DNA from: an uncultured Bacteroidota bacterium
Lineage (GTDB): Bacteria; Bacteroidota; Bacteroidia; Bacteroidales; P3
Assembly: GCA_902776365.1 (NCBI GenBank)
Contig: CACYPU010000012.1
Location: 47,425-111,424 of the forward strand
DNA length: 64,000 nucleotides
Direction of reading: 5' to 3'
Below the pieces are notes generated by a model that did not search any database, was not told where the DNA came from, and was given only the letters and a program-made list of their open reading frames with translations. Numbering within the stretch: position 1 is the stretch's first letter; the number at the start of each line of letters is the position of its first letter. Made by a program: the position numbers and the translations under genes. Below, in pieces: positions 1-64,000 of the stretch.

Positions 1-427
1 AGCCCAGGGCTTTGTATATCTCCTTGGTGTCGGCAACGGCCTCGACGATGCGGGGGGTGGCCATCTGCATCATTACACGCTCACCGGCGTCAATCATCAG
101 GTCGCCAGCCAGCGTGTGGCACAGGCAGCGTCCCTCGGCCTGTCCGAGGCGGTGCAGCAGGGCGAAGGTGGCCACGGTGGCATGGCCGCAGAGCTCCACC
201 TCGGCCTTTGGCGTGAAGTAGCGCACATGAGCTTTGAATGTGTTATTGTGTGAATGCGTTATTGCGTGAGTAAATCGCACGAAGGCGGTCTCGGAATAGC
301 GCAGTTCCGCCGCCACCTGCAGCATCAGGCGCTCGTCGGGGAACGGCTCGTCCCCCAACAGCACCACTCCGGCGGTATTTCCGCCGAATGGGCGGTCGGT
401 GAAAGCGTCGACAATATAATATTTCAT
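1..427 (-). CDS. PhzF-family isomerase/epimerase, 3' end outside window
   Basis: The first 142 codons of a PhzF-like protein are present; the rest runs off the left edge. The start at 427 is followed by VDAFTDRPFGGNTAGVV, RYSETAFV and RYFTPKAEVELCGHAT, which are hallmark PhzF-family segments; the Glu in SETAF corresponds to the family's catalytic acid. Substrate cannot be inferred, since most PhzF homologues outside phenazine clusters are uncharacterised. It lies 14 nt downstream of the DUF5714 lipoprotein gene and is probably co-transcribed with it. Oddity: about 12 residues (roughly 53-64, rich in His, Thr and Asn) between FVRF and VRYFTP are encoded by a short tandem repeat found elsewhere in the window as intergenic DNA. 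Confidence 0.85.
   Translation of the reverse strand, partial: MKYYIVDAFTDRPFGGNTAGVVLLGDEPFPDERLMLQVAAELRYSETAFVRFTHAITHSHNNTFKAHVRYFTPKAEVELCGHATVATFALLHRLGQAEGRCLCHTLAGDLMIDAGERVMMQMATPRIVEAVADTKEIYKALG
237..270 (-). repeat. In-gene short tandem repeat (TTATTGTG/AATGCGTT family)
   Basis: Degenerate units of TGTTATTG, TGAATGCG and TTATTGCG lie inside the phzF-like gene. The same words (acgcattcacacatt on the opposite strand) recur at 1327-1395 and 9312-9344 in non-coding DNA. Confidence 0.6.
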
Positions 428-441
428 AGTCGTATGGGGTG

Positions 442-1107
442 TCAGGGTTTCGGTGCAAAGGGGCACTTTTTGCCGATGCATTGTTCGTTGATCTGGCTGC
501 GCGAGCAGGTAATCTCGGGTTTCTCCATCTCCACGCCGAGGTTCTCTTTCACGAAGTCGATGGCCGTGAGTATTGAGAGGTACGAGTCACGCTTGCAGCA
601 GCGAGGGCCGCCGTTAAGGGCCACCTGCTCCAAGGCGCGGGCGGTCATCAAGTTGCAGAGGCGCCAGGTGTCGGTCGAGAATGGAGTGTTGCGGGTGACT
701 ATTGACAGGAAGATGCCGGTGCTGATGCTCGCGCCGCAGGCACCCATATATCCGCAGGCGCCACCGGGCACCTGCTCGCCGCGCTCCCGCATCTCGGCAA
801 GGGCCTCTTCGAGGTCCAGCTTGGCGCTGTCGGGCAGGCAGTTATTGTAGGCTGTCAGCAGGGCCGCGCCCACCAGCACATGGTGCGTGGGCCCGTGCAT
901 GGGACACTCCGGCTGCGACATCAGCTTCTCTAAAATCTCAATTGGGTTCCGTGAGGACTCCTCCATGCACAGCGCCGCCACGGGGTCTACCGATGATTCT
1001 GTGATTGACTCAACGGCGGGTACGCTCTCTTTTGGCGTTTCTTTGCACGACGTGGCCATTAGCGCCATCACAGCCGCCACAACGATAATTGACAGTATTT
1101 TCTTCAT
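442..1107 (-). CDS. DUF5714-type lipoprotein
   Basis: A 221-aa protein with a lipoprotein signal (MKKILSIIVVAAVMALMATSC, lipobox cysteine near residue 21). The mature part is cysteine- and histidine-rich (CPMHGPTHH, CGYMGACGA, GGPRCCKRD, ending in IGKKCPFAPKP), which matches my recollection of the DUF5714 family in Bacteroidetes and methanogens. The clustered Cys/His suggests metal or Fe-S binding, but this is inference. A TAnnTTTG box lies just upstream at 1129-1136. It leads a probable two-gene operon with the PhzF-family gene. Confidence 0.7.
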   Translation of the reverse strand: MKKILSIIVVAAVMALMATSCKETPKESVPAVESITESSVDPVAALCMEESSRNPIEILEKLMSQPECPMHGPTHHVLVGAALLTAYNNCLPDSAKLDLEEALAEMRERGEQVPGGACGYMGACGASISTGIFLSIVTRNTPFSTDTWRLCNLMTARALEQVALNGGPRCCKRDSYLSILTAIDFVKENLGVEMEKPEITCSRSQINEQCIGKKCPFAPKP

Positions 1108-1128
1108 TTTTCAGATGCTATTGCGATG

Positions 1129-1136
1129 CAAAGATA
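1129..1136 (-). promoter_or_regulatory. Bacteroidetes -7 box (TATCTTTG) for the DUF5714 gene
   Basis: TATCTTTG on the minus strand, about 22 nt before the start codon at 1107. It faces away from a second such box at 1189-1196, giving a divergent promoter pair. Confidence 0.7.
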
Positions 1137-1188
1137 CGCTTTTTCTCTGGATTGAAGAAAAATATTTTGCCATATTCGTTGAATCATG

Positions 1189-1196
1189 TATCTTTG
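1189..1196 (+). promoter_or_regulatory. Bacteroidetes -7 box (TATCTTTG)
   Basis: Plus-strand TATCTTTG followed 26 nt later by ATG at 1222, so the short frame there is likely transcribed or is the remnant of a transcribed gene. Confidence 0.6.
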
Positions 1197-1221
1197 CATC
1201 GTCATTCTAAAGAATCAAAAG

Positions 1222-1371
1222 ATGAGAGACAGAATCCTTTTTATAACGTTTGCGGTGGGTGGGTGGGGGCACCGAGCCGCCATCGCCGATAGACCGCCGA
1301 AGGATCGTCGAAGGAACAATAAGCTTGAATGTGTGAATGCTTTAAAAATGCGTAAATGCGTTAACGTGTAA
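1222..1371 (+). pseudogene. Short promoter-linked frame, probable gene remnant
   Basis: A 49-codon frame (MRDRILFITFAVGGWGH...) begins like a signal peptide, has a good -7 box upstream, then becomes basic and low in complexity and ends inside a tandem-repeat tract. No family is recognised. I read it as the 5' end of a lost gene, not a functional protein. The stretch 1372-1497 after it holds only repeat-like DNA. Confidence 0.3.
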
Positions 1372-1395
1372 ATGCGTTAGTGGGAATGCGTTAGT
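1327..1395. repeat. Short tandem repeat tract (GAATGCGTTA/AAATGCGTTA)
   Basis: Successive 8-12 nt units resembling GTGTGAATGC, AAATGCGT, TAAATGCGTTAGT and GGAATGCGTTAG. Related words occur in phzF and between hndC and hndB. Confidence 0.6.
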
Positions 1396-1497
1396 TTTTT
1401 TTCGAAACGCTAACGAGACTTCGCTGTGGAGTGCCGTCGGCTTGGCAAATTCGACACAGTAGATGTGAAATATATTTGCGGAGAACCAATTTATTTG

Positions 1498-1505
1498 TAT
1501 CTTTG
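1498..1505 (+). promoter_or_regulatory. -7 box (TATCTTTG) for the LD-carboxypeptidase remnant
   Basis: TATCTTTG 24 nt upstream of the ATG at 1530, the usual Bacteroidetes spacing. Confidence 0.7.
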
Positions 1506-1529
1506 CATTATGAAAAAAACACAACTATT

Positions 1530-2361
1530 ATGAGAAAAACATTGCTATTGCTGACGATTGCGACGCTGGTCTTCGCGTCGTGCGGAAAGGAAGAGGTCCG
1601 TCCGGAACCCATTCCCGACGGTAACCTGGTGCTCAACTGCGAGAAACCGGCCTATCTGAGTGACGGCGACACGGTGGCGCTTATCTCTCCGGCCTATTAC
1701 ACCCCGATGGAGAACGTCGAGGCTACCGCCAACGTGCTGCGGTCGTGGGGTCTGGTGCCCGTCATCGGCCCCAATGTGGGTAAGATAGTCGACGGGAAGT
1801 ATGCCGGTACCGTCGACGAGCGCGCCAGCGACATCCTCTGGGCATTCAATGACCCGAGCATCAAGGCCATTATCTGCAACCGTGGCGGCTACGGCACCAT
1901 ACAGCTTATCGACCACATTCCGCTTGCTGAACTGTCCGCCTCGCCCAAATGGCTCGTCGGCTTCAGCGACATCAGTACCCTGCACGGCCTGCTGAGCCGC
2001 GCCGGAGTGATGAGCGTCCACGGCACCATGAGCTCCTATCTGGCAAATGGCGGCACCGCCGAGACCAGCACCATGATGCGCGACCTGCTGAATGGGGCAG
2101 GTCCCTTGCTATCACCTGCCCGCCCACGCCCAGAACATCACCGGAGTGGCAAGCGGCGTGCTGGTGGGCGGCAACCTCTGCACTTTCGCTCCCAACCTGG
2201 GCTCGCAGGCCGACGCCACGATGGGGCAGGACCTGATCCTCTTTGTCGAGGAGGTCGGCGAGTCGATGCACAACATCGACCGTCAGATGCGCATCCTGCA
2301 GATGAACGGCGTGCTTGACCGCTGCAAGGGAATCATACTGGGCGAGTTAAAAAGTTTTTGA
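1530..2361 (+). pseudogene. LD-carboxypeptidase (LdcA/MccF, S66 family), frameshifted and truncated
   Basis: The N-terminus is a lipoprotein signal (MRKTLLLLTIATLVFASC). VALISPAYY, CNRGGYGTIQLID and the nucleophile elbow GFSD identify the S66 peptidase fold, which trims murein tetrapeptides or related substrates. Near 2093 the frame changes by one base in a GGGG run; removing one G joins LLNG to QVPCYHLPAH and continues to LFVEEVGES, which carries the catalytic Glu. The frame then stops right after GIILGEL, where the family normally has some 80 more residues including the catalytic His. So the triad is incomplete even if the frameshift is a sequencing error. The truncation falls about 30 nt before the promoter box of the next gene. 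Confidence 0.8.
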
Positions 2362-2392
2362 AATAGGTTCGGTTTTATTTCGTATTTTTGCA

Positions 2393-2400
2393 AAATCAAT
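2393..2400 (+). promoter_or_regulatory. -7 box (TATTTTTG) for the 4Fe-4S/permease operon
   Basis: TATTTTTG 20 nt upstream of the ATG at 2420; likely drives the next three genes. Confidence 0.65.
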
Positions 2401-2419
2401 CAAGACGATAATCCAAACT

Positions 2420-3157
2420 ATGGATAGCAATAATTACCCCCACCCGTGGGAGCAGGACCTACCCCTCACCGACCGGCTGCTGAAACTGGTGGACGACGAG
2501 GACTGGGACCTCTTTGGCATCGCCGACGTGGGGCCGCTCAACGAGAAGGCGCGTCCCGGGCGGCGTCCCAAAGACCTCTGGCCGACGGCCAAGGCGGTGC
2601 TGATGTTCGCCGTGGGGCTGGCCGACCCCTTCACCCGCGGATGGGTGCAGAACGGCAAGAGCGGCAAGTTCTACTCTTACGCCCTGCTGGAGCTCGACCG
2701 CCGCGTGTGGACGGTGAAACGTTTCCTGCGGCAGGAGGGTTACCTCTATTTCGGGGGCGAGTCCTACGGCGGTGCTCTCTTCGACACGGGCATCCGTTTC
2801 GCTGATGCCGCCGCCGACTGCGGCATGGGCTATATCGGCAAGAGCAACGTGCTCGTTACCGAGAAATACGGGCCCCGCATCAATATGACCTACCTGATGA
2901 CCGACGCGCCGCTGGTGACCACCATCAAAGAGGTGCCCAGCCGTTGCGGACGCTGCACGGCCTGCAAGAAGGTCTGCATGAGCGGTGCCATCCTCGGCGA
3001 CTACTACTTCCACCAGCGCCAATGCGAGGCCATCATCAACGTGAAGCCCAACATGGACTACTACAGCGACTTCGTGAAACAGGACTGCGACCGTTGCCTG
3101 CGCGTCTGTCCGCAAGGGAAGGTGAAGTGGAAAAACGGAAAGGAGGTGCGGCCATGA
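2420..3157 (+). CDS. QueG-like 4Fe-4S double-cluster protein
   Basis: A 245-aa cytoplasmic protein without signal peptide. Residues about 80-175 resemble the central part of epoxyqueuosine reductase-like proteins (GGALFDTGIRFADAAADCGMG, then GYIGKSNVLVTEKYGPR, then MTDAPL). The C-terminus has two cysteine sets, CGRCTACKKVC and CDRCLRVCP, expected to bind two [4Fe-4S] clusters. Shorter than true QueG (about 310-380 aa) and lacking its HEAT-like tail, so a general electron-transfer or corrinoid-linked role is more likely than tRNA modification. Overlaps the next gene by ATGA, so the two are translationally coupled. Confidence 0.7.
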   Translation: MDSNNYPHPWEQDLPLTDRLLKLVDDEDWDLFGIADVGPLNEKARPGRRPKDLWPTAKAVLMFAVGLADPFTRGWVQNGKSGKFYSYALLELDRRVWTVKRFLRQEGYLYFGGESYGGALFDTGIRFADAAADCGMGYIGKSNVLVTEKYGPRINMTYLMTDAPLVTTIKEVPSRCGRCTACKKVCMSGAILGDYYFHQRQCEAIINVKPNMDYYSDFVKQDCDRCLRVCPQGKVKWKNGKEVRP

Positions 3158-3930
3158 AGAAGAAATGGGGTGCCCCCCGCAGTCGGCAGGATGTAGAGGC
3201 ACAGATTCCTGAATCCTACCTAGCCAAAGACCCCGAGACGCAGGATCGGCGCAAGCTCTCCTTCCTTTTGCAGGAGTCGGCCTTCTCGGAGCATATCCCG
3301 ATATTCTGCATCATCGACATCGACCTGCTGCCGGCGGAAGAGAAGGCCCTCTTCGACGGATATGGCATTACGCCTCACGCCGCCATTCTCCTCGGGCAGA
3401 CCATCGCCGAGCCATTCCTCTTTGCCGAACAGGCGGCTCCCGGCAACCGTGGCGACCGCATCTCGTCGTGTGCCGAACTCATTACCTTGGGCTACCTCAT
3501 GGGCTTCCGTGAGAAGATAGAGTTCCAAGGCTACCAGACCGCCCTTATACCACCCTCGCCACTGCCTGACACCAAGCTGTCGCGCATGCTGGCCGCCTCG
3601 CGCAAAGGCGTGGTGGGCCGCAGCCAGCGGTTCCTTGCGGGCGAATACGGCGCGTGGCACACCATCGGCCTGCTGCTCACCGACGCTCCACTGATGGGCG
3701 GCGACTACCGCTATCCCGACATCACCGTCGACCTCTGCGACGGCTGCCGCGCCTGCCTCGATGCCTGTCCCTGCGGCGCCATCACCGACGACGGCTACGA
3801 TGAAAAACGTTGCCATGAATATCGCAACAATCCCGACAACCAGGAGCAAGCCTCCACCCACACCGTGATGAAATGTATGCGCTGCATGACCGCCTGTGAC
3901 AAGAAACGCATCAAGGAGTTGCTGAAGTAA
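3154..3930 (+). CDS. Second 4Fe-4S double-cluster protein, paralogue of upstream gene
   Basis: A 258-aa protein starting inside the stop of the previous gene (ATGA); an AGGAGGTG stretch precedes it. The C-terminal third carries CDGCRACLDACPCG and CMRCMTAC, again predicting two [4Fe-4S] clusters, and WHTIGLLLTDAPLMGGDY parallels the MTDAPLVTT segment of the first gene. The N-terminal 150 residues are diverged. The tandem arrangement suggests an obligate heteromeric redox pair. Function unknown; the following Cu/Zn-type permease may share the operon (12-nt gap). Confidence 0.65.
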   Translation: MKKKWGAPRSRQDVEAQIPESYLAKDPETQDRRKLSFLLQESAFSEHIPIFCIIDIDLLPAEEKALFDGYGITPHAAILLGQTIAEPFLFAEQAAPGNRGDRISSCAELITLGYLMGFREKIEFQGYQTALIPPSPLPDTKLSRMLAASRKGVVGRSQRFLAGEYGAWHTIGLLLTDAPLMGGDYRYPDITVDLCDGCRACLDACPCGAITDDGYDEKRCHEYRNNPDNQEQASTHTVMKCMRCMTACDKKRIKELLK

Positions 3931-3942
3931 TCAATACGAAAT

Positions 3943-5205
3943 ATGACCATAGGAGAATTTTTCAACGCGCTGCTGGCAGTCATCAATGCGATGAGTCCCT
4001 ATCTATTGCTGGGCTTCCTCATCGCGGGAGTGTTGCATGTGTTTGTTCCGAAACGATTCTACACGCGGTATCTGTCGCGCAACAACAAGCTGTCGGTGGT
4101 ATGGGCCGCCCTGTTGGGTGTGCCGCTGCCGCTCTGCTCATGCGGCGTCATCCCCACCGCCGTGGGGCTGAAGAACGAGGGGGCTTCTAAAGGGGCTGTG
4201 GCCTCGTTCCTTATCGCCACGCCTCAGACGGGCATCGACTCCATCCTAGCTACCTTCTCGCTGATGGGCCTCGGTTTCGCCATCACGCGCCCCGTAGCCG
4301 CGTTGGTGACTGGTATCTGCGGAGGCTTATTAGTAAACCGCTTGGTGAAGGAAGAAGTGAATACAGACAATTCGGCTTGCGCAGTCAATAATTCTCAATT
4401 CTCAATTTTCAATTCTCAATTCAAGCTTTGGCGCGTGTTTAAGTACGCCTACTTCGAAATGATTCAGGACATCGGCCTGCGGTTGGCCATCGGTCTGTTG
4501 GTGGCTGCCCTCATCAACGTGGCCGTGCCCGATGAGTTCTTCCTGTCTTTCGGCAAGCAGCCTTTGATACAGATGCTGGTCATCCTTGTGGTGGCGGTGC
4601 CGATGTACATCTGCTCCACCGGCAGCATCCCCGTGGCGGCGGCGCTGATGATGAAAGGCCTCTCGCCCGGAGCCGCACTGGTGATGCTGATGGCTGGTCC
4701 TGCGGTCAACATTGCCTCCATCCTCGTGGTGCGCAAGTCGATGGGCCGCCGTTTCACCTGGATCTACCTCCTCACCATCGTGGGATTCTCCATCCTCTTC
4801 GGGTTGCTAATTAATGCCTTCGGCATTCAAGCCGTCGGCATGACAGAAGGCTGTGGGATGCACGGGGCCTGCTGTCCTTCGGAATCCGCCTCGCCCAGCG
4901 TGTTCCAAATCATCTGTTCGTCATTATTAGTATTATTCATCATAATTGCACTTACCATGAAATTCCTCAGCAAATTCAAGAAACAAGAATCCGTTGCCGG
5001 AACGGTCGTCTATACCGTCGAGGGCATGCATTGCAACCACTGCAAAGCCGCCTGCGAGCAGTCGGTCGGCAAAGTGAAAGGTGTCGCCTCCTGCGAAGCC
5101 ACTCCCGCTGCCAACACCCTCGTCGTCAGCGGCACCGCTGCCTCTGACGATGTGCGCAAAGCCGTCGAACAAGCCGGCTTCGAATTCAAAGGCGTGAAAG
5201 AATAA
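3943..5205 (+). CDS. SO_0444-type Cu/Zn efflux permease with C-terminal HMA domain
   Basis: A 420-aa membrane protein. The first half has permease helices and a PLPLCSCGVIP motif (C65 and C67); a second related half has YICSTGSIPVAAALMM. This is the DUF318/SO_0444 permease arrangement. A metal-binding HMA domain follows from about residue 355 with GMHCNHC (C364, C367). Inferred role: export of copper or zinc across the inner membrane. Residues about 148-160 (NSQFSIFNSQF) in the linker between halves are encoded by a CAATTTT-type tandem repeat. Confidence 0.8.
   Translation: MTIGEFFNALLAVINAMSPYLLLGFLIAGVLHVFVPKRFYTRYLSRNNKLSVVWAALLGVPLPLCSCGVIPTAVGLKNEGASKGAVASFLIATPQTGIDSILATFSLMGLGFAITRPVAALVTGICGGLLVNRLVKEEVNTDNSACAVNNSQFSIFNSQFKLWRVFKYAYFEMIQDIGLRLAIGLLVAALINVAVPDEFFLSFGKQPLIQMLVILVVAVPMYICSTGSIPVAAALMMKGLSPGAALVMLMAGPAVNIASILVVRKSMGRRFTWIYLLTIVGFSILFGLLINAFGIQAVGMTEGCGMHGACCPSESASPSVFQIICSSLLVLFIIIALTMKFLSKFKKQESVAGTVVYTVEGMHCNHCKAACEQSVGKVKGVASCEATPAANTLVVSGTAASDDVRKAVEQAGFEFKGVKE
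4387..4424 (+). repeat. In-gene heptamer repeat (TTCTCAA/TTTTCAA)
   Basis: Five near-identical 7-nt units (TTCTCAA, TTCTCAA, TTTTCAA, TTCTCAA, TTC) inside the permease gene. The same heptamer occurs in dacB (19764-19799) and mnmE (57801-57836). Confidence 0.8.
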
Positions 5206-5226
5206 CCATTTCCGCCATAAAACAAG

Positions 5227-5258
5227 AAAGGGCGTCCAGTAGGACGCCCTTTACTTTT
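5227..5258 (+). terminator. Rho-independent terminator after the permease gene
   Basis: AAAGGGCGTCC and GGACGCCCTTT form an 11-bp perfect stem with a 4-nt loop (AGTA), followed by TACTTTT. The gene ends at 5205. Confidence 0.85.
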
Positions 5259-5275
5259 GCAGGCGGGACGCCTGC
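5259..5275 (-). terminator. Hairpin at the end of the hydrogenase operon
   Basis: GCAGGCG/CGCCTGC, 7-bp stem and 3-nt loop, just beyond the stop of the hndA-like gene; on the minus strand it is followed by AAAAGTAAAG, so the U-tract is poor. It may work together with the neighbouring stem at 5227. Confidence 0.45.
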
Positions 5276-5286
5276 GTACCCGGGAT

Positions 5287-5763
5287 TTATTTGTACTCGG
5301 CGAGGATGCCGGGGACGAGGTCGGGGGTGAGGCGGCCGTAGACCTTGTCACCGATCATGGCGACGGGGGCCAGACCGCAGGCACCGACGCAACGGAGGGT
5401 GTTCAGGCTGAACTTGCCGTCGGGGGTGCACTTGCCGACCTGGATGCCCAGGTTACGCTGGAAGGCATCGAGGACCTTCTCGGCGCCACGGACGTAGCAG
5501 GCGGTACCCAGGCAGATGTCGATGGGGTGCTCGCCCTTGGGCTCCATGGTGAAGAAGCTGTAGAAGGAGACGATACCATAGACTTTGGCCACGGGCATGT
5601 TCAACTCGTGGGCGATGACTTCCTGGACCTCGGCGGGCAGGTAGCCGAACTTGCCCTGCACCTGGTGGAGGACATTGATGACCTCGCCGCTCTTATTACC
5701 AAAGCTCTTGCAGACGTCTTTGATAATGTTGATTTTCTCTTCGGAAATTTTTATATTTGCCAT
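5287..5763 (-). CDS. hndA: HndA-like [2Fe-2S] subunit (NuoE fold)
   Basis: A 158-aa thioredoxin-like ferredoxin subunit of an NAD(P)-linked [FeFe]-hydrogenase. The NuoE-family ligand set is visible: CLGTACYVRG and LNTLRCVGACGLAP. The N-terminal helical part (VINVLHQVQGKFGYLPAEVQ) is typical. It is the last gene of the minus-strand hydrogenase operon, 18 nt after the damaged catalytic gene. In HndABCD-type enzymes this subunit relays electrons between the flavin subunit and the hydrogenase subunit. Confidence 0.9.
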   Translation of the reverse strand: MANIKISEEKINIIKDVCKSFGNKSGEVINVLHQVQGKFGYLPAEVQEVIAHELNMPVAKVYGIVSFYSFFTMEPKGEHPIDICLGTACYVRGAEKVLDAFQRNLGIQVGKCTPDGKFSLNTLRCVGACGLAPVAMIGDKVYGRLTPDLVPGILAEYK

Positions 5764-5781
5764 TGTTGTTTCTTTTTAAGG

Positions 5782-7413
5782 TTATTTTGTGGTCTCGACT
5801 TTGTCGCTCTTGTCGAAGTAGTGGGTGTGGAGCTGCTCGTGGCTGAGGTGGCCGCAGGGTTCACCGTAGTACTCCTTGTAGATGGCGATGATGTCGGGGT
5901 TCTCGTGGCTCTTGCGGATGGGCTTGCCAGCGTCCTCGCGGTAGATGGCGTCCATTAGCCGTTGGGGTTGCCGGCGCGGACTTCTTCCATGAGCTTGCGG
6001 GCGTTGTTGAGGCCGTAGCAGATAGCGATCTTGACGGGCAGGCCGTCGAAGTCGACGGTGGCCTCGCGGATGCTCTCGCCGAAGATACCGCGGCACTCCT
6101 CGAAGTCGATCTTCGGGAGGGTCTTGCCGGTGTGGACCTCGTAGGCGGTACGGAGAGCAGCCTCCATCACGCCGCCGGTAGCACCGAAGATGACGGCGGC
6201 ACCGGTGGACTGGCCGAGCGGGCTGTCGAAGTCCTCCTCAGGCATGCTGTTGAGGTCGATGTTGCTCTGCTTGAGCATGTGGGCCAGCTCACGGGTGGTG
6301 AGGCTGAAGTTGACATCCTGGTCGGTACCATTGCCGAGTTCGGGACGAGCCACCTCGCTCTTCTTGGCCAAGCAGGGCATGATGGAGACGCAGACGACGT
6401 CTTCGCGCTTCACGCCAATCTTCGGGGCGAAGTAGTTCTTGGTGACGGCGCCGAACATGCCCTGAGGCGACTTGGCGGTCGAGGGATATTCGAGCAGGTC
6501 GTTGACGTTCTTGTCGCCAGCGAGGAGAGCTTTCACACGGTGGAGGAGCTCGGTGCCTTCCTCCATGATGGTGAGGTCGGCGCTCCAGTCGGTATCGAAG
6601 ACATAGTCGAAGCCGAGGCGGCGGAGGGCAGCGGCCATCTTGCCGGTGACGATGGTGCCGGGTTCCATGCCGAACTCTTCGCCGAGGGCGACGCGGACGG
6701 CGGGAGCGGTCTGGACGACGACCTTCTTGGTCGGGTCGGCGAGGGCGCGACGCACGTCGTTGATGTTGTCGACGAGGGTGAGGGCACCCACGGGGCACAC
6801 CTGGACGCACTGGCCGCAGTTGACGCAGGAGCTGTCGCCGAGTTTCTGCTCGAAGGCGGGAGCCACCACCGAGGGGAAGCCACGGTTGACGCCGCTGAGG
6901 GCGCCTACGCTCTGGAACTTGTTGCACATGGTCTCGCAGCGGCGGCAGTAGACGCACTTGTCCATGTCGCGGTAGACGCTGAGGGTAGTGTCTTTCTCAT
7001 AGTGGCTCTGCTCGCCTTTGAAGGGAATCTCGCGGATACCCATCTTGGCGGCGAGGGCCTGCAGTTCGCAGTCGCCGCTCTTCTCGCACTGGAGGCAGTC
7101 GTTCGGGTGGTCGCTGAGGATCAGCTCGAGGACGGTCTTGCGGGCGTTGAGGGCGCGGGGCGAAGCGGTGAGGACCTCCATGCCTTCCACGCAGTCGGTG
7201 GCGCAGGCGGGAGCCAGATTGCGGCGGGGCTTGCCGTTGAAGTCCTTGGTCACCTCGACCATGCAGACGCGGCATCCGCCAGGTTTGTTTCATTCCGTCG
7301 AGCTCGAAGTAGCAGAGCGTCGGGATATCGATACCGGCCATGCGGGCAGCTTTCAGAATGGTGGTGCCTTCGGGGACCTGGATCGCTTTGTTATCTATAG
7401 TGACATTAATCAT
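5782..7413 (-). pseudogene. hndD: HndD-like [FeFe]-hydrogenase catalytic subunit with two frameshifts and lost H-cluster motifs
   Basis: The N-terminus (MINVTIDNKAIQVPEGTTIL...CYFELDG) is a [2Fe-2S] domain. A single extra base near 7281 shifts the frame before GGCRVCMVEV. Then come HPNDCLQCEKSGDC, CVYCRRCETMC and CVNCGQCVQVCPVG (Fe-S relay) and the hydrogenase core, including L2 (SIMPCLAKKSE). Where L1 (TSCCPxW) should lie, the sequence passes directly from LLAGDKNV to DLLEYPSTAKSPQ, about 20 residues short. Where L3 (CPGGCxxGGGQP) should lie, RAGNPNG is followed by a stop at 5955, and the C-terminal YREDAGKPIRKSHENP resumes in another frame. Three of the four H-cluster cysteines are therefore missing. 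Either a decaying gene or an assembly problem. Confidence 0.85.
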
Positions 7414-7433
7414 TTCTATATTCTTTTTTAAGA

Positions 7434-9248
7434 TTATTTAATCGAGATGGCACCAAACTTACAATTCTGGTAGCAGGCACCGCACTTGACACATTTCTCT
7501 TGACCGATGACCATCGAAGCCAGCTTGTGGCCAGGGGCAATGTAGTCGGTACGGGTGATGGTTTCGGCGGGGCAGTTCTTGGCGCACTTTCCGCAACCGA
7601 TGCACTTCTCGGGGTCGATGACATACTGCATGAGTTTCTTGCAGACGCCAGCGCGGCACTTCTTGTCGACGACGTGCTCCACATATTCGTCCCAGAAGTT
7701 GTCGAGGGTGGAGAGCACGGGGTTCGGCGAGGTCTGGCCGAGGCCGCAGAGGGCGCTGTCCTTGATGACGGCGGCCAGGTTGCGGAGGGCGTAGAGGTCG
7801 TCCATCGTGCCGTTGCCGTTGGTGATCTTCTCGAGGAGTTCGCAGAGGCGCTTGTTACCGATGCGGCAGGGGCTGCACTTACCGCAGCTCTCCTCGCAGG
7901 TGAACTCCAGATAGAACTTGGCGATAGCAGGCATGCAAGAGGTTTCGTCCATGACGACCATACCGCCGGAGCCCATCATCGAGCCGGCAGCCACGAGGCT
8001 GTCGTAGTCGATCTCGGTGTCGAGGTGCTTGGCAGTGAGGCAGCCGCCGGAAGGACCGCCGGTCTGAACGGCCTTGAATTCCTTGCCATCCTTGATACCG
8101 CCACCGATCTCGTAGATGATCTCACGCAGGGTGATGCCCATGGGAACCTCGATCAGACCCACATTGTTGATCTGGCCGGCGAGGGCGAACACCTTGGTTC
8201 CGGGCGACTTCTCGGTACCGATGGTGCGGAACCAGTCGGCGCCCTTGGTGATGATGATGGGGATGTTGGCGAAGGTCTCGACGTTGTTGACGTTCGAGGG
8301 CTTGTCCATGTAGCCGCGCACAGCGGGGAACGGGGGCTTCAGGGTGGGCTCGCCGCGCTGGCCTTCCATGGAGTGGATCAGAGCGGTCTCCTCGCCGCAG
8401 ACGAAGGCGCCGGCGCCGTAGCGGAGCTCGATATCGAAGTTGAAGCCGCTGCCGAGGATGTCCTCACCGAGGAGGCCGTACTCGCGGGCCTGGTTGATGG
8501 CGATTTTCAGACGCTCGATGGCCAGAGGGTACTCGGCACGGATGTACACGAGGCCCTTGGTGGCACCGATGGCGTAGCCGCCGATGGCCATAGCCTCGAC
8601 GATGCTGTTGGGGTCACCCTCGAGGATGGAACGATCCATGAAGGCACCGGGGTCGCCCTCGTCGGCGTTGCAGATGATGTACTTCTGGTCAGCCTGGTTC
8701 TTGGCGCAGAGACCCCATTTGACACCGGTGGGGAAGCCGGCGCCGCCACGGCCGCGGAGGCCGCTCTTGGTAATCTCGTCGATAACCTGCTGCGGGGTCA
8801 TCTCGGTCAAGCACTTGGCCAGAGCCTCGTAACCGCCACGGGAGATGCTCTCCTCGATGTTCTCGGGATCCACAAAGCCGCAGTTGCGCAGGGCGATACG
8901 GATCTGTTTGCGGTAGAAGTCCATGTGCTTCGAATCGCTGACGTGCTCCTTGTTCTCGGGGTTGGTGTAGAGCAGCTCGGGCACCTTACGGCCTTTGATG
9001 ATGTGCTCGTTGACGATGCGTTCGGCATCCTCGGGTTTCACCTGGGTGTAGAAGGTGTTGTCGGGCATGATCTTCACGATGGGGCCCTTCTCGCAGAAGC
9101 CGAAGCAGCCGGTCTTGATGACCTGCACCTCGTCGGCGAGACCCTTCTCGGCGAGAATATTCTTGAAGTTCTCGATGATCTGGAGACTGTTGCTGGATTT
9201 GCATCCGGTACCGCCGCAGATCAGAATATGCATTTTGTATTTTGCCAT
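7434..9248 (-). CDS. hndC: HndC-like NAD(P)H/flavin subunit (NuoF fold)
   Basis: A 604-aa protein with, in order, an N-terminal thioredoxin-like [2Fe-2S] domain (ICGGTGC, GCFGFCEKGP), the NuoF core with GLRGRGGAGFPTG (NADH site), NADEGDPGAFMDRS (FMN site), GAGAFVCGEETAL and the [4Fe-4S] site ESCGKCSPCRIG, and a C-terminal 2x[4Fe-4S] ferredoxin domain (CIGCGKCAKNCP, CVKCGACYQNC). Full length and intact, unlike its partner hndD. It should bind FMN and NAD(P) and exchange electrons with HndA and HndD. It is separated from hndB by about 100 nt filled with short tandem repeats. Confidence 0.93.
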   Translation of the reverse strand: MAKYKMHILICGGTGCKSSNSLQIIENFKNILAEKGLADEVQVIKTGCFGFCEKGPIVKIMPDNTFYTQVKPEDAERIVNEHIIKGRKVPELLYTNPENKEHVSDSKHMDFYRKQIRIALRNCGFVDPENIEESISRGGYEALAKCLTEMTPQQVIDEITKSGLRGRGGAGFPTGVKWGLCAKNQADQKYIICNADEGDPGAFMDRSILEGDPNSIVEAMAIGGYAIGATKGLVYIRAEYPLAIERLKIAINQAREYGLLGEDILGSGFNFDIELRYGAGAFVCGEETALIHSMEGQRGEPTLKPPFPAVRGYMDKPSNVNNVETFANIPIIITKGADWFRTIGTEKSPGTKVFALAGQINNVGLIEVPMGITLREIIYEIGGGIKDGKEFKAVQTGGPSGGCLTAKHLDTEIDYDSLVAAGSMMGSGGMVVMDETSCMPAIAKFYLEFTCEESCGKCSPCRIGNKRLCELLEKITNGNGTMDDLYALRNLAAVIKDSALCGLGQTSPNPVLSTLDNFWDEYVEHVVDKKCRAGVCKKLMQYVIDPEKCIGCGKCAKNCPAETITRTDYIAPGHKLASMVIGQEKCVKCGACYQNCKFGAISIK

Positions 9249-9260
9249 ATCTTTTTGATT

Positions 9261-9344
9261 TCGTTAATGTGTTAATGTGTTAATTCGTTAATCGCTGGCG
9301 CAGCCTGACTCACGCATTCACACATTTACGCATTCACACATTCA
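9261..9344. repeat. Two short tandem-repeat tracts between hndB and hndC
   Basis: First tract: GTTAATGT, GTTAATGT, GTTAATTC, GTTAATCG (8-nt units, 9264-9296). Second tract: ACGCATTCAC, ACATTTACGC, ATTCACACATTC (9312-9344). Both families recur elsewhere in the window. Confidence 0.75.
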
Positions 9345-9347
9345 TGA

Positions 9348-9743
9348 TTATTTGTCAATGGTTTCGTAGTTCACGGGAATGATGCCCTCGACGAGTTCGC
9401 CGTTCTGGACGTACTTGGTGAGGATCTCATCGGCGCGGTTGTTGTCGACGTGGCCGAAGACGATGGGGTCCTTGCCCGGGACGCGCACCTCGAGGGTGGG
9501 CTCGGCGTGGCAGTAGCCCATGCAGCCGGTCTGTGTGAAGACGGCGGGGATGCCCAGCTCGTCGGCCTTCTGCATCATGTGTTCCATTACTTGCTTGGCA
9601 CCAGCGGCGATACCGCAAGTGGCCATTGCGACCTTGATCTGCACCAGGCTCTCGGGGTTCTCTGCCTTCTCGCGGATGTCGAGGTTGGACTGGAGCTTCT
9701 CGCGCATGGCTTTGAGGTCAGCCAAAGATTTAACTTTTGTCAT
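9348..9743 (-). CDS. hndB: HndB-like [2Fe-2S] ferredoxin
   Basis: A 131-aa thioredoxin-like ferredoxin with the ligand pattern ATCGIAAGA...TGCMGYCHAEP. It is the first gene of the minus-strand hydrogenase operon and has a -7 box at 9827-9834. Gene order hndB-hndC-hndD-hndA differs from the classical hndABCD order but the set is complete. Confidence 0.88.
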   Translation of the reverse strand: MTKVKSLADLKAMREKLQSNLDIREKAENPESLVQIKVAMATCGIAAGAKQVMEHMMQKADELGIPAVFTQTGCMGYCHAEPTLEVRVPGKDPIVFGHVDNNRADEILTKYVQNGELVEGIIPVNYETIDK

Positions 9744-9826
9744 AGATGTGACTTTTTAGGATTAATATTTTTGTTTATTACTAATAATCAATTACATACA
9801 TAAGCAACGGCTCATGTATGACAAGG

Positions 9827-9834
9827 CAAATATA
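9827..9834 (-). promoter_or_regulatory. -7 box (TATATTTG) of the hydrogenase operon
   Basis: Minus-strand TATATTTG, about 83 nt before the start of hndB, implying a leader of roughly 75 nt. Confidence 0.65.
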
Positions 9835-9943
9835 CGAAATAAAAATGATATTTAGCATATTTTTACAAAAATTTCTCACCATTTATGGTGACCTCGGCAC
9901 AAAATCATCATTTTTGGGTATTGTGGGGTCGGAATAAGGTGTG

Positions 9944-9951
9944 TACTTTTG
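9944..9951 (+). promoter_or_regulatory. -7 box (TACTTTTG) for the methyltransferase gene
   Basis: TACTTTTG 26 nt upstream of the ATG at 9977. Confidence 0.65.
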
Positions 9952-9976
9952 CAGCAGAAAAAAAATTCAAAGCAAT

Positions 9977-10609
9977 ATGAGTAACAGACTATTTTCTAAG
10001 ATTTTCAGCAATGCCCGCAAGCCTGAAGGCTTCTTTGGGCGCATGATGGTGAATGGTATGAACGGCGGTTCCCACGCCCGCATGGCACAATGGGGCCTCT
10101 CTTTCGTCAATATTAACGAGAACGTCAGCGTCCTCGACGTCGGCTGTGGCGGCGGCGCCAATGTCGCACGGCTCCTCGAGCTGGCGCCGAAGGGTAGGGT
10201 AGAGGGCATCGACTATTCTCCCGTGTCGGTGAAGAAGTCCAAGGCGGTGAACGCCAAGGCTATCGCTGCTGGCCGCTGCCGGATACAGGAAGGCTCCGCC
10301 GCCGCCCTGCCCTATGCCGACGGCGAGTTCGACCTCGTCACCGCCTTCGAGACCGTCTATTTCTGGCCCGGCATCGAGGAGTGCTTCCGCGGGGTGCGCC
10401 GCACGCTGAAGGAGGGCGGCCGCTTCCTCATCGTCAACGAAGACGACGGCCTCACCGGCAACAACGAGAAGTGGGAGAAGATGATTGACGGCATGCACAC
10501 TTATACCCCCGACGAGCTCCGCAACTACCTCACCGCCGCCGGCTTCCATGATATCGACGTTCACATCAACGACCAGCACCATTGGCTCTGTGTCACGGCA
10601 ATAAGATGA
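9977..10609 (+). CDS. Class I SAM-dependent methyltransferase
   Basis: A 210-aa Rossmann-type methyltransferase. Motif I is LDVGCGGGANV, followed by VEGIDYSP (motif II acidic residue), an EGSAAALPYADGEFD segment and a post-motif EGGRFLIVNEDD. The ATG at 9977 is preferred over an upstream in-frame ATG because it follows the promoter box at normal distance. Substrate unknown; the N-terminal GRMMVNGMNGGSHARMAQWG is typical of a Bacteroidetes clade of UbiE/Methyltransf_11-like enzymes. Confidence 0.85.
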   Translation: MSNRLFSKIFSNARKPEGFFGRMMVNGMNGGSHARMAQWGLSFVNINENVSVLDVGCGGGANVARLLELAPKGRVEGIDYSPVSVKKSKAVNAKAIAAGRCRIQEGSAAALPYADGEFDLVTAFETVYFWPGIEECFRGVRRTLKEGGRFLIVNEDDGLTGNNEKWEKMIDGMHTYTPDELRNYLTAAGFHDIDVHINDQHHWLCVTAIR

Positions 10610-10632
10610 CCTCCTATATCGCAGATTATTCG

Positions 10633-10640
10633 TATCTTTG
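10633..10640 (+). promoter_or_regulatory. -7 box (TATCTTTG) for the DUF4491/ZIP operon
   Basis: TATCTTTG 46 nt upstream of the ATG at 10686. Confidence 0.65.
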
Positions 10641-10685
10641 CAGCCGTGAATTACAATGTCTCATTAAACTCAATCAACTGGTTAA

Positions 10686-10976
10686 ATGAATTTTACGGGA
10701 ATAATCATTGGGGTTTCTTCCTTCTTCTGCATAGGCCTTTTTCACCCCATAGTCATCAAGGCGGAATACTATTTTGGCACACGTTGCTGGTGGGTGTTCC
10801 TGCTGGTGGCTCTCGGCTGCATCGCAGGGTCGCTGCTCATGGCGGCGACCATTCCATCCACCATTCTTGGCGTGGTGGCCTTCTCCAGCCTCTGGTCCAT
10901 CCTTGAGCTCTTCAAGCAGCGCGAGCGGGTGGCCAAGGGATGGTTCCCGAAGAATCCCAAAAGAAATAGTCGATGA
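10686..10976 (+). CDS. DUF4491 family small membrane protein
   Basis: A 96-aa protein with three predicted membrane helices (GIIIGVSSFFCIGLFHPIVI, WWVFLLVALGCIAGSLLMAA, TILGVVAFSSLWSILELF) and a basic tail ending in FPKNPKR, the layout of DUF4491 in Bacteroidetes. Its stop overlaps the ZIP transporter start (ATGA), pointing to coupled expression. Role unknown. Confidence 0.8.
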   Translation: MNFTGIIIGVSSFFCIGLFHPIVIKAEYYFGTRCWWVFLLVALGCIAGSLLMAATIPSTILGVVAFSSLWSILELFKQRERVAKGWFPKNPKRNSR

Positions 10977-11731
10977 GTGCTCTGGTCATAGGAATACTGC
11001 TCCCTTTGGTGGGCACAATGCTGGGGTCGGCCTTTGTCTTCTTCATGAAGAAAGATATCCCCGACCGGCTGCAGAAGACGCTGTTGGGTTTCGCCAGCGG
11101 CGTGATGGTGGCCGCCAGCGTGTGGTCGCTGCTGATACCTAGCATCGAGATGGCGCATGAGAGCGTCACCCCTGCCGCCAGCGGCTTTCTGGTGGGTATC
11201 GCCTTTCTCCTGCTGATTGACGAGCTGACGCCACACCTGCACGTCGGTGCCCAGAAGGCCGAAGGACCGAAGTCGCGTCTCTCACGGACCATGATGCTGG
11301 CCCTCGCCGTCACCATCCACAACCTCCCCGAGGGCATGGCCGTCGGTGTGGTCTTTGCCGGCGAAGCTCAGGGACTGACGCTCAGCGCCGCCCTCGCGGT
11401 CTCTATCGGCATCGCCCTGCAGAACATCCCCGAAGGCGCCATCATCTCCATGCCCATGCATGCCGAAGGCAACTCACGTATGAAATCCTTCCTCATCGGT
11501 ACCCTCAGCGGTGTGGTGGAACCCCTCGGCACGATGGCCATCCTGCTGCTGGCGGGAGCGCTCGGCGTGGCGCTGCCCTACCTGCTGTCCTTCGCCGCCG
11601 GCGCCATGATGTACGTTGTCGTCGAGGAACTTATCCCCGAGACCGCCCAAGGCCGCCACACCAACCTCTCCACCATCGGCTTCGCCGCGGGTTTCGTCCT
11701 GATGATGGTCATGGATGTCCTGCTGGGGTAG
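10973..11731 (+). CDS. ZIP family metal transporter
   Basis: A 252-aa, eight-helix ZIP-type transporter. The metal-binding helices IV and V are clear: VTIHNLPEGMAVG and ALQNIPEGAIISMP. A short HLHVGAQ loop between helices III and IV gives the usual histidine cluster. Expected to import zinc, iron or another divalent metal; ZupT-like in length. Confidence 0.88.
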   Translation: MSALVIGILLPLVGTMLGSAFVFFMKKDIPDRLQKTLLGFASGVMVAASVWSLLIPSIEMAHESVTPAASGFLVGIAFLLLIDELTPHLHVGAQKAEGPKSRLSRTMMLALAVTIHNLPEGMAVGVVFAGEAQGLTLSAALAVSIGIALQNIPEGAIISMPMHAEGNSRMKSFLIGTLSGVVEPLGTMAILLLAGALGVALPYLLSFAAGAMMYVVVEELIPETAQGRHTNLSTIGFAAGFVLMMVMDVLLG

Positions 11732-11795
11732 TTTCTACTTAACATAACCTTAAAAACAGGTATTGAAAATCAAACCATTAAGTGTCTAGGTCTTA

Positions 11796-11830
11796 CTCAA
11801 CTCTTACTCCCCTCTTACTCAGCCCTTACT
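11796..11830. repeat. Short tandem repeat (CTCTTACTC units)
   Basis: Units CTTACTCAA, CTCTTACTC, CCCTCTTACTC and AGCCCTTACT; related to the CTTACCTCTTAGTT tract at 46659. Confidence 0.55.
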
Positions 11831-11851
11831 TTCCTCTTGGTTTTGAAAGAG

Positions 11852-12024
11852 TTATGAGGGTTTTCTTATGGCGACAATCTTGTGGGCGGGATGGTTTCCG
11901 GCTTTGTTCAGCACCCGTGCAGCCATCTGCGCCGCAGTGACTTTGTCTACTGGTTTGACTTGCAAGGGGGAAAGCTGGAAAAGATACCCGTCAATAGGGC
12001 TGTGATAAGTATAAATTTTCTCAT
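11852..12024 (-). pseudogene. Remnant of a small secreted protein
   Basis: From ATG at 12024 the minus strand reads MRKFILITALLTGIFSSF, a plausible signal peptide, and then stops. A one-base shift at a CCCCC run would continue as VDKVTAAQMAARVLNKAG to a stop at 11852. Total about 57 codons. No family recognised and no good promoter box; it may be a decayed gene or chance. Confidence 0.25.
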
Positions 12025-12117
12025 TGTCAGATTATTACGATGTGTGTTGAGATATATTATTGTATGCATATATAATAAAAATATTTTACCCAAAGCGGAA
12101 GAATGGGATTTTTTTCG

Positions 12118-12125
12118 TATCTTTG
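12118..12125 (+). promoter_or_regulatory. -7 box (TATCTTTG) for the LOG gene
   Basis: TATCTTTG 21 nt upstream of the ATG at 12146. Confidence 0.7.
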
Positions 12126-12145
12126 CAATTTAAAAAGATAGAGAT

Positions 12146-12709
12146 ATGAAACGTAAGATAGCGGTTTTCTGTGGTTCCTCGATGCCTCGTAACGAGAAGA
12201 TTGTCAATGCCGCGCGCGAGTTGGGACGTCGTATGGCAGAGAGGGGAGATGTGCTCGTCTACGGCGGGAGCAACCTTGGGTTGATGGGTGTGGTGAGTGG
12301 CGCTGCCCTCGAGGCCGGCGGTCATGTGGTGGGGGTCATTCCCACGCTTTTCAGCGAGGATATCATCCTTTCGCAGACGGTCACCGAGCTGGTGCGCGTC
12401 CGAACGATGGCCGAGCGCAAGGAACGCATCTTGGAGATGTGCGACGCCTTCATCGCTCTGCCTGGCGGCATCGGTACCATCGACGAGGTGTCGGAGGTGA
12501 TGGTGGCCAATCAACTGCAGATAGCGGACGGAAAGCGGCTGCTGGATGGCAGCTACAGGCAGAAGCCCATGATACTATTGAATATTGACGGCTACTATGA
12601 TTCCTTCCTTGAACAGATGTGTGTCGTCAAGGAGGAGGGTTTGATGCGCTCGGACGCCGGCCTGGTGTCGGCTGCTTCGGTCGAGGAGGTGCTATGCCAC
12701 ATCTGCTGA
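12146..12709 (+). CDS. LOG family protein (TIGR00730-type nucleoside 5'-monophosphate phosphoribohydrolase)
   Basis: A 187-aa Rossmann-like protein. It has VFCGSS near the N-terminus, VYGGSNLGLMG at 38-48 and the family signature PGGIGTIDE at 106-114, preceded by RKERI. LOG proteins release the base from AMP-type nucleotides (best known for cytokinin activation); the physiological substrate in gut bacteria is unclear. Its 3' end overlaps the next gene by 16 nt. Confidence 0.88.
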   Translation: MKRKIAVFCGSSMPRNEKIVNAARELGRRMAERGDVLVYGGSNLGLMGVVSGAALEAGGHVVGVIPTLFSEDIILSQTVTELVRVRTMAERKERILEMCDAFIALPGGIGTIDEVSEVMVANQLQIADGKRLLDGSYRQKPMILLNIDGYYDSFLEQMCVVKEEGLMRSDAGLVSAASVEEVLCHIC

Positions 12710-13362
12710 GCAAGAGTAAGTATATCCGGGGGCTGCAGTGTGAGAGGGCGCTGTGGCTGGATGTCTTCAACCCGCGCATTGCGCGTTACAGTGCCGAGCA
12801 GATGCGCCGCTTCGACCGCGGCCGCGAGTTCGAGTACGCTTTCAAGGACACTTTCCCGGGTGGCATCGACATCAGCGCGGAACTGAAACGCAATGTCGAC
12901 GCCTACCCCGAGCGCACCGCGCAGCTGCTGGACGGCACCGACAAATCACCTCTCACCTTGTTTGAGGCGGGATTTCTCTACGATGATGTGCTGGTGCTGG
13001 CCGATGTGGTGCATCGCAACGCCGACGGAAGCCTGGATGTCTACGAGGTGAAGAGCGGCAATGTGCTGAGCGACACCTATAAACGCGATGCTGCTTTGCA
13101 GCACTATGTTATCTCGCATTGCCGTGAAATCAATAAATTCTCACTCGTTTTCAACGATGGAAACGGAAGTTTCCTAAAAGAAAATCTCACGGAGGAATTA
13201 GAATCCCAGCATGACGAGATTGCCAGCAATATCGCTGCCATGAAGGAAATCCTCCGTCACGGAGAGCCTGCCACGCCGACGGGGCAGCACTGCCTCGAGC
13301 CTTACGCTTGCCCTTATCAGCACTACTGTGCCCAGGGAGTCAGGCAGATGTCTTTGTTTTAG
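12694..13362 (+). CDS. Cas4/RecB-like PD-(D/E)XK nuclease with predicted Fe-S cluster
   Basis: A 222-aa stand-alone nuclease of the Cas4/Dna2/AddB-like type. E91, D104 and E118-V-K120 fit the PD-(D/E)XK motif, followed by Q136-H-Y138 (the QxxxY-type motif). Cysteines C16, C200, C206 and C212 match the one-plus-three arrangement that binds [4Fe-4S] in Cas4 and AddB. The start at 12694 was chosen because conserved SKSKYIRGLQCERALWL follows directly and the frame overlaps the LOG gene. No cas1, cas2 or CRISPR array is present, so this is not a CRISPR adaptation gene by context. Confidence 0.75.
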   Translation: MPHLLSKSKYIRGLQCERALWLDVFNPRIARYSAEQMRRFDRGREFEYAFKDTFPGGIDISAELKRNVDAYPERTAQLLDGTDKSPLTLFEAGFLYDDVLVLADVVHRNADGSLDVYEVKSGNVLSDTYKRDAALQHYVISHCREINKFSLVFNDGNGSFLKENLTEELESQHDEIASNIAAMKEILRHGEPATPTGQHCLEPYACPYQHYCAQGVRQMSLF

Positions 13363-14292
13363 TTAAAACCCCTTGGGAAGCTCCATCCAGCGGTACCAGT
13401 GGCCTTGCTGGAGGGTGTAAATCCAGGTCGCCGGGTCCTTGCGTCCCCAAGCGGGTATCTCGCCGTACTTGAAGAGATGGTGTTTTTTCTGTAGGCGGCG
13501 GAAGAAGCGCTCGTCGTCAATGGGTTCTTGGAGGAAGAAGATGCGACCCCGGTATGCGGCAAAGCCTTGTGTGCCATCGGAGAAAGCTTCTGGATAGTAG
13601 GTTGTGACAACCTGCACGCATGTCGTGGTGCTGTCGAACGAGAAAGATGGAGCTTTTTCTTTCAGTGGCCGTGGCAACGTGGGATCGTCCTGGTACAGCA
13701 TATAGAGGTAGTTGTAAGCGTACATCGAATCCCATGTGGTGTCGATGCTGGGCTGGGAGAAGAGGTAGAGGTTGAAGGTGGTGCCTTCGGGGCTGGCTTC
13801 GGCCTCGAAGGGTTTGTCTTCCCAGAAATAGGTGTGCTCTTCGCCTTTGATGACGCGGTCGAGCAGAGCCTTCAGTCCTGGGTCGATAACCTCGTATTCC
13901 GGCAAGGGCACGAGCAACATGCCGTCCTGACTGCCGAAATATTCATCCATTATCTCTATTTCCTCGAGGTTTGATGGCGATGGGTTCAATTGGATTTCTA
14001 TCACGGTGAACCCTGTTGGTTTCACTCGAACACCCTCGCGACGATACCGGTAGTAGCCCAAGGCATTGATTTCAATGTCATATTTACCGGCCGCTAGTGG
14101 TTTGATGGTGAAGATACCGTCCAAGTCGGTTGCGTCGCCATGTACTTGCTTGCCATCTTGGAAGACGCTGACGTTGACGAAGAAGGGTAACGGCTCACCG
14201 GTTTTGGCATCGGTGACGGTGCCCTTTAAACAACCCTGAGCCTGCGCGCCAATGGCGGCGAGCAAGCTCAGCAGTATAAGGATGCGTTTCAT
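13363..14292 (-). CDS. Secreted protein with carboxypeptidase-like regulatory domain
   Basis: A 309-aa exported protein (signal MKRILILLSLLAAIGAQAQ). Residues about 20-105 form a CarboxypepD_reg-like beta-sandwich (LKGTVTDAKTGEPLPFFVNV, DLDGIFTIKPLAAGKYDIEI, ALGYYRYRREGV), the module common at the N-terminus of TonB-dependent receptors. The remainder shows no recognised domain and lacks a TonB box or barrel. It abuts the convergent Cas4-like gene with no spacer and is 4 nt downstream of the next minus-strand gene, so probably co-transcribed with it. Confidence 0.7.
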   Translation of the reverse strand: MKRILILLSLLAAIGAQAQGCLKGTVTDAKTGEPLPFFVNVSVFQDGKQVHGDATDLDGIFTIKPLAAGKYDIEINALGYYRYRREGVRVKPTGFTVIEIQLNPSPSNLEEIEIMDEYFGSQDGMLLVPLPEYEVIDPGLKALLDRVIKGEEHTYFWEDKPFEAEASPEGTTFNLYLFSQPSIDTTWDSMYAYNYLYMLYQDDPTLPRPLKEKAPSFSFDSTTTCVQVVTTYYPEAFSDGTQGFAAYRGRIFFLQEPIDDERFFRRLQKKHHLFKYGEIPAWGRKDPATWIYTLQQGHWYRWMELPKGF

Positions 14293-14296
14293 GGGA

Positions 14297-15127
14297 TTAC
14301 TCTACAGGGAAAGCAATCTCGCGCTCGATGACCTGGTAAGGGACATTGTTGCGGTAGATGGTCTGGCGCACCCAGTTGTCGTCCTCGTCGTACTCGTAGA
14401 CGTAGGAGTGCTTCCAGTTGAGGTGCTCGTCATAGTTGAACGAGCTGATTTCTATCACGTTGTCGTGGTCGTCGTAGTAGTAGGTGGTGAGAGCCGAAAG
14501 GAACTCGTCGGCGTCGTAGAAGCGCCACTCGATGCGGTTGCCGCGGGCGTCATATTTGTAGAGGTAGTGCTGCATGAGGTCGCCGTCGCGGTTGTAGAAC
14601 TCCATCTCGATGCAGTTGCCTTTTTGGTCGTATTTGTACTTGCGCAACTCGGTCATCTGGCCGTCCTGGTCGAAGCTCTGCTCCTCCATCATCAGGCCAC
14701 CGACGAACTTGGAGGTCTCCTTCTTGGTCATCTGGTTGCCGAGGTAGACGGTGCGCTCCACGCGGTTGCCGTCCTGGTCGTTGAGGTAGGCTGTGCGGCC
14801 GGTGAGCATCTTCTCGCGGTTGTACTCGTTCCAGCCGAGGCTGTAGCCGTTGACGTCGAAGAAATAGGAGTACCAGGTGTACTCGTTGGCCTTGGTGCGA
14901 AACTTGTCGGCGAAGTTGCCGCGCTTGTCGAAGGTGATGCTGTCGATGCAGATGAGCTGACGGCCACCGTCGCGACCGCTGTGGAGGTTGTAGGTGTACT
15001 CAATGACATAGATGGCATTGCCGTGAATGCCCATCTCAGAACGCGAGTTCTTGCGGGTCTTGGGATTTGCTGCAAAGGACGCTCCTGCAACGAGCAGGGC
15101 CATGATGAGTGCGATATTTTTCTTCAT
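14297..15127 (-). CDS. Secreted protein with YD-like repeats
   Basis: A 276-aa protein with signal peptide MKKNIALIMALLVAGASFA. The mature region has about seven degenerate repeats of the type YDxxGNxxxxxxY (YDQKGNCIEMEFYNRDG, YDARGNRIEWRFYD, YDEDDNWVRQTIY), resembling the beta-repeats of Rhs/YD proteins or their small secreted relatives. MKKN at 15127 is preferred over an ATG eight codons upstream, which would put the start inside the promoter. Likely a periplasmic or surface beta-structure; function unknown. Confidence 0.7.
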   Translation of the reverse strand: MKKNIALIMALLVAGASFAANPKTRKNSRSEMGIHGNAIYVIEYTYNLHSGRDGGRQLICIDSITFDKRGNFADKFRTKANEYTWYSYFFDVNGYSLGWNEYNREKMLTGRTAYLNDQDGNRVERTVYLGNQMTKKETSKFVGGLMMEEQSFDQDGQMTELRKYKYDQKGNCIEMEFYNRDGDLMQHYLYKYDARGNRIEWRFYDADEFLSALTTYYYDDHDNVIEISSFNYDEHLNWKHSYVYEYDEDDNWVRQTIYRNNVPYQVIEREIAFPVE

Positions 15128-15148
15128 TTTTTCGATGTTTTCAAAATG

Positions 15149-15156
15149 CAAAGATA
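15149..15156 (-). promoter_or_regulatory. -7 box (TATCTTTG) for the YD-repeat gene
   Basis: Minus-strand TATCTTTG 22 nt before the start codon at 15127. Confidence 0.7.
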
Positions 15157-15183
15157 CAACTTTTTTTTGAAACGGAAGATATT

Positions 15184-16638
15184 TTATTTTATTTTGTTCC
15201 GTTTAAATATTTTCAACCAGAAGGGGGCTATGGAACCACCCACGACGGTGATGACGCCGGCAAGGATGTAGCCCGTGCTCTGCGGTATAATGCTGCCAAA
15301 ACCCTCTTTCTGAGCCACTAGGATGAAGCAGGCGCAGATGTAGGTCATAAAATTGGCGGGCAGAAGGGTCATAAACGTAGCCTTGTAGTTGCCCTTCAGA
15401 GCCAAGAACGAAGTGATGGCCCATAGTGTGAACACTGCCAGTATCTGGTTGCTCCAGGCAAAGTAGCGCCAGATGGTCTGGAAGCCGTCGGCATCGCTGA
15501 AGGCATATATCAGCAGGCCGCCTGCCAGCGCAAAGATTGGCAGGGCCACTGCGACACGCTTGCCCATGGGTTTTTGGTCAATGTGGAACTGTTCGGCAAC
15601 AATGAGGCGTGCCGAGCGCAAGGCGGTGTCACCGCTTGTGATGGCGGCGCAGATGACACCGAGTATGGAGATGACGGCCAAAGCATAGGGGAACCATTCT
15701 TTGCAGATGACACCCACCATGTCGTCGCCCCCTTTGCCCAGACAAAGTTCAGGCTTTTCGTGGAAGAAATAGGCGGCGGCAGCAGCCCAGATGAGGGCCA
15801 CTATGCCCTCAGCAATCATGGCACCGTAGAAGATGGGGCGCGCCTGTTTCTCGTTGACCATACAGCGTGCCATCAATGGACTCTGTGTGGCGTGGAAGCC
15901 ACTGATGGCGCCGCAGGCTATCGAGACAAACATCATCGGGAAGATGGGATTGGTTTCCGCCTTGGGGTGACGGTTCTCCAGACCATCCCATATCTCCACG
16001 AGATGCACCTCCGGAAGGACAAAGAAAGCCACCACCAGCATCAGCGCCATAGCCAGCAGCAGGAAGCCGAAGATGGGGTATATCTTGCCGATAACCTTGT
16101 CGATAGGCAGCAGAGTGGCCACCAGGTAATAGGCGAAGATGATGGCCGGCCATATCCATAACGGCCAGCCGGGGGTGAAACTGTCGACAATCAACTGCGC
16201 CGGGGTCTTCACAAACACCGCACCCACCAGCACCATAAGGATGATGGTGAAGTAAGCCATGAAGTTTTTGACCCGACGGCCGAGATACTTGCCGTGTATC
16301 GAAGGTAGCGAGATACCATTGTGGCGCAGGCTGATGAAACCCGACACAAAGTCGTGCACCGCACCGGCGAAGATGCAGCCGAAGACAATCCATAGGAACG
16401 AGGCAGTGCCAAACTGTGCACCCATGATAGCACCGCAGATGGGGCCCACGCCGGCGATGTTCAGGAACTGGATAAGGAAGATGCGCCACGGTTTCATCGG
16501 CACATAGTCCACTCCGTCGGGGTGCGCCACGGCGGGCGTGGTGCGTTTGGGGTCGACACCGATGATGCGCTCTATTAGCTTGGAATAGAGCCAGTAGCCA
16601 AGTAATAGTAGTACGACAGCAACGATAAAAGTAATCAT
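15184..16638 (-). CDS. cstA: CstA family carbon starvation / peptide transporter
   Basis: A 484-aa polytopic membrane protein of the CstA family (short Bacteroidetes form). Recognisable segments are QFLNIAGVGPICGAIMGAQFG, AGAVHDFVSGFISLRHNG, ACGAISGFHATQSPLMARC and AITSGDTALRSARLI. Known CstA proteins import peptides or pyruvate during carbon limitation. It appears monocistronic; no clear -7 box was found in the 45 nt upstream. Confidence 0.9.
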   Translation of the reverse strand: MITFIVAVVLLLLGYWLYSKLIERIIGVDPKRTTPAVAHPDGVDYVPMKPWRIFLIQFLNIAGVGPICGAIMGAQFGTASFLWIVFGCIFAGAVHDFVSGFISLRHNGISLPSIHGKYLGRRVKNFMAYFTIILMVLVGAVFVKTPAQLIVDSFTPGWPLWIWPAIIFAYYLVATLLPIDKVIGKIYPIFGFLLLAMALMLVVAFFVLPEVHLVEIWDGLENRHPKAETNPIFPMMFVSIACGAISGFHATQSPLMARCMVNEKQARPIFYGAMIAEGIVALIWAAAAAYFFHEKPELCLGKGGDDMVGVICKEWFPYALAVISILGVICAAITSGDTALRSARLIVAEQFHIDQKPMGKRVAVALPIFALAGGLLIYAFSDADGFQTIWRYFAWSNQILAVFTLWAITSFLALKGNYKATFMTLLPANFMTYICACFILVAQKEGFGSIIPQSTGYILAGVITVVGGSIAPFWLKIFKRNKIK

Positions 16639-16683
16639 AATTTTTATGTTAAAAAACGATGAAAAAGTACAACTTAGTATGAA

Positions 16684-16866
16684 CTAGAACCAACCTCCTT
16701 CACCCCAGTCCTGGGCGGCATCTTGGCGGCTCTCGATTTGGGAACTGCTTTCCGCGCTCAACAGCAGACCGAGGTAATGGATTCCTTGTATGCTGACGGC
16801 AAAACCGCGTTCGGGTTTTACAACGACGACGGTCAATTGCGGAGGCTCATAAATCTTTTTTTTCAT
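16684..16866 (-). CDS. Small Bacteroidetes-specific peptide, function unknown
   Basis: A 60-aa protein, MKKKIYEPPQLTVVVVKPER..., with no Cys and an acidic tryptophan-rich end (DWGEGGWF). I recall many Bacteroidales short proteins with this plan: basic start, YxxP, a VVxxxxERGF segment and a Trp-containing acidic tail. Their role is unknown. The start at 16866 suits the promoter box at 16942-16949; an alternative start lies two codons upstream. Confidence 0.5.
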   Translation of the reverse strand: MKKKIYEPPQLTVVVVKPERGFAVSIQGIHYLGLLLSAESSSQIESRQDAAQDWGEGGWF

Positions 16867-16941
16867 AGACATCAGACATTTTACCAGCAAGTAGTTGTTT
16901 GTCAGTGTTATAATACGGTTGTTTCTTTTGTTCCGATATTG

Positions 16942-16949
16942 CAAAAGTA
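16942..16949 (-). promoter_or_regulatory. -7 box (TACTTTTG) for the small peptide gene
   Basis: Minus-strand TACTTTTG about 76 nt before the start at 16866. Confidence 0.55.
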
Positions 16950-17001
16950 CAAAAAAAAAGCGAAGTGGCACTTTTTTTCTTCTAATTTCAAAAAAATAAT
17001 G

Positions 17002-17009
17002 TATTTTTG
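17002..17009 (+). promoter_or_regulatory. -7 box (TATTTTTG) for the glsA-glsB-engB-dacB cluster
   Basis: TATTTTTG 38 nt upstream of the ATG at 17047; divergent from the box at 16942. Confidence 0.65.
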
Positions 17010-17046
17010 CACTTTATTAAAATTAGACACTTTGTTTAACGGATTG

Positions 17047-17895
17047 ATGGAACACGAAGTTATCTCTGAAAACTATATCGATGTGCAGAAGATTCTCGGC
17101 GCCAAGGGGGTGAAATTGCCCCGTTTTGCGGTAAGGCTTCTGGGACGTCTACTGCATGTCAAAGACCTCAACAAGGGCATCTACATGAACCGTGACAAAT
17201 TTGGCCTCGACTTTGTCTATGCTTTCACCGAGGGCAAGGAGCCTTACAATCTTGGGATGAATGTGAATGCCAACGGATTGGATAATATTCCCCAGGAGGG
17301 CTGTCCCATGGTGGTGGGCAACCATCCGCTGGGTGGCCCCGACGGCTTGGCGCTGATGGGTGCCATCGGCCACAAACGCAGCGACATCCTCTTCCCCGTC
17401 ACCGACTTCCTGCTCTACCTACCGGGCCTGCGCCAGCTGTTCGTGCCCATCGACAAGGTGAACCGCTCGAAGACCCTCGCCAACCTCGAGGAGGCCTTCG
17501 CCGGGCAGAACATCCTCCTTTACTATCCCTCGGGTGCCGCCTCACGACGCCAGAAAGGCGTCATCAGGGACCTCGAGTGGCAGCCCACCTTCATCAAGAA
17601 AGCCGTGAAGTACCACCGCGACGTGATTCCCGTCTACACCGAAGCGCGCAACCGCAATATTTTCTACACGGTGGCTAACCTCCGCAAGCGGCTGGGCATC
17701 AAGTTCAGTTACGAGATGGCCATGCTCCCCGCCGAGATGTTTGCCCAGCGTGGCAAGTCGGTGACTATGACCTTCGGCAAGCCCATACCCTACACCGTCT
17801 TCGACAAGCGCCACACTCCTGCCGAATGGGCGGCCCTGATGCGTGAGCACATCTACAAACTGAAAGACAATCCGGAGGCAGAATTCAATTCCTAG
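17047..17895 (+). CDS. glsA: Lysophospholipid acyltransferase-like O-acyltransferase (GlsA-like)
   Basis: A 282-aa PlsC-type acyltransferase. The H(X)4D catalytic motif is degenerate but recognisable at GNHPLGGPDGL, with YYPSGAASRRQKG as the substrate-binding segment. It directly precedes a GNAT-type N-acyltransferase. In Bacteroides thetaiotaomicron an adjacent pair of this kind (glsA, glsB) makes glycine lipids, GlsB adding the N-acyl and GlsA the O-acyl chain; I assign the gene by that context. The ATG at 17047 is chosen over upstream in-frame starts because these lie at or before the promoter. Confidence 0.78.
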   Translation: MEHEVISENYIDVQKILGAKGVKLPRFAVRLLGRLLHVKDLNKGIYMNRDKFGLDFVYAFTEGKEPYNLGMNVNANGLDNIPQEGCPMVVGNHPLGGPDGLALMGAIGHKRSDILFPVTDFLLYLPGLRQLFVPIDKVNRSKTLANLEEAFAGQNILLYYPSGAASRRQKGVIRDLEWQPTFIKKAVKYHRDVIPVYTEARNRNIFYTVANLRKRLGIKFSYEMAMLPAEMFAQRGKSVTMTFGKPIPYTVFDKRHTPAEWAALMREHIYKLKDNPEAEFNS

Positions 17896-17936
17896 GACGT
17901 CCCAGGAAATCCTAGGGAAACCTAAAACTATAGAAA

Positions 17937-19046
17937 ATGCAAGATTTATCCTACATAGCACCTCCCGTCGACCGCGAGCTCATCAAGAAGGAATTGAAGC
18001 AGAAACATTTCCTTCGCATGAGCAATCGTGGCAACAAGGAGATATACGTCACCACCGCCCACCTCTCGCCCAATATCATGCGGGAGATCGGGCGTCTGCG
18101 CGAGCTCAGCTTCGCCGTCGACGGCGGCGGCTCGGGCAAGGAGGTGGACATCGATATGTACGACACCCTCGAAGACCCCTACTGCTGCAAGCAACTCTTT
18201 GTGTGGAGCCCCGAGGACGAGGAGATTGTCGGTGCCTACCGTTTCATCCACGGCAGCAACATGATGCGCCGCGACGATGGCTCCATTGTCACTCCCACCG
18301 CCGACCAGTACCAGTTCAGCGAACAGTTCATCAACGACTACCTGCCCTATACCGTCGAACTCGGCCGCGCCTTCGTCCAACCCGCCTACCAGCCCGGCAA
18401 CAACTTCCGCAAGGGCCTCTACAGCCTCGATAACCTCTGGGACGGCCTCGGATGCCTCATCCTCGAAATCCCCGAGACACGCTATTTCTTCGGCAAGATT
18501 ACCATGTATGGCGACCTCGACCGCAAAGCTCGCGACCTCATACTCTATTTCTATCGCAAGCACTTCCCCGACCGCGACGGCTTGGTGTGGCCCTACGAGC
18601 CCATCGCCATCGAGACCGACTACAACGAGCTCGTCCGCATCTTTAAGGGTCGCAACTACAAGGAAGACTACCAGATACTCCTCCATGCCGTCCGTGCCTG
18701 TGGCTGCACCGTACCGCCACTCTTCAACGCCTACATGAACCTCACGCCCACCATGCGCTCTTTCGGCACCTGCCCCAACCACCACCTCTCCGGCACCACC
18801 GACACCGGCGTCCTCATCACCCTCGGCGACCTCTTCGACGACAAACGCAAGCGCTATCTCGACAGTTACCAGGAGCGCAACCTCAGGTTCGACCGTCGCC
18901 GCCTCTTCGGCATCAACATGAAGCTGCTCCCCTGGTGGAAGCAAATCAGCAGCGAGGAACGCGCCGTGATGAAGGAACTCAAGGAACTGAAGAAGAAGAA
19001 GCGCGAGGTGAAGCAGGAACTGAGGAAAATCAGAAGGAAAACCTAA
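17937..19046 (+). CDS. glsB: GNAT-type N-acyltransferase for glycine/ornithine-type lipids (GlsB-like)
   Basis: A 369-aa protein with the OlsB-like acyltransferase fold at about residues 50-240 (RLRELSFAVDGGGSGKEVDID, EIVGAYRFI, YTVELGRAFVQPAYQ) and a very basic coiled C-terminus (KELKELKKKKREVKQ). Expected to transfer a 3-hydroxyacyl chain to the amino group of glycine or a related amino acid, giving the lyso-lipid that GlsA acylates. 41 nt after glsA, 13 nt before engB. Confidence 0.8.
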   Translation: MQDLSYIAPPVDRELIKKELKQKHFLRMSNRGNKEIYVTTAHLSPNIMREIGRLRELSFAVDGGGSGKEVDIDMYDTLEDPYCCKQLFVWSPEDEEIVGAYRFIHGSNMMRRDDGSIVTPTADQYQFSEQFINDYLPYTVELGRAFVQPAYQPGNNFRKGLYSLDNLWDGLGCLILEIPETRYFFGKITMYGDLDRKARDLILYFYRKHFPDRDGLVWPYEPIAIETDYNELVRIFKGRNYKEDYQILLHAVRACGCTVPPLFNAYMNLTPTMRSFGTCPNHHLSGTTDTGVLITLGDLFDDKRKRYLDSYQERNLRFDRRRLFGINMKLLPWWKQISSEERAVMKELKELKKKKREVKQELRKIRRKT

Positions 19047-19059
19047 GACCTGCGAGCCG

Positions 19060-19668
19060 ATGAACATCAAAAGTGCCACTTTCTGCGTCAGCAGCCCCAA
19101 CTACCGCAAGTGCCCCGACGACGGTCGCCCCGAGTACGCCTTCATCGGACGCTCGAATGTCGGCAAGTCGTCGCTCATCAATATGCTCACCGGTGTCAAG
19201 GGACTCGCCAAAACCTCGGGCCGCCCCGGCAAGACCCAGCTTATTAATCATTTCCTCATCAACAATGAGTGGTACCTTGTCGACCTCCCCGGCTACGGCT
19301 ACGCCCGCACCTCCAAGTCCTCGCGTGAGAAATGGAGCACCATGATGCGCGACTATTTCCTCCACCGCGAGGCCCTCACCAACGTCTATGTGCTCGTCGA
19401 CAGCCGCATCCCTCCCCAGCGTATCGACCTCGAATTCATCTCTTTCCTCGGCACCAACGGCATCCCCCTCGCCATCGTCTTCACCAAGACTGACAAGGAA
19501 AAACAGCGCGAAGTGATGTCCAACATCAAAGCCATGAAGAAAGCCCTCTCCGAACTCTGGGAGGAGCTGCCTCCCATGTTCCTCACCTCCTCGCTCACCG
19601 GCTACGGCCGCGACACCCTCCTCGACAACATCGAACAAATCAATGAAGAATTAAAAGCTAAGAACTAG
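19060..19668 (+). CDS. engB: Ribosome biogenesis GTPase YsxC/EngB
   Basis: A 202-aa TRAFAC GTPase that helps assemble the 50S subunit. G1 GRSNVGKSS (30-38), G3 DLPGYG (75-80), G4 TKTD (142-145) and G5-like TSS near residue 177 are intact, and the family-typical KTSGRPGKTQ segment follows G1. Length is normal. Packed between glsB and dacB. Confidence 0.95.
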   Translation: MNIKSATFCVSSPNYRKCPDDGRPEYAFIGRSNVGKSSLINMLTGVKGLAKTSGRPGKTQLINHFLINNEWYLVDLPGYGYARTSKSSREKWSTMMRDYFLHREALTNVYVLVDSRIPPQRIDLEFISFLGTNGIPLAIVFTKTDKEKQREVMSNIKAMKKALSELWEELPPMFLTSSLTGYGRDTLLDNIEQINEELKAKN

Positions 19669-19675
19669 GAACAAC

Positions 19676-21199
19676 ATGAAACAGTACCGCTTTAAACACC
19701 ATTTGTCCCTGCACTCCCTTGCACTCCCCTGCACTCCCCTGTCCTCCTCACTCCTGATATTCTTTTCATTTTTCATTTTTCAATTTTCAATTTTCAATTC
19801 CGTTTCCGCCCAGCCCGTCTCCGAACTCGAGAGACTCGTCGTCAACACCCATCGCGAGAGCGCCATGCAGCACGGCATGCTCGCCGTCAGCGTCTATAAC
19901 ATCACCCAGAACAAGCCGGTATATAATTACAACTCGCAGTTCTCCATGGCTCCCGGCTCCGTCAACAAGATACTCACCACCGGTGTCGGCTTTGCCCGGC
20001 TCGGCCGCGACTTCCGTTTCACCACGCGCTTGCGCATCCGCGGCACCGTCGACCGCGACGGCGTCCTCCACGGCGACGTCTACATCATCGGCGGCGGCGA
20101 CCCCCTCCTCGGCTCTTTCCGCTACCGCCAGACCTCCGTCGACTCGCTCTTCGAAGGCTGGATGATGGCTCTCAAACGCAAAGGCATCCACCGCATCGAC
20201 GGCCGCGTCTGCTACCATCAGGGCATCTTCGACGAGGTGCCCCTCCACGACAGCTGGCCCTGGGGCGATGTCGGCAACTACTACGGCGCCGGCGTCTATG
20301 GCCTCAGCTTCCACGAGAACCTCTACATCGCCCATTTCGACCCCGGTGCGAAGGTCGGCGACTCCGCTGTGGCCGTGAGGACCGTCCCCAAGAACATCGA
20401 CGTGAAGGAGGTGTGCGAGGTCACCACAGGCCCCGCAAAATCTGGCGACCAGGTCATCGCCTACGGTAGCCCCACCACCACCGAGCGCATCTATCGCGGC
20501 ACCGTCCCCCTGGGCGAAAAAGACTTCGCCGTACGCATCGCTCTCCCCAACCCCGCCAAGCAGTGCGCCGACCTCTTCTCCCTCTATCTCCGCACCCACG
20601 GCATCAGCGTCTCCTCCAACTCCATGAAAATCGATGCCCAGCCCGACAGCCTGCGCACAGTACTCGACTACTACAGCACCGACTACAACACCATTGCACA
20701 GTACACCAACATCACCAGCAACAACATCTACGCCGAAGCCATCTTCAAATACCTTGGCTACGCCAAATACGGCAAGGGCACCTTCGCCAACGGCACCAAG
20801 GCGGTGATGGAATGGCTCAAGGAAAAGAAAATCGACACCGATGGCGTCAGAATCGTCGACGGCAGCGGCCTCTCACCGCTCGACCGCGTCACCACCGACT
20901 TCCTGTGCCGCTACCTGACGGCGCTCAGCCGCGAGCCCTTCTTCGACGACTTCTACCACACCCTCGCCGTCGCTGGCGAGAGCGGCACCGCCAAGAAAAT
21001 CAAAATCCCCGTGGAAGGCGTCAGCGTGCACCTCAAGACTGGCACCATCAGCGGCGTCAAAGCCCTCGCAGGCTATGTCGACGCCGCCAACGGCGACCGC
21101 CTCGCCTTCGCCATCATCAGCAACGGCCACACCTGCCGCAGCTCCGTGGTCACCGAGAAGCTCACCAAGATCCTGCAGAAGATAGCATCACTTTATTGA
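19676..21199 (+). CDS. dacB: PBP4-type D-Ala-D-Ala carboxypeptidase/endopeptidase
   Basis: A 507-aa class C penicillin-binding protein. The three active-site motifs are present: SVNK (S95, K98), SNN (348-350) and KTG (454-456), with the long insert between the first two that typifies DacB. It trims or cleaves peptidoglycan peptides in the periplasm. The leader is remarkable. Residues 11-22 come from three tandem 10-nt GCACTCCC(C/T)T units, and the hydrophobic core of the signal peptide (about 27-41, FFSFFIFQFSIF) comes from heptamer CAATTTT repeats; cleavage is expected at SVSA-QP (residues 45/46). Confidence 0.93.
   Translation: MKQYRFKHHLSLHSLALPCTPLSSSLLIFFSFFIFQFSIFNSVSAQPVSELERLVVNTHRESAMQHGMLAVSVYNITQNKPVYNYNSQFSMAPGSVNKILTTGVGFARLGRDFRFTTRLRIRGTVDRDGVLHGDVYIIGGGDPLLGSFRYRQTSVDSLFEGWMMALKRKGIHRIDGRVCYHQGIFDEVPLHDSWPWGDVGNYYGAGVYGLSFHENLYIAHFDPGAKVGDSAVAVRTVPKNIDVKEVCEVTTGPAKSGDQVIAYGSPTTTERIYRGTVPLGEKDFAVRIALPNPAKQCADLFSLYLRTHGISVSSNSMKIDAQPDSLRTVLDYYSTDYNTIAQYTNITSNNIYAEAIFKYLGYAKYGKGTFANGTKAVMEWLKEKKIDTDGVRIVDGSGLSPLDRVTTDFLCRYLTALSREPFFDDFYHTLAVAGESGTAKKIKIPVEGVSVHLKTGTISGVKALAGYVDAANGDRLAFAIISNGHTCRSSVVTEKLTKILQKIASLY
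19711..19740 (+). repeat. Three tandem 10-nt units GCACTCCC(T/C)T in dacB
   Basis: Exact register: GCACTCCCTT, GCACTCCCCT, GCACTCCCCT. The same word recurs between genes (24838-24880) and in mfd (49421-49461). Confidence 0.9.
19764..19799 (+). repeat. Heptamer repeat (TTTTCAA) in the dacB signal peptide
   Basis: Units TTTTCAT, TTTTCAT, TTTTCAA, TTTTCAA, TTTTCAA in tandem; identical heptamers are found in mnmE and the permease gene. Confidence 0.9.
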
Positions 21200-21799
21200 T
21201 AACTTCCTCTTTTCCACCACTGTTTTACCATTGTTCCCTTTGCTTCCAGCAAAAGGAAATGTGGCCACCGCACCACACCACGCGCCCCGTTCATCAACGC
21301 CAAACAACACGAAGTTCTCCTAATATGACTTTCTTATTGTCTCAAAAAGGGGGCTTTCTTCTTTCTCTTTAGCAGCCGCCATTTTTGTCAAGCATGCCCA
21401 TTTCGCCGTCGCGCCCGCGCAAATTCGGCGACCATGCGACCAAAAACGCCAGCCGCCGCCCTATCCCGTAGGGATTTTCTTTCAATAGCAAACACGTAAC
21501 CCAATCCTTATCCTTATCCCGTAGGGATTTTCTTTCAATAGCAAACACGTAACCCAATCCTTATCCTTATCCCGTAGGGATTTTCTTTCAATAGCGCGAA
21601 ACACCCATTAACCCCATCCTCCCCATACCCTTTCGTCACAAAAAATCGGAGCCGCTTGGTATGCCCATGAACCGAAGGTCGCGAACTCCTTGATATTATA
21701 TTAACGCAAGTGAGTCAGCACCGCTGAAATAAATCAAATGCAGCGAATAAACTCGTGACGGCTCCGCTTCACATTAAATATAGGGTTTATGAAAAACCT
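21200..21799. other. 600-bp intergenic region with tandem 53-bp repeat
   Basis: Between the convergent dacB and BspA-like genes. It holds a CCACTGTTTTACCATTG-type repeat near 21217, a C-rich stretch and the 53-bp tandem repeat at 21463-21597. The short open frames across it are low-complexity and are not supported as genes. No clear terminator was found for either gene. Confidence 0.5.
21463..21597. repeat. 2.5 tandem copies of a 53-bp unit with ATCCCGTAGGGAT palindrome
   Basis: CCCGTAGGGATTTTCTTTCA begins at 21465, 21518 and 21571 (period 53). The first two units are followed by identical DNA (AGCAAACACGTAACCCAATC...); the third diverges after CAATAGC. Each copy contains a 5-bp inverted repeat, ATCCC-GTA-GGGAT. 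Confidence 0.9.
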
Positions 21800-24160
21800 T
21801 TATCGTTTCACTACTACTACTACCTTCTTGGCTGGCAGGATGCCCACCTTAATCAGGTACACCCCACTCGTCGGCACGTTGAACACCATCTGCTCCTCCC
21901 CTAAGTTAGGGGAGGTGGCCGTTAGGCCGAAGGAGTGTGTAATCATACGCCCCATCATGTCGTAGACACGCACTTCGTCGGTGGTGCCTTCCACCACGAT
22001 GCGGCCGTCGGCAGCATTCACCTTGATATTGGAAGCATCTATATCCTCGATGCCCTCGGTGCCACCGTCAGCCTCGAAGTAGGCGGTGAAGCTCATATTG
22101 GAGGTGACCGTTATGGTGCGTGTGGCCTCGGTGTTGTTGTCATCCCAGCGCACGAAGTGGTAGCCGCTGTTGGGAGTGGCCGCGAGAGTCACCTCAGTGC
22201 CGCTCATCACGGAGGCCGTGGCGTTGCCGTTGACCGTGGCGCTACCCATCGTCGAATCGGCGCTAACGACGGTGATGGTGTCAATCTCCTCGCCGGGTGC
22301 GAGGAAGATGGCTGTCAGCTCCACATCTTCCAGCACAGCAAAAGTGTAGGGATTGGCCGTCTCGCCATTGCTCCAACTATGGAAGCTATAGCCGGTGTAG
22401 GCTGTAGCCAAGACTGTGCAAAGTTCTCCATAAGCAAATTCAGTCCCACTTGGCAATACTATACCTCGTTCGACATCGCTTGCGACAGCCATCACAGTGT
22501 GTGTGTCAATGACAAAAACACAGGTCACGGTATGGTTGGAATCCATCAGCACCCAAACAGTATCCTTGGTGGCCGACACAGCCCAAATGCCGTCCCCAGA
22601 CCACGTGGCAACATGGTGATGTGTCACAGGCGTGGCTGTCACCATCAATGTGTCCTGATACTGGGCCGTGTCGCCGTTGGGGAAAGATACCGAGCCAAGT
22701 GCAGCATCGTTGACGTTGGCAGTGAGTGTATAGTTGTTGCGCTCGAAATATGCAACAACCGAGCTGTCGCTCATCAGTTGCAATGTGTCTGGGTTGGCCG
22801 TACGACCATTACTCCAGTGGTCGAAATGGTAGCCGTAGTTGGCGGTAGCCTGGATAACGACAGTGGAGTCGCAGCGCACAATGCAACTGTCAGGGCCAAA
22901 AACCACCGAGGCTGTACCGCAGTTCATGTTGGATGACGACACGTTGAAATTGATGTCGATTATCGATTGGCGGAGGGCGGAGCTATAGATGCTCCAGTAA
23001 GAAGAATTATAATAATTATCATAGGCACAGCTGCTTATAATAAAAACCCTGCTAGATGCATTGTAGATAAAAACATAATTGCCGCCAAGCGTGGGTGGGG
23101 TGTCGGGCTTCATATACACTGTGTCCAAGCTGCTACAGCTTCTGAATGCATAATTTCCTATCGAGGTGACACCACTACCGATGGTGACGGAGGTCAGACC
23201 GCTGCAGTTTTCGAAAGCAGAATAGCCTATTGAAGTGACGCTGTTGGGAATGGTGACGGAGGTCAGGGCACTGCAGTTATGGAATGCATAATTGGCTATT
23301 GAGGTGACGGCATTGCCAATAGTAACACTATGTAACTGGTTATTCTTTACTGCAGAGGGGATATCGGCGGGACAGTTATAGGAAAGAACCTTAATGGAGT
23401 CACCGGAAAAAGCGAGGGTGCCGATGGTTGTCAGCCCGTTACCTACAATAAGTGTATCCAGAGCGCTGCAGTTATAAAAAGCAAAATTGCCTATATTGGT
23501 GACGCTATTAGGGATGGTGACGGAGGTCAGGGCACTGCAGTTATGGAAAGTATAATCGACAATCGAGGTGACGCCGGTCTCGATGGTAACGGAGGTCAGG
23601 CCGCTGCAGTAAGCGAAGGCATGCCCGCCCATCGAGGTGACGCTGTTGGGGATGTTGACGGAGGTCAGGCCGCTGGAGTGAGAGAAAGCAGAACCGCCTA
23701 TCGAGGTGACGCTGTTGGGGATGGTGACGGAGGTCAGACCACTGCGGTGGAAAGCAAAATTACCTATTGAGGTGACGCTGTAGGGGATGGTGACGGAGGT
23801 CAGACCGCTGCAGCCACAGAAAGCATTATTGCCTATCGAGGTGACGCTGTAGGGGATGGTGACGGAGGTCAGGCCGCTGCAGCCATCGAAAGCACCGTAA
23901 CCGCCTGTGGTATCCAATGTGGTGACAGCATATGTCGTACCTTCATTGCTGACTGATGACGGTATTGTCAGGCTCCCGGTGACATAGTTGTTGTAGCTGC
24001 TACCTGTTCCTGGTCGCACCACATGTGCCTCGCCGCTTACAATCTTGTAGTACAGCGTCTGTCCGCTTGGTGCCGTAGCCGAAAAGTCATAGGTCTGTGC
24101 AGAAGCAAAAGACACTGCTAGCAGGGCGATCCAGATCATTAATATTTTTTTCTTCATCAT
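21800..24160 (-). CDS. BspA-like leucine-rich-repeat surface protein with T9SS sorting domain
   Basis: A 786-aa exported protein (signal MMKKKILMIWIALLAVSFASA). Residues about 85-375 carry some twelve LRR_5/BspA units of the form SGLTSVTIPNSVTSIG followed by AF.NCS. Residues about 430-690 hold several InlB/Flg_new-type repeats (GYHFDHWSNG, GYSFHSWSNG, GYHFVRWDDNN). The last 80 residues (RVYDMMGRMI... FNVPTSGVYLIKVG... KVVVVVKR) are a type A T9SS C-terminal domain. Likely a secreted, lipid-anchored adhesin. A palindromic repeat at 21896-21914 inserts about a dozen residues (HSFGLTATSPNLGEE) in the sorting domain. Confidence 0.9.
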   Translation of the reverse strand: MMKKKILMIWIALLAVSFASAQTYDFSATAPSGQTLYYKIVSGEAHVVRPGTGSSYNNYVTGSLTIPSSVSNEGTTYAVTTLDTTGGYGAFDGCSGLTSVTIPYSVTSIGNNAFCGCSGLTSVTIPYSVTSIGNFAFHRSGLTSVTIPNSVTSIGGSAFSHSSGLTSVNIPNSVTSMGGHAFAYCSGLTSVTIETGVTSIVDYTFHNCSALTSVTIPNSVTNIGNFAFYNCSALDTLIVGNGLTTIGTLAFSGDSIKVLSYNCPADIPSAVKNNQLHSVTIGNAVTSIANYAFHNCSALTSVTIPNSVTSIGYSAFENCSGLTSVTIGSGVTSIGNYAFRSCSSLDTVYMKPDTPPTLGGNYVFIYNASSRVFIISSCAYDNYYNSSYWSIYSSALRQSIIDINFNVSSSNMNCGTASVVFGPDSCIVRCDSTVVIQATANYGYHFDHWSNGRTANPDTLQLMSDSSVVAYFERNNYTLTANVNDAALGSVSFPNGDTAQYQDTLMVTATPVTHHHVATWSGDGIWAVSATKDTVWVLMDSNHTVTCVFVIDTHTVMAVASDVERGIVLPSGTEFAYGELCTVLATAYTGYSFHSWSNGETANPYTFAVLEDVELTAIFLAPGEEIDTITVVSADSTMGSATVNGNATASVMSGTEVTLAATPNSGYHFVRWDDNNTEATRTITVTSNMSFTAYFEADGGTEGIEDIDASNIKVNAADGRIVVEGTTDEVRVYDMMGRMITHSFGLTATSPNLGEEQMVFNVPTSGVYLIKVGILPAKKVVVVVKR
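21896..21928. repeat. Palindromic repeat inside the T9SS sorting domain
   Basis: CTCCCCTAA-G-TTAGGGGAG is a perfect 9-bp inverted repeat with a 1-nt centre, followed by GGCC-GTTA-GGCC. It is coding on the minus strand and stands out from the conserved flanks of the domain. Confidence 0.75.
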
Positions 24161-24449
24161 GTTTATTGTTTAAGTTTTTTTTTCTATCAAAAGGCATATA
24201 AAGAAGCGCGGACATCAACTTTCGTTACTTATCCCGCCATGTTAGGCCTTCGCATGCCCATCTACCGAGGATAAGCAACATCGAGGCCCACGCTGACGAT
24301 ATATACAGAAAATGTATATACTCAACAATGGACGTTGAATGCTGCTCTATCGTGCGGTAGAAGTCTGAATTTGCGAAGTTCAACATGGCCGCAGATAAAA
24401 CGTCTACAACGTCTTATTTATATGTCTGCCATTTCTTCAAATGACGCTG

Positions 24450-24457
24450 CAAAGATA
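24450..24457 (-). promoter_or_regulatory. -7 box (TATCTTTG), probable promoter of the BspA-like gene
   Basis: Minus-strand TATCTTTG with no closer candidate before the start at 24160, implying an untranslated leader of about 285 nt. Confidence 0.45.
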
Positions 24458-24481
24458 CAACTTTTTTCCGAATCAGCAAAA

Positions 24482-24517
24482 GAAAAAAAAGCGGAGCCCC
24501 TATCGAGGAACTCCGCT
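24482..24517 (-). terminator. Rho-independent terminator (minus strand)
   Basis: AGCGGAG/CTCCGCT stem, then TTTTTTTTC on the minus strand. It lies 37 nt after the end of the fragment at 24554-24769. Confidence 0.75.
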
Positions 24518-24553
24518 CTCTGCAGAAACAAAGGATTTCACCTGTTCACCTGT

Positions 24554-24769
24554 TCACCTCTTTCGGAAGCGGACGGCTTGCAACTTCCCATTGGCTGCCG
24601 GCGTCATCTCGAGGATATCGATACTGCCAAGCCTGCGCCACTGCTGTATGACCTTTTTCACGGGTGAGGCACTATTGTTGGCACAAAGAACATTGCGCAA
24701 CTCCTCTCGGCTAAACTCCTCCCCCAAGCTAATGCCCCCCACGCCGACGAGCAACGCCAGCAAGGGCAC
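24554..24769 (-). pseudogene. C-terminal fragment of an unknown protein
   Basis: The frame ends in SREELRNVLCANNSASPVKK, VIQQWRRLGSIDILEMT and AVRFRKR, which looks like a genuine small helical C-terminus, possibly winged-helix, and has its own terminator. Upstream it runs into a hairpin (24760-24790) and repeats, with no promoter or credible N-terminus. I interpret it as the 3' end of a deleted gene. Family not identified. Confidence 0.45.
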
Positions 24770-24800
24770 TCCCCCAAGAGTGCCCCTTGCTTTTTTTTTT
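24760..24800 (+). terminator. Strong terminator-like hairpin with T10 tract, no upstream gene
   Basis: GCAAGGGCACTC and GAGTGCCCCTTGC form a 12-bp stem with one bulge and a short C-rich loop, followed by ten T. No plus-strand gene ends nearby. Confidence 0.7.
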
Positions 24801-24837
24801 CAACTCTTAACTCTTAGTTCTTAATTAACCCATTCGT

Positions 24838-24880
24838 CTTGCACTCCCCAGCACTCCCAGCACTCCAAGCACTCCCTTCT
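24838..24880. repeat. GCACTCCC short repeat tract
   Basis: Units GCACTCCCCA, GCACTCCCA, GCACTCCAA, GCACTCCC; the same family is found in dacB and mfd. Confidence 0.8.
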
Positions 24881-25130
24881 TAATTCATGGAAAATCGGTT
24901 CATGCGTCTTCGCGCATTATATCAAAAGCCCCCTTTTTCTTTTTAAACTTCGTGTTGTGGCGTTGTTATCAAGGACTCTTTCACGGCAGTTTTGCTCCAA
25001 GCGCCGCAAGCGTCGCGTCGCGCGCGGTCCGCTAAGATGCGCGTCCTCGCGCCTAAAATGGAAGAACAATGGAAGAACAATGAAAGAACAGAGGTTTAAG
25101 TCATTAAGGATGAGTGGATTGCATAAAATA

Positions 25131-25168
25131 GGAGTTAAGGCTACGGAATTGCCTTAACTCCTTGTTTT
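25131..25168. terminator. Bidirectional terminator downstream of mreB
   Basis: GGAGTTAAGGC/GCCTTAACTCC, an 11-bp perfect stem with 9-nt loop; TTGTTTTT follows on the plus strand and TATTTTAT on the minus strand. It lies 19 nt beyond the mreB stop. Confidence 0.85.
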
Positions 25169-25186
25169 TGTGGTGTTTTGATTCAA

Positions 25187-26212
25187 TTATCGAATCAGGA
25201 AGGAGAACTTGTTGAAGTTCTTCAATGCGATGCCCGTGCCACGGGCGACGGCGCGCAGCGGGTCGTCGGCGATGTGCACCTGCAGCTTGGTCTTGCTGCT
25301 CACACGCTGGTCGAGTCCGCGCAGCAGGGCGCCGCCACCGGCCAGGTAGATGCCGTTCTTGTAGATATCGGCCGCCAGCTCCGGGGGCGTGTTGGCCAGG
25401 GTGTCGAGGATGGCCTGCTCGATGCGGGCCACCGACTTGTCGAGGGCGTGGGCAATTTCCTTGTAGTTGACGGAGACCTCTTTAGGCAGACCCGTGAGGA
25501 GGTCGCGTCCGAGGGTGTGGTAGTCCTCGGGCGGGTCGGCGAGCTCGCTGACGGCGGAGCCGACGGCGATCTTCACCTTCTCGGCCATGCGCACGCCGAT
25601 AATCATGTTGTGCTGGCGGCGCATGTAGTCCACGACGTTGTCGTTGAATTCGTCGCCAGCCACCTTGATGGAAGTGTTGCAGACGATGCCGCCCAGGGAG
25701 ATGACGGCGATTTCGGCCGTGCCGCCTCCGATGTCCACCACCATGTGGCCTTCGGGTTGCAGCACGTCGATGCCGATACCGATGGCCGCGGCCATGGGCT
25801 CGTGGATCATGCGTATCTCTTTTGCGCCGGCCTGTTCGGCGCTCTCACGCACGGCGCGCTCCTCGACGTTGGTGATGCCCGAGGGGATGCAGATGACCAT
25901 GCGCAGCGACGGCGGCAGGAACGAGCGGTTGATGTTGGTCATGCCGATGAGCTCGCGGATGAGGTGCTGAGCCATCTCGAAGTCGGCAATGACGCCGCCC
26001 TTCAGAGGTCGCACGGTCTCGACGTTCTTGTTGTCGGTGCGGCCGTCCATGCGCTGGGCTTCCTTGCCCACGGCGATGATTTTGTTGTTGTTGCGGTCCA
26101 CGGCGACGATGGAGGGTTCGTCGATGACCACCTGGTCGTTGTATATGACGATGGAGTTGGCGGTGCCAAGGTCCATTGCGACTTCACGGTTGAAGAATGA
26201 TAAAAGTCCCAT
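25187..26212 (-). CDS. mreB: Rod shape-determining protein MreB
   Basis: A 341-aa bacterial actin. The phosphate-1 motif (MDLGTANSIVI), phosphate-2 (VVDIGGGTAEIAV) and adenosine motif (YLAGGGALLRGLD) are intact. It polymerises under the membrane to guide lateral wall synthesis. It is 6 nt downstream of purH, the common Bacteroidales arrangement, but is followed by a terminator instead of mreC/mreD. Confidence 0.96.
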   Translation of the reverse strand: MGLLSFFNREVAMDLGTANSIVIYNDQVVIDEPSIVAVDRNNNKIIAVGKEAQRMDGRTDNKNVETVRPLKGGVIADFEMAQHLIRELIGMTNINRSFLPPSLRMVICIPSGITNVEERAVRESAEQAGAKEIRMIHEPMAAAIGIGIDVLQPEGHMVVDIGGGTAEIAVISLGGIVCNTSIKVAGDEFNDNVVDYMRRQHNMIIGVRMAEKVKIAVGSAVSELADPPEDYHTLGRDLLTGLPKEVSVNYKEIAHALDKSVARIEQAILDTLANTPPELAADIYKNGIYLAGGGALLRGLDQRVSSKTKLQVHIADDPLRAVARGTGIALKNFNKFSFLIR

Positions 26213-26218
26213 GTGTGA

Positions 26219-27748
26219 TTAGTGTTTAAAATGACGTTTTCCGGTAATGGCCATGCCCATGTGGTTTTTCTCGCAGTAGTCGATGCTGTCCTGGTCGTGG
26301 ATGCTGCCGCCGGGGTGGGCGACGGCCACGATGCCGGCTTCGTGGGCTATCTCCACGCAGTCGGGGAAGGGGAAGAAGGCGTCGCTGGCCATCACGGCGC
26401 CGTTGAGGTCGAAGCCAAAACTCTTGGCTTTGGCAATGGCCTGGCGCAGGGCGTCGACGCGGCTGGTCTGCCCCGTGCCGCTGGCGTAGAGCTGGCGGCC
26501 TTTGGCCAGCACGATGGCGTTGCTCTTGGTATGCTTCACGAGAATGGTGGCGAAAGCCAGATCCTCGGCTTGCTCTTTGGTGATGGCGGTGGAAGTGACG
26601 CTTTTCTGCATGTCGGCAGCAGTGGGGACGACGGTGTCGCGATCCTGCACCAGCACGCCGTTCAGCACTGAGCGGAACATCGGGTCGGCCATCTTGAAGC
26701 CTTTGCGGCGCAGGATGATGCGGTTCTTTTTGCCACGCAGCACATCAAGGGCGTCGTCGGCATAGTCGGGAGCGATGCAAACCTCGAAGAAGATTTTGTG
26801 CATCTCGTCGGCCACCTCTTTGGTTACTTTCTGGTTGCAGATGAGCACACCGCCGAAAGCACTGACGGGGTCGCCGGCCAGAGCGTCTTTCCAGGCCTCG
26901 AGGAGGGTGGGACGCACGGCCATGCCGCAGGCGTTGTTGTGTTTGAGGATGGCGAAGGCGGTCTGACCCTCGAAATCGTCGATGAGGGCGCAGGCGGCGT
27001 CGATATCGCCGAGGTTGTTATAACTGATTTCCTTCCCGTTAAGTTTGTCGAAGCATCCTTCCAAGTCGCCGTAGAAGACACCCTTCTGGTGGGGATTCTC
27101 GCCGTAGCGAAGCACCTCGCCGTGTTTGCAGCTCTGCTTGAAGACCGGCAGGCTCTCGCTCTCGTTGAAGTGATTGAAGATGGCGGTATCGTAGTGGCTG
27201 CTGACGTTGAAAGCGTAGGCGGCAAAACGGTGGCGCTGCTCGAGGGTGGTGCAGCCGTCCTGCTCCTGGTAGAGCTTGAGGAATTCCTGGTAGTAGTCGA
27301 CGGCGGGGACGATGACCACGTCGTTAAAGTTCTTGGCGGCGGCGCGGATGAGGCTGATGCCGCCGATGTCGATTTTCTCAATGATGTCCTGCTCCGAGGC
27401 GCCGCTGGCGACGGTCTGCTCGAAGGGGTAGAGGTCGACGATAACAAGGTCAATCTCGGGAATCTCATATTCGTTAAGTTGTTCGCCGTCGCTGAACATG
27501 TCGCGGCGCGAGAGGATACCGCCGAACACCTTGGGGTGGAGGGTCTTTACACGGCCTCCGAGGATGGAGGGGTAGCCGGTGAGGCTCTCCACGGCCACGG
27601 GTTGGATGCCGAGGCCTTCGATGAATTTCTGTGTGCCGCCGGTGGAGTAGATAGTGACGCCGTGGGCGTCGAGGGCGCGAACGATGTCCTCAAGGCCGTC
27701 TTTGTAGAAGACCGAGATGAGGGCTGATTTTATGCGTTTAGGTTCCAT
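26219..27748 (-). CDS. purH: Bifunctional AICAR formyltransferase/IMP cyclohydrolase
   Basis: A 509-aa enzyme of the last two steps of IMP synthesis. The N-terminal cyclohydrolase/MGS-like domain has SVFYKDGLEDIVRAL, STGGTQKFIE and GGRVKTLHPKVFGGIL; the transformylase part has RYGENPHQKGVFYG, KHNNACGMA and the terminal TGKRHFKH. Length is normal. The promoter box is at 27836 and a long hairpin occupies the start of the predicted transcript. Likely co-transcribed with mreB. Confidence 0.96.
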   Translation of the reverse strand: MEPKRIKSALISVFYKDGLEDIVRALDAHGVTIYSTGGTQKFIEGLGIQPVAVESLTGYPSILGGRVKTLHPKVFGGILSRRDMFSDGEQLNEYEIPEIDLVIVDLYPFEQTVASGASEQDIIEKIDIGGISLIRAAAKNFNDVVIVPAVDYYQEFLKLYQEQDGCTTLEQRHRFAAYAFNVSSHYDTAIFNHFNESESLPVFKQSCKHGEVLRYGENPHQKGVFYGDLEGCFDKLNGKEISYNNLGDIDAACALIDDFEGQTAFAILKHNNACGMAVRPTLLEAWKDALAGDPVSAFGGVLICNQKVTKEVADEMHKIFFEVCIAPDYADDALDVLRGKKNRIILRRKGFKMADPMFRSVLNGVLVQDRDTVVPTAADMQKSVTSTAITKEQAEDLAFATILVKHTKSNAIVLAKGRQLYASGTGQTSRVDALRQAIAKAKSFGFDLNGAVMASDAFFPFPDCVEIAHEAGIVAVAHPGGSIHDQDSIDYCEKNHMGMAITGKRHFKH

Positions 27749-27782
27749 TTATTATTATTTATAAATACAATTGCACTACACA

Positions 27783-27827
27783 ACATACTGACAATATATC
27801 ACTTGCGCGATATATCGCTCAGTATGT
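27783..27827 (-). promoter_or_regulatory. Long hairpin in the purH 5' leader
   Basis: ACATACTGA/TCAGTATGT (9 bp) and ATATATC/GATATAT (7 bp) are nested around an 8-nt loop with a small asymmetric internal loop. It begins a few bases after the -7 box, so the purH mRNA probably starts with this structure. It does not match the purine riboswitch core. Confidence 0.6.
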
Positions 27828-27835
27828 CACAGATG

Positions 27836-27843
27836 CAAAGTTA
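27836..27843 (-). promoter_or_regulatory. -7 box (TAACTTTG) of purH-mreB
   Basis: Minus-strand TAACTTTG 88 nt before the purH start. Confidence 0.6.
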
Positions 27844-27863
27844 CGCAGAAAAATTCAAACCGC

Positions 27864-27909
27864 AAAAAAAACTTTGCCACCGCAGAGAAAAAATCTTGCA
27901 GTGGCAAAG
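27864..27909 (-). terminator. Rho-independent terminator of pfkA
   Basis: CTTTGCCAC...GTGGCAAAG extended by a second paired block (TGC/GCA), followed by eight T on the minus strand. Confidence 0.85.
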
Positions 27910-27988
27910 AGCCGCAAAGGTCATGGCCAGAATAAGTCTTGTTGTTTTTATCTTTTTATATTATACATTAATATTAAGTTTCCAATAT

Positions 27989-29089
27989 TTAGTCTCCAAA
28001 TTCAATTCCTACGCCTTTCGCTGTGTGTACCAGACGGCTGTCGGGAGCCACGAGGTTCTGCTCGCGCACTGCCTCTTCCAGCGGGATGCCCACGATGTCG
28101 GGATGGTGGTAGGCTACCATCTGTCCGAAGCGGCCTTCCATGACGAATTCCATGGCGCGGACGCCGAACTCGGTGGCTAGCACACGGTCGAAGGCGATGG
28201 GGGTGCCGCCGCGTTGCAGGTGACCGAGAATGGTGTAGCGGATGTCGTGCTCCACGCCTGCGGCTTTCAGATCGGCCGCCAGTTGCTCACCCACGCCGCC
28301 CAGCTTGATGTGCTGGTAGCCCACCTCGCTGGAGACGCTGCCGGTGACGCTGCCGCCCTTAGGCATGGCGCCTTCGGCGACGACGATGATGCAGTAGCCG
28401 CGACGTTTGTTGTAGCGCTGCTCTATCTTGGCTTTGATTTTATTGATGTCATACGGTATTTCGGGAATGAGGCAGACATCGGCGCCGCCGGCGATGGCGG
28501 AGTGGAGGGCAATCCAGCCGGCATCGCGCCCCATCACCTCGAGGATGAACACTCGGTTGTGCGAGGCTGCGGTGGTGACGAGTTTGTCGATGGCGTCGGT
28601 GCATATCTGCACGGCCGTCTGGAAGCCGAAGGTGTAGTCGGTGAGCGACAGGTCGTTGTCGATGGTCTTGGGCACACCCACGATGTTGAGGCCTTTCTTG
28701 GCGAGGCCGAGGCTGATGCGCTGGCTGCCGTCGCCGCCGATGTTGATGACGGCGTCCACGCCCATATACTGCAGCTTGCGCAGCATCTCGTCGCTGCGGT
28801 CCACAGTACTCCAGGTGCCGTCGGCGTTCTTCACCGGCCAGGCGAAGGGGCCTCCCTTGTTGGTGGTGCCCAGTATGGTGCCACCCTGAATCTGAAGTCC
28901 CTCGACGGTCTTCTCGTCGAGCATCTGTATCTCGGTAGGCTCGCGTAGCACGCCGTTGAACGATTCGATGCACCCGACGACCTCCCAGTCCGAAGCCTGC
29001 GAGGCACGCTTGACGATGCCGCGAATCACCGCGTTCAACCCGGGGCAGTCGCCGCCGCCGGTCAATACCATTACTCTTTTCAGTGCCAT
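27989..29089 (-). CDS. pfkA: 6-phosphofructokinase
   Basis: A 366-aa PfkA-family enzyme. It has GGGDCPGLNAVIRG at the N-terminus, GGDGSQR (118-124), PKTIDND (140-146) and VMGRDAGWIA. The two positions that discriminate phosphoryl donors are Gly (ATP-type, in GGDG) and Lys141 (PPi-type, in PKTIDND), the mixed 'G/K' set reported for some bacterial ATP-PFKs and group III enzymes, so donor choice cannot be assigned from sequence alone. Monocistronic with its own promoter (29124) and terminator. Confidence 0.92.
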   Translation of the reverse strand: MALKRVMVLTGGGDCPGLNAVIRGIVKRASQASDWEVVGCIESFNGVLREPTEIQMLDEKTVEGLQIQGGTILGTTNKGGPFAWPVKNADGTWSTVDRSDEMLRKLQYMGVDAVINIGGDGSQRISLGLAKKGLNIVGVPKTIDNDLSLTDYTFGFQTAVQICTDAIDKLVTTAASHNRVFILEVMGRDAGWIALHSAIAGGADVCLIPEIPYDINKIKAKIEQRYNKRRGYCIIVVAEGAMPKGGSVTGSVSSEVGYQHIKLGGVGEQLAADLKAAGVEHDIRYTILGHLQRGGTPIAFDRVLATEFGVRAMEFVMEGRFGQMVAYHHPDIVGIPLEEAVREQNLVAPDSRLVHTAKGVGIEFGD

Positions 29090-29123
29090 AGTTATAGTAT
29101 TATTTTGTATTCAAATCTGGCTG

Positions 29124-29131
29124 CAAAGATA
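29124..29131 (-). promoter_or_regulatory. -7 box (TATCTTTG) of pfkA
   Basis: Minus-strand TATCTTTG 35 nt before the start at 29089. Confidence 0.7.
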
Positions 29132-29160
29132 CAACTTTTTTTCGATAAAATAATTTTTTT

Positions 29161-29191
29161 TTTGCCAGTTTAAAAAATGTTCGTATTTTTG
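29161..29191 (+). promoter_or_regulatory. Promoter of rpmG (TTTG-N19-TATTTTTG)
   Basis: TTTG at 29161-29164 and TATTTTTG at 29184-29191 with exactly 19 nt between them, the canonical Bacteroidetes sigma-ABfr promoter. The leader to rpmG is about 85 nt and contains no L28 gene. Confidence 0.8.
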
Positions 29192-29278
29192 CAGCCGATT
29201 TGAATGTCCGATGAAACGATTGTGATGCTCTTTCTTTCATGGAATTCAGTCAGTTATGAAATTGAAAACAATTAAGTC

Positions 29279-29467
29279 ATGGCAAAGAAAAATAAAGACG
29301 CACGGGTCCAGGTGATCCTTGAATGCACAGAACAGAAGAACAGCGGTGTCCCCGGCATGAGCCGTTACATCACCACCAAGAACAAGAAGAATACTCCTGA
29401 GCGTTTGGAGCTCAAAAAGTACAACCCCTTCTTGAAGAAAGTTACCGTTCACAAAGAAATCAAGTAA
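29279..29467 (+). CDS. rpmG: 50S ribosomal protein L33
   Basis: A 62-aa L33 of the zinc-free type: only one cysteine (in VILECTEQK) in place of the four of the zinc-ribbon form. [21 protein letters not shown] is diagnostic. In many Bacteroidetes rpmB (L28) precedes it directly; here it is the first gene after the promoter. Confidence 0.95.
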
Positions 29468-29483
29468 AATAGGAGAATAGACT

Positions 29484-29639
29484 ATGGCAAAGAAAGTTGT
29501 TGCAACCCTTAAGACCTCTACCGGTAAAAGTTTCGCCAAGGTGATTCGCATGGTCCGTTCCGAGAAGACCGGCGCCTATATGTTCAAAGAGGAAATCGTC
29601 GCCTCCGACAACGTGCAGGAATACCTGAAGAAGAAATAA
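29484..29639 (+). CDS. DUF4295 small basic protein
   Basis: A 51-aa protein, MAKKVVATLKTSTGKSFAKV..., ending QEYLKKK. It is the Bacteroidetes-specific DUF4295 that always accompanies rpmG; probably ribosome-associated, but its function is not established. 16 nt after rpmG, followed by a strong terminator. Confidence 0.92.
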   Translation: MAKKVVATLKTSTGKSFAKVIRMVRSEKTGAYMFKEEIVASDNVQEYLKKK

Positions 29640-29693
29640 TCTTTTTGACCAACAGAAAAGGATAATAATTTTTTTCATACGCTTTTGTTTTGG

Positions 29694-29727
29694 CCTCTGA
29701 ACCATGCGTGGTTCGGAGGTTTTTTTT
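29694..29727 (+). terminator. Rho-independent terminator of rpmG-DUF4295
   Basis: CCTCTGAACCA/TGGTTCGGAGG, 11-bp stem with one G-U pair and a TGCG loop, then eight T. Confidence 0.9.
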
Positions 29728-29772
29728 CTCCTTTGTTAACAATCATTTGTTGATACTTCGTTGACGAAAAAT

Positions 29773-29803
29773 TTTGTCATGTCGGAGAAAGTTTGTATTT
29801 TTG
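29773..29803 (+). promoter_or_regulatory. Promoter of the beta-barrel gene (TTTG-N19-TATTTTTG)
   Basis: TTTG at 29773 and TATTTTTG at 29796-29803 with 19-nt spacing; ATG at 29849. Confidence 0.8.
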
Positions 29804-29848
29804 CAGTCGGATTTAAAATGAATTATTAACCCAATAAAACCTAAAAAA

Positions 29849-30487
29849 ATGAAAAAAGTATTCTCGTTTATGGCTGTGGCAGCCGTGATGCTGTTTGCTG
29901 GCAAAGCCTATGCACAGATGACTGTCCATCTGGGTTACGCCCCTGTGACCTACACTACGACCTACAACAACAATGATTCGAAGATGGAGATGAATGGCTT
30001 CTATGTGGGCGCCAACTACAATGTCAATCTCACTGGCGACCTCAACGTCGGTATCGGTGCCGATTTCCGCTTCAACACCAAGACCAACGAGGCTGGTGCT
30101 AACGTTTTTGGTATTGTCGCTACCTCCAAGACCACCAGCACCCAGATGCTGATTGACATCCCCGTGCTCTTCAACTACGGACTCTCCCTTAACAGCGACT
30201 TTCGTATCAGCGCTTTCGCCGGCCCCACCTTCTCGCTGGCCCTCAGCGGCAAGACCACTTCCGATGCCGCCATCGCCGGCTGGGGTGGCACCACCGAGGA
30301 TGACTGGTATGGCGACAACAGCAACAGGAAGAAATTCGACATCGGTCTCACCTTCGGCCTCAACCTCGGCTATCGTCAGTACCGCCTCTTCGGTGGCTAC
30401 AACATGGGTCTCCTCAACCTTACTGACACCGACAACGTCACCATGAAGGCCAGTGGCTGGTTCATCGGCCTGGGCCTTGCCATCTAA
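29849..30487 (+). CDS. Outer-membrane beta-barrel protein
   Basis: A 212-aa protein with signal peptide MKKVFSFMAVAAVMLFAGKAYA and alternating hydrophobic beta-strands (MNGFYVGANYNVNL, NVGIGADFRFNT, FDIGLTFGLNLGY, RLFGGYNMGLLNL) ending in GWFIGLGLAI, typical of eight-stranded OMP_b-brl_2/OmpW-like barrels of Bacteroidetes. Own promoter and terminator indicate a single-gene unit. Function unknown. Confidence 0.8.
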   Translation: MKKVFSFMAVAAVMLFAGKAYAQMTVHLGYAPVTYTTTYNNNDSKMEMNGFYVGANYNVNLTGDLNVGIGADFRFNTKTNEAGANVFGIVATSKTTSTQMLIDIPVLFNYGLSLNSDFRISAFAGPTFSLALSGKTTSDAAIAGWGGTTEDDWYGDNSNRKKFDIGLTFGLNLGYRQYRLFGGYNMGLLNLTDTDNVTMKASGWFIGLGLAI

Positions 30488-30511
30488 ACCATCTGTATTT
30501 GAACACCCTGC

Positions 30512-30549
30512 GCGGGGCGGCCATCCGGTCGCCCCGCACCTTTTTTTTT
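30512..30549 (+). terminator. Rho-independent terminator of the beta-barrel gene
   Basis: GCGGGGCG/CGCCCCGC stem with 10-nt loop and nine or more T after ACC. Confidence 0.85.
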
Positions 30550-30588
30550 GGAGGTGAAAAAAATGGTGTGCAATTCAGATATTTTTCG

Positions 30589-30596
30589 TATCTTTG
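30589..30596 (+). promoter_or_regulatory. -7 box (TATCTTTG) of the ileS operon
   Basis: TATCTTTG 68 nt before the ileS ATG. Confidence 0.65.
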
Positions 30597-30663
30597 TTGC
30601 TTGTTCCGTTGCTCTCTCTCGGGGGCAACCGATTGATTCTGAATATATAATATATAATATAAA

Positions 30664-33600
30664 ATGATATATAACGAGTATAAGCAGCTTAATTTGACCC
30701 AGATCGGGCAGGATGTGCGCCGCTACTGGGAGGAGAACGAGACTTTTGAGAAGGGCCAGAAGCTGGCCGAGGGACATCCCGCATATGTGTTCTATGATGG
30801 CCCGCCGTCGGCCAACGGCAAGCCCGGCATCCACCATGTGATGGCTCGCACCATCAAGGATGTCTTCTGCCGCTACAAGGCGCAGAAGGGTTTCTTCGTC
30901 GACCGCAAAGCTGGCTGGGACACCCATGGTCTGCCCGTGGAGCTCGGTGTGGAGAAGAATCTCGGTATCACTAAGGAGGATATTGGCAAGAAGATTTCGG
31001 TTGACGACTATAACAAGGCTTGTCGCGAGGAGGTGATGAAGTACAAGGAGCTGTGGGACGAGCTGACGCGTGTGATGGGCTATTGGGTCGACCTGAAGAA
31101 CCCCTATATCACCTTCAATAACGAGTATATCGAAAGCCTGTGGTTCCTACTGAAGAAGCTCTATGACAAGGGATTGCTCTACAAGGGATACACCATCCAG
31201 CCCTACTCGCCCGCCGCTGGCACCGGTCTCTCGAGCCACGAGCTGAATATGCCCGGCTGCTACCGCGACGTGAAGGATACCACCTGTGTGGCCATGTTCA
31301 AGATTTGCGACCAGGCCGACACCTACGCTATCGCCTGGACCACTACTCCGTGGACACTGCCCAGCAATACCGCCCTCTGCGTGGGTCCCAATATCGACTA
31401 TGTGACCCTCGAGACCACCCACCCCTATAAAGAGACCCCCTGCCGTATTATCATGGCCAAGGCTCTCGTTGGCTCGATGTTCCCCGAGGGCAAGAGTCCC
31501 GAATACAAGATTGTCAGCGAGTGCAAGGGTACCGCGCTGGAAGGCATGCATTATGAACAGTTGATTCCTTGGGTGAAGCCCACGGAAGTCTCTGACAAGG
31601 GCAGCTTCCGCATCATCTTGGGCGACTATGTCACCACCGAGGACGGTACCGGCATTGTGCATATCGCTCCTACCTTCGGTGCCGACGACGCCCGTGTGGC
31701 CAAGAAGGCCGGCATCGGTGACCTGCTGCTCTTCGACCGCGACGGCAAGCAACTGCCCATGGTCGACAAGCAGGGCCGCTTCGCCCCCGTCGAGGATCTC
31801 GACCCCGAATGGGAGAAGAACAACGTGAATGTTGAAGAGTACTCCAAATATGCCGGCAAGTTCGTCAAGAACGCCTACGACCCCACCAAGGGCGAGAAGG
31901 ACATGAGCCTCGATGTGGAACTGGTCATCATGCTCAAGGAGCAGGGCAAGCTCTTCAAGAGCGAGAAGCACACGCACAGCTATCCCCACTGCTGGCGTAC
32001 CGACAAACCCGTGCTCTACTATCCCCTCGACAGCTGGTTCATCCGCACTACCGCCCTCAAGGAGCGCATGATAGAACTCAACAAGACCATCAACTGGAAG
32101 CCCGAGGCCACCGGCAGCGGCCGCTTCGGCAACTGGCTGGAGAATATCGTCGACTGGAACCTCAGCCGCAGTCGCTACTGGGGTACCCCGCTGCCCATCT
32201 GGCGCACCGAGGACGGCAAGGAGGAGAAGTGCATTGGCAGCGTGAAGGAACTGAGCGCCGAGATTGAGAAGGCCGTCAAGGCTGGCCTTATGGACTCGAA
32301 TCCCTACGCCGGCGACTACAAGGACTTCGATTTGCACAGACCCTATATCGACAACGTCATCCTCGTCAGCGACAGTGGCAAGCCCATGCGCCGTGAGCCG
32401 GACCTCATCGACGTGTGGTTCGATAGTGGTGCTATGCCTTACGCCCAGATTCACTACATGGGTGGCGAACTGAAGCCCACCGAGTTCCCGGCCGACTTCA
32501 TCGCCGAGGGCGTCGACCAGACCCGCGGATGGTTCTACACGCTCCACGCCATCGGCACCATGTGCTTCGACAGCGTGGCGTTTAAAAACGTTATTTCTAA
32601 CGGTCTCGTGCTCGACAAGAATGGCAACAAGATGTCGAAGCGCCTCGGCAACGCCGTCGACCCCTTCGAGACCCTCGGCAAGTACGGTCCCGACGCCACT
32701 CGTTGGTATATGATTACCAACAGCCAGCCGTGGGACAACCTGAAGTTCGACGTCGAGGGCGTCGACGAGGTGCGCCGCAAACTCTTCGGCACGCTCTATA
32801 ACACTTACAGCTTCTTCGCCCTCTATGCCAACCTCGACGGCTTCGACTATTCGCAGAAAGACCTGCCCATCAATGAACGCCCCGAGATTGACCGTTGGAT
32901 ACTCTCCGAGCTCAACACGCTGGTGAAGACTGTCGGCGACGCCATGGAGGACTATGAACCCACCCGCGCCGGCCGCGCCATCGGCACCTTCGTGGATGCC
33001 TACCTCAGCAACTGGTATGTGCGTCTCTGCCGCCGTCGTTTCTGGAAAGGCGAGATGACTGCCGACAAAGTGTCTGCCTATCAGACACTCTATACCTGCC
33101 TCGAGACCCTTAGCCGCCTCATGGCTCCCATCGCCCCCTTCTTCAGCGAGAGGATGTTCCTCGACCTCAACGTCGTCACCAAGCGTTATGACGTGGAGAG
33201 CGTGCATCACCTCGGCTTCCCCGAATATCATGCCGAGATGGTCGACAAAGCCCTCGAGGAGCGCATGCAGCTGGCTCAGAAGGTCTGCTCTATGGTTCTC
33301 GGCCTGCGCAAGAAGAGCAACCTCCGTGTGCGTCAGCCGTTGCAGAAGATTGTCATCCCGGTGCGCGACGAGAACATGAAGGCCCAGATTGAGAAGGTGC
33401 AGCACCTCATCTGCTCCGAGCTCAATGTGAAACAAGTGGAGTTCCTTGCTGCCGACAACGACCTGCTGGTAAAGAAGATTAAGCCCAACTTCAAGACCCT
33501 CGGCCCGCGCTACGGCAAGGTGATGAAAGCCCTCGGCGCCGCCATCATGGCCTTTAGCCAGCAGCAGATCAACGCCCTCGAGGCCGAAGGCCGTTGTGTG

Positions 33601-33987
33601 GTCAACGTCGAAGGTCAGGACTGTGAAGTGCTGCTGAGCGACGTGGAAATTGCTACGCAGGACATCCCCGGCTGGGTGGTGGCCAACGACGGCAGCCTCA
33701 CCGTGGCCCTCGACATCCAGCTCACTCCCGAGCTCATCAACGAAGGCATCGCCCGCGAATTGGTCAACCGCATTCAGAATATCCGTAAGGAGCAGTTCGA
33801 TGTCACCGACCGAATCGTCGTCGAACTTCAGAGTGGCGAGTGGGACAGCGCCATCAACGCCCACCGCGACTACATCTGCACCGAGACCCTCTGCACCTCA
33901 CTGACCCTCGCCCCCGAAGTGAAGGAGGGCACCCCCATCGAACTCCTCGACGGCCAGAACACGCAGATTAAGATAGCCAAAGCCTAA
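30664..33987 (+). CDS. ileS: Isoleucyl-tRNA synthetase
   Basis: A 1107-aa class I synthetase. The HIGH-like motif is GIHH in DGPPSANGKPGIHHVMAR, KMSKS is NKMSKR, and the editing domain has WTTTPWTLPSN. The tRNA-binding tail contains RKKSNLRVRQPLQK. The length and tail fit the eukaryote-like IleS2 group usual in Bacteroidetes. First gene of ileS-M20-MATE-murB, whose members touch or overlap one another. Confidence 0.96.
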   Translation: MIYNEYKQLNLTQIGQDVRRYWEENETFEKGQKLAEGHPAYVFYDGPPSANGKPGIHHVMARTIKDVFCRYKAQKGFFVDRKAGWDTHGLPVELGVEKNLGITKEDIGKKISVDDYNKACREEVMKYKELWDELTRVMGYWVDLKNPYITFNNEYIESLWFLLKKLYDKGLLYKGYTIQPYSPAAGTGLSSHELNMPGCYRDVKDTTCVAMFKICDQADTYAIAWTTTPWTLPSNTALCVGPNIDYVTLETTHPYKETPCRIIMAKALVGSMFPEGKSPEYKIVSECKGTALEGMHYEQLIPWVKPTEVSDKGSFRIILGDYVTTEDGTGIVHIAPTFGADDARVAKKAGIGDLLLFDRDGKQLPMVDKQGRFAPVEDLDPEWEKNNVNVEEYSKYAGKFVKNAYDPTKGEKDMSLDVELVIMLKEQGKLFKSEKHTHSYPHCWRTDKPVLYYPLDSWFIRTTALKERMIELNKTINWKPEATGSGRFGNWLENIVDWNLSRSRYWGTPLPIWRTEDGKEEKCIGSVKELSAEIEKAVKAGLMDSNPYAGDYKDFDLHRPYIDNVILVSDSGKPMRREPDLIDVWFDSGAMPYAQIHYMGGELKPTEFPADFIAEGVDQTRGWFYTLHAIGTMCFDSVAFKNVISNGLVLDKNGNKMSKRLGNAVDPFETLGKYGPDATRWYMITNSQPWDNLKFDVEGVDEVRRKLFGTLYNTYSFFALYANLDGFDYSQKDLPINERPEIDRWILSELNTLVKTVGDAMEDYEPTRAGRAIGTFVDAYLSNWYVRLCRRRFWKGEMTADKVSAYQTLYTCLETLSRLMAPIAPFFSERMFLDLNVVTKRYDVESVHHLGFPEYHAEMVDKALEERMQLAQKVCSMVLGLRKKSNLRVRQPLQKIVIPVRDENMKAQIEKVQHLICSELNVKQVEFLAADNDLLVKKIKPNFKTLGPRYGKVMKALGAAIMAFSQQQINALEAEGRCVVNVEGQDCEVLLSDVEIATQDIPGWVVANDGSLTVALDIQLTPELINEGIARELVNRIQNIRKEQFDVTDRIVVELQSGEWDSAINAHRDYICTETLCTSLTLAPEVKEGTPIELLDGQNTQIKIAKA

Positions 33988-35192
33988 TGGAAAACCTGAT
34001 AGATAAAATCAAACAACTGGCTCACGCGCAGCGGGAGGAGGTGATAGAGTGGCGGCGCTGGATGCATCGGCACCCCGACCTCTCGCAAGAGGAGTACGGC
34101 ACCATGGAGTTCGTGGCCGAACGGTTGCGCGAGATGGGGCTGACCCCCAAGACAGGCATCGGGAAGACCGGTGTGATGGCCATGCTTCGCGGCAAAGACC
34201 CCGACAGTTACTGTGTGGCTTTGCGCTCCGACTATGATGCCCTGCCCATCACCGAGTGCACGGGTCTGCCTTTCGCCAGCGAGAAGCCTGGCGTGATGCA
34301 TGCCTGCGGGCACGATATGCACACCTGTTCGCTCCTCGGCGCCATCAAGATTCTCATCCAGCTGCGCGACCACATCAGCGGCTCGCTCATGTTCATCTTC
34401 GAGCCCAGCGAGGAGAAATACCCCGGCGGTGCCCGCATGATGATGGAGGACGGCCTTTTCGACGAGGTGATGCCTAATGAGATATACTCTTTCCACTGCC
34501 TGCCGGAGATGGATTTTGGCAAAGTGGGCATGCGCAAGGGCAAGTATATGGCCTCGACCGATGAGCTCTATTGGACTGTCAAGGGTCTCGGTGGCCACGG
34601 TGCCACGCCGCACCTTAGCGTCGACCCCATCGTGGTGGCCAGCCATATTGTCATCGCCTTGCAGCAGGTGGTCTCGCGCAATGCTGCCCCGATGATGCCC
34701 ACGGTGCTCACCATCGGCAAGATACAGGAGGTGGGCGGCCGCACCAACATCATCCCCGACACGGTGAAGATGGAGGGCATCATCCGCACCTTCGACGAGA
34801 AGTGGCGCCTCGAGGCCCACGAGAAGATTCGCAAGATCAGTACCGGCGTGGCCGAGGCCATGGGTGCCGAATGCGACCTCTTCATTGATTATGGTTATCC
34901 TTACGTCTTCAACGATGAAGCCTGCACGCAGCAGGTACACGACAACGCCTGCGCCTTCCTCGGCGAGGAGAACGTCGAGTGGCTCGACCTCCGCATGACC
35001 GCCGAGGACTTCGCCTTCTTCGCACAGAAGATTCCAGCTTGCTATTTCCGCATCGGCATCCACGAGCCCGGTACCCCCTTCAGCAACCTCCACCGTCCCA
35101 ACCTCATGGTCGACGAGCGCAGCCTGGAACTGGCCAACGGCCTCATCGCCTACAACGCCCTCATGGCATTGAAAAACAGGATAAAACAATAA
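33987..35192 (+). CDS. M20 family amidohydrolase
   Basis: A 401-aa metal-dependent amidohydrolase of the aminoacylase/hippurate hydrolase type. Metal ligands are in HACGHDMHT and FEPSEEKYPGG, and the distal His in SNLHRPNLMVDE. It removes acyl groups from N-acyl amino acids or related amides; the true substrate is unknown. The stop of ileS overlaps its ATG by one base (TAATG). Confidence 0.88.
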   Translation: MENLIDKIKQLAHAQREEVIEWRRWMHRHPDLSQEEYGTMEFVAERLREMGLTPKTGIGKTGVMAMLRGKDPDSYCVALRSDYDALPITECTGLPFASEKPGVMHACGHDMHTCSLLGAIKILIQLRDHISGSLMFIFEPSEEKYPGGARMMMEDGLFDEVMPNEIYSFHCLPEMDFGKVGMRKGKYMASTDELYWTVKGLGGHGATPHLSVDPIVVASHIVIALQQVVSRNAAPMMPTVLTIGKIQEVGGRTNIIPDTVKMEGIIRTFDEKWRLEAHEKIRKISTGVAEAMGAECDLFIDYGYPYVFNDEACTQQVHDNACAFLGEENVEWLDLRMTAEDFAFFAQKIPACYFRIGIHEPGTPFSNLHRPNLMVDERSLELANGLIAYNALMALKNRIKQ

Positions 35193-36620
35193 ATGGACAA
35201 CGATATTCGCGAACTCGAAAACAAGCCCATGGGCAAGCTCCTCTGGCAGTATGCGCTGCCGGCGGTGGCGAGTCAGGTGGTGACGTCGATATATAATATC
35301 GTCGACCGTATCTTCCTCGGCAACAGCCCTGACGACGGCAAGATGCTGCTTGCGGCCCTCACTATTACATTCCCCTTGATGAATATCATCCATGCCTTTG
35401 GCGCTCTGGTGGGTGCCGGTTCGAGTGCTCGCATGAGTATCGTGCTGGGGCGCAAGGATGTGCGATGGGCTGAGAAGATTCTGGGCAACAGTGTTTTGTT
35501 GACTTTTCTGTTCGGCTTTATCTTTGTGTTGGGTGGTTATCTGTGGATGCATCCGGTTATGCAGCTCTTTGCCGACGGTGCCACGCAGCAGGTGCTCGAT
35601 ACTGCCTGTGAGTACATGTACATCGTCCTCCCAGGTATGTTCCTGGTGACATTGACGTTGAATCTTGTAGGCCTTATCCGCTCCTCGGGCTATCCCATGA
35701 AGAGCATGTGGATTATGGTTTTTGGCGCGGGTCTGAACATTGTGCTCGACTTCGTCTTCATCAGTGAGTTGGGCTGGGGCATGAAGGGCGCTGCCTGGGC
35801 CACCACCATTTCTATGGCCGCCTCAGCCACTGTGGCGATAATCCACTTCGTGCAGCCGCACTCCTTCATCCGCTTCAAACGCCATATCTGGGCGCCTAAG
35901 TTCTACATCTTCCGTAATATTCTGGCCATCGGCATCAGCCCTTTTTCGATGAATGTGGCGGCCTTCGCTGTGGTGGCGGTGCTCAACCGACAGTTGATAC
36001 ACTACGGTGGCGATGATGCAATGACCGTCTATGGTGCCGCCAACTCATATATGGGACTGATATTTATGGTGTTGTTGGGATTGTGTCAGGCCATGCAGCC
36101 CATCGCAGGCTACAACTATGGCGCCCGGCGCAACGACCGCTTGCGGGAAGTGTATATTTTGACAATGAAGATTTGCGTCATTATTGGTATCATAGGTGCC
36201 GCCTCTGCGATATTGTTCCCGCGAACTATTATAGGCTGTTTCAACTCCGAACCCGAGATTCTCGATATGGGAGGCCCCGCCCTGCGCTACCTGTTGGTTT
36301 TCTGTCCCTTGATAGCTTTCACGGTCACCAACTCGCAGCTCTTCCAGAGCATTGACCAGCCGTGGATAGCCATCGTCACCAGCCTCTCACGCCAGGTTAT
36401 TTTCCTCATTCCGCTGTCACTCATCCTGCCAGGACTCTGCTTTGATGCTATCCACGACGGTGTTACCGGAGTGTGGCAGGCTTGTGCCATCTGCGATGTG
36501 CTGGGTGCTCTATTGTCACTGGTGTTGCTGCTCACTCACCGACAAGTCTTCCGCATGGACTACGTCCCGAAGGAGCGTCGTCCGCGCAAGGAGCTTGGAC
36601 CCAAAGAAAATGAAAAGTGA
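35193..36620 (+). CDS. MATE family efflux transporter
   Basis: A 475-aa, 12-helix multidrug/cation antiporter. The N-terminus (MGKLLWQYALPAVASQVVTS...IVDRIFLG) and the mid-segment GLCQAMQPIAGYNYGAR are characteristic. It starts directly after the stop of the M20 gene. Transport substrate unknown. Confidence 0.9.
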   Translation: MDNDIRELENKPMGKLLWQYALPAVASQVVTSIYNIVDRIFLGNSPDDGKMLLAALTITFPLMNIIHAFGALVGAGSSARMSIVLGRKDVRWAEKILGNSVLLTFLFGFIFVLGGYLWMHPVMQLFADGATQQVLDTACEYMYIVLPGMFLVTLTLNLVGLIRSSGYPMKSMWIMVFGAGLNIVLDFVFISELGWGMKGAAWATTISMAASATVAIIHFVQPHSFIRFKRHIWAPKFYIFRNILAIGISPFSMNVAAFAVVAVLNRQLIHYGGDDAMTVYGAANSYMGLIFMVLLGLCQAMQPIAGYNYGARRNDRLREVYILTMKICVIIGIIGAASAILFPRTIIGCFNSEPEILDMGGPALRYLLVFCPLIAFTVTNSQLFQSIDQPWIAIVTSLSRQVIFLIPLSLILPGLCFDAIHDGVTGVWQACAICDVLGALLSLVLLLTHRQVFRMDYVPKERRPRKELGPKENEK

Positions 36621-37570
36621 AGGTCTTTGAGAACATATCATTGAAGGAATACAACACTTTCGGCATCGACGTGAAAGCACGGCGGCTGGTGGTGATTGAG
36701 CCCGACGACGAGGTCCCGCCACAGGATGGCGAGGTGCAGGTGATTGGTGCCGGCAGCAACATGGTCTTTACCAAGGACTACGATGGCACCGTCATCACGT
36801 TGTCTAATACCTTTCACCTCTCACCTCTCACCTCTCACCTTGTCACAGCTTGGGGAGGCATGGTGATGGACGACCTCATCCGTTGGACCCTCGACAATGG
36901 CCTCTATGGCCTAGAGAACCTCTCCGCCATCCCCGGCACCGTGGGGGCTTCGGCGGTGCAGAATGTGGGAGCCTACGGCGCCGAGGCCAAGGATTTTATC
37001 GAATCTGTCGAAGTCTACGACCTGCAGGAACGCCGCCATTGCACCTTCAGCAATGCCGACTGCCACTTCGCCTACCGTGACTCCTTCTTCAAACACCATC
37101 CCAATCGCTACCTTATTCTTCGTGTCACCTACCGCCTGAGCCGCGAGTTTGTCCCCAACCTCAGCTACAAAGCCCTTGAAGGCCAGCCTCACGCCAGTGC
37201 CCAGCAGCTCCGCGAGGCCATCACGGAACTCCGCTGGAGCAAGCTTCCGCGTCCCGAGGAGCACGGCTCTGCAGGCAGCTTTTTCAAAAACCCCGTGGTC
37301 GACGATGCCGTGGTCGTCAGGCTGAAAGTGGATTATCCGGACATGCCGGTATATCCGGTGAACAAGCTCTCCGCGGGCTGGCTAATTGACAAGGCCGGAT
37401 GGAAAGGCCGCACACAGGGTAGGGCAGGGGTCTGGCCTAAGAACGCCTTGGTGCTTTACAACGCCGGCGATTGCACGGGTGACGAAGTCCGTGCCCTTGC
37501 TGCCGCTATTCAGCAAGATGTGAAACAAAAATTCGGCGTCGCCCTCGACCCCGAAGCAATAATCATATAA
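36617..37570 (+). CDS. murB: UDP-N-acetylenolpyruvoylglucosamine reductase
   Basis: A 317-aa FAD enzyme of peptidoglycan precursor synthesis. MKVFENISLKEYNTFGI, VIGAGSNMV, NLSAIPGTVGASAVQNVGAYG (FAD site), YRDSFFK and AGSFFKNPV are hallmark segments; the catalytic Ser and Glu regions are intact. The start is GTG at 36617, overlapping the MATE stop (GTGA); no ATG in frame fits. Residues about 65-75 (TFHLSPLTSHL) come from a CACCTCT tandem repeat inserted before the WGG segment. Confidence 0.94.
   Translation: MKVFENISLKEYNTFGIDVKARRLVVIEPDDEVPPQDGEVQVIGAGSNMVFTKDYDGTVITLSNTFHLSPLTSHLVTAWGGMVMDDLIRWTLDNGLYGLENLSAIPGTVGASAVQNVGAYGAEAKDFIESVEVYDLQERRHCTFSNADCHFAYRDSFFKHHPNRYLILRVTYRLSREFVPNLSYKALEGQPHASAQQLREAITELRWSKLPRPEEHGSAGSFFKNPVVDDAVVVRLKVDYPDMPVYPVNKLSAGWLIDKAGWKGRTQGRAGVWPKNALVLYNAGDCTGDEVRALAAAIQQDVKQKFGVALDPEAIII
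36810..36841 (+). repeat. In-gene heptamer repeat (TCACCTC) in murB
   Basis: Units CTTTCAC, CTCTCAC, CTCTCAC, CTCTCAC, CTT in tandem. Confidence 0.85.
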
Positions 37571-37609
37571 AGCTCAATCAAAACGAATGAAAAATTTTGA
37601 TTGTTTTTT

Positions 37610-37617
37610 TAGTTTTG
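37610..37617 (+). promoter_or_regulatory. -7 box (TAGTTTTG)
   Basis: TAGTTTTG 21 nt before the ATG at 37638. Confidence 0.55.
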
Positions 37618-37637
37618 TTTGAAATAAATAGAATGAT

Positions 37638-38246
37638 ATGGAAAAAGTAGAGAAATTCTGGCAGTGGTTCCAGGACCATAACGAGGAACTCGTCGCAATG
37701 GGCGACCTGGAAGACAAGCAGCGCGAACAGCTCGAAAATGCCCTCCAGTACCAACTCACCAAATACTGCAACGGCCTCAGCTTCGAGATAGGTGACGCCA
37801 CCGCCAACGGCCGCACACTCACTTTCACCGCCGAGGGCGACACCGACCTCTTCCGCTATGTCGTCGAGCTCGTAGACAACGCCCCCGACCTCGACTGGTG
37901 GGAATTCGTCGCCTTCAAGCAACCCATGGACACCGAGCTCAAGGTGCGCTTCGACAAACTCCTCTTCGACACCCGCAAGATGTACTTCCAACAGCTCGAG
38001 TGCGAAGAAGAACCCGAGATGCTCGGCCTCCGCATCGCCGTGGATGACGGCCAGCGGCAGGACGAGGACTTCCAGGTAGGAGTCTATGTGACCCTCGAGT
38101 CGCTGATGGGCGAGTTCGACTGCGCCACCCTCATCGGCTACATGGAGACCGTCCCCGTCCCTGACGAGCCCTTCAAGGCAGGTTTCCAACCCCTCGACGA
38201 CCTGCCCAAATTCGTCGAATGGTTCAAAGCTAAACGTGACGCGTAA
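37638..38246 (+). CDS. Acidic cytoplasmic protein, function unknown
   Basis: A 202-aa strongly acidic protein without signal or membrane segment. It starts MEKVEKFWQWFQDHNEEL and contains DNAPDLDWWEFVAFKQP and several EEEPE/DDGQRQDED stretches. I do not recognise a family with certainty; the plan resembles small Bacteroidetes proteins related to DUF695-type folds. Own promoter, no obvious partner. Confidence 0.65.
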   Translation: MEKVEKFWQWFQDHNEELVAMGDLEDKQREQLENALQYQLTKYCNGLSFEIGDATANGRTLTFTAEGDTDLFRYVVELVDNAPDLDWWEFVAFKQPMDTELKVRFDKLLFDTRKMYFQQLECEEEPEMLGLRIAVDDGQRQDEDFQVGVYVTLESLMGEFDCATLIGYMETVPVPDEPFKAGFQPLDDLPKFVEWFKAKRDA

Positions 38247-38324
38247 AAGGTGAGATTATAGGTATCGCTATCTCGTTTTTATATAACTACAACACTAAAA
38301 AATCAACACTCTGCAAAACTTTTT

Positions 38325-38355
38325 TTTGTCAGTATCAAAAAAAAGTGTATATTTG
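38325..38355 (+). promoter_or_regulatory. Promoter (TTTG-N19-TATATTTG)
   Basis: TTTG at 38325 and TATATTTG at 38348-38355, 19-nt spacing; ATG at 38394. Confidence 0.75.
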
Positions 38356-38393
38356 CACCTTGAAAACATTTTTTTAATTAAATATCCAACCCC

Positions 38394-39083
38394 ATGAAAC
38401 ACCTCAGAAATACCATCTTCTTCTTGGCTTTCGTCGCCGTGTTCTGTCCTCTTACGGCTTCCGCCCAGAACAGCCGCGCCTATATCCGCGATGCCATCAC
38501 TGAACTTGGCGAATGCCGCAATGTCGCCATCACTCGTACCGGCGGCGACCTGATGATTTACGGCACCAACGGTTTCTACCAAATGGGTTGCCCCGCCTCC
38601 CTCGTCTCCAAACTCCAGGAGCTCTATGCCGACGGTCACTACATCGATGATGTGCAAATCACCGAGAATGGTGCCTGGGTCGTCCTCTATGACGACAATG
38701 GCGTCGCTTGGAGCAACATCCCCAGAAGTCTGGAAAAGAAAATCCGTGCTTATAATGACGAGGGTGAGCGCATCGACGCCATCACCTTCAACGACGATGG
38801 CGACTGGGTAGTGGTCGGCCACACCAAGTACTCCGCCTCCAGCACCGACTTCGTCGAATGGCTTCAGGAAGGAGAAGAGTCCTATGGTGAGCTCTGGACC
38901 GTTTGCCTCACCGACGATGCCATGGTCGCCGTCTATGCCCGTGGCTACCAGTTCGTCGGCGAAGTGCCTCAGAGCCTCAAAGACGCCCTCGCCCAAACGC
39001 AAATCGACGTCTACCGCCTCAAAATTGCTGGCTCCTCATGGTTCTTCGCCAACAAAGCCGGCCAGTACCAGTACACCATGTAA
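38394..39083 (+). CDS. Secreted protein with propeller-like repeats
   Basis: A 229-aa exported protein (signal ...FVAVFCPLTASA). The mature part repeats a beta-rich pattern, VAITRTGGDLMIYGTNGF, VQITENGAWVVLYDDNGV and ITFNDDGDWVVVGHTKY, suggestive of a partial beta-propeller or WG-like repeat. Function unknown. A 10-bp hairpin (CCGAAGCCGT/ACGGCTTCGG, 39124-39157) follows but lacks a T-tract. Confidence 0.7.
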   Translation: MKHLRNTIFFLAFVAVFCPLTASAQNSRAYIRDAITELGECRNVAITRTGGDLMIYGTNGFYQMGCPASLVSKLQELYADGHYIDDVQITENGAWVVLYDDNGVAWSNIPRSLEKKIRAYNDEGERIDAITFNDDGDWVVVGHTKYSASSTDFVEWLQEGEESYGELWTVCLTDDAMVAVYARGYQFVGEVPQSLKDALAQTQIDVYRLKIAGSSWFFANKAGQYQYTM

Positions 39084-39179
39084 CTCCCACGGCGCACTCC
39101 GCCGTCTGGTTAAACCACTCTCTCCGAAGCCGTCCTCCACGTGAGGAACGGCTTCGGCCGTTACTGCCGAAAAAAAGAT

Positions 39180-39210
39180 TTTGCCATGTGAATAAAATTG
39201 TGTATTTTTG
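39180..39210 (+). promoter_or_regulatory. Promoter of purA (TTTG-N19-TATTTTTG)
   Basis: TTTG at 39180 and TATTTTTG at 39203-39210 with 19 nt between; ATG at 39275. Confidence 0.8.
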
Positions 39211-39274
39211 CATTTTGTGTTGAATGGGAAATGTGTGCGTGGGATAATGTTTATTTGTTGATAATAAAGTATAT

Positions 39275-40573
39275 ATGACAAAGATAGATGTTCTGTTAGG
39301 TCTCCAATGGGGCGACGAAGGCAAGGGTAAGATTGTCGACGTGCTCACCCCGAACTACGACGTGGTGGCCCGTTTCCAGGGTGGCCCCAATGCCGGTCAC
39401 ACCCTCGAGTTCAACGGCATGAAGCATGTGCTGCATATTATTCCCAGCGGCATCTTCCACAGCGACAAAATCAACCTCATCGGCAACGGCGTCCTCATCG
39501 AACCCCGCATCTTCCGCCAGGAAATCGAGGGCATCGCTGAGAAAGGCGTCGACGCCACAAAGAACCTCTTTGTCAGCAAGAAGGCTCACCTCATCCTGCC
39601 CTCCCACCGCATGATGGACGCCGCCAACGAGCAGGCCAAGGGCAACAGCAAAATCGGCTCCACCCTCAAGGGCATTGGACCCGCCTATACCGACAAAATC
39701 GCCCGCACGGGCATCCGTGTCGGCGACATCCTCGCCCCCGACTTCATCGAGCGCTATGGCCAGCTCAAACGCCAGCACCTGATGATGGCCCACGCCATGG
39801 ACTTCGATGTCGACGCCTTCCGTATCGACAATATGACGCTCAGCGAATACGAGAAAGTCTGGATGGAGAGTCTCGCCACCCTCAAGCGTTTCCGCTTCGT
39901 CAACAGCGAATACTTCATCAACCAGTGCCTCCGCGACAACAAGAAAGTCCTCGCCGAAGGTGCCCAGGCCATGATGCTCGACATCGACTTCGGAACCTAC
40001 CCCTTCGTCACTTCTTCCAATACTATCACAGCAGGTGTCTGCACCGGCCTCGGCGTCGCACCCTCTTCCATCGGCAAAGTCATGGGCATCACCAAAGCCT
40101 ACTGCACCCGTGTCGGCGCCGGCCCTTTCCCCACACAGCTCGACGACGAGATTGGTCATAAACTCTGCGAGCTGGGTCACGAATATGGTGCCACCACCGG
40201 CCGTCCCCGTCGCTGCGGATGGATCGACCTCCCCGCACTCCGCTACGCCTGCATGATCAATGGCGTCACCGAGCTCTACGTCACCAAGCCCGACGTCATG
40301 AACGACTTCGAGACTGTCAACATGTGCACCGGCTACCAGATTGAAGGTCAGTGCACCGACGAGATACCCTTCGAATACAACACCGTCCACATCGACCCCG
40401 TCCTTACGCCCTTCCCCGGCTGGAAACAAAGCCTGCAGGGTATCGACAGCTACGACCGCCTTCCCGAACATCTCCGCACCTTCCTTGCCGCCATCGAGCA
40501 GCAGACCGGCGTCCCCATCGCCGCCGTCAGCATCAGCCCCGACCGCAAGGATGTCCTCTTCAAGACCGTATAA
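39275..40573 (+). CDS. purA: Adenylosuccinate synthetase
   Basis: A 432-aa enzyme joining IMP and aspartate with GTP in AMP synthesis. GLQWGDEGKGKIVD (P-loop and catalytic Asp), GGPNAGHT (catalytic His), GIGPAYTDK and TGRPRRCGW are intact, with the usual length. Together with purH at 26.2-27.7 kb it places two separate purine-synthesis genes in the window. Confidence 0.97.
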   Translation: MTKIDVLLGLQWGDEGKGKIVDVLTPNYDVVARFQGGPNAGHTLEFNGMKHVLHIIPSGIFHSDKINLIGNGVLIEPRIFRQEIEGIAEKGVDATKNLFVSKKAHLILPSHRMMDAANEQAKGNSKIGSTLKGIGPAYTDKIARTGIRVGDILAPDFIERYGQLKRQHLMMAHAMDFDVDAFRIDNMTLSEYEKVWMESLATLKRFRFVNSEYFINQCLRDNKKVLAEGAQAMMLDIDFGTYPFVTSSNTITAGVCTGLGVAPSSIGKVMGITKAYCTRVGAGPFPTQLDDEIGHKLCELGHEYGATTGRPRRCGWIDLPALRYACMINGVTELYVTKPDVMNDFETVNMCTGYQIEGQCTDEIPFEYNTVHIDPVLTPFPGWKQSLQGIDSYDRLPEHLRTFLAAIEQQTGVPIAAVSISPDRKDVLFKTV

Positions 40574-40592
40574 TTAACAACAATATAGCCCT

Positions 40593-40775
40593 ATGAAAGT
40601 CCTCTCGATTATTCTTTCCGCAGTGGCCACAATCTGCCTTATCGTCTCCATAGCGTTGAGCGATGAATGCAGGTCTGATGAATACGAGCTCTACACTGGC
40701 TTCATGATTTTCTTCTCGCTGCTTTTCATGGCAGTGGGAGCATTGTCGACAATACACGCATTTAAAAAGAATTAA
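40593..40775 (+). CDS. Small two-helix membrane protein
   Basis: A 60-aa protein with two hydrophobic segments (VLSIILSAVATICLIVSIAL and FMIFFSLLFMAVGALSTIHA) separated by a short acidic loop (SDECRSDEYE). No family recognised. Lies 19 nt after purA and 3 nt before the GYF_2 gene, so it likely belongs to the same transcript. Confidence 0.6.
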   Translation: MKVLSIILSAVATICLIVSIALSDECRSDEYELYTGFMIFFSLLFMAVGALSTIHAFKKN

Positions 40776-40778
40776 GCC

Positions 40779-41261
40779 ATGGAGACCAAATATTTCTACG
40801 CAGAAAACGGGTTGCAGTTCGGCCCCTTCACCAAAGAAGAACTCAGAACACGACATATCTCGCCCAACACCCTTGTGTGGCACGCTGGAATGCCCGACTG
40901 GGTCCCCGCCCGAAAGATAGATGAATTGGGCGACCTCTTCGCCGTCCCCACCCCGCCACCCATCCCGCAGTATAACCCCATTGATTCTCCCGATATTGAT
41001 TCCTACAAACCCGAACAGAGCGGCAACGGCATCGCTAAAACCCTCAAAATATTATGCATCGTCGGTATTGTCTTCGCCGGCCTTATGCACATTCTCGGCT
41101 GGGTGATGTTGCTCGACAGAGACAGAAGTTGGGGTTACTACGGTCTCATTCGCGGCATCGACTCGGAATGGGGACTGCTCTATATGATGGTCTCCATCTT
41201 CTTCCTCGTCTTCTGTATCCTCCGTTTGATTGGTATCAACAGACAATTGAAAAATAACTGA
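40779..41261 (+). CDS. GYF_2 (DUF4339) domain membrane protein
   Basis: A 160-aa protein. Residues 4-55 form a GYF_2 domain (YFYAENGLQFGPFTKEELR, ISPNTLVWHAGMPDWVPA), a module thought to bind proline-rich peptides; a proline-rich linker (PTPPPIPQYNP) and two transmembrane helices follow. The domain is probably cytoplasmic and tethered to the membrane. Partner unknown; the small membrane protein upstream is a candidate. Confidence 0.8.
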   Translation: METKYFYAENGLQFGPFTKEELRTRHISPNTLVWHAGMPDWVPARKIDELGDLFAVPTPPPIPQYNPIDSPDIDSYKPEQSGNGIAKTLKILCIVGIVFAGLMHILGWVMLLDRDRSWGYYGLIRGIDSEWGLLYMMVSIFFLVFCILRLIGINRQLKNN

Positions 41262-41340
41262 ACGGGCAATAAAAACATCTTTCGGACGTTAAAATGCAAT
41301 AAAACACCCTGCAAGGGTACTTAATAGAAAACTCATTGAT

Positions 41341-42384
41341 ATGAAAAAGATATTCATAGTTTTGCTCATGGCCCTGCCTATTGTGGCCGGTGCACAGACC
41401 AAAATCAAAGAAACTGCCGTGCCGCGCTCGGTGCTCCTCACCCTCGAGAAGACCTACGACTCCTACAAGGTGAAGACCTGGTACCAGGCCCCTGGTCAGT
41501 TCATCGCCGAAATCATCATCGACGGCCAGGAAGGTCGCAGCTACTTCACCGCCGGCGGCGACTGGCAGTACTCATCCTTCCCCGTCAAGTTCGAGGAATG
41601 CCCCACCATGCTCACCTCCTACTTCAACAACAACTACCCGGGCTACCGTGTCAAGAGTATCGATTATGTCGAGGAGATGAGCGGCGACAACTACTACCGC
41701 ATGATTATCACCAAGCAGGGCATCTCCGACACTGACTTTGAGCTGATTTTCGACACCCGCGGAAAGCTCATGAAGAGCAACGCCCCCGACCCCGCCGCCG
41801 TCAAGCGCGACTACTACACCCATAACAACCCCGACGCCACCGATGACGAAGTGACCCAGGCCACCAAGACCCAGTCCAGCCGCCATCGCGGTCGCCCCGC
41901 CCCCAAGACCGACGAGCCCCAGGTCGAGCAGTTCCAGCCCCCTCAGGCCGCTGTCGACTACTTTGAGAAGAACCTCCAGAAACGCCTCAAATCCGGCCCC
42001 GAATGGATTAACCGCAACGGCCAGTATGCTGTGGCCTACTACACCGACAAGCAGAAAGTCGAGATGGACGCCGTCTTCGACATCAACACCGGCGCCCCCA
42101 TCATGACCGGCAAGGTCCTCATCAAAGACCGCTACAACAACACCATCAAGAAATACCTCGCCGAGAAATTCAACGGCGAGAAATACACCATCGAGAAGAT
42201 GGTCGTCTACGAGTACAACTCCAAGTACCGTGGACCCGACGGCAAGAAGCCCAAACCCTACACCTACGTCGTCGTCAGCCAGAAAATCGACGGCAAGAAG
42301 AAATTCATCCGCATGGAGTTCGACAGCAAGGGCAACTTCCTCAACCTCCTCGCCCAGCCCCTCGACGAGAAAGACGTGCAGTAG
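41341..42384 (+). CDS. Secreted protein with two PepSY-like domains
   Basis: A 347-aa exported protein (signal MKKIFIVLLMALPIVAGA). Two similar halves, about residues 25-150 and 205-345, carry PepSY-like/BLIP-type patterns (LLTLEKTYDSYKVKTWYQ...; AVDYFEKNLQKRLKSGPEW...), joined by a basic proline-rich linker (RHRGRPAPKTDEPQ). Probably periplasmic; function unknown. Confidence 0.65.
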   Translation: MKKIFIVLLMALPIVAGAQTKIKETAVPRSVLLTLEKTYDSYKVKTWYQAPGQFIAEIIIDGQEGRSYFTAGGDWQYSSFPVKFEECPTMLTSYFNNNYPGYRVKSIDYVEEMSGDNYYRMIITKQGISDTDFELIFDTRGKLMKSNAPDPAAVKRDYYTHNNPDATDDEVTQATKTQSSRHRGRPAPKTDEPQVEQFQPPQAAVDYFEKNLQKRLKSGPEWINRNGQYAVAYYTDKQKVEMDAVFDINTGAPIMTGKVLIKDRYNNTIKKYLAEKFNGEKYTIEKMVVYEYNSKYRGPDGKKPKPYTYVVVSQKIDGKKKFIRMEFDSKGNFLNLLAQPLDEKDVQ

Positions 42385-42425
42385 CAGTTAATAGATTATA
42401 GTTAATAGATAATAGTTAAAAGTTA
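42385..42425. repeat. Short repeat tract (AGTTAATAGAT)
   Basis: Units AGTTAATAG, ATTATAGTTAATAG, ATAATAGTTAAAAG; same word family at 50317, 59683 and 61776. Confidence 0.7.
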
Positions 42426-42451
42426 GCAAATAACTGGATGATAATCAATAA

Positions 42452-42485
42452 AAGAGACGGTCGTTTGGATCGTCTCTTGCTTTTT
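42452..42485 (+). terminator. Rho-independent terminator
   Basis: AAGAGACG/CGTCTCTT with 11-nt loop, then GCTTTTT. Ends the unit containing the PepSY-like gene. Confidence 0.8.
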
Positions 42486-42515
42486 CTGTATAACTGGCTT
42501 ATACTTAATGTTTTC

Positions 42516-42557
42516 TACCACTGTTCTTCCATTGTTCTTTCATTGTTCTTTCATTTT
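42516..42557. repeat. Short repeat tract (CATTGTTCTT)
   Basis: Units CACTGTTCTTC, CATTGTTCTTT, CATTGTTCTTT, CATTTT; related to CACTGTTTTACCATTGTT at 21217. Confidence 0.75.
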
Positions 42558-42597
42558 AATGGGAAAACAATGGTAGAAGAATATGGAAATGAGGGTT

Positions 42598-43713
42598 TTA
42601 TTCACCCTTCAGGGCTTTCTCCACCTCGTGGACGAGTCTTTCGCCTCGGAAATTGCCGAGGACGGTGCCGTCGCGGTCGATGAGGAAGAGCTGCGGGAGG
42701 GAGGAGAATCCGTAGAGTTTGGCAATGCCGTTATAGGCGGTGTCCAGCATGTGTGGGTACGGCAGGTTCATGGCATAGAGCCCCGCCAGATGGTTCTCGG
42801 GATAGTCGAAGGCTCCAACGCCCACAATGACCAGCCCCTGGTCGGCGTATTTCTTGTACAGCGGTTTCAGGTATTCCGTGATTTCCTGTCGGCAAGGGTA
42901 GCACCAGGAGGCCCAGAAATCCACCACCGCCACATGGCCTTTGATGAGCTTCGACAGGCGTGTGCTTTTCCCTGTGGCGTAATCCAAAGCCTCGAAATCC
43001 ACGAAGTGCTGACCTTTACCCATAGACCGTTGGGCCAGACTTAGCTGATGATTCTCGCTCAGGGGGCGGTAGTTGCGCACCGAAGGCGGTGCGGCGTTGT
43101 AGAGCGAGTCGAGCCGGTTGCGTTGTTCCATGAGGGTGTCGGAATAGTAACGGCCGAACTCGAGGAGACGGCCATAGCATTCCCCCAGGATGTGGGCTCC
43201 GGCAAGGTTGTCGCTGTTGTCGGCATAGATTTGCAGGCTTGTCTCGTAGAAGAGGCGCGAGAGCTCGTCCCATACGGCACGGTAGGCAATGGAATCGTCG
43301 TTGTCCGCATATTCGTACAATTGCTGCTCCAGTCGTTTCTCGGGACCTACAAAGCGGTACAGCTGCTCGTTGGTGCGGTTGCCGCTGGCGGTGACATCGG
43401 TGAAGTCGATGGTCACCTCCATGCCGGGTTCCACCACCACGGGCAAGTGGATGTTGTACAGGTCGGTAATCCAGCCCATGAAGGCGGTGTCGGTATGGCC
43501 CCGGAAGGTGCATTGCCAGTCGTTTACTTCGACGGTATCGAGACCCTTCTGCAGCTGCCAGTTCATTAGCCACACCTGCGCCCCATCCTCCATCTCTATC
43601 GGCAGGTTCTCCATGGTGATGGTGTAATTGTTTTCCTGTGCCTTTACTGGATTTGCCAGCAACATTGCGCCCAAGGCGAGGACGGCAAGGGATTTGATGA
43701 TGTGATGTTGCAT
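42598..43713 (-). CDS. Secreted TlpA-like thiol-disulfide oxidoreductase
   Basis: A 371-aa exported protein (signal MQHHIIKSLAVLALGAMLLA). The N-terminal part is a DUF4369-like beta domain; from about residue 245 it is a thioredoxin/TlpA fold with active site WCYPC (C271, C274) and cis-proline region SLPQLF (Pro340). Likely reduces or exchanges disulfides of exported proteins, as in other Bacteroidetes TlpA/ResA-like lipoproteins. Its first 11 residues are identical to those of the next minus-strand gene. Confidence 0.85.
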   Translation of the reverse strand: MQHHIIKSLAVLALGAMLLANPVKAQENNYTITMENLPIEMEDGAQVWLMNWQLQKGLDTVEVNDWQCTFRGHTDTAFMGWITDLYNIHLPVVVEPGMEVTIDFTDVTASGNRTNEQLYRFVGPEKRLEQQLYEYADNDDSIAYRAVWDELSRLFYETSLQIYADNSDNLAGAHILGECYGRLLEFGRYYSDTLMEQRNRLDSLYNAAPPSVRNYRPLSENHQLSLAQRSMGKGQHFVDFEALDYATGKSTRLSKLIKGHVAVVDFWASWCYPCRQEITEYLKPLYKKYADQGLVIVGVGAFDYPENHLAGLYAMNLPYPHMLDTAYNGIAKLYGFSSLPQLFLIDRDGTVLGNFRGERLVHEVEKALKGE

Positions 43714-43734
43714 TTTGGATGTGTTTTTGGTGGT

Positions 43735-44505
43735 TCAAAATTGCATCGTGAGGCCGCACTCTAGTTCGCAGAGGTGCATTGCGACGGATGTAACCTTGCG
43801 GGGAATCATTGTGGTGGGGGACACCGGGGTGACACTGTAGCGGCCGTTGTCGGCAGGCGAGTAGGACAGCGAGACGAAAGGCTTGAGCGTGAACGCGCCG
43901 TAAGGGATTTCGAACTGGAAGCCGACCACGCCGTAGACATCGACACTGCGGTCGTACTCAATGCCAATGTCGGCGCGGGTGTCCTGCAGGTCGCTGAAAC
44001 CGATGGTGACAGGATTCTCAACAGAGAGGCCGAGGGTGGTCAGCCCCGCTCCGGCGAACAGCTCGAAGCTCGAACCGGCACGCGTCACCCAGCGGAAGTT
44101 GGCAGTGACTGGCACAGCGATGTCTCGATAGACAGAGTTGAGGCTGCCGACCAGGCCGTAGTTGCCGTCGGACACAAAGGAGAGCGTCTGGATGGTGTGG
44201 CGGTGCTTGTATTTCAACTTTGCCTCAATAGACCAGCTGTCGTTGAAGCGGTACTGATAGTCGAAATGGATGGTGAAAAGGGAACTCTGCACGGTGTGGA
44301 GGCTGACCTTGTAGCCGAAGTAGCCCGAGAGGTACTGGTTGAATGAACCCACGTTGTCAAGCAACGTCGTGCTCACGCCAAAGCCAAACTGGTGTTTCTT
44401 TAAGTCGAAGGTAGGACAGCGATAGTTGCCCTGTGCGCTAGCCGCGCCGATTGACAGAAAGACCATAGCATAGACGGCGAGGGATTTGATGATGTGGTGT
44501 TGCAT
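43735..44505 (-). CDS. Outer-membrane beta-barrel protein
   Basis: A 256-aa exported protein beginning MQHHIIKSLAV and rich in alternating strands (FTIHFDYQYRFNDSWSIEAKLKYK, IAVPVTANFRWVTRAGSSFELFAGAGL, VVGFQFEIPYGAFTLKPFVSLSY) with a terminal GLTMQF, typical of Bacteroidetes barrels. The start at 44505 is chosen because it gives a clean signal peptide; the longer frame upstream is translated repeat DNA. 21 nt upstream of the TlpA-like gene. Confidence 0.7.
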   Translation of the reverse strand: MQHHIIKSLAVYAMVFLSIGAASAQGNYRCPTFDLKKHQFGFGVSTTLLDNVGSFNQYLSGYFGYKVSLHTVQSSLFTIHFDYQYRFNDSWSIEAKLKYKHRHTIQTLSFVSDGNYGLVGSLNSVYRDIAVPVTANFRWVTRAGSSFELFAGAGLTTLGLSVENPVTIGFSDLQDTRADIGIEYDRSVDVYGVVGFQFEIPYGAFTLKPFVSLSYSPADNGRYSVTPVSPTTMIPRKVTSVAMHLCELECGLTMQF

Positions 44506-44527
44506 GTTGGGTGTGTGTTTGATAAAG

Positions 44528-44600
44528 GGTATTATTGTTTGCGGTAATGGGTATTGTTGCACGCTGTAATGGGTATTATCGCCGACGGTAATGGGTATTG
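44528..44600. repeat. Tandem GGTAATGGGTATTRTTG repeat upstream of the barrel gene
   Basis: GGGTATTATT, GGGTATTGTT, GGGTATTATC and GGGTATTGTC recur at 24- to 25-nt intervals, each preceded (after the first) by GTAAT. They lie between the lipoprotein stop and the barrel gene. Confidence 0.75.
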
Positions 44601-44630
44601 TCACAAAGCCGCCCGCGTGATGGAGATAGG

Positions 44631-45119
44631 CTATTCTTTGCTAAACCCCTTCCATCCGTACGTTGTTTCAATCTCGATGGAATCGGTGTTGACAAGTCTG
44701 ATAGCTGCATTGTTGTACGAGTCATCACCGCCACCGTAAAAGTGTCCTGTATCACCAGCGAATGTATAGGTCGAATGGTAGGTATAATCTCCGTAAAGAT
44801 GTGGACTACCGTCACCATAGGGACCGTCATTGCTTTCGTAAATGCGGATAGAATAGCTGACATTGCTGTCTGTCGCGAAATCAATTTTCACAAAATAAGA
44901 TTCGCCCCAATGACAGATGTGCTCTTCTCCGTTGTCGTCAGTCCAGGGCCACTCTCCCTGACGGCCATAGGCTCCGTCCCATTTAGTGCCTTTCAGCACG
45001 TTTTGCTCCTGTGGAGTATTTGGAGTTTCTGTTTTTTCTTTCTCGCAGCCGACGGCAGTCGTCAGCAGCATTGCGCCCGTGGCGAGGACGGTGAAGATTT
45101 TGATGATGAGATGTTTCAT
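44631..45119 (-). CDS. Small lipoprotein, function unknown
   Basis: A 162-aa protein with lipoprotein signal MKHLIIKIFTVLATGAMLL and lipobox cysteine near residue 25 (AVGCEKEK). The mature chain is rich in Asp, Gly and aromatic residues (KWDGAYGRQGEWPWTDDNG, GGGDDSYNN) and resembles small lipocalin-like Bacteroidetes proteins. It is preceded by the 22-nt TATAC array and no standard -7 box was found. Confidence 0.65.
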   Translation of the reverse strand: MKHLIIKIFTVLATGAMLLTTAVGCEKEKTETPNTPQEQNVLKGTKWDGAYGRQGEWPWTDDNGEEHICHWGESYFVKIDFATDSNVSYSIRIYESNDGPYGDGSPHLYGDYTYHSTYTFAGDTGHFYGGGDDSYNNAAIRLVNTDSIEIETTYGWKGFSKE

Positions 45120-45160
45120 TGTCTTTATTTTAAAGATTATTATTAAGCTCTGAAATTTAA

Positions 45161-45280
45161 GTATACTTTTTCTTCAAAAAAGGTATACATTTCTACACTA
45201 AAAAGGTATACATTTTTACATAAAAACCTATACATTTTTTACTATAAAACCTATACCTTTTTTTTCAATAAAATGTATAC
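45161..45280. repeat. Six-copy TATAC array with 22-24 bp period
   Basis: GTATAC or CTATAC begins at 45161, 45183, 45206, 45228, 45251 and 45275 (spacings 22, 23, 22, 23, 24). Each is followed by a T-run and an A-run; rough unit GTATACATTTTTACATAAAA. It fills the space between two co-directional minus-strand genes. Confidence 0.85.
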
Positions 45281-45316
45281 ATTTTCTAATGTGCTGTAGT
45301 ATCATCGTTTAGAGGT

Positions 45317-45781
45317 TCACCAGTTGACTTCTTCATAATTGTAGCAAAAGACGGCATGCATCTCGGCGGCGTTGTGGGTGTGGAAGACGGCGAATGTCTT
45401 GCTGTCGCAGGAGATGGCGAGGATTTCGGCGTCGGGGGAGTCGCCGCGAACGACCTGCGCGTAGTCGCGGCGGCTGACCTGACGGGAGAAGATTGCGTGG
45501 GGGTCGAGATTCTCTATGGTTTCGACAATGTCGGAGAGGGCGAAGTCGGCGCAGAGTGCCTGCCAGGCGCTGTCGGTGGTGGCTTCGAGGAGGGTGACGT
45601 CGAGGGTGAGGGTGTCATTGACGGGGAAGTTGTGGATGTAGCTGGCGGCGATGCCGTCGGCATGTTCGTAGTGGCGGTAGAGGTCGCTGACCTGGCGTTG
45701 CGGGGCGGTGTATCGCCACACGGCGACAGCGACGGCGAGGATTGCCGCAGCAACTAGGAGTGTTTTATGCCATTTTTTCAT
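45317..45781 (-). CDS. Membrane-anchored protein of the ECF sigma operon
   Basis: A 154-aa protein with one N-terminal hydrophobic segment (TLLVAAAILAVAVAVWRY) and an acidic extracytoplasmic domain. No family recognised. It starts within the stop of the preceding small gene (ATGA overlap), so it is part of the sigma factor operon and could act in signal input; that is inference. Confidence 0.6.
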   Translation of the reverse strand: MKKWHKTLLVAAAILAVAVAVWRYTAPQRQVSDLYRHYEHADGIAASYIHNFPVNDTLTLDVTLLEATTDSAWQALCADFALSDIVETIENLDPHAIFSRQVSRRDYAQVVRGDSPDAEILAISCDSKTFAVFHTHNAAEMHAVFCYNYEEVNW

Positions 45782-46062
45782 ATCGTTGCCATTATTACGT
45801 TTATACGGGAACAGGCTTGGGCGGTGCAGCACTGGAGGTCGCCGCTGACGAAGGTGTCGGAGCGGTGGGGGACGAGGAATGAAGCTGCCACCAGGGTCGC
45901 CGCCGCAGCGAGGGCGGCTGCGCGTTGCCGCCTCCCGCGACGGACGGCCCAGCGGTGGAGGTCGGCATTGTGCTCGGCAGCGAGGGCGGCCACATGTTCG
46001 CGGCCGCGGCGGTAGCTCTCGGCGTCGGCTTCAAGGCGTTGCAGTAATTTTTCTTGGGTCAT
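45778..46062 (-). CDS. Small single-pass membrane protein, putative anti-sigma factor
   Basis: A 94-aa protein: basic, helical cytoplasmic N-terminus (LLQRLEADAESYRRGREH), one transmembrane helix near residues 46-64, short outside tail. It overlaps the sigma factor gene and the downstream gene by 4 nt each. Position and topology suggest an anti-sigma factor, but it lacks a recognisable zinc-anti-sigma motif. Confidence 0.55.
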   Translation of the reverse strand: MTQEKLLQRLEADAESYRRGREHVAALAAEHNADLHRWAVRRGRRQRAAALAAAATLVAASFLVPHRSDTFVSGDLQCCTAQACSRINVIMATI

Positions 46063-46562
46063 ATCTTGTTGTTGTTTTTCATTTTTGCTATCATGCGGAG
46101 ACGCATCCGCTGGAAGGAGTCGACACGCATGCCGAGATGTTCGGCGATTTCGAGGTCGGTGAGGTCGCGTAGCATCAACGTGAGGGCCAGCCGCTCGCGG
46201 TCGTTGAGGCAGGTGGCGAGTTCTTCGATAAATTCGGCATTGGGGTGGTCATCGGGTGCCACAAGGGTGTCGGCCAGGTGTGGGTCGAGGGTCTCGGTCT
46301 CGATGGCGGGACGGCGTTTGTGGTGGGAGAGGACGTCGCGGCAGTTCCAGACGACCCAGGCGGCCTCCTCGAGACGCGAGACGTTGGACCTGAGGGCACC
46401 GATACGCTGCCAGAGGGCCACATAGCAGTCCTGCACGAGGTCGTCGCACTGTGCCTCGTTGCCGTGTGCGCCACGCCAGCACAGCCGCCGTATGAGTCCG
46501 CGGTGGCGCCCAATCAGACGATCCAGCCTATCATAGCCGTTGTTCGGTTTGTCCTGTTCCAT
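46059..46562 (-). CDS. ECF-type RNA polymerase sigma factor
   Basis: A 167-aa sigma-70-family protein. Region 2 is visible at DDLVQDCYVALWQRI and region 4 at LALTLMLRDLTDLEIAEHLG with the helix-turn-helix recognition helix VDSFQRMRLRMIAKMK. The start MEQDKPNN at 46562 is preferred; an upstream in-frame ATG would add 13 proline-rich residues. First gene of a three-gene overlapping operon. Its regulon is unknown. Confidence 0.82.
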   Translation of the reverse strand: MEQDKPNNGYDRLDRLIGRHRGLIRRLCWRGAHGNEAQCDDLVQDCYVALWQRIGALRSNVSRLEEAAWVVWNCRDVLSHHKRRPAIETETLDPHLADTLVAPDDHPNAEFIEELATCLNDRERLALTLMLRDLTDLEIAEHLGMRVDSFQRMRLRMIAKMKNNNKI

Positions 46563-46658
46563 GCTCCTTGGCACCCGTGGTGTGTCGGGTGTTCCACCCA
46601 TATAATAGCCAAAATTTTTGGATTAGCGGACAAAGGAGTAAATTTTTTTTTCTTACCT

Positions 46659-46755
46659 CTTGGTTTTTAGTTCTTACCTCTTAGTTCTTACCTCATAGTT
46701 CTTAGCTCTTACCTCTTAGTTCTTACCTCATAGTTCTTAGCTCTTACCTCTTAGC
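46659..46755. repeat. CTTAGTTCTTACCT repeat tract containing the mfd stop codon
   Basis: About seven units of CTTAGTTCTTACCT or CATAGTTCTTAGCT in tandem. The last four residues of Mfd (RGKS) and its stop codon lie inside the tract. Confidence 0.85.
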
Positions 46756-49700
46756 TCAGAAAGCACGTTGATGGCAGCAGTGATGGATTGGACGTCTTCG
46801 ACCGAGAGGGTGAGGCGGTCGGGGGTCTCCTTGAGGCGGGAGGTACGGGGGTGCGCCTGGGCGAACTGGATAACCTTTTCCAGGTGAGAGGTGAAAGGTG
46901 AAAGGTGAGAGGTGAGGATTGACGAACTGAGATGGAGGAGCATGCGGTCTTGCTTGAGGACGATTTTCTCGATGCCGAACTCCTTGGCCATGCGGCGCAG
47001 GGTGATGGTGCGGATGAGCTCGAGGGCGCAGGGCGGCACGGGGCCGAAGCGGTCCTCCAGGTGGAGGCGGTAGGTGTCAAGCTCCTCTTCGGTGCTGAGT
47101 TCATTTAATTCCTTATATAATAGCAGACGCTCGGAGACGGAGGTGACGTAGTCGTCGGGCAGCAGCACCTCGAGGTCGGTCTCGATGGTGCACTCCTTCA
47201 CATACTCCTTGTTCTCTTCGGCCTCGGCGGCGAATAGGTCGGCGAAGTCGCTCTCTTTCAGTTCCTCGATGGCTTCGTTGAGGATTTTGTGGTACATGTC
47301 GTAGCCTATCTCGGATATGAAGCCGCTTTGTTCAGCACCGAGGATGTTGCCGGCGCCGCGGATATCGAGGTCGCGCATGGCGATGTTGAAGCCGGAGCCG
47401 ATGGAAGAGAACTCCTCGATGGCTTTGAGGCGTCGCTGGGCATCGGGTGTGAGGGTGAGGTAGGAGGGGATGAGGAGGTAGCAGAAGGCCTTGCGGTTGG
47501 AGCGACCCACGCGGCCGCGCATCTGGTGCAGGTCGCTGAGACCGAACTGCTGCGCATTGTTGATAATCATGGTGTTGGCGTTCGGGATGTCGAGTCCGTT
47601 CTCCACGATGGAGGTGGCCACAAGCACGTCGATGTCGCCTTCGAGGAAGCGCATCAGTGTCTCTTCGGCATCCTTGCCCTCCATGCGGCCGTGAGCCATC
47701 GCCACTCGGGCGTCGGGCACGAGGCGCTGCACGAGGCCCGCCATCTCGGGCAGGTTCTCCACGCGGTTGGAGATGAAGAAGGTCTGGCCGCCGCGGTCCA
47801 TCTCATACATGATGGCGTCGCGGATAAGCTCCTCGTTGAAGTCGGAGAGCTCGGTCTCAATGGGCTGGCGGTTGGGTGGCGGAGTCTGGATGACGCTGAG
47901 GTCGCGGGCTCCCATGAGCGAGAACTGCAGGGTGCGTGGGATGGGCGTGGCGGTGAGGGTGAGGCAGTCGACACCCACCTTCAGCTGCTTGAGCTTCTCT
48001 TTGGCGCTGACGCCGAACTTCTGTTCCTCGTCGATGATGAGGAGTCCGAGATCCTTGAATTTGAGGTTCTTATTGGTGATGGCGTGGGTGCCGATGAGGA
48101 TGTCTATCTTGCCAGCCTCCACGTCCTTGTATATCTGGTTTTTCTCCTTGGTGGTGCGGAATCGGTTGAGGTAGTCGACGCGTACGGGCATGCCCTTGAG
48201 ACGTTCGCGGAAGGTATTGTAGTGCTGGAAGGCGAGGATGGTGTTGGGCACGAGGACGGCCACCTGCTTGTCGTCGCAGCAGGCCTTGAAGGCGGCGCGG
48301 ATGGCCACCTCGGTCTTGCCGAAGCCCACGTCGCCACAGATGAGGCGGTCCATGGGGGCGCGTCCTTCCATGTCGTGCTTCACGGCCACGGTGGCTTTGA
48401 GCTGGTCAGGGGTGTCCTCATAGAGAAACGAGGCCTCGAGTTGTTCCTGCATCGAGCAGTCCTCGCTGAAGGCGAAGCCCTGCGAGGCTTTGCGCTTGGC
48501 GTAGAGGGCGATGAGGTCTTTGGCGATGTCCTTGACCTGCTTCTTGGTTTTGGCCTTGAGCACCTGCCAGGTGTTGGAGCCCAGCCGGTTGAGGGTGGGG
48601 GCTTCGCCCTCACGTCCCACATAGCGCGAGATTTTGTGCAGGCCGTGGATGGAGATGTAGAGCACGTCGCCGCCCTTGTAAATGAGGCGGATAAGCTCCT
48701 GACTCTTACCGTTGTTGGTCACTTTCTCGAGGCCCGAGAAGCGGCCTACGCCGTAGTCGATATGGGTGACGAAGTCGCCGGGCTTCAGCTCGAAGAGCTC
48801 CTTGAGGGTCAGTGCCTCGTGGGCGGAGCGGAGGTCCTTGACGGTGTATTTGTGGTAGCGGTCGAAGATTTCGTGGTCGGTGTAGCAGAGGACTTTCTCG
48901 TCGTGGTCAATGAAACCGTGAGAGATATTAATATTAAGGAGTGAAAGGGAGTGAAAAGGAGTGAAAGGGAGTGAAGAGACATTACCATCGGGCGCTGCCA
49001 GGATTTTCTCCAGACGTTTCTGCTGGCTTTCGCCCGAGACGGTGATAATCAGTTTATAGCCTTCGTCTTCGTGTTGGCGCAGGTTTTCCTGCAGCATGTC
49101 GAACTGTTTGTTGAAGGCGGGCTGCGGGTCGCTGTGGTGCTCGATGCGGTCGGCCTGGGAGAAGTAGTGACTGTTTCCGTATTCTACAATCTTGCAGTCG
49201 AGGAGTTTGTGGAGGAACTCGTTGGCGGAGCAGCTCATCTCCTCGGGCTTGGGGAGGTTGCCGACCACGGGGTGTTCCTTGTCGGCCATGCGGTCGTCGT
49301 AGGCTTTGCGGGTGTCGGCCAGCAGCTTTTCCATCTGCTCGGCAGCCATCATCAGGCTCTGCGTCCAGACGATATCGTCGGCACCGAAATACTCTATCAG
49401 CGACACTCTGGAACTATTGTCTTGCACTCCTTTGCACTCCTCAGCACCCCCTTGCACTCCGGTGAAATCTGGTACGATATCGATCCGGTCCATCTGCTTC
49501 ACGCTGAGCTGGCTGACGGTGTCGTAGGTGCGGAGGGAGTCAACCTCGTCGTCGAAGAACTCGATGCGGAAGGGCAGGTCGGAGGCGTAGGAGTAGACGT
49601 CGACAATGCCGCCGCGCACAGCGTACTGGCCGGGCTCCACGACGAAGTCCTCGCGCTCGAAGCCCATCTCCTGCAGGCGCTCTACGGCCTCCCACATGTC

Positions 49701-50216
49701 GAGCTTCTGGCCGCGGGCGATGCGGAAAGTGTTGGCACGGAAGGTGTTGGAGGAGACAACCTTCTCGCTCAGCGCGTCGGCATAGGAGACCACGATGAGG
49801 GGTTCCGAACCGCTCAATGCTTTCACCACTTCGTTGCGCATCAGCAGGTTGGCATTCTCCGTCTGCTCCGGGTCGTAGTGGTACGCCTTGCGGTAGCTTG
49901 TGGGGAAGAGCATCACGGAAGGTGAAAGGTGGCTATCGCTGGCGGTTGTTGCGTCAGCAGACCTTTCGCCTTTCACCTTTAAACTTTCACCTTGAAGCAG
50001 CGCTTCTATGTCGTTCTGCAGATAGTAGGCTTCCTCCTTCGACGGCGCGATGACCAGCTGGCTTACCGTCGGCCGCCGCAACGCCAGCGCCGCGATGGCC
50101 AACGCTGGCAGCGACCCCGTGAGTCCATCCACATGCACCCGCGCCTTTGATGAAGAAAAGTGGTTGGAAATATTATTGATAAAAGGACTATCTTTATATA
50201 AATCAGTGAGTAGCAT
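46737..50216 (-). CDS. mfd: Transcription-repair coupling factor
   Basis: A 1159-aa helicase/translocase that removes stalled RNA polymerase and recruits UvrA. UvrB-like region at the N-terminus; RNA polymerase-interacting CarD-like domain at GDFVTHIDYGVGRFSGL; Walker A GDVGFGKTEVA; DEEQ box in LLIIDEEQKFGV; TRG motif near MRGRVGRS; C-terminal D7. Four insertions encoded by short tandem repeats sit at residues about 75-100, 252-265, 412-427 and 1099-1112. Start at 50216 (MLLTDLYK) gives a -7 box 27 nt upstream. uvrA is also in this window at 53.5 kb. Confidence 0.95.
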   Translation of the reverse strand: MLLTDLYKDSPFINNISNHFSSSKARVHVDGLTGSLPALAIAALALRRPTVSQLVIAPSKEEAYYLQNDIEALLQGESLKVKGERSADATTASDSHLSPSVMLFPTSYRKAYHYDPEQTENANLLMRNEVVKALSGSEPLIVVSYADALSEKVVSSNTFRANTFRIARGQKLDMWEAVERLQEMGFEREDFVVEPGQYAVRGGIVDVYSYASDLPFRIEFFDDEVDSLRTYDTVSQLSVKQMDRIDIVPDFTGVQGGAEECKGVQDNSSRVSLIEYFGADDIVWTQSLMMAAEQMEKLLADTRKAYDDRMADKEHPVVGNLPKPEEMSCSANEFLHKLLDCKIVEYGNSHYFSQADRIEHHSDPQPAFNKQFDMLQENLRQHEDEGYKLIITVSGESQQKRLEKILAAPDGNVSSLPFTPFHSLSLLNINISHGFIDHDEKVLCYTDHEIFDRYHKYTVKDLRSAHEALTLKELFELKPGDFVTHIDYGVGRFSGLEKVTNNGKSQELIRLIYKGGDVLYISIHGLHKISRYVGREGEAPTLNRLGSNTWQVLKAKTKKQVKDIAKDLIALYAKRKASQGFAFSEDCSMQEQLEASFLYEDTPDQLKATVAVKHDMEGRAPMDRLICGDVGFGKTEVAIRAAFKACCDDKQVAVLVPNTILAFQHYNTFRERLKGMPVRVDYLNRFRTTKEKNQIYKDVEAGKIDILIGTHAITNKNLKFKDLGLLIIDEEQKFGVSAKEKLKQLKVGVDCLTLTATPIPRTLQFSLMGARDLSVIQTPPPNRQPIETELSDFNEELIRDAIMYEMDRGGQTFFISNRVENLPEMAGLVQRLVPDARVAMAHGRMEGKDAEETLMRFLEGDIDVLVATSIVENGLDIPNANTMIINNAQQFGLSDLHQMRGRVGRSNRKAFCYLLIPSYLTLTPDAQRRLKAIEEFSSIGSGFNIAMRDLDIRGAGNILGAEQSGFISEIGYDMYHKILNEAIEELKESDFADLFAAEAEENKEYVKECTIETDLEVLLPDDYVTSVSERLLLYKELNELSTEEELDTYRLHLEDRFGPVPPCALELIRTITLRRMAKEFGIEKIVLKQDRMLLHLSSSILTSHLSPFTSHLEKVIQFAQAHPRTSRLKETPDRLTLSVEDVQSITAAINVLSELRGKS
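46882..46918 (-). repeat. In-gene TTTCACC repeat, mfd 3' region
   Basis: In gene sense: CTCACCT, CTCACCT, TTCACCT, TTCACCT, CTCACCT; encodes LTSHLSPFTSHL. Confidence 0.85.
48937..48979 (-). repeat. In-gene GGAGTGAAAG repeat, mfd middle
   Basis: Plus-strand units GGAGTGAAAG, GGAGTGAAAA, GGAGTGAAAG, GGAGTGAAGA; encodes SSLPFTPFHSLSLL. Confidence 0.85.
49421..49461 (-). repeat. In-gene TTGCACTCC repeat, mfd
   Basis: Plus-strand units TTGCACTCC, TTTGCACTCC, TCAGCACCCCC, TTGCACTCC; encodes GVQGGAEECKGVQDN. Confidence 0.8.
49918..49994 (-). repeat. In-gene TTTCACC repeat with inverted arms, mfd 5' region
   Basis: GGTGAAAGG at one end and CCTTTCGCCTTTCACC... at the other flank a unique middle, so the two arms are partly inverted copies; encodes ESLKVKGERS and DSHLSPSV. 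Confidence 0.75.
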
Positions 50217-50242
50217 AGAAAGCGGACATTGTAACAATGTTG

Positions 50243-50250
50243 CAAATATA
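50243..50250 (-). promoter_or_regulatory. -7 box (TATATTTG) of mfd
   Basis: Minus-strand TATATTTG 27 nt before the mfd start at 50216. Confidence 0.65.
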
Positions 50251-50316
50251 CGAAAAATAAGTTGACCCAATATAATATTTCTCGCGTACACGCGTTATAG
50301 AAAAATAAATAGATAG

Positions 50317-50337
50317 GAGATAATAGATAATAGTTGA
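50317..50337. repeat. GATAATAGATAATAG short repeat
   Basis: Units AGATAATAG repeated before porX; related to the tracts at 42385 and 61776. Confidence 0.6.
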
Positions 50338-50342
50338 ATTAT

Positions 50343-51890
50343 ATGAAGACATCGATTCTTTGGGCTGATGACGAGATTGAACTGTTGAAGCCTCATATTC
50401 TGTTTCTTGAGGAGAAGGGCTGCGAAGTGGTGGGTGTGCAGTCGGGTCGCGACGCACTGGATGTGCTGGAGGAACAGCAGCCGGATATAGTGTTCCTCGA
50501 CGAGCAGATGCCGGGTCTCAGCGGCATCGACACGCTGGGTCGCATCAAAGAGCGCTGGCCCCAGCTGCCGGTGGTGATGATCACCAAGAGCGAGGAGGAG
50601 GGTGTGATGGAGGATGCGTTGGGTGGCAAAATTAGCGATTACCTCATCAAGCCTGTGAATCCCAATCAGATATGGCTCACGGTGAAGAAGCATACGGAGC
50701 TGAAGCGTCTGCAGAGCGAGCACTCGACGATGAACTACCAGCAGCAGTTCCGCGAGATAGGCATGCAGCTGCAGGGCCTGATGGATGCCAACGAATGGAT
50801 GGAGGTGTACAAACGCCTGGTGTACTGGGAGCTGGAACTCTCGGGGACCGAGGACGACAATATCCACGATATCTTCCTCTCGCAGAAGAAGGAGGCCAAC
50901 CAACAGTTCTGCCGCTTCTACGAGCGCAACTATGTCGACTGGCTCGGTGGCAGCGTGGAGAAGCCTCTGCTCTCACCCACGGTGCTGCAGGAACGCATGT
51001 TCCCCCTGCTCAAGGAGGACAAGCCGACGTTCCTCATCGTGATAGACAACTTCCGCTACGACCAATGGAAGATGGTGCAGCCGCTGGTGGAGCAGTACCT
51101 GCGCACGGAGCGCGATGACCTCTACTACACCATCGTACCCACCACGACGCAGTTTGCCCGCAACGCCATGTTCGCCGGCCTGATGCCCAGCGAGATAGAG
51201 CGTAAGTACCCGCAGTACTGGGTGAACGAGGACGAGGAGGGCTGGAAGAACCAGTACGAGGACGAGCTGCTGGAGGAGAACCTGCGCCGTCACGGATTGA
51301 ATATCAAGCATTCTTACAACAAGGTGCTCAACGCCCAGTACGGTCATAAACTGGTGGAACGCGTGTCGGAGCTGTTGCGCAATAGGCTGAACGTGATTAT
51401 CTACAACTTTATCGATATGCTCTCGCATGCCCGCACGGACAGCGACATCGTGCGCGAACTGGCGGTGGACGAAAAGGCCTACCGCAGCCTCACGCTGTCG
51501 TGGATGGAGCATTCACCGCTGTTGGAGATACTGAAGGCGGTGAGCGACAAGGATGTGAATGTCATCATCACCACCGACCACGGCTCGGTGCGCATCGACC
51601 ACCCCGTGAAGGTGAAGGGCGACAAGGGCATCAGTGTGAACCTGCGCTACAAACAAGGGCGGCTGCTGGATTACAACCCCAAGGAGGTCTTCGAGGTGAA
51701 AGACCCGGCGAAGATTTTCCTGCCGCGCCGCCATGTGACGAGTCCCTATATCTTCTGCATGGACAGCGACTTTTTTGCCTACCCGAACAACTATAACGAA
51801 TATGTGCGCTACTACAACGGCACCTTCCAGCACGGCGGAGTGTCGATGGAGGAGGTGCTGGTGCCGTTTGTGAAGTTAGGGAAGAGATAA
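50343..51890 (+). CDS. porX: PorX-type response regulator of type IX secretion
   Basis: A 515-aa two-domain protein: a receiver domain at residues 1-120 (ILWADDEIELLKPH, phosphoacceptor Asp in IVFLDEQMPG, Lys in DYLIKPVNP) and a PglZ-type alkaline phosphatase-like effector (FLIVIDNFRYDQWK, FIDMLSHARTDS, ITTDHGSVRI). PorX works with the kinase PorY and sigma factor SigP to control T9SS genes in Porphyromonas. The start is the ATG at 50343; a TTG three codons upstream is less likely. It agrees with the T9SS sorting domain of the BspA-like protein. Confidence 0.93.
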   Translation: MKTSILWADDEIELLKPHILFLEEKGCEVVGVQSGRDALDVLEEQQPDIVFLDEQMPGLSGIDTLGRIKERWPQLPVVMITKSEEEGVMEDALGGKISDYLIKPVNPNQIWLTVKKHTELKRLQSEHSTMNYQQQFREIGMQLQGLMDANEWMEVYKRLVYWELELSGTEDDNIHDIFLSQKKEANQQFCRFYERNYVDWLGGSVEKPLLSPTVLQERMFPLLKEDKPTFLIVIDNFRYDQWKMVQPLVEQYLRTERDDLYYTIVPTTTQFARNAMFAGLMPSEIERKYPQYWVNEDEEGWKNQYEDELLEENLRRHGLNIKHSYNKVLNAQYGHKLVERVSELLRNRLNVIIYNFIDMLSHARTDSDIVRELAVDEKAYRSLTLSWMEHSPLLEILKAVSDKDVNVIITTDHGSVRIDHPVKVKGDKGISVNLRYKQGRLLDYNPKEVFEVKDPAKIFLPRRHVTSPYIFCMDSDFFAYPNNYNEYVRYYNGTFQHGGVSMEEVLVPFVKLGKR

Positions 51891-51925
51891 GAACTAAGAG
51901 TTAAGAAATAAGAATTTTGAGTGAT

Positions 51926-53428
51926 ATGAAAAAGTTATTTTTATTGGGGCTAGTAGGACTCGTGAGTCTTATGGGCAATGTGGCGCAAGGACAGAAGGTG
52001 CTGACGCTGGTTGGCGAGGAAAGCAAGAAGGTGGAGCCCGACATGATGATGAACGCCCACTATCTGGGTTCGCTAGAGGGACTGGACATCTGGCTCACGC
52101 GGAGCGATGAAGGAGTGAAAGGTTTCGTTAACAAGCGCGACTGGCATCTGGTGAAGTTCTCCGACGGCTTGTTTCCCATGGAGCGAGTGGACCTGCCTGC
52201 GACAAACCGTTGCCAGCTGCTGGCTGCCGTAGGCGCCAAGGAGAATGTGGACGGCATCCACAGCGCTTCGGTGCTGCTGGTGGACAGCAGTGCTCGTGGC
52301 CGGACGACGGTGCTGAAAGCCCGTCTGTCGACCGACACCTTGCGCCTCGAAGGAGGAAAACTCGACACGGTGGACAACTTTACCTATAGTCGCAAGGACC
52401 TTTGCAAGGTGTGGAGTGCAGTGTCGCCGAACGGCAAGTACATGGCAGTGTTGACGATAGTGCAGTATGTCGAGCGTAGGGAATATATAGCGGTGTCGCG
52501 TGTGTTTGACGAAAACCTCAAGGAGGTGTGGTCAAAGGACTATGCTGTGGGAGTCACGGATGATATTTTTGTCGACGACGAGGGCACGATGTACACGTTG
52601 GGCTTGGAGAGCACGAGCAATGGCATGAGGTTCCTGCTGAATGTGATGAACCGTGCTGGTGCCGACAGCTATCGCATGGATATACAATGCGACCCGATAC
52701 ACGACTTGAGGATTGTCAATGTGATAGGGAAGAAGGCGCTCTGTGCTGGACTGGTGACCATGCTTTCTGCCGATGTCGACAAGGATCTCACAAGCGGTGT
52801 GGCAACGATGGTGTTCGACGTCGATTCGATGAGTGTGGCGGAATTCAAGATTCGTTTCTTCCAGAACGAGGACAAGAATATCCTGATGAACAAGCACACC
52901 AAGAAGGTGCGGCGTGAGCAGGATATGCCGATGGTGGACATGCTGGGCAGCATCCGCATGCCTTACGGTGCGGTAGTTGCGGTGGGCCATCATCATGTGC
53001 TCCACTACACCAATGCCAATGGCACCGTCGAGGATTCCTGGTACGCCCAGGGCATCCACATGATGGCGTTCGACACGGTGGGTAACTTGATGTGGGTGCG
53101 TAATATCAGGCGTTGCGATGAGACCGACATCGCCGATGGTATACTCAATCTCCATCTCTTCGCCGACGGCGACAACGCCTGCCTGCTGAAGAACGAGAAC
53201 CGCAAGGAGCCTGCGGAATACAACATTGCCGAGGAAGGCCGCGAGTATGAGGTGGGCGACAAGTCGAACCTGGTGCTCTACTCTATCGCCCCCGGTGGCG
53301 AGGTCTCGAAGTCCATCATTGAGAAAGAAACAAAGCATGCGCTGGCCAATATCGGTCGCCGCGCAGACGGCTCCTGGGTGCTGCTCTCCTTCCGTGGCAG
53401 CAGGTGCCGGATGGCAGTGATGAAGTGA
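51926..53428 (+). CDS. Secreted protein, function unknown
   Basis: A 500-aa exported protein (signal MKKLFLLGLVGLVSLMGNVAQG). The mature chain shows repeated beta-rich segments with aromatic and Asp residues (VWSAVSPNGKYMAVLTIVQY, IFVDDEGTMYTLGLEST, RRADGSWVLLSFRGSRC) suggestive of a beta-propeller. No family named. It follows porX by 35 nt that contain a short AACTAAGAGTTAAGAAATAA repeat. Confidence 0.7.
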   Translation: MKKLFLLGLVGLVSLMGNVAQGQKVLTLVGEESKKVEPDMMMNAHYLGSLEGLDIWLTRSDEGVKGFVNKRDWHLVKFSDGLFPMERVDLPATNRCQLLAAVGAKENVDGIHSASVLLVDSSARGRTTVLKARLSTDTLRLEGGKLDTVDNFTYSRKDLCKVWSAVSPNGKYMAVLTIVQYVERREYIAVSRVFDENLKEVWSKDYAVGVTDDIFVDDEGTMYTLGLESTSNGMRFLLNVMNRAGADSYRMDIQCDPIHDLRIVNVIGKKALCAGLVTMLSADVDKDLTSGVATMVFDVDSMSVAEFKIRFFQNEDKNILMNKHTKKVRREQDMPMVDMLGSIRMPYGAVVAVGHHHVLHYTNANGTVEDSWYAQGIHMMAFDTVGNLMWVRNIRRCDETDIADGILNLHLFADGDNACLLKNENRKEPAEYNIAEEGREYEVGDKSNLVLYSIAPGGEVSKSIIEKETKHALANIGRRADGSWVLLSFRGSRCRMAVMK

Positions 53429-53432
53429 TAAT

Positions 53433-53478
53433 GGGTAACGGTTAACGATTAACGGTTAACGTTTAAAGATTAACGAGT
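53433..53478. repeat. GGTTAACGATTAAC repeat tract
   Basis: Units GGTTAAC, GATTAAC, GGTTAAC, GTTTAAA, GATTAAC (7 nt each) directly before the TTG start of uvrA. Confidence 0.85.
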
Positions 53479-53486
53479 AAAGATTT

Positions 53487-56240
53487 TTGGATAAGATTTT
53501 CATAAAAGGGGCACGGGCGAACAACCTGAAGAACATCGACGTGGAAATTCCGCAGGGCAAGCTGGTGGTCATCACTGGCCTCAGCGGCAGCGGCAAGTCG
53601 TCTTTGGCGTTCGACACGTTGTTTGCAGAAGGACAGCGCCGTTATGTGGAGAGCATGAGCTCCTATGCCCGCCAGTTCCTTGGCCGCATGACCAAGCCCG
53701 AGGTGGATTATATACATGGACTCTCGCCGGCGGTGGCCATCGAGCAGAAAGTCAACACCTCCAACCCCCGCTCCACCGTGGGCACCAGCACCGAGATTTA
53801 CGAGTATCTGAAGCTTATGTTTGCCCGCATTGGCCGCACCTTCTCGCCCGTCAGTGGTGTGGAGGTGAAACGCCATTCAGTGAGCGATGTGGTGGATTAT
53901 ATTTGGGGAGTTCAGGGAGAAAAGGTGATGATTCTGGCGCCTTTGGAGGACAGCAAGGAGCGTCCGTTACGGTCGCAGCTCGAGATTCTCCATCAGGAAG
54001 GATACCAGCGTGTGATGGTGAAAGGGACGGTGATGCGTATCGAGGATATGGGCAATGTGGAGTTAGACAAGGATGTCTACCTTGTCATCGACCGTGTGAC
54101 GGTAGATCCCGGCGACGACGAGTTGAAAGCCAGGGTGGGCGAGAGCGTCCAGGCCGCCTTCTTCGAAGGACGCGGCTCCTGCCGCATCGCCGTGGTCGGA
54201 GGCACCGCCACCGATTTCAGCAACCGCTTTGAAGCCGACGGCATCACCTTCGAGAAACCAAACCCCAATTTCTTCTCCTTCAACAATCCCTATGGCGCCT
54301 GCCCCACTTGTCAGGGATATGGCAGTGTCATTGGTATCGACGAGAATATGGTGGTGCCGAACCGCAGCCGCAGCATCTATGAGAACGCCGTGGTGTGTTG
54401 GAACGGCGACAAGATGCAGGAGGTGAAGCGTGAGTTCATTCGCCATGCTGCGGTGATAGATTTCCCGATACACAAGCCCTACTATGAGCTCACCCCCGAG
54501 CAGAAGGATATCCTCTGGCACGGCGACGGCACATGGGAGGGTATCGACGGCTTCTTCCGTTGGGTGGAGAGCCAGAGCTACAAGATACAGTATCGTGTCA
54601 TGCTGGCGCGCTATCGTGGCCGCACGGTGTGTCCCGAGTGTCACGGTCGCCGGCTCCGCAAGGATGCCGAGTATGTGAAGGTTGATGGACGCAGCATCAG
54701 CGAACTCACCGAGATGCCGGTGTCGAAGTTGGTGACATGGTTCAGCGACATCGAGAGTCGCCTCACGCCCCACGAATGCGCCGTCACCGAGCGTCTCCTT
54801 TCCGAAATCAAGAACCGCCTGGGCTACCTCGTCGACGTGGGCCTCGGTTATCTCACCCTCAATCGCATGAGCAACAGTCTCAGCGGCGGCGAGAGCCAGC
54901 GCATCAACTTGGCCACCTCGCTGGGCAGCTCGCTCGTGGGTTCCATGTATATCCTCGATGAGCCCTCCATCGGTCTCCATTCGCGCGACACCGGCCAGCT
55001 CATCAATGTCCTCAAGCGTCTGCGCGACCTCGGCAACACCGTTATCGTGGTGGAGCACGACGAGGACATCATCCGCTCTGCCGACTACCTCATCGACATC
55101 GGCCCCGGTGCCGGCCGTCTTGGTGGAGAGGTGGTTTTCGCCGGCACTCCCGTCGACCTGAAGAAGGCCAAGGGGTCGCTGACGGCCGACTACCTGCTGG
55201 GTCGCAAAAGTATCGCCGTCCCTGCGACGCGACGCCGCTGGCGCGACCGCATCTCTATCCATGGTGCCTACTGCAACAACCTCAAGCACATCGATGTCGA
55301 TATCCCGCTGGGTGTGATGACAGTGGTCACAGGCGTCAGCGGCAGCGGCAAGACCAGCCTCATCCGTCGGGTGCTCTATGATGTGTTGATGCACCGCTTC
55401 GACGGCACTCCCGATTATGTCGGTAGTTGTGTGGCTATGGATGGCGACATACCGCGTATCTCTGCTGTCGAGATGGTGGACCAAAACCCCATTGGCCGCT
55501 CCTCGCGCAGCAACCCTGCCACCTATATGAAAGTCTTCGACGAGGTGCGTGCACTTTATGCCAAGCAGCCGCTGGCGAAGACTCGCGGCTACAAGGCCGG
55601 CTTTTTCTCGTTCAACGTCGAAGGTGGACGCTGTGAGACTTGTCAGGGTGAAGGACAGGTTACCGTGAGTATGCAGTTTATGAGCGATATCCACCTTGTC
55701 TGTGACGAGTGCCACGGTTCCCGCTACAAGGACGAAGCCCTCGAGGTGCTCTACAAAGGGAAGAATATCAGCCAGATTCTCGAGATGACTGTCGACCAGG
55801 CTCTCGAATTCTTCGACAGCGACGAGACCCGCTCCATCTACACTCGACTGAAGCCTCTGCAGGATGTCGGCCTCGGCTACCTGATGCTGGGACAGTCCTC
55901 CAGCTCGCTCTCCGGTGGCGAATGCCAGCGTATCAAGCTGGCCTCCTATCTCGTCAAAGGAGAGGGAGAGCAACCGATGTTGTTTATCTTCGACGAGCCC
56001 TCCACAGGCCTTCATTTTCATGACATCCAGAAACTCCTGGCTGCATTCAATCGCCTTATCGAGCGCGGTCACACCATCGTGGTCATCGAGCATCATCACG
56101 ACATCATCAAGGTGGCCGACTGGGTCATCGATATGGGCCCCGAAGGTGGCGACGAAGGCGGCAATGTGGTCTTCGCCGGCACTCCCGAGAAACTCCTTAA
56201 ATGCAAAGAATCCTATACCGCCAAATACTTAAAACTATAA
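53487..56240 (+). CDS. uvrA: Excinuclease ABC subunit A
   Basis: A 917-aa DNA-damage sensor of nucleotide excision repair. Two ABC ATPase halves: Walker [10 protein letters not shown] and GVSGSGKTS, signatures LSGGESQRI and LSGGECQRI. Zinc modules CPTCQGYG with CPECHGRR, and CETCQGEG with CDECHGSR. The only start that preserves [16 protein letters not shown] is TTG at 53487, since an in-frame stop lies three codons upstream at 53478; the start is thus unusual and abuts a tandem repeat. Confidence 0.96.
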
Positions 56241-56294
56241 ACCTTTTAAACCCCTTAAACCTTTTAAACCTTTAAAACCTTTTAAACCCTTTTA
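56238..56294. repeat. AACCTTTTAAACC repeat tract
   Basis: AAACCTTTT, AAACCCCTT, AAACCTTTT, AAACCTTT, AAAACCTTTT, AAACCCTTTT: about six 9-10 nt units filling the gap between uvrA and the next gene. Confidence 0.9.
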
Positions 56295-56300
56295 CCCACT

Positions 56301-56825
56301 ATGTTCGAAACTGAAATCAAGAAAATCCGTCGCTATTCACAGATGGGACTCTGGGGAGCCGTGACAGTGGTCATCCTCGCCTCGTTCTTCGTTTTTGTCA
56401 GTCCCGTGCATTTCACGCAGACCACGCAGATGAGCCGTTGGATGCTTATCGCCGGCAGCGTATTGGCTGTGTTGGCGGTGAGCATGTCGTTGTTGACCAT
56501 CCGCAAGCAGATCCCTCGCCTGCGTCAGACCGAGGATCTCGGGCAGAAACTCAGTGGCTACGCCTCCCATATCCGCTCGCTCTACCTCACCATGTTCGCC
56601 GTGGTCTTCATCATCTGCCTCTTCATGGTGCTCTCCAACCAGAAGGTGCTGCTTATGCTCGCCATGGTTTCTGTCCTCACCCTCTTCCTGGCCTATCCCA
56701 ACATCTACCGGATAAAGGTGGAGCTTGGCCTCACCGACGAGGAGATGAAGACGCTTTTCGGAGACCGATATATCTGTGAGAATAACGAGAAACAGGTGGA
56801 TGTACCTGCCGATGAGGGAGAATGA
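56301..56825 (+). CDS. Four-helix membrane protein, function unknown
   Basis: A 174-aa protein with four predicted transmembrane helices (LWGAVTVVILASFFVFV, MLIAGSVLAVLAVSMSLL, LYLTMFAVVFIICLFMVL, VLLMLAMVSVLTLFLAY) and an acidic cytoplasmic tail. No family recognised. Its 3' end overlaps the mnmE start by 14 nt. Confidence 0.65.
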   Translation: MFETEIKKIRRYSQMGLWGAVTVVILASFFVFVSPVHFTQTTQMSRWMLIAGSVLAVLAVSMSLLTIRKQIPRLRQTEDLGQKLSGYASHIRSLYLTMFAVVFIICLFMVLSNQKVLLMLAMVSVLTLFLAYPNIYRIKVELGLTDEEMKTLFGDRYICENNEKQVDVPADEGE

Positions 56826-58131
56826 TACTATAGTGGCAGTCTCCACCCCCCGGGGGGTGGGTGGCATCGCCGTGGTCCGTCTTTCGGGTCCCGACGCGTT
56901 GACTATTGCCGAAAAACACCTCACCGCTCACCTTTCCCCTCGCCACGCCACCTATTGTCGTTTCGACGACCTCGACGATATCGTTGCTATCTATTTTCCG
57001 ACAGGTTACACCGGTGAGCCCACTGTTGAGCTCTCCTGCCACGGCTCGCTCTATGTGCAGCAGACGTTGCTGCAGGTGCTTGTCGACGACGGTGCCCGCC
57101 TCGCCGAGGCTGGCGAATTCACCCGTCGTGCCTTCCTCAATGGTCGCCTGAACCTCTCGCAGGCCGAGGCGGTGGCCGACCTTATCGACTCTGTGACGCC
57201 TGCTCAACACCGCCTGGCCGTCAGTCAGCTCCGTGGGGGCTACGCACAGACACTCAAGAATTTGCGACAGCAACTCCTCGACCTTACGTCGCTTCTCGAG
57301 CTCGAGCTTGACTTTAGTCAGGAGGATGTCGAGTTTGCCGACCGCTCGCAGCTGCGAGAAATACTTACCGCTTTACACTTTCATCTCTCTACCTTGCTTT
57401 CATCTTTCAAGATGGGCAATGCCCTCAAGCGGGGCATCCCCGTGGCCATCATCGGCCGTCCCAATGCCGGCAAGTCGTCGCTTCTCAACGCCTTGCTGGG
57501 CGACGACCGTGCCATCGTCTCCGATGTTCCGGGCACCACGCGTGACACCATCGAGGAGACGCTGACTCTCGACGGCATCACCTTCCGCTTCATCGACACC
57601 GCCGGCCTCCGCCACAGCGACGACTGCGTCGAGACCCTCGGCATCGAGCGCACACGCAAGGCCGTCGCCGACGCCCACATCGTCCTTTTCGTCCACGACG
57701 CCACGACACCCTGGCAGGAAGCCGATGTCGACCTCACGGGCAAGCATGTCATCGTCGCCCTCAACAAATCCGACCTCCCCCAGCACGCACTATCCAATCC
57801 TCAATTTTCAATTTTCAATTTTCAATTTTCAATTTCAACAAGGACCGGTGCGGGACTCGACGCCCTCCGCGCCGCCATGCTCTCTGCCGTCTGCGAGGAG
57901 CTGCCGCACGAGGACGAGGTGCTCCTCTCCAATGTGCGCCACTATGAGGCACTCCAGCGAGTGATTCAGGCTCTCGAGAATGTCGCCCGCGGCCTCGAGG
58001 AGGATGTCCCCTCGGACCTCATTGCCGTCGACCTGCGCGAAGCACTCTACCACCTCGGCACGGTGACAGGCGAGGTGACATCCGACGAAATACTAGGGAA
58101 TATCTTTGGGCGTTTCTGTATCGGAAAATGA
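56812..58131 (+). CDS. mnmE: tRNA modification GTPase MnmE
   Basis: A 439-aa protein that with MnmG modifies U34 of certain tRNAs. N-terminal folate-binding domain (MRENDTIVAVSTPRGVGG), G1 GRPNAGKSS (215-223), G3 DTAG, G4 NKSD (318-321) and the terminal catalytic CIGK motif are intact. The start at 56812 is chosen because RENDTIVA is the conserved beginning. Residues about 330-341 (NPQFSIFNFQFSI) between G4 and G5 are encoded by a heptamer repeat, so the G-domain has an added surface loop. Confidence 0.95.
   Translation: MRENDTIVAVSTPRGVGGIAVVRLSGPDALTIAEKHLTAHLSPRHATYCRFDDLDDIVAIYFPTGYTGEPTVELSCHGSLYVQQTLLQVLVDDGARLAEAGEFTRRAFLNGRLNLSQAEAVADLIDSVTPAQHRLAVSQLRGGYAQTLKNLRQQLLDLTSLLELELDFSQEDVEFADRSQLREILTALHFHLSTLLSSFKMGNALKRGIPVAIIGRPNAGKSSLLNALLGDDRAIVSDVPGTTRDTIEETLTLDGITFRFIDTAGLRHSDDCVETLGIERTRKAVADAHIVLFVHDATTPWQEADVDLTGKHVIVALNKSDLPQHALSNPQFSIFNFQFSISTRTGAGLDALRAAMLSAVCEELPHEDEVLLSNVRHYEALQRVIQALENVARGLEEDVPSDLIAVDLREALYHLGTVTGEVTSDEILGNIFGRFCIGK
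57801..57836 (+). repeat. In-gene heptamer repeat (TCAATTT) in mnmE
   Basis: TCAATTT five times in tandem (four perfect, last shortened); same heptamer as in dacB and the permease. Confidence 0.9.
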
Positions 58132-58260
58132 TAAAAAATGTTAAAAAAAAACAAGGGTAACAACAAAACGGGAGAATTGACCTTATATTATATATAGATA
58201 AAAATGTTAAAAGTGTGATCCAAAAAACGACCTTCGCCGTCTTTATTATATAGACTAATT

Positions 58261-59682
58261 ATGTTCAAAATGAAGAAACACATCCTGTTCATACTGCTCC
58301 TCACGTTGCCGATGCTCGCCTTCGGCGCCAAGAAGGGCTACAAAATCACTTTTCATGCCGACGGCAATAGCGACTCGCTGGTCTACATGGGCTACTACCA
58401 CGCGCAACACCGTTATTTCTGCGACTCCGCTGTTAATGACGGCAAGGGCAAGTTTGTCTTCGAGGGTGAGGAGGCGCTGAAGCCGGGTTTGTATTATATG
58501 ACGAATAACCGCGACCGGTATGTGGAGTTTGTGGTGTATGGTGAGGGGCAGCGTTTCACGTTGCGCACGGAGAATGAAAACTGGATGCTCCGCATGTCTG
58601 TCAAGGACTCGCGTGAGAATGAGGTGTTTTTCAATTTCAAGCGTGCTGAGGAGGTCTACTACCAGAAGATGGAAGAGGCGAGCCACACGGTGGACTCGGT
58701 CACGTTCCAGAAAGAGTATCTGCCGCGGTACAGGAAGTCGCTGGACAGTTTGCGGTTGGACTTCATCGCGAAGTATCCCGAGAGTATGATTTCGCGGATG
58801 ATGCTCTCCACCAAAGACCCTGATGTTCCTGAGAATCATCCCGACGGCACCCCCATGGAGAAGCGCGAGCGGGCGGAGTGGCTTCTGGAGCATTATTTCG
58901 ACAATATGCCGCTGGGGGACAATTTCATCATCCGGACGCCAAAGAGTATTTTCTATGACCGTGTGATGGAGTATGTGGACATCCTGCTGAAGCGCGGCGA
59001 GGCTCCGGAGCGTATTTGTGGACTGATGGACAGCCTGATTGACCGTGCGGAGGGCGCCGAGGAGGTGTATCGCTGGCTGATACTGAATTTGACGAATTAT
59101 TATCTGCAGAGTCGCATCATGGTCTACGACGAGGTCTATGTCCATCTGGTGCTCCGCTATTTCGCCACGGGCAAGGTGCCCGGAGTGGCGCCGTCGCTCA
59201 TCGACGAGCAGGTGGAGCAGGCCACCAAATGGGAACGCCTCCTTGTGGGCAAAGTGGCTCCCGAGCTTATCCTCTTCGACACGCTGCGATATGCCCATTC
59301 GCTCCATCACATGCCGGGCCGCTACACGCTGCTGCTGTTCTGGAGTCCCACCTGCGGCCACTGCCGTGATATTATCCCGGCCGTCTACAAGGTCTACGAG
59401 CAGTATGCCGACTCGCTGGACATCAGCGCTTTTGCCATCCTTACCGAGCCTGATGACGGCACCGTTGTCAAGTGGAAGAAGTTCCTCGCCGACCACCAGA
59501 TGACAAACCCCCGTTGGATAAATCTCAACGGAGCGGAGGCGAATGTGGACTGGCGCCAGGTATACGACATCCAAACCACACCTCAGATATACCTCATCGA
59601 CAACAAGGACCATAAGTTTCTCGCTAAGAAACTCAACGCTTCCATCCTCGAGAATATCCTCAAGGTGCTGGGTAATGGGTGA
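58261..59682 (+). CDS. Secreted thioredoxin-like protein (DUF4369/DUF5106 type)
   Basis: A 473-aa exported protein (signal MKKHILFILLLTLPMLAFG; an alternative start is 58270). An N-terminal DUF4369-like beta domain, a helical DUF5106-like middle, and a C-terminal thioredoxin fold with CGHC (C365, C368) and TTPQIYLID carrying the cis-proline. A likely envelope disulfide oxidoreductase, similar in plan to the gene at 42598-43713. Confidence 0.82.
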   Translation: MFKMKKHILFILLLTLPMLAFGAKKGYKITFHADGNSDSLVYMGYYHAQHRYFCDSAVNDGKGKFVFEGEEALKPGLYYMTNNRDRYVEFVVYGEGQRFTLRTENENWMLRMSVKDSRENEVFFNFKRAEEVYYQKMEEASHTVDSVTFQKEYLPRYRKSLDSLRLDFIAKYPESMISRMMLSTKDPDVPENHPDGTPMEKRERAEWLLEHYFDNMPLGDNFIIRTPKSIFYDRVMEYVDILLKRGEAPERICGLMDSLIDRAEGAEEVYRWLILNLTNYYLQSRIMVYDEVYVHLVLRYFATGKVPGVAPSLIDEQVEQATKWERLLVGKVAPELILFDTLRYAHSLHHMPGRYTLLLFWSPTCGHCRDIIPAVYKVYEQYADSLDISAFAILTEPDDGTVVKWKKFLADHQMTNPRWINLNGAEANVDWRQVYDIQTTPQIYLIDNKDHKFLAKKLNASILENILKVLGNG

Positions 59683-59709
59683 TGATTAACGATTAATGAT
59701 TAACGATTA
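59683..59709. repeat. GATTAACGATTAATGATTAACG repeat
   Basis: Units GATTAAC, GATTAAT, GATTAAC, GATTAAA (7 nt) between two genes. Confidence 0.85.
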
Positions 59710-59735
59710 AAGCGATATTAATAAAACATAATTAT

Positions 59736-61775
59736 ATGATGAAACACAAATTATCAATTCTTATGGCTGCGGCGACGTTGTTTGCCGTCGGCTGCCAAAA
59801 CAATCAATCAGACATGAATGACACAGCAAATCCGTTCTTCTCCGAGTGGAACACGCCCTACAACATCCCCGATTTCTCACGCATCAAGACAGAACATTAC
59901 ATACCTGCCTTCGAGGAGGGTATCCGTCAGCAGAAGGCCGAGATTGACGCCATCGTGAACAACCCTGAGGCTCCCACGTTCGAGAACACCATCCTCGCCT
60001 ACGAGTATAGTGGTCAGCTACTTAGGGAAGTCAGCTCCATCTTCTTCAACCTCTCCGAGTGCGAAAATAGCGAAGAGATGGAAGCCATCGAGGAGAAGGT
60101 GACGCCCATGCTCGCCGCCCACGGCGACGACATCGCCCTCAACGCCAAGCTCTTCGAGCGCATCAAGGCCGTTTACGACCAGCGCGAGAGCCTCAACCTC
60201 AACCCCGAGCAGGCCCGTCTCCTCGTGGAGACCTACAAGGGCTTCGTCCGCAGCGGCGCCAACGTTCCTGCCGACAAGCAGGCCCGCTTCCGCGAGCTCA
60301 ACGAGCAGATTGCCAACCTCACCATGCGCTTCGCTCAGAACGTGCTGAAAGCCACCAATGATTATAAGAAAGTGCTGCCCAACGGCGACACCCTCACCCT
60401 CGATATGCCCACCTGGGAGCCCTTCATGCAGACCTGCGCCGACCGCAAACTCCGCGAGGAGGTGTGGCACGCCTTCACCGACCGCTGCAAGGATGGTGAG
60501 TTCGACAACACCAAGATTATCGACACGCTGGTGAACCTGCGCCTCGAGCGCGCCAACATCCTCGGCTTCGCGACGCATGCCGACTGGGTCCTCGACGACT
60601 GTCTGGCCAAGACCCCGGCCAACGTCTACAAGTGCCTCCTTGACATCTGGAATCCCGCCCTCAAGGTGGCCAAGCAAGAGCGCGACCAATATCAGAAGAT
60701 GCTCGAGAAAGACGAACCTGGTGCCAAGCTGCAACCCTGGGATTGGCGCTACTATAGCGAGAAGCTCCGCGCCGAGAAGTATGCCCTCGACGATGCCGTC
60801 GTGCGCCCCTACTTCTGCCTCGACAGTGTCCGCGAAGGAGCTTTCATGGTGGCCAACAAGCTTTACGGCCTGACCTTCACCGAACGCACCGACCTGCCCA
60901 CCTATGACAAGGAGGCCCGCTGCTTCGAGGTGAAGGACGGCGACCGCACCATCGGCATCCTCTATATGGACTTCCATCCCCGTGCCTCCAAGCGCAGCGG
61001 CGCCTGGATGACCGAGTTCCGCGGCCAGCACCGTAACCAGAAGGGCGAGAACGTGATTCCCATCATCTCCGTCGTCTGCAACTTCACCAAACCCACCGCC
61101 GACAAGCCGTCGCTGCTGAACTTCGACGAGAGCGAGACCCTCTTCCACGAGTTCGGCCACGCCCTCCACGGACTCCTCTCCGACTGCACCTATCCCTCGC
61201 TGGCCGGCACCAATGTGCCGCGCGACTTCGTCGAGCTGCCCTCGCAGGTGATGGAGAATTGGTGCCGCCATCCGCAGGTGATGAAGATGTATGCCAAGCA
61301 CTACAAGACCGGCGAGGCCATCCCCGATGAGCTCATCAAGAAGATTGAGGCCGCCGCCACCTATGGCCAGGGCTTCATCACCACCGAGCTCCTCGCCGCC
61401 TCGCTGCTCGACATGGACTACTACAGCATCAAGCAGAAGCAGCACATCGACCCGCTGGCTTTCGAGGAACAGGCTATGAACAAGATTGGCCTCATCCCCG
61501 AGATTATCAGCCGCTACCGTAGCCCCTACTTCCAGCATATCTTCACCACGGGCTATGATGCCGGCTACTACAGCTACACCTGGACGGCTATCCTCGATGC
61601 CGATGCCTTCGAGGCCTTCGCCGAGAGTGGCGACCTCTTCAATCCCGAGCTCGCCAAGAAGTTCCGCCACCTCCTCGAAAGCGGCAACACCGTTGAGCCC
61701 ATGGACCTCTACCGCCAGTTCCGCGGCAAAGACCCCAGCCCCAAAGCCCTACTGAAACGCAAGGGAATGCTTTAA
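59736..61775 (+). CDS. dcp: M3 family peptidyl-dipeptidase, lipoprotein
   Basis: A 679-aa zinc peptidase with lipoprotein signal (ATLFAVGC). The HExxH motif is HEFGHALH, with the downstream Glu ligand expected in LAGTNVPRDFVELPSQ, and DPSPKALL... near the end. Compared with E. coli Dcp the stretch between NVLKATNDYKK and DMPTWEPF is about 30 residues short. Cleaves dipeptides from C-termini of peptides, here probably in the periplasm. Confidence 0.9.
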   Translation: MMKHKLSILMAAATLFAVGCQNNQSDMNDTANPFFSEWNTPYNIPDFSRIKTEHYIPAFEEGIRQQKAEIDAIVNNPEAPTFENTILAYEYSGQLLREVSSIFFNLSECENSEEMEAIEEKVTPMLAAHGDDIALNAKLFERIKAVYDQRESLNLNPEQARLLVETYKGFVRSGANVPADKQARFRELNEQIANLTMRFAQNVLKATNDYKKVLPNGDTLTLDMPTWEPFMQTCADRKLREEVWHAFTDRCKDGEFDNTKIIDTLVNLRLERANILGFATHADWVLDDCLAKTPANVYKCLLDIWNPALKVAKQERDQYQKMLEKDEPGAKLQPWDWRYYSEKLRAEKYALDDAVVRPYFCLDSVREGAFMVANKLYGLTFTERTDLPTYDKEARCFEVKDGDRTIGILYMDFHPRASKRSGAWMTEFRGQHRNQKGENVIPIISVVCNFTKPTADKPSLLNFDESETLFHEFGHALHGLLSDCTYPSLAGTNVPRDFVELPSQVMENWCRHPQVMKMYAKHYKTGEAIPDELIKKIEAAATYGQGFITTELLAASLLDMDYYSIKQKQHIDPLAFEEQAMNKIGLIPEIISRYRSPYFQHIFTTGYDAGYYSYTWTAILDADAFEAFAESGDLFNPELAKKFRHLLESGNTVEPMDLYRQFRGKDPSPKALLKRKGML

Positions 61776-61807
61776 TTAGTTAATAGATAATAGATAACGG
61801 TTAATAG
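61776..61807. repeat. AGTTAATAGATAATAG repeat
   Basis: TTAGTTAATAG, ATAATAG, ATAACGGTTAATAG, immediately before the terminator. Confidence 0.75.
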
Positions 61808-61843
61808 TTAAGGCTGCCGCAAATCAAACTGCGACAGCCTTAA
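61808..61843. terminator. Bidirectional terminator between dcp and glmM
   Basis: TTAAGGCTGCCGCA/TGCGACAGCCTTAA, 14-bp stem with one mismatch and an 8-nt loop, flanked by AT-rich DNA; serves convergent genes. Confidence 0.75.
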
Positions 61844-61860
61844 TTCCTAATTTCTAATTC

Positions 61861-63261
61861 CTAATTAATCTGCTGCATCACTTGCTGGGCCAGCTCGTTG
61901 GCGCGGGCTTCGGTGGCGGCTTCGCTGTAGATGCGGATGATGGGTTCGGTGTTGCTCTTGCGGAGGTGCACCCAGCCGTCGGCGAAGTCAATCTTCACGC
62001 CGTCGATGGTAGTCACCTTTTCCACGGCGGCATCGCTCTTGTAGAAGGCTGCCACCTTGGCCAGCAGGGCGTCGACGTCCATATCGGGCGTCAGGTCCTT
62101 GCGGTTCTTGGAGATGATATATTCGGGATAGGTCTTGCGGAGTTCGCTCACCTTCATGCCTTTCTTGGCGAGGAGGGTGAGGAAGAGGGCGACACCCACG
62201 AGTGCGTCGCGGCCGTAGTGCAGGGCGGGGTAGATGACGCCGCCGTTGCCTTCGCCGCCGATGACGGCATTTGTCTGGCGCATCAGGGTGGTGACGTTGA
62301 CCTCGCCCACAGCGGCGGCGTTGTATTCGCAGCCGGCGTAGCGGCGGGTCACATCGCGCAGGGCGCGGCTGGAGGAGAGGTTGCTGACGGTGTTGCCGGG
62401 CGTGTGCTGCAGCACATAGTCGGCCACGCTCACCAGCGTATATTCCTCGCCGAACATCTCGCCGGTCTCGCAGACGAGGGCGAGGCGGTCGACGTCGGGG
62501 TCGACGACGATGCCGAGGTCGCAATGGTTCTGGCGCACGCAGTCGCTAATCTGCGTGAGGTTCTGCGGGATGGGTTCGGGATTGTGGGCGAAATGGCCCG
62601 TGGGCTCGCAGTTCAGCTCCACGACGTCCTGCACGCCGAGGCGGCGCAGCAGGCGCGGGATGGCCAAGCCGCCAGTGGAGTTGACGGCGTCGACGGCCAC
62701 CTTGAAATTAGCCTTCTTGATGGCCTCGACATCGACGAGCTCGAGACCCAGCACACGCTCGATATGGCGGTCAATCCAGTCCTCCTCGACGGTCACCTGC
62801 CCGAGGTCGTCGACCTCGGCGTAGTTCACCTCGCCGCTCTCGGCCAGACGCAGCACCTCCTTGCCTTCGGCGTCGGAGATGAATTCGCCCTTGGCGTTGA
62901 GCAGCTTGAGGGCGTTCCAGTGCTTTGGGTTGTGGGAGGCGGTGATGATGATGCCGCCGTCGCAGTGGCCGTCGATGACGGTCATCTCAGTCGTCGGGGT
63001 GGTGGAGAGGCCGGTCTCCAGAACGTCCACGCCCATGCCCTGCAGGGTGCCCACGACGAGGCGGTCGACCATAGCACCGCTTAAACGTGCATCGCGTCCC
63101 ACCGCTAACTTTAACCTTTCACCTTTCACTTTTGCCCTTTTACCTTTCAAGAAGGTGGCGAATGCCGAAGTGAATTTGACGACGTCGAGGGGAGTGAGAC
63201 CCTCGCCGGCGGGACCGCCAATGGTGCCGCGGATGCCCGAGATGGATTTGATGAGAGACAT
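61861..63261 (-). CDS. glmM: Phosphoglucosamine mutase-like phosphohexomutase
   Basis: A 466-aa alpha-D-phosphohexomutase. Catalytic serine in TASHNP, metal-binding DPDVDR, sugar-binding GEGNGG, phosphate-binding RKSNTEP. In Bacteroidetes this clade is annotated as GlmM, which converts glucosamine-6-P to glucosamine-1-P for UDP-GlcNAc; a phosphomannomutase role cannot be excluded. Residues about 38-52 (KGKRAKVKGERLK) between the first helix and LAVGRDARLSG come from a TTTCACC-type repeat. Confidence 0.88.
   Translation of the reverse strand: MSLIKSISGIRGTIGGPAGEGLTPLDVVKFTSAFATFLKGKRAKVKGERLKLAVGRDARLSGAMVDRLVVGTLQGMGVDVLETGLSTTPTTEMTVIDGHCDGGIIITASHNPKHWNALKLLNAKGEFISDAEGKEVLRLAESGEVNYAEVDDLGQVTVEEDWIDRHIERVLGLELVDVEAIKKANFKVAVDAVNSTGGLAIPRLLRRLGVQDVVELNCEPTGHFAHNPEPIPQNLTQISDCVRQNHCDLGIVVDPDVDRLALVCETGEMFGEEYTLVSVADYVLQHTPGNTVSNLSSSRALRDVTRRYAGCEYNAAAVGEVNVTTLMRQTNAVIGGEGNGGVIYPALHYGRDALVGVALFLTLLAKKGMKVSELRKTYPEYIISKNRKDLTPDMDVDALLAKVAAFYKSDAAVEKVTTIDGVKIDFADGWVHLRKSNTEPIIRIYSEAATEARANELAQQVMQQIN
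63107..63150 (-). repeat. In-gene ACCTTTC repeat in glmM
   Basis: Plus-strand words AACCTTTC, ACCTTTC, ACTTTTGCCC, TTTTACCTTTC; same family as murB and mfd inserts. Confidence 0.8.
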
Positions 63262-63417
63262 ATAATATTCTTTTTTAATACTTTGATGGTTTAATTACGC
63301 GCATTTTTTATGCTCTAACGCACAAATGCCCCGATTATTGTCTTTGGGTGAAAATATTTACCCTGTTCCCCCAGTTTAGATAAAGAGCTTTGAACCAGTA
63401 TCTTCTAGTGCATTTCT

Positions 63418-63503
63418 TTGTTACTTCTTTGTTATTTCTTTGTTATTTCTTTGTTTTTTAACAAAGAAGTACCGAAGAAATACCGAAGAAATACCGAAGA
63501 AAT
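63418..63503. repeat. TTATTTCTTTG and GAAGAAATACC tandem repeats
   Basis: TTACTTCTTTG, TTATTTCTTTG, TTATTTCTTTG (11 nt units), followed after 12 nt by GAAGTACC, GAAGAAATACC, GAAGAAATACC, GAAGAAATA (11 nt units). Confidence 0.9.
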
Positions 63504-63561
63504 ATCTTTGAAGACGGCTGGAGAGATTCTTTGGCGTTTCTCTGGGGGAACGAAAAAAAAA

Positions 63562-63592
63562 TTTGCCAGTTTCAAAAAAGGTTGTATCTTTG
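63562..63592 (+). promoter_or_regulatory. Promoter of rpsP (TTTG-N19-TATCTTTG)
   Basis: TTTG at 63562 and TATCTTTG at 63585-63592 with 19 nt between; ATG at 63646. Confidence 0.8.
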
Positions 63593-63645
63593 CAATCTGT
63601 TATTTTAACAATAAATTTTAATAAACATTTAAAAACCAAACAATT

Positions 63646-64000
63646 ATGCCAGCAAGAATTAGACTTCAGCGTCATGGTAAAAAGAATCAGCCTTTCTACC
63701 ACATCGTTGTTGCGGACGGATGGTCGTGCACCTCGTGATGGAAAATTTATCGAGAAGCTTGGCACCTACAATCCGTTGACCAACCCCGCCACCATCGACC
63801 TCAATTTCGACCGCGCCGTCGAATGGGTGAAGAATGGTGCCCAGCCCAGCGACACCGTGCGTCGCATCCTCAGCTATAAGGGCGTCCTGCTCCGTCGTCA
63901 CCTCCAGATTGGTGTCGAGAAGGGTGCCATCAGCCAGGAGACCGCCGATGTGCGTTTCAACGAGTGGCTGCAGGCCAAAGAGGCTAAGATAAACAGCAAG
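63646..64000 (+). pseudogene. rpsP: 30S ribosomal protein S16 with 4-nt insertion, 3' end outside window
   Basis: Starts MPARIRLQRHGKKNQPFYHI and VVADG, then runs into a stop because four bases are inserted at about 63720-63724. Skipping them restores RAPRDGKFIEKLGTYNPLTN and an open frame to the window edge (92 codons). The Bacteroidetes S16 continues with a C-terminal extension beyond the window. S16 is generally essential, so the lesion is likely an assembly or base-calling error, although the flanking GGAC-GGAT-GGTC pattern would also allow replication slippage. Confidence 0.9.

Follow-up and report, generated by a model that had tools for sequence, protein, structure and literature searches.

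Dispersed patches of 7–10-nt tandem words occur in both the spacers and the conserved genes of an uncultured gut Bacteroidales MAG (G000 in the genome comparisons), and, judged from the sequence, those within genes usually appear to overwrite host sequence and to preserve the reading frame. Quite possibly, although we advance it tentatively, these arrays are a self-propagating dictionary of words that is spread by short-patch ectopic copying and filtered by selection. The analysis covered a 464-kb sample of the MAG (about 21%), consisting of the 64,000-nt stretch described here, hereafter the window, and a further 400 kb. All array comparisons are between species, and no event was caught in progress.

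Abundance of the arrays

TRF gave 82 rows in the window at a minimum score of 30. After merging, 28 arrays of period 5–24 were present at a score of at least 50 versus 0–1 per sequence in 20 Markov controls, and 35 at a score of at least 45 (Markov, 0–1). The 464-kb sample contained 214 arrays with a TRF score of at least 45, 96 of them inside predicted genes, whereas 30 Markov runs on its intergenic part gave 0–3 arrays each and 5 runs on the whole gave 0–6. The short-patch total for the G000 genome is estimated at about one thousand. The claim of the sequence-only reading that 64 kb hold more than 25 short tandem-word tracts is thus borne out, with counts far above the randomised sequences in both the window and the larger sample. 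All nine word families that it named were located in the window by TRF coordinates, and the same families were indeed found both between and within genes, with four arrays in mfd, two in the D-Ala-D-Ala carboxypeptidase gene and one each in murB and a phosphoglucomutase/phosphomannomutase gene. The families that it named are not a single phenomenon: the 11-mers behave differently from the 7–10-mers.

Arrays within genes

The TTTTCAA family occupies residues 150–160 of an ArsP-type permease gene (7-nt array AATTCTC/TTTTCAA, 4390–4422, forward strand) and residues 334–346 of the gene at 56800–58131 (57801–57835, forward strand). A further TTTTCAA array starts at 19763, next to a 10-nt GCACTCCCCT array starting at 19707, in the N-terminal part of the D-Ala-D-Ala carboxypeptidase (S13) gene (19707–19799, forward strand, residues 11–42). 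The GCACTCCCCT-like family recurs as the intergenic 9-nt array GCACTCCCA (24841–24876) and as the 10-nt array TTGCACTCCT in mfd (49422–49460, reverse strand, residues 227–239), where the modal net change is +18 nt (4/6 array-free genomes). The TTTCACC/CTCACCT family is represented by 7-nt arrays in murB (ACCTCTC, 36809–36840, forward strand, residues 65–75), in the phosphoglucomutase/phosphomannomutase gene (63109–63149, reverse strand, residues 38–51), where 41 nt bring a net +9 nt relative to 10/10 array-free genomes, and in mfd at residues 1075–1086 (46882–46916, reverse strand; net +6 nt versus 2/2 array-free genomes). Another member in mfd (49961–49993, residues 49–60) belongs to a predicted hairpin with two AAGGTGA-type arms and a GCTGACGCA loop (49915–50000, reverse strand); relatives have an AATGATG hairpin (G002) or a short loop (G008, G015, G019, G023) at this site. 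The 10-nt array GGAGTGAAAG lies at residues 388–401 of mfd (48936–48975, reverse strand), where G002, G009, G019 and G022 carry TTTTCAA-type arrays instead.

Across the 464-kb sample, 43 of the 82 seven-mer arrays fall in predicted coding sequence and 39 are intergenic. For period 7–10, 64 of 138 arrays lie within predicted genes, 48 of these being more than 90 nt from both gene ends. Where an array-free ortholog was available for a period 7–10 array, the modal net length change was a multiple of three in 53 of 62 cases. The subset in an open coding frame gave multiples of three in 50/55 and replacement of at least 10 nt in 42/55, and the non-coding arrays gave multiples of three in 3/7. Among the 29 coding arrays with a modal value from at least two genomes, 28 changes were multiples of three and 20 replaced at least 10 nt; the 29-nt array in IleRS (L101) showed a net +9 nt in 20 of 21 array-free genomes. 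Zero net change, observed for seven coding arrays, may reflect an older array that was converted, or a reference that has lost its array. Identity between the outer 8 nt of the arrays and the array-free ortholog was 39% on the left and 48% on the right, compared with 29% for permuted arrays (31 events), an excess that could come from selection on the encoded residues or from TRF extending into the flanks.

Shared words, phase and length

The 7- and 8-mer words form a small dictionary common to loci and species, far beyond chance. In the 464-kb sample, 30 words cover the 82 seven-mer arrays, versus 73–82 words in random draws, and at non-orthologous sites in other genomes 37 of 73 seven-mer arrays repeat a word also used in the G000 sample, versus 0–6 at random. 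Exact words of the longer units are barely common between species (9-mers, 1/21; 10-mers, 1/9). The median length of period 7–10 arrays is 33–39 nt. The commonest heptamers are AAAGGTG, AAAATTG and ACCCACT, alongside many related words. Among the five 7-mer families tested with at least six members, these three have a common, non-uniform start phase (AAAATTG, n = 17, P = 0.0025; AAAGGTG, n = 16, P = 0.0065; ACCCACT, n = 9, P = 0.027) and lengths mostly of 25–37 nt. Phase sharing is partial, since AAGAATT and AAAGTTT showed no departure from a uniform start phase and the ends of AAGGTG-type arrays are uniform. The pattern (TTTTCAA)3, with overlaps counted, matched 69 times in G000 and 148 times in G002 (backwards control, 1 and 0), and none of 16 genomes from other families had a match. 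Two loci have in common a 26-nt core between TTTTCAA-type and GTCAGTG-type repeats.

These observations bear on local slippage, in which the polymerase slips on a local word and so extends it into an array; according to the available part of PMC4679880, Mrazek 2007 suggested that 7 nt is preferred owing to the stretch that the polymerase contacts. Whole-unit differences at orthologous sites do occur. The window array at 42386 is 14 nt longer than its L036 version, 27970–27999 holds two 14-nt units versus one in L147 and looks like a local duplication, and G008 has a lone 11-mer-like unit opposite a 78-nt double array in G023. Slippage is nevertheless a rather unlikely explanation, because the 7- and 8-mer words recur at unrelated loci and in different species, three families share a start phase and aligned native sequence is replaced. 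Moreover, the MutS_V model detected MutS in 41/41 genomes, so that mismatch repair is not simply missing.

Different words at the same site

In a tree of 32 sequences, the IleRS loop shows at least 9 array/native changes and at least 10 word changes; shuffling of the array labels gave a mean of 10.0 changes, so the observed 9 indicate no extra scatter. Between G000 and G002, words differ at 9 of 12 shared sites. Ortholog pairs of period 7–10, which are not independent sites, comprise 17 with the same word, 12 with a different word and 23 with a different period, and the length is equal in 4 of the 12 different-word pairs, at 3 sites. Such same-site occupation may merely mean that few sites tolerate change. 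The sequence-only reading had envisaged an STRR-like seeding of repeats into loci. Dispersal of that kind is supported by the sharing of words across loci and species and by the common phase in three of five families, but seeding alone does not account for coding arrays that mostly replace host sequence or for relatives that hold other words at one site.

Spacers and gene ends

The GTTAATAG/GGTTAAC family comprises AGTTAAT directly 3′ of a stop codon (42386–42425, forward strand), GGTTAAC taking up the spacer between a stop codon and the predicted start that follows (53429–53485, forward strand), GATTAAC with its first base at the stop codon (59682–59710, forward strand), and TTAATAG and TAATTCC flanking a GC-rich inner stem over a gene end as a predicted hairpin (61772–61866); all are 7-nt arrays. 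AAACCTTTT was located at 56238, where the 9-nt array TAAACCTTT overlaps a stop codon and fills the spacer (56238–56294, forward strand). A 7/14-nt array occupies a short operon spacer (51882–51914, forward strand), and the 14/35-nt array TTAGTTCTTACCTC of the CTTAGTTCTTACCT family overlaps the 3′ end of mfd (46643–46757). Two partly complementary 8-nt arrays, GTTAATGT and, at 9310, ACGCATTCAC, share a co-directional spacer (9263–9344); related 8-nt words, besides that at 9263, are found at 235–269 (8/16-nt array TGAATGTG/TTATTGCG) and 1328–1377 (AAATGCGT), the latter within a segment (1295–1390) that matches G022 and G023 at 95%. The 8-nt array TTCACCTG is also intergenic (24537–24559).

Of the 69 intergenic arrays with periods of 7–9, 63 lie in co-directional spacers, which make up 74% of all spacers and 63% of the intergenic bases. 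Many spacer arrays start at the stop codon, some finish a few nt short of the next start, and part of them overlap a stop codon that precedes a start codon. This placement is consistent with a function in mRNA, as spacers or hairpins tuning translation or termination between genes. We regard such a function as an improbable explanation of the arrays, given the 64 located inside genes, 48 of them deeply, and the relatives that have no array or other words at the same site.

The 11-nt arrays and candidate machinery

The 11-nt arrays are a second class that is species-specific, nearly always intergenic (28/29 in the 464-kb sample), often equipped with inverted arms and apparently more REP- or MITE-like. 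In the window, the CATTGTTCTTT family is present at 42513–42555 with an imperfect inverted arm adjoining and, on the opposite strand, at 25057–25090 (AATGGAAGAAC). The region around CTCTTACTCAA (11791–11838; region 11734–11864) matches dispersed places in G002, and the adjacent inverted arrays ATTTCTTTGTT and AAGAAATACCG (63412–63504; GAAGAAATACC at 63464) form a predicted long hairpin (63405–63515, −39.4 kcal/mol).

An inverted arm within 110 nt accompanies 18/28 intergenic 11-mers, 8/13 9-mers and 5/17 8-mers (controls, 0–3%). These arms, the net +78 nt of the double array in G023 versus G008 and a recurrent GC-rich core with inverted ends point to a MITE-like mobile family in which arrays serve as arms and a transposase acts in trans, and the Y1_Tnp model, the only transposase model searched, matches 31/41 genomes. 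As an account of the arrays, this is unlikely. Only 8/82 7-mers have an inverted arm (3/39 intergenic, 5/43 coding; somewhat above the 2–3% of controls), replacement has no constant length, and Y1_Tnp had no match in the same-genus genomes G006, G008, G009, G014, G016, G017 and G019 and a single, weak, partial match in G000. A telomerase-like or DGR-like process, in which the arrays are reverse-transcribed from a short RNA, would fit the narrow length range, common phase and word dictionary. It is very improbable, as the RVT_1 model, with one match in G000, gave nothing at E ≤ 0.001 in 15/24 same-genus relatives, including the array-rich G001, G002 and G007. The MutS_V, Y1_Tnp and RVT_1 profile searches found no gene responsible for array spread.

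Proposed explanation

In the copying explanation that we favour, a tract of about 30–40 nt would be copied from an existing array to a new place offering some matching bases. The patch would overwrite a variable host stretch, with the length shifting by a multiple of three in coding places, and an existing array could later be rewritten to another dictionary word with its place and approximate length kept; independent arrival at few tolerant sites may instead underlie the word differences. Selection would retain patches where change is tolerated, namely in loops, signal peptides, operon spacers and the ends of proteins, favouring words free of stop codons in the coding sense and words that contain them at gene ends. 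We infer the direction of change and an enzymatic route, either template switching guided by microhomology or short-patch ectopic recombination, acting at forks or repair tracts. Short-patch double illegitimate recombination, as in Acinetobacter baylyi, would replace a short host stretch with ectopic DNA at microhomology, the kind of short-stretch replacement proposed here; we know of no spread of tandem words by this route.

Comparison with known repeats

The heptanucleotide STRR of heterocystous cyanobacteria are dispersed tandem 7-nt words, mainly intergenic, with several families per genome. The present arrays are likewise dispersed tandem heptamers of several families, but more than half of the seven-mers are in predicted coding sequence, periods of 8–11 occur as well, the host belongs to another phylum and a given site may carry a different word in a relative. 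The available part of PMC4692102 mentions three Calothrix heptamers and describes, for Xanthomonas and Nostoc, the heptamers GGGAATC and GGGGA(C/T)T, which are G-rich, quadruplex-forming, mostly of at least 4 units and sometimes intragenic; these resemble our arrays as genus-specific dispersed heptamers, but are one G-rich family rather than mixed words. In the P6b stem of the Nostoc tRNA-Leu (UAA) intron, which has seven-nucleotide repeats on both sides, one motif class repeatedly took the place of another at a single site, according to the accessible text of PMC4476775. That case concerns one RNA intron and two motif classes, whereas the present arrays draw on numerous words across many spacers and protein genes.

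TAACTGA direct repeats are known from marine Beggiatoaceae, Cyanobacteria and five Bacteroidetes, with no mechanism evident in the portion of PMC4679880 at hand; they are intergenic and overlap stop codons in one orientation, and lie inside ORFs in the other. The sequence-only reading knew of no mechanism in Bacteroidales, and none is given, but heptamer direct repeats as such had already been recorded in five Bacteroidetes (PMC4679880). The TAACTGA repeats share with ours the 7-nt unit, the overlap of some with a stop codon upstream of a start, and the presence in ORFs. They differ, as far as that portion goes, in having one word with related heptamers rare and in-ORF copies mostly at protein ends (PMC4679880), unlike the many words here, whose in-gene copies are largely internal. 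Rickettsia palindromic elements, palindromes of about 150 bp encoding a conserved peptide, also lie in frame inside genes (PMC10969869, available part), whereas ours are 30–40-nt patches, mostly without an inverted arm, whose words vary at the same site. The BrickBuilt MITE of Porphyromonas gingivalis, a member of Bacteroidales as well, is likewise a dispersed element bearing a tandem repeat, but has 23-nt units, a leader and a tail and is always intergenic in the part of PMC4596501 at hand.

Decades after heptamer repeats became known from cyanobacteria and other organisms, a mechanism is still lacking, as the available parts of PMC4679880 and PMC4692102 present it. Here, dozens of orthologous sites within one genus allow the array-free state, the stretch that was replaced and the alternative words to be compared directly, so the old question of how heptamer repeats spread becomes directly testable. 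It is conceivable, if doubtful, that this gut Bacteroidales lineage has an unrecognised copying process that spreads a species-spanning word dictionary over the chromosome, overwrites loops, signal peptides and spacers and swaps words at established sites in frame, which would repeatedly provide conserved proteins with low-complexity segments of new composition. The coding arrays also illustrate a route by which IleRS, Mfd, MurB and a phosphomannomutase gain in-frame segments even though the length of the DNA unit is not divisible by three.

Abundance and genomic setting of the arrays

TRF identified 28 merged arrays (period 5–24, score ≥50) in the window, while each of 20 Markov control sequences contained 0 or 1 array under the same limits. 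This is in agreement with the sequence-only reading, which had claimed more than 25 tandem tracts in 64 kb. The source genome, G000, is a 2.23-Mb MAG, and the GC content along the window is 53 to 59%. The named contigs closest to the window are Bacteroidales MAGs from rumen and gut. In the IleRS tree described below, the GTDB genus UBA1711, renamed Candidatus Colimorpha (excerpt of PMC8957277), is located among the genomes of the same genus.

In a 464-kb sample of G000 (the window plus 400 kb), 214 arrays were found at a score of ≥45, with periods of 7 (82 arrays), 8 (23), 9 (19), 10 (14) and 11 (29), the remainder being longer. The arrays lie both between and within genes, as had been proposed: intergenic sequence (43 kb) holds 118 and predicted coding sequence (421 kb) holds 96, a split that is approximate because the gene calls come from our own hexamer caller, a non-standard annotation. 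Extrapolation from the sample would give about 1000 arrays in the whole genome. An assembly artefact was rejected by argument, as typical short reads exceed the arrays in length, and the arrays lie in open frames and recur across independent MAGs.

Repeats of longer period were also observed. A perfect 53-bp direct repeat of 2.5 copies, which includes TATCCCGTAGGGATTTTC, is located at 21462–21595 of the window, and TACCCCGTAGGGGTTTTC stretches elsewhere in the sample resemble it. An imperfect 22–23-nt array, GTATACATTTTT, occupies the intergenic positions 45161–45285; a 22-nt array with GTATAC units is present in a G002 contig locus (L008). The 69-nt repeats at 21800–24160 encode a BspA-type leucine-rich-repeat protein and are an ordinary protein repeat.

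Two classes of arrays

The 11-mer arrays of the sample are intergenic in 28 of 29 cases, and an inverted arm is present no farther than 110 nt away in 18 of these 28, compared with approximately 3% when the arm was sought at other sites. Their words (tandem units) are species-specific, with 2 of 92 in other genomes matching a G000 word. The 138 arrays of period 7–10 are divided between spacers (74) and genes (64). Co-directional spacers hold 63 of the 69 intergenic arrays of period 7–9 versus 63% of intergenic bases; many intergenic arrays of these periods begin at a stop codon, and some finish directly upstream of the next start. Within genes, 48 of the 64 arrays are separated from either gene end by more than 90 nt. 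Among 43 coding 7-mers, 31 contain stops in antisense but none in sense, 6 show the reverse and 6 neither or both, which is the pattern that selection would give. In the D-Ala-D-Ala carboxypeptidase (window 19676–21199), two arrays of different period encode most of the hydrophobic N-terminal part, which is likely a signal peptide.

A shared dictionary of words

Thirty words cover the 82 seven-mer arrays of the 464-kb sample, whereas random draws required 73–82 words; the most frequent are AAAGGTG (15) and AAAATTG (13). At non-orthologous sites in other genomes, 37 of 73 seven-mers use a G000 word (random, 0–6), as do 6 of 11 eight-mers in other genomes (random, 0–1). Exact sharing with G000 is scarce for 9-mers (1/21) and 10-mers (1/9), which speaks against stretching the dictionary claim to these periods. 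A common start phase was observed in the AAAATTG, AAAGGTG and ACCCACT families and a common end phase in AAAATTG and ACCCACT; no common phase was found in the AAGAATT or AAAGTTT families.

Whole-genome matches to (TTTTCAA)3, counted with at most one mismatch and including overlapping matches, numbered 148 in G002, 129 in G006, 89 in G001 and 69 in G000, and there were none in G003, G005, G011, G013, G018, G020 and all 16 other-family genomes. (ACCTTTC)3 gave 86 matches in G000, 47 in G002, 29 in G022 and 11 in G034, which belongs to another family. Its backwards control is unclean because it is an AAAGTGG-type word, itself common in G007, G012 and G022.

Replacement of host sequence

The net change in length relative to array-free orthologs was obtained for 62 arrays of period 7–10 (22 from G000, 21 from G002 and 19 from other genomes). 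Its modal value, which rests on a single array-free genome for 32 of the 62, is divisible by 3 for 53 arrays; 43 values are above zero, 7 are zero and 12 below. With open frames of ≥300 nt taken as coding, 50 of the 55 coding arrays have multiples of 3 and 42 replace at least 10 nt, compared with 3 and 2, respectively, of the 7 non-coding arrays. In the coding subset whose modal value comes from at least two genomes (n = 29), the corresponding numbers are 28 and 20.

The phosphomannomutase array (window 63109–63149) is 41 nt long with a net change of +9 in 10 of 10 array-free genomes; the structure model of this protein was poor (mean pLDDT 43) and was set aside. The IleRS array of contig locus L101 is 29 nt (+9 in 20 of 21 array-free genomes), and a G022 array (L137:4542), within a stretch aligning to the M3-peptidase gene of the window, is 36 nt (+30 in 9 of 9). 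Array length minus net change ranges from −15 to 72, and there is therefore no constant insertion size. The negative values represent foreign segments exceeding the TRF array, as in hairpins.

For the 31 of the 62 events with flank alignments reaching within 8 nt, identity with the array-free reference over the outer 8 nt of the array is 39% on the left and 48% on the right, versus 29% (SD 0.03) for permuted arrays. The next 8 nt agree at 35% and 33%, versus 26% and 24%, respectively. This agreement fits placement of arrays at partial matches, and selection for similar residues would produce the same.

Different words at the IleRS loop and other shared sites

The IleRS loop in the window is KICDQAD, and similar short forms are present in G022, G015, G019, G009, G008, G010, L038 and L101. 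Arrays of TTAAGGACC occupy the loop in G002 and L036, AAAGTGG-type arms in G007, GTAGTGG in G023, GATAGTG/CTACCCA arms in G012, AATTGAA arms in G004 and G001, AAGCAATC in G014, and TTGTCGGAC-type words in G006, G017, G021 and L040. The loop is longer, with no array seen by eye, in G003, G005, G016, G018 and some named loci.

An IleRS tree with the loop site excised was constructed from 32 rows (G000, 22 relatives and 9 hand-chosen of 80 named loci), omitting L047, which was usable, together with G011, which gave no match, and G013, whose match was partial. With loop states labelled by eye and the ambiguous G020 and G024 scored as native (no array), the tree requires at least 9 array/native changes and at least 10 word changes. 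Shuffled labels gave 10.0 changes on average versus the 9 observed for array/native, and array state is therefore not clustered by descent. G008 and G023 are fully supported neighbours, yet they are unlike at the loop.

Comparison of G000 with G002 showed the same word at W36809 (window position), L123:231 and L126:6868, and another word or period at L123:18288, L117:6639, L117:2447, L126:6609, L117:15013, L117:3871, L123:8527, L123:10024 and W48938, with equal length at three of these nine. These sequence comparisons suggest word swapping at shared sites, which is unproven because the coincidence of sites may stem from a scarcity of tolerant sites. At the ortholog of L101:13516, L036 and L144 have an inverted element, GGGGCGTACCCCCGTGTACGCCC ..., approximately 81 nt longer than in the window, in the position of an array in L101; the G002 ortholog differs in length from L101 by a multiple of three.

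Candidate motifs and machinery

A single conserved loop motif, GCTGNCGCA, was rejected: it has 10 occurrences no more than 60 nt from an array and 84 elsewhere, and can therefore mark no more than a subset. A paired core gave 9 matches in the sample versus 1 in each of three shuffles, with an array nearby in 3 of the 9.

The MutS_V model was matched in 41 of 41 genomes, and missing mismatch repair was rejected as a cause on this basis. The matches in G021 and G038 are of a weaker kind only, and G021 (given as 98% complete) has none of MutS1 strength. RVT_1 was matched in 17 of 41 genomes; writing of arrays by RT was rejected, as no RVT_1 match was found in 15 of 24 same-genus relatives. Y1_Tnp was matched in 31 of 41 genomes, with no match in seven same-genus relatives. 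Y1 transposase genes lie in L137 (G022:C23:53309) and L138 (G007:C81:41957), in stretches that align to the right part of the window, and the sole Y1 match of G000 is on a different contig from the window.

Distribution and published parallels

Array densities (period 6–14) per 100 kb of sampled stretches, many of which are one 20-kb stretch per genome, span 0 in G018 and 5 in G016 and G021 up to 40 in G000 and 67 in G002. The density of G021 is low in its 20-kb sample, yet the genome contains 31 (TTTTCAA)3 matches. Seven of eight sampled genomes of other families had no arrays of period 6–14, and G029 had 3 in 20 kb. In named contigs from other Bacteroidales, when pooled, there are 5–9 such arrays per 100 kb (51 in 969 kb for L060–L115 excluding L101; 33 in 366 kb for L040–L059 excluding L047 and L048), compared with 158 in 400 kb of G000. 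Such arrays are not confined to this genus and are present in other Bacteroidales too.

The sequence-only reading had noted no known mechanism in Bacteroidales. The open-licence papers searched yielded no description of such arrays for this bacterial group. The nearest published parallel found is the Nostoc trnL P6b stem, where one seven-nucleotide repeat class is repeatedly swapped for another (excerpt of PMC4476775). TAACTGA heptamer repeats consist of one word, and their hosts include five Bacteroidetes (excerpt of PMC4679880). A many-word dictionary overwriting internal protein stretches, as found here, is not described in these excerpts. The arrays belong with the heptamer repeats, as a variant of that kind. 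They are real, strongly non-random and lineage-wide, and we infer that a copying mechanism lies behind them.
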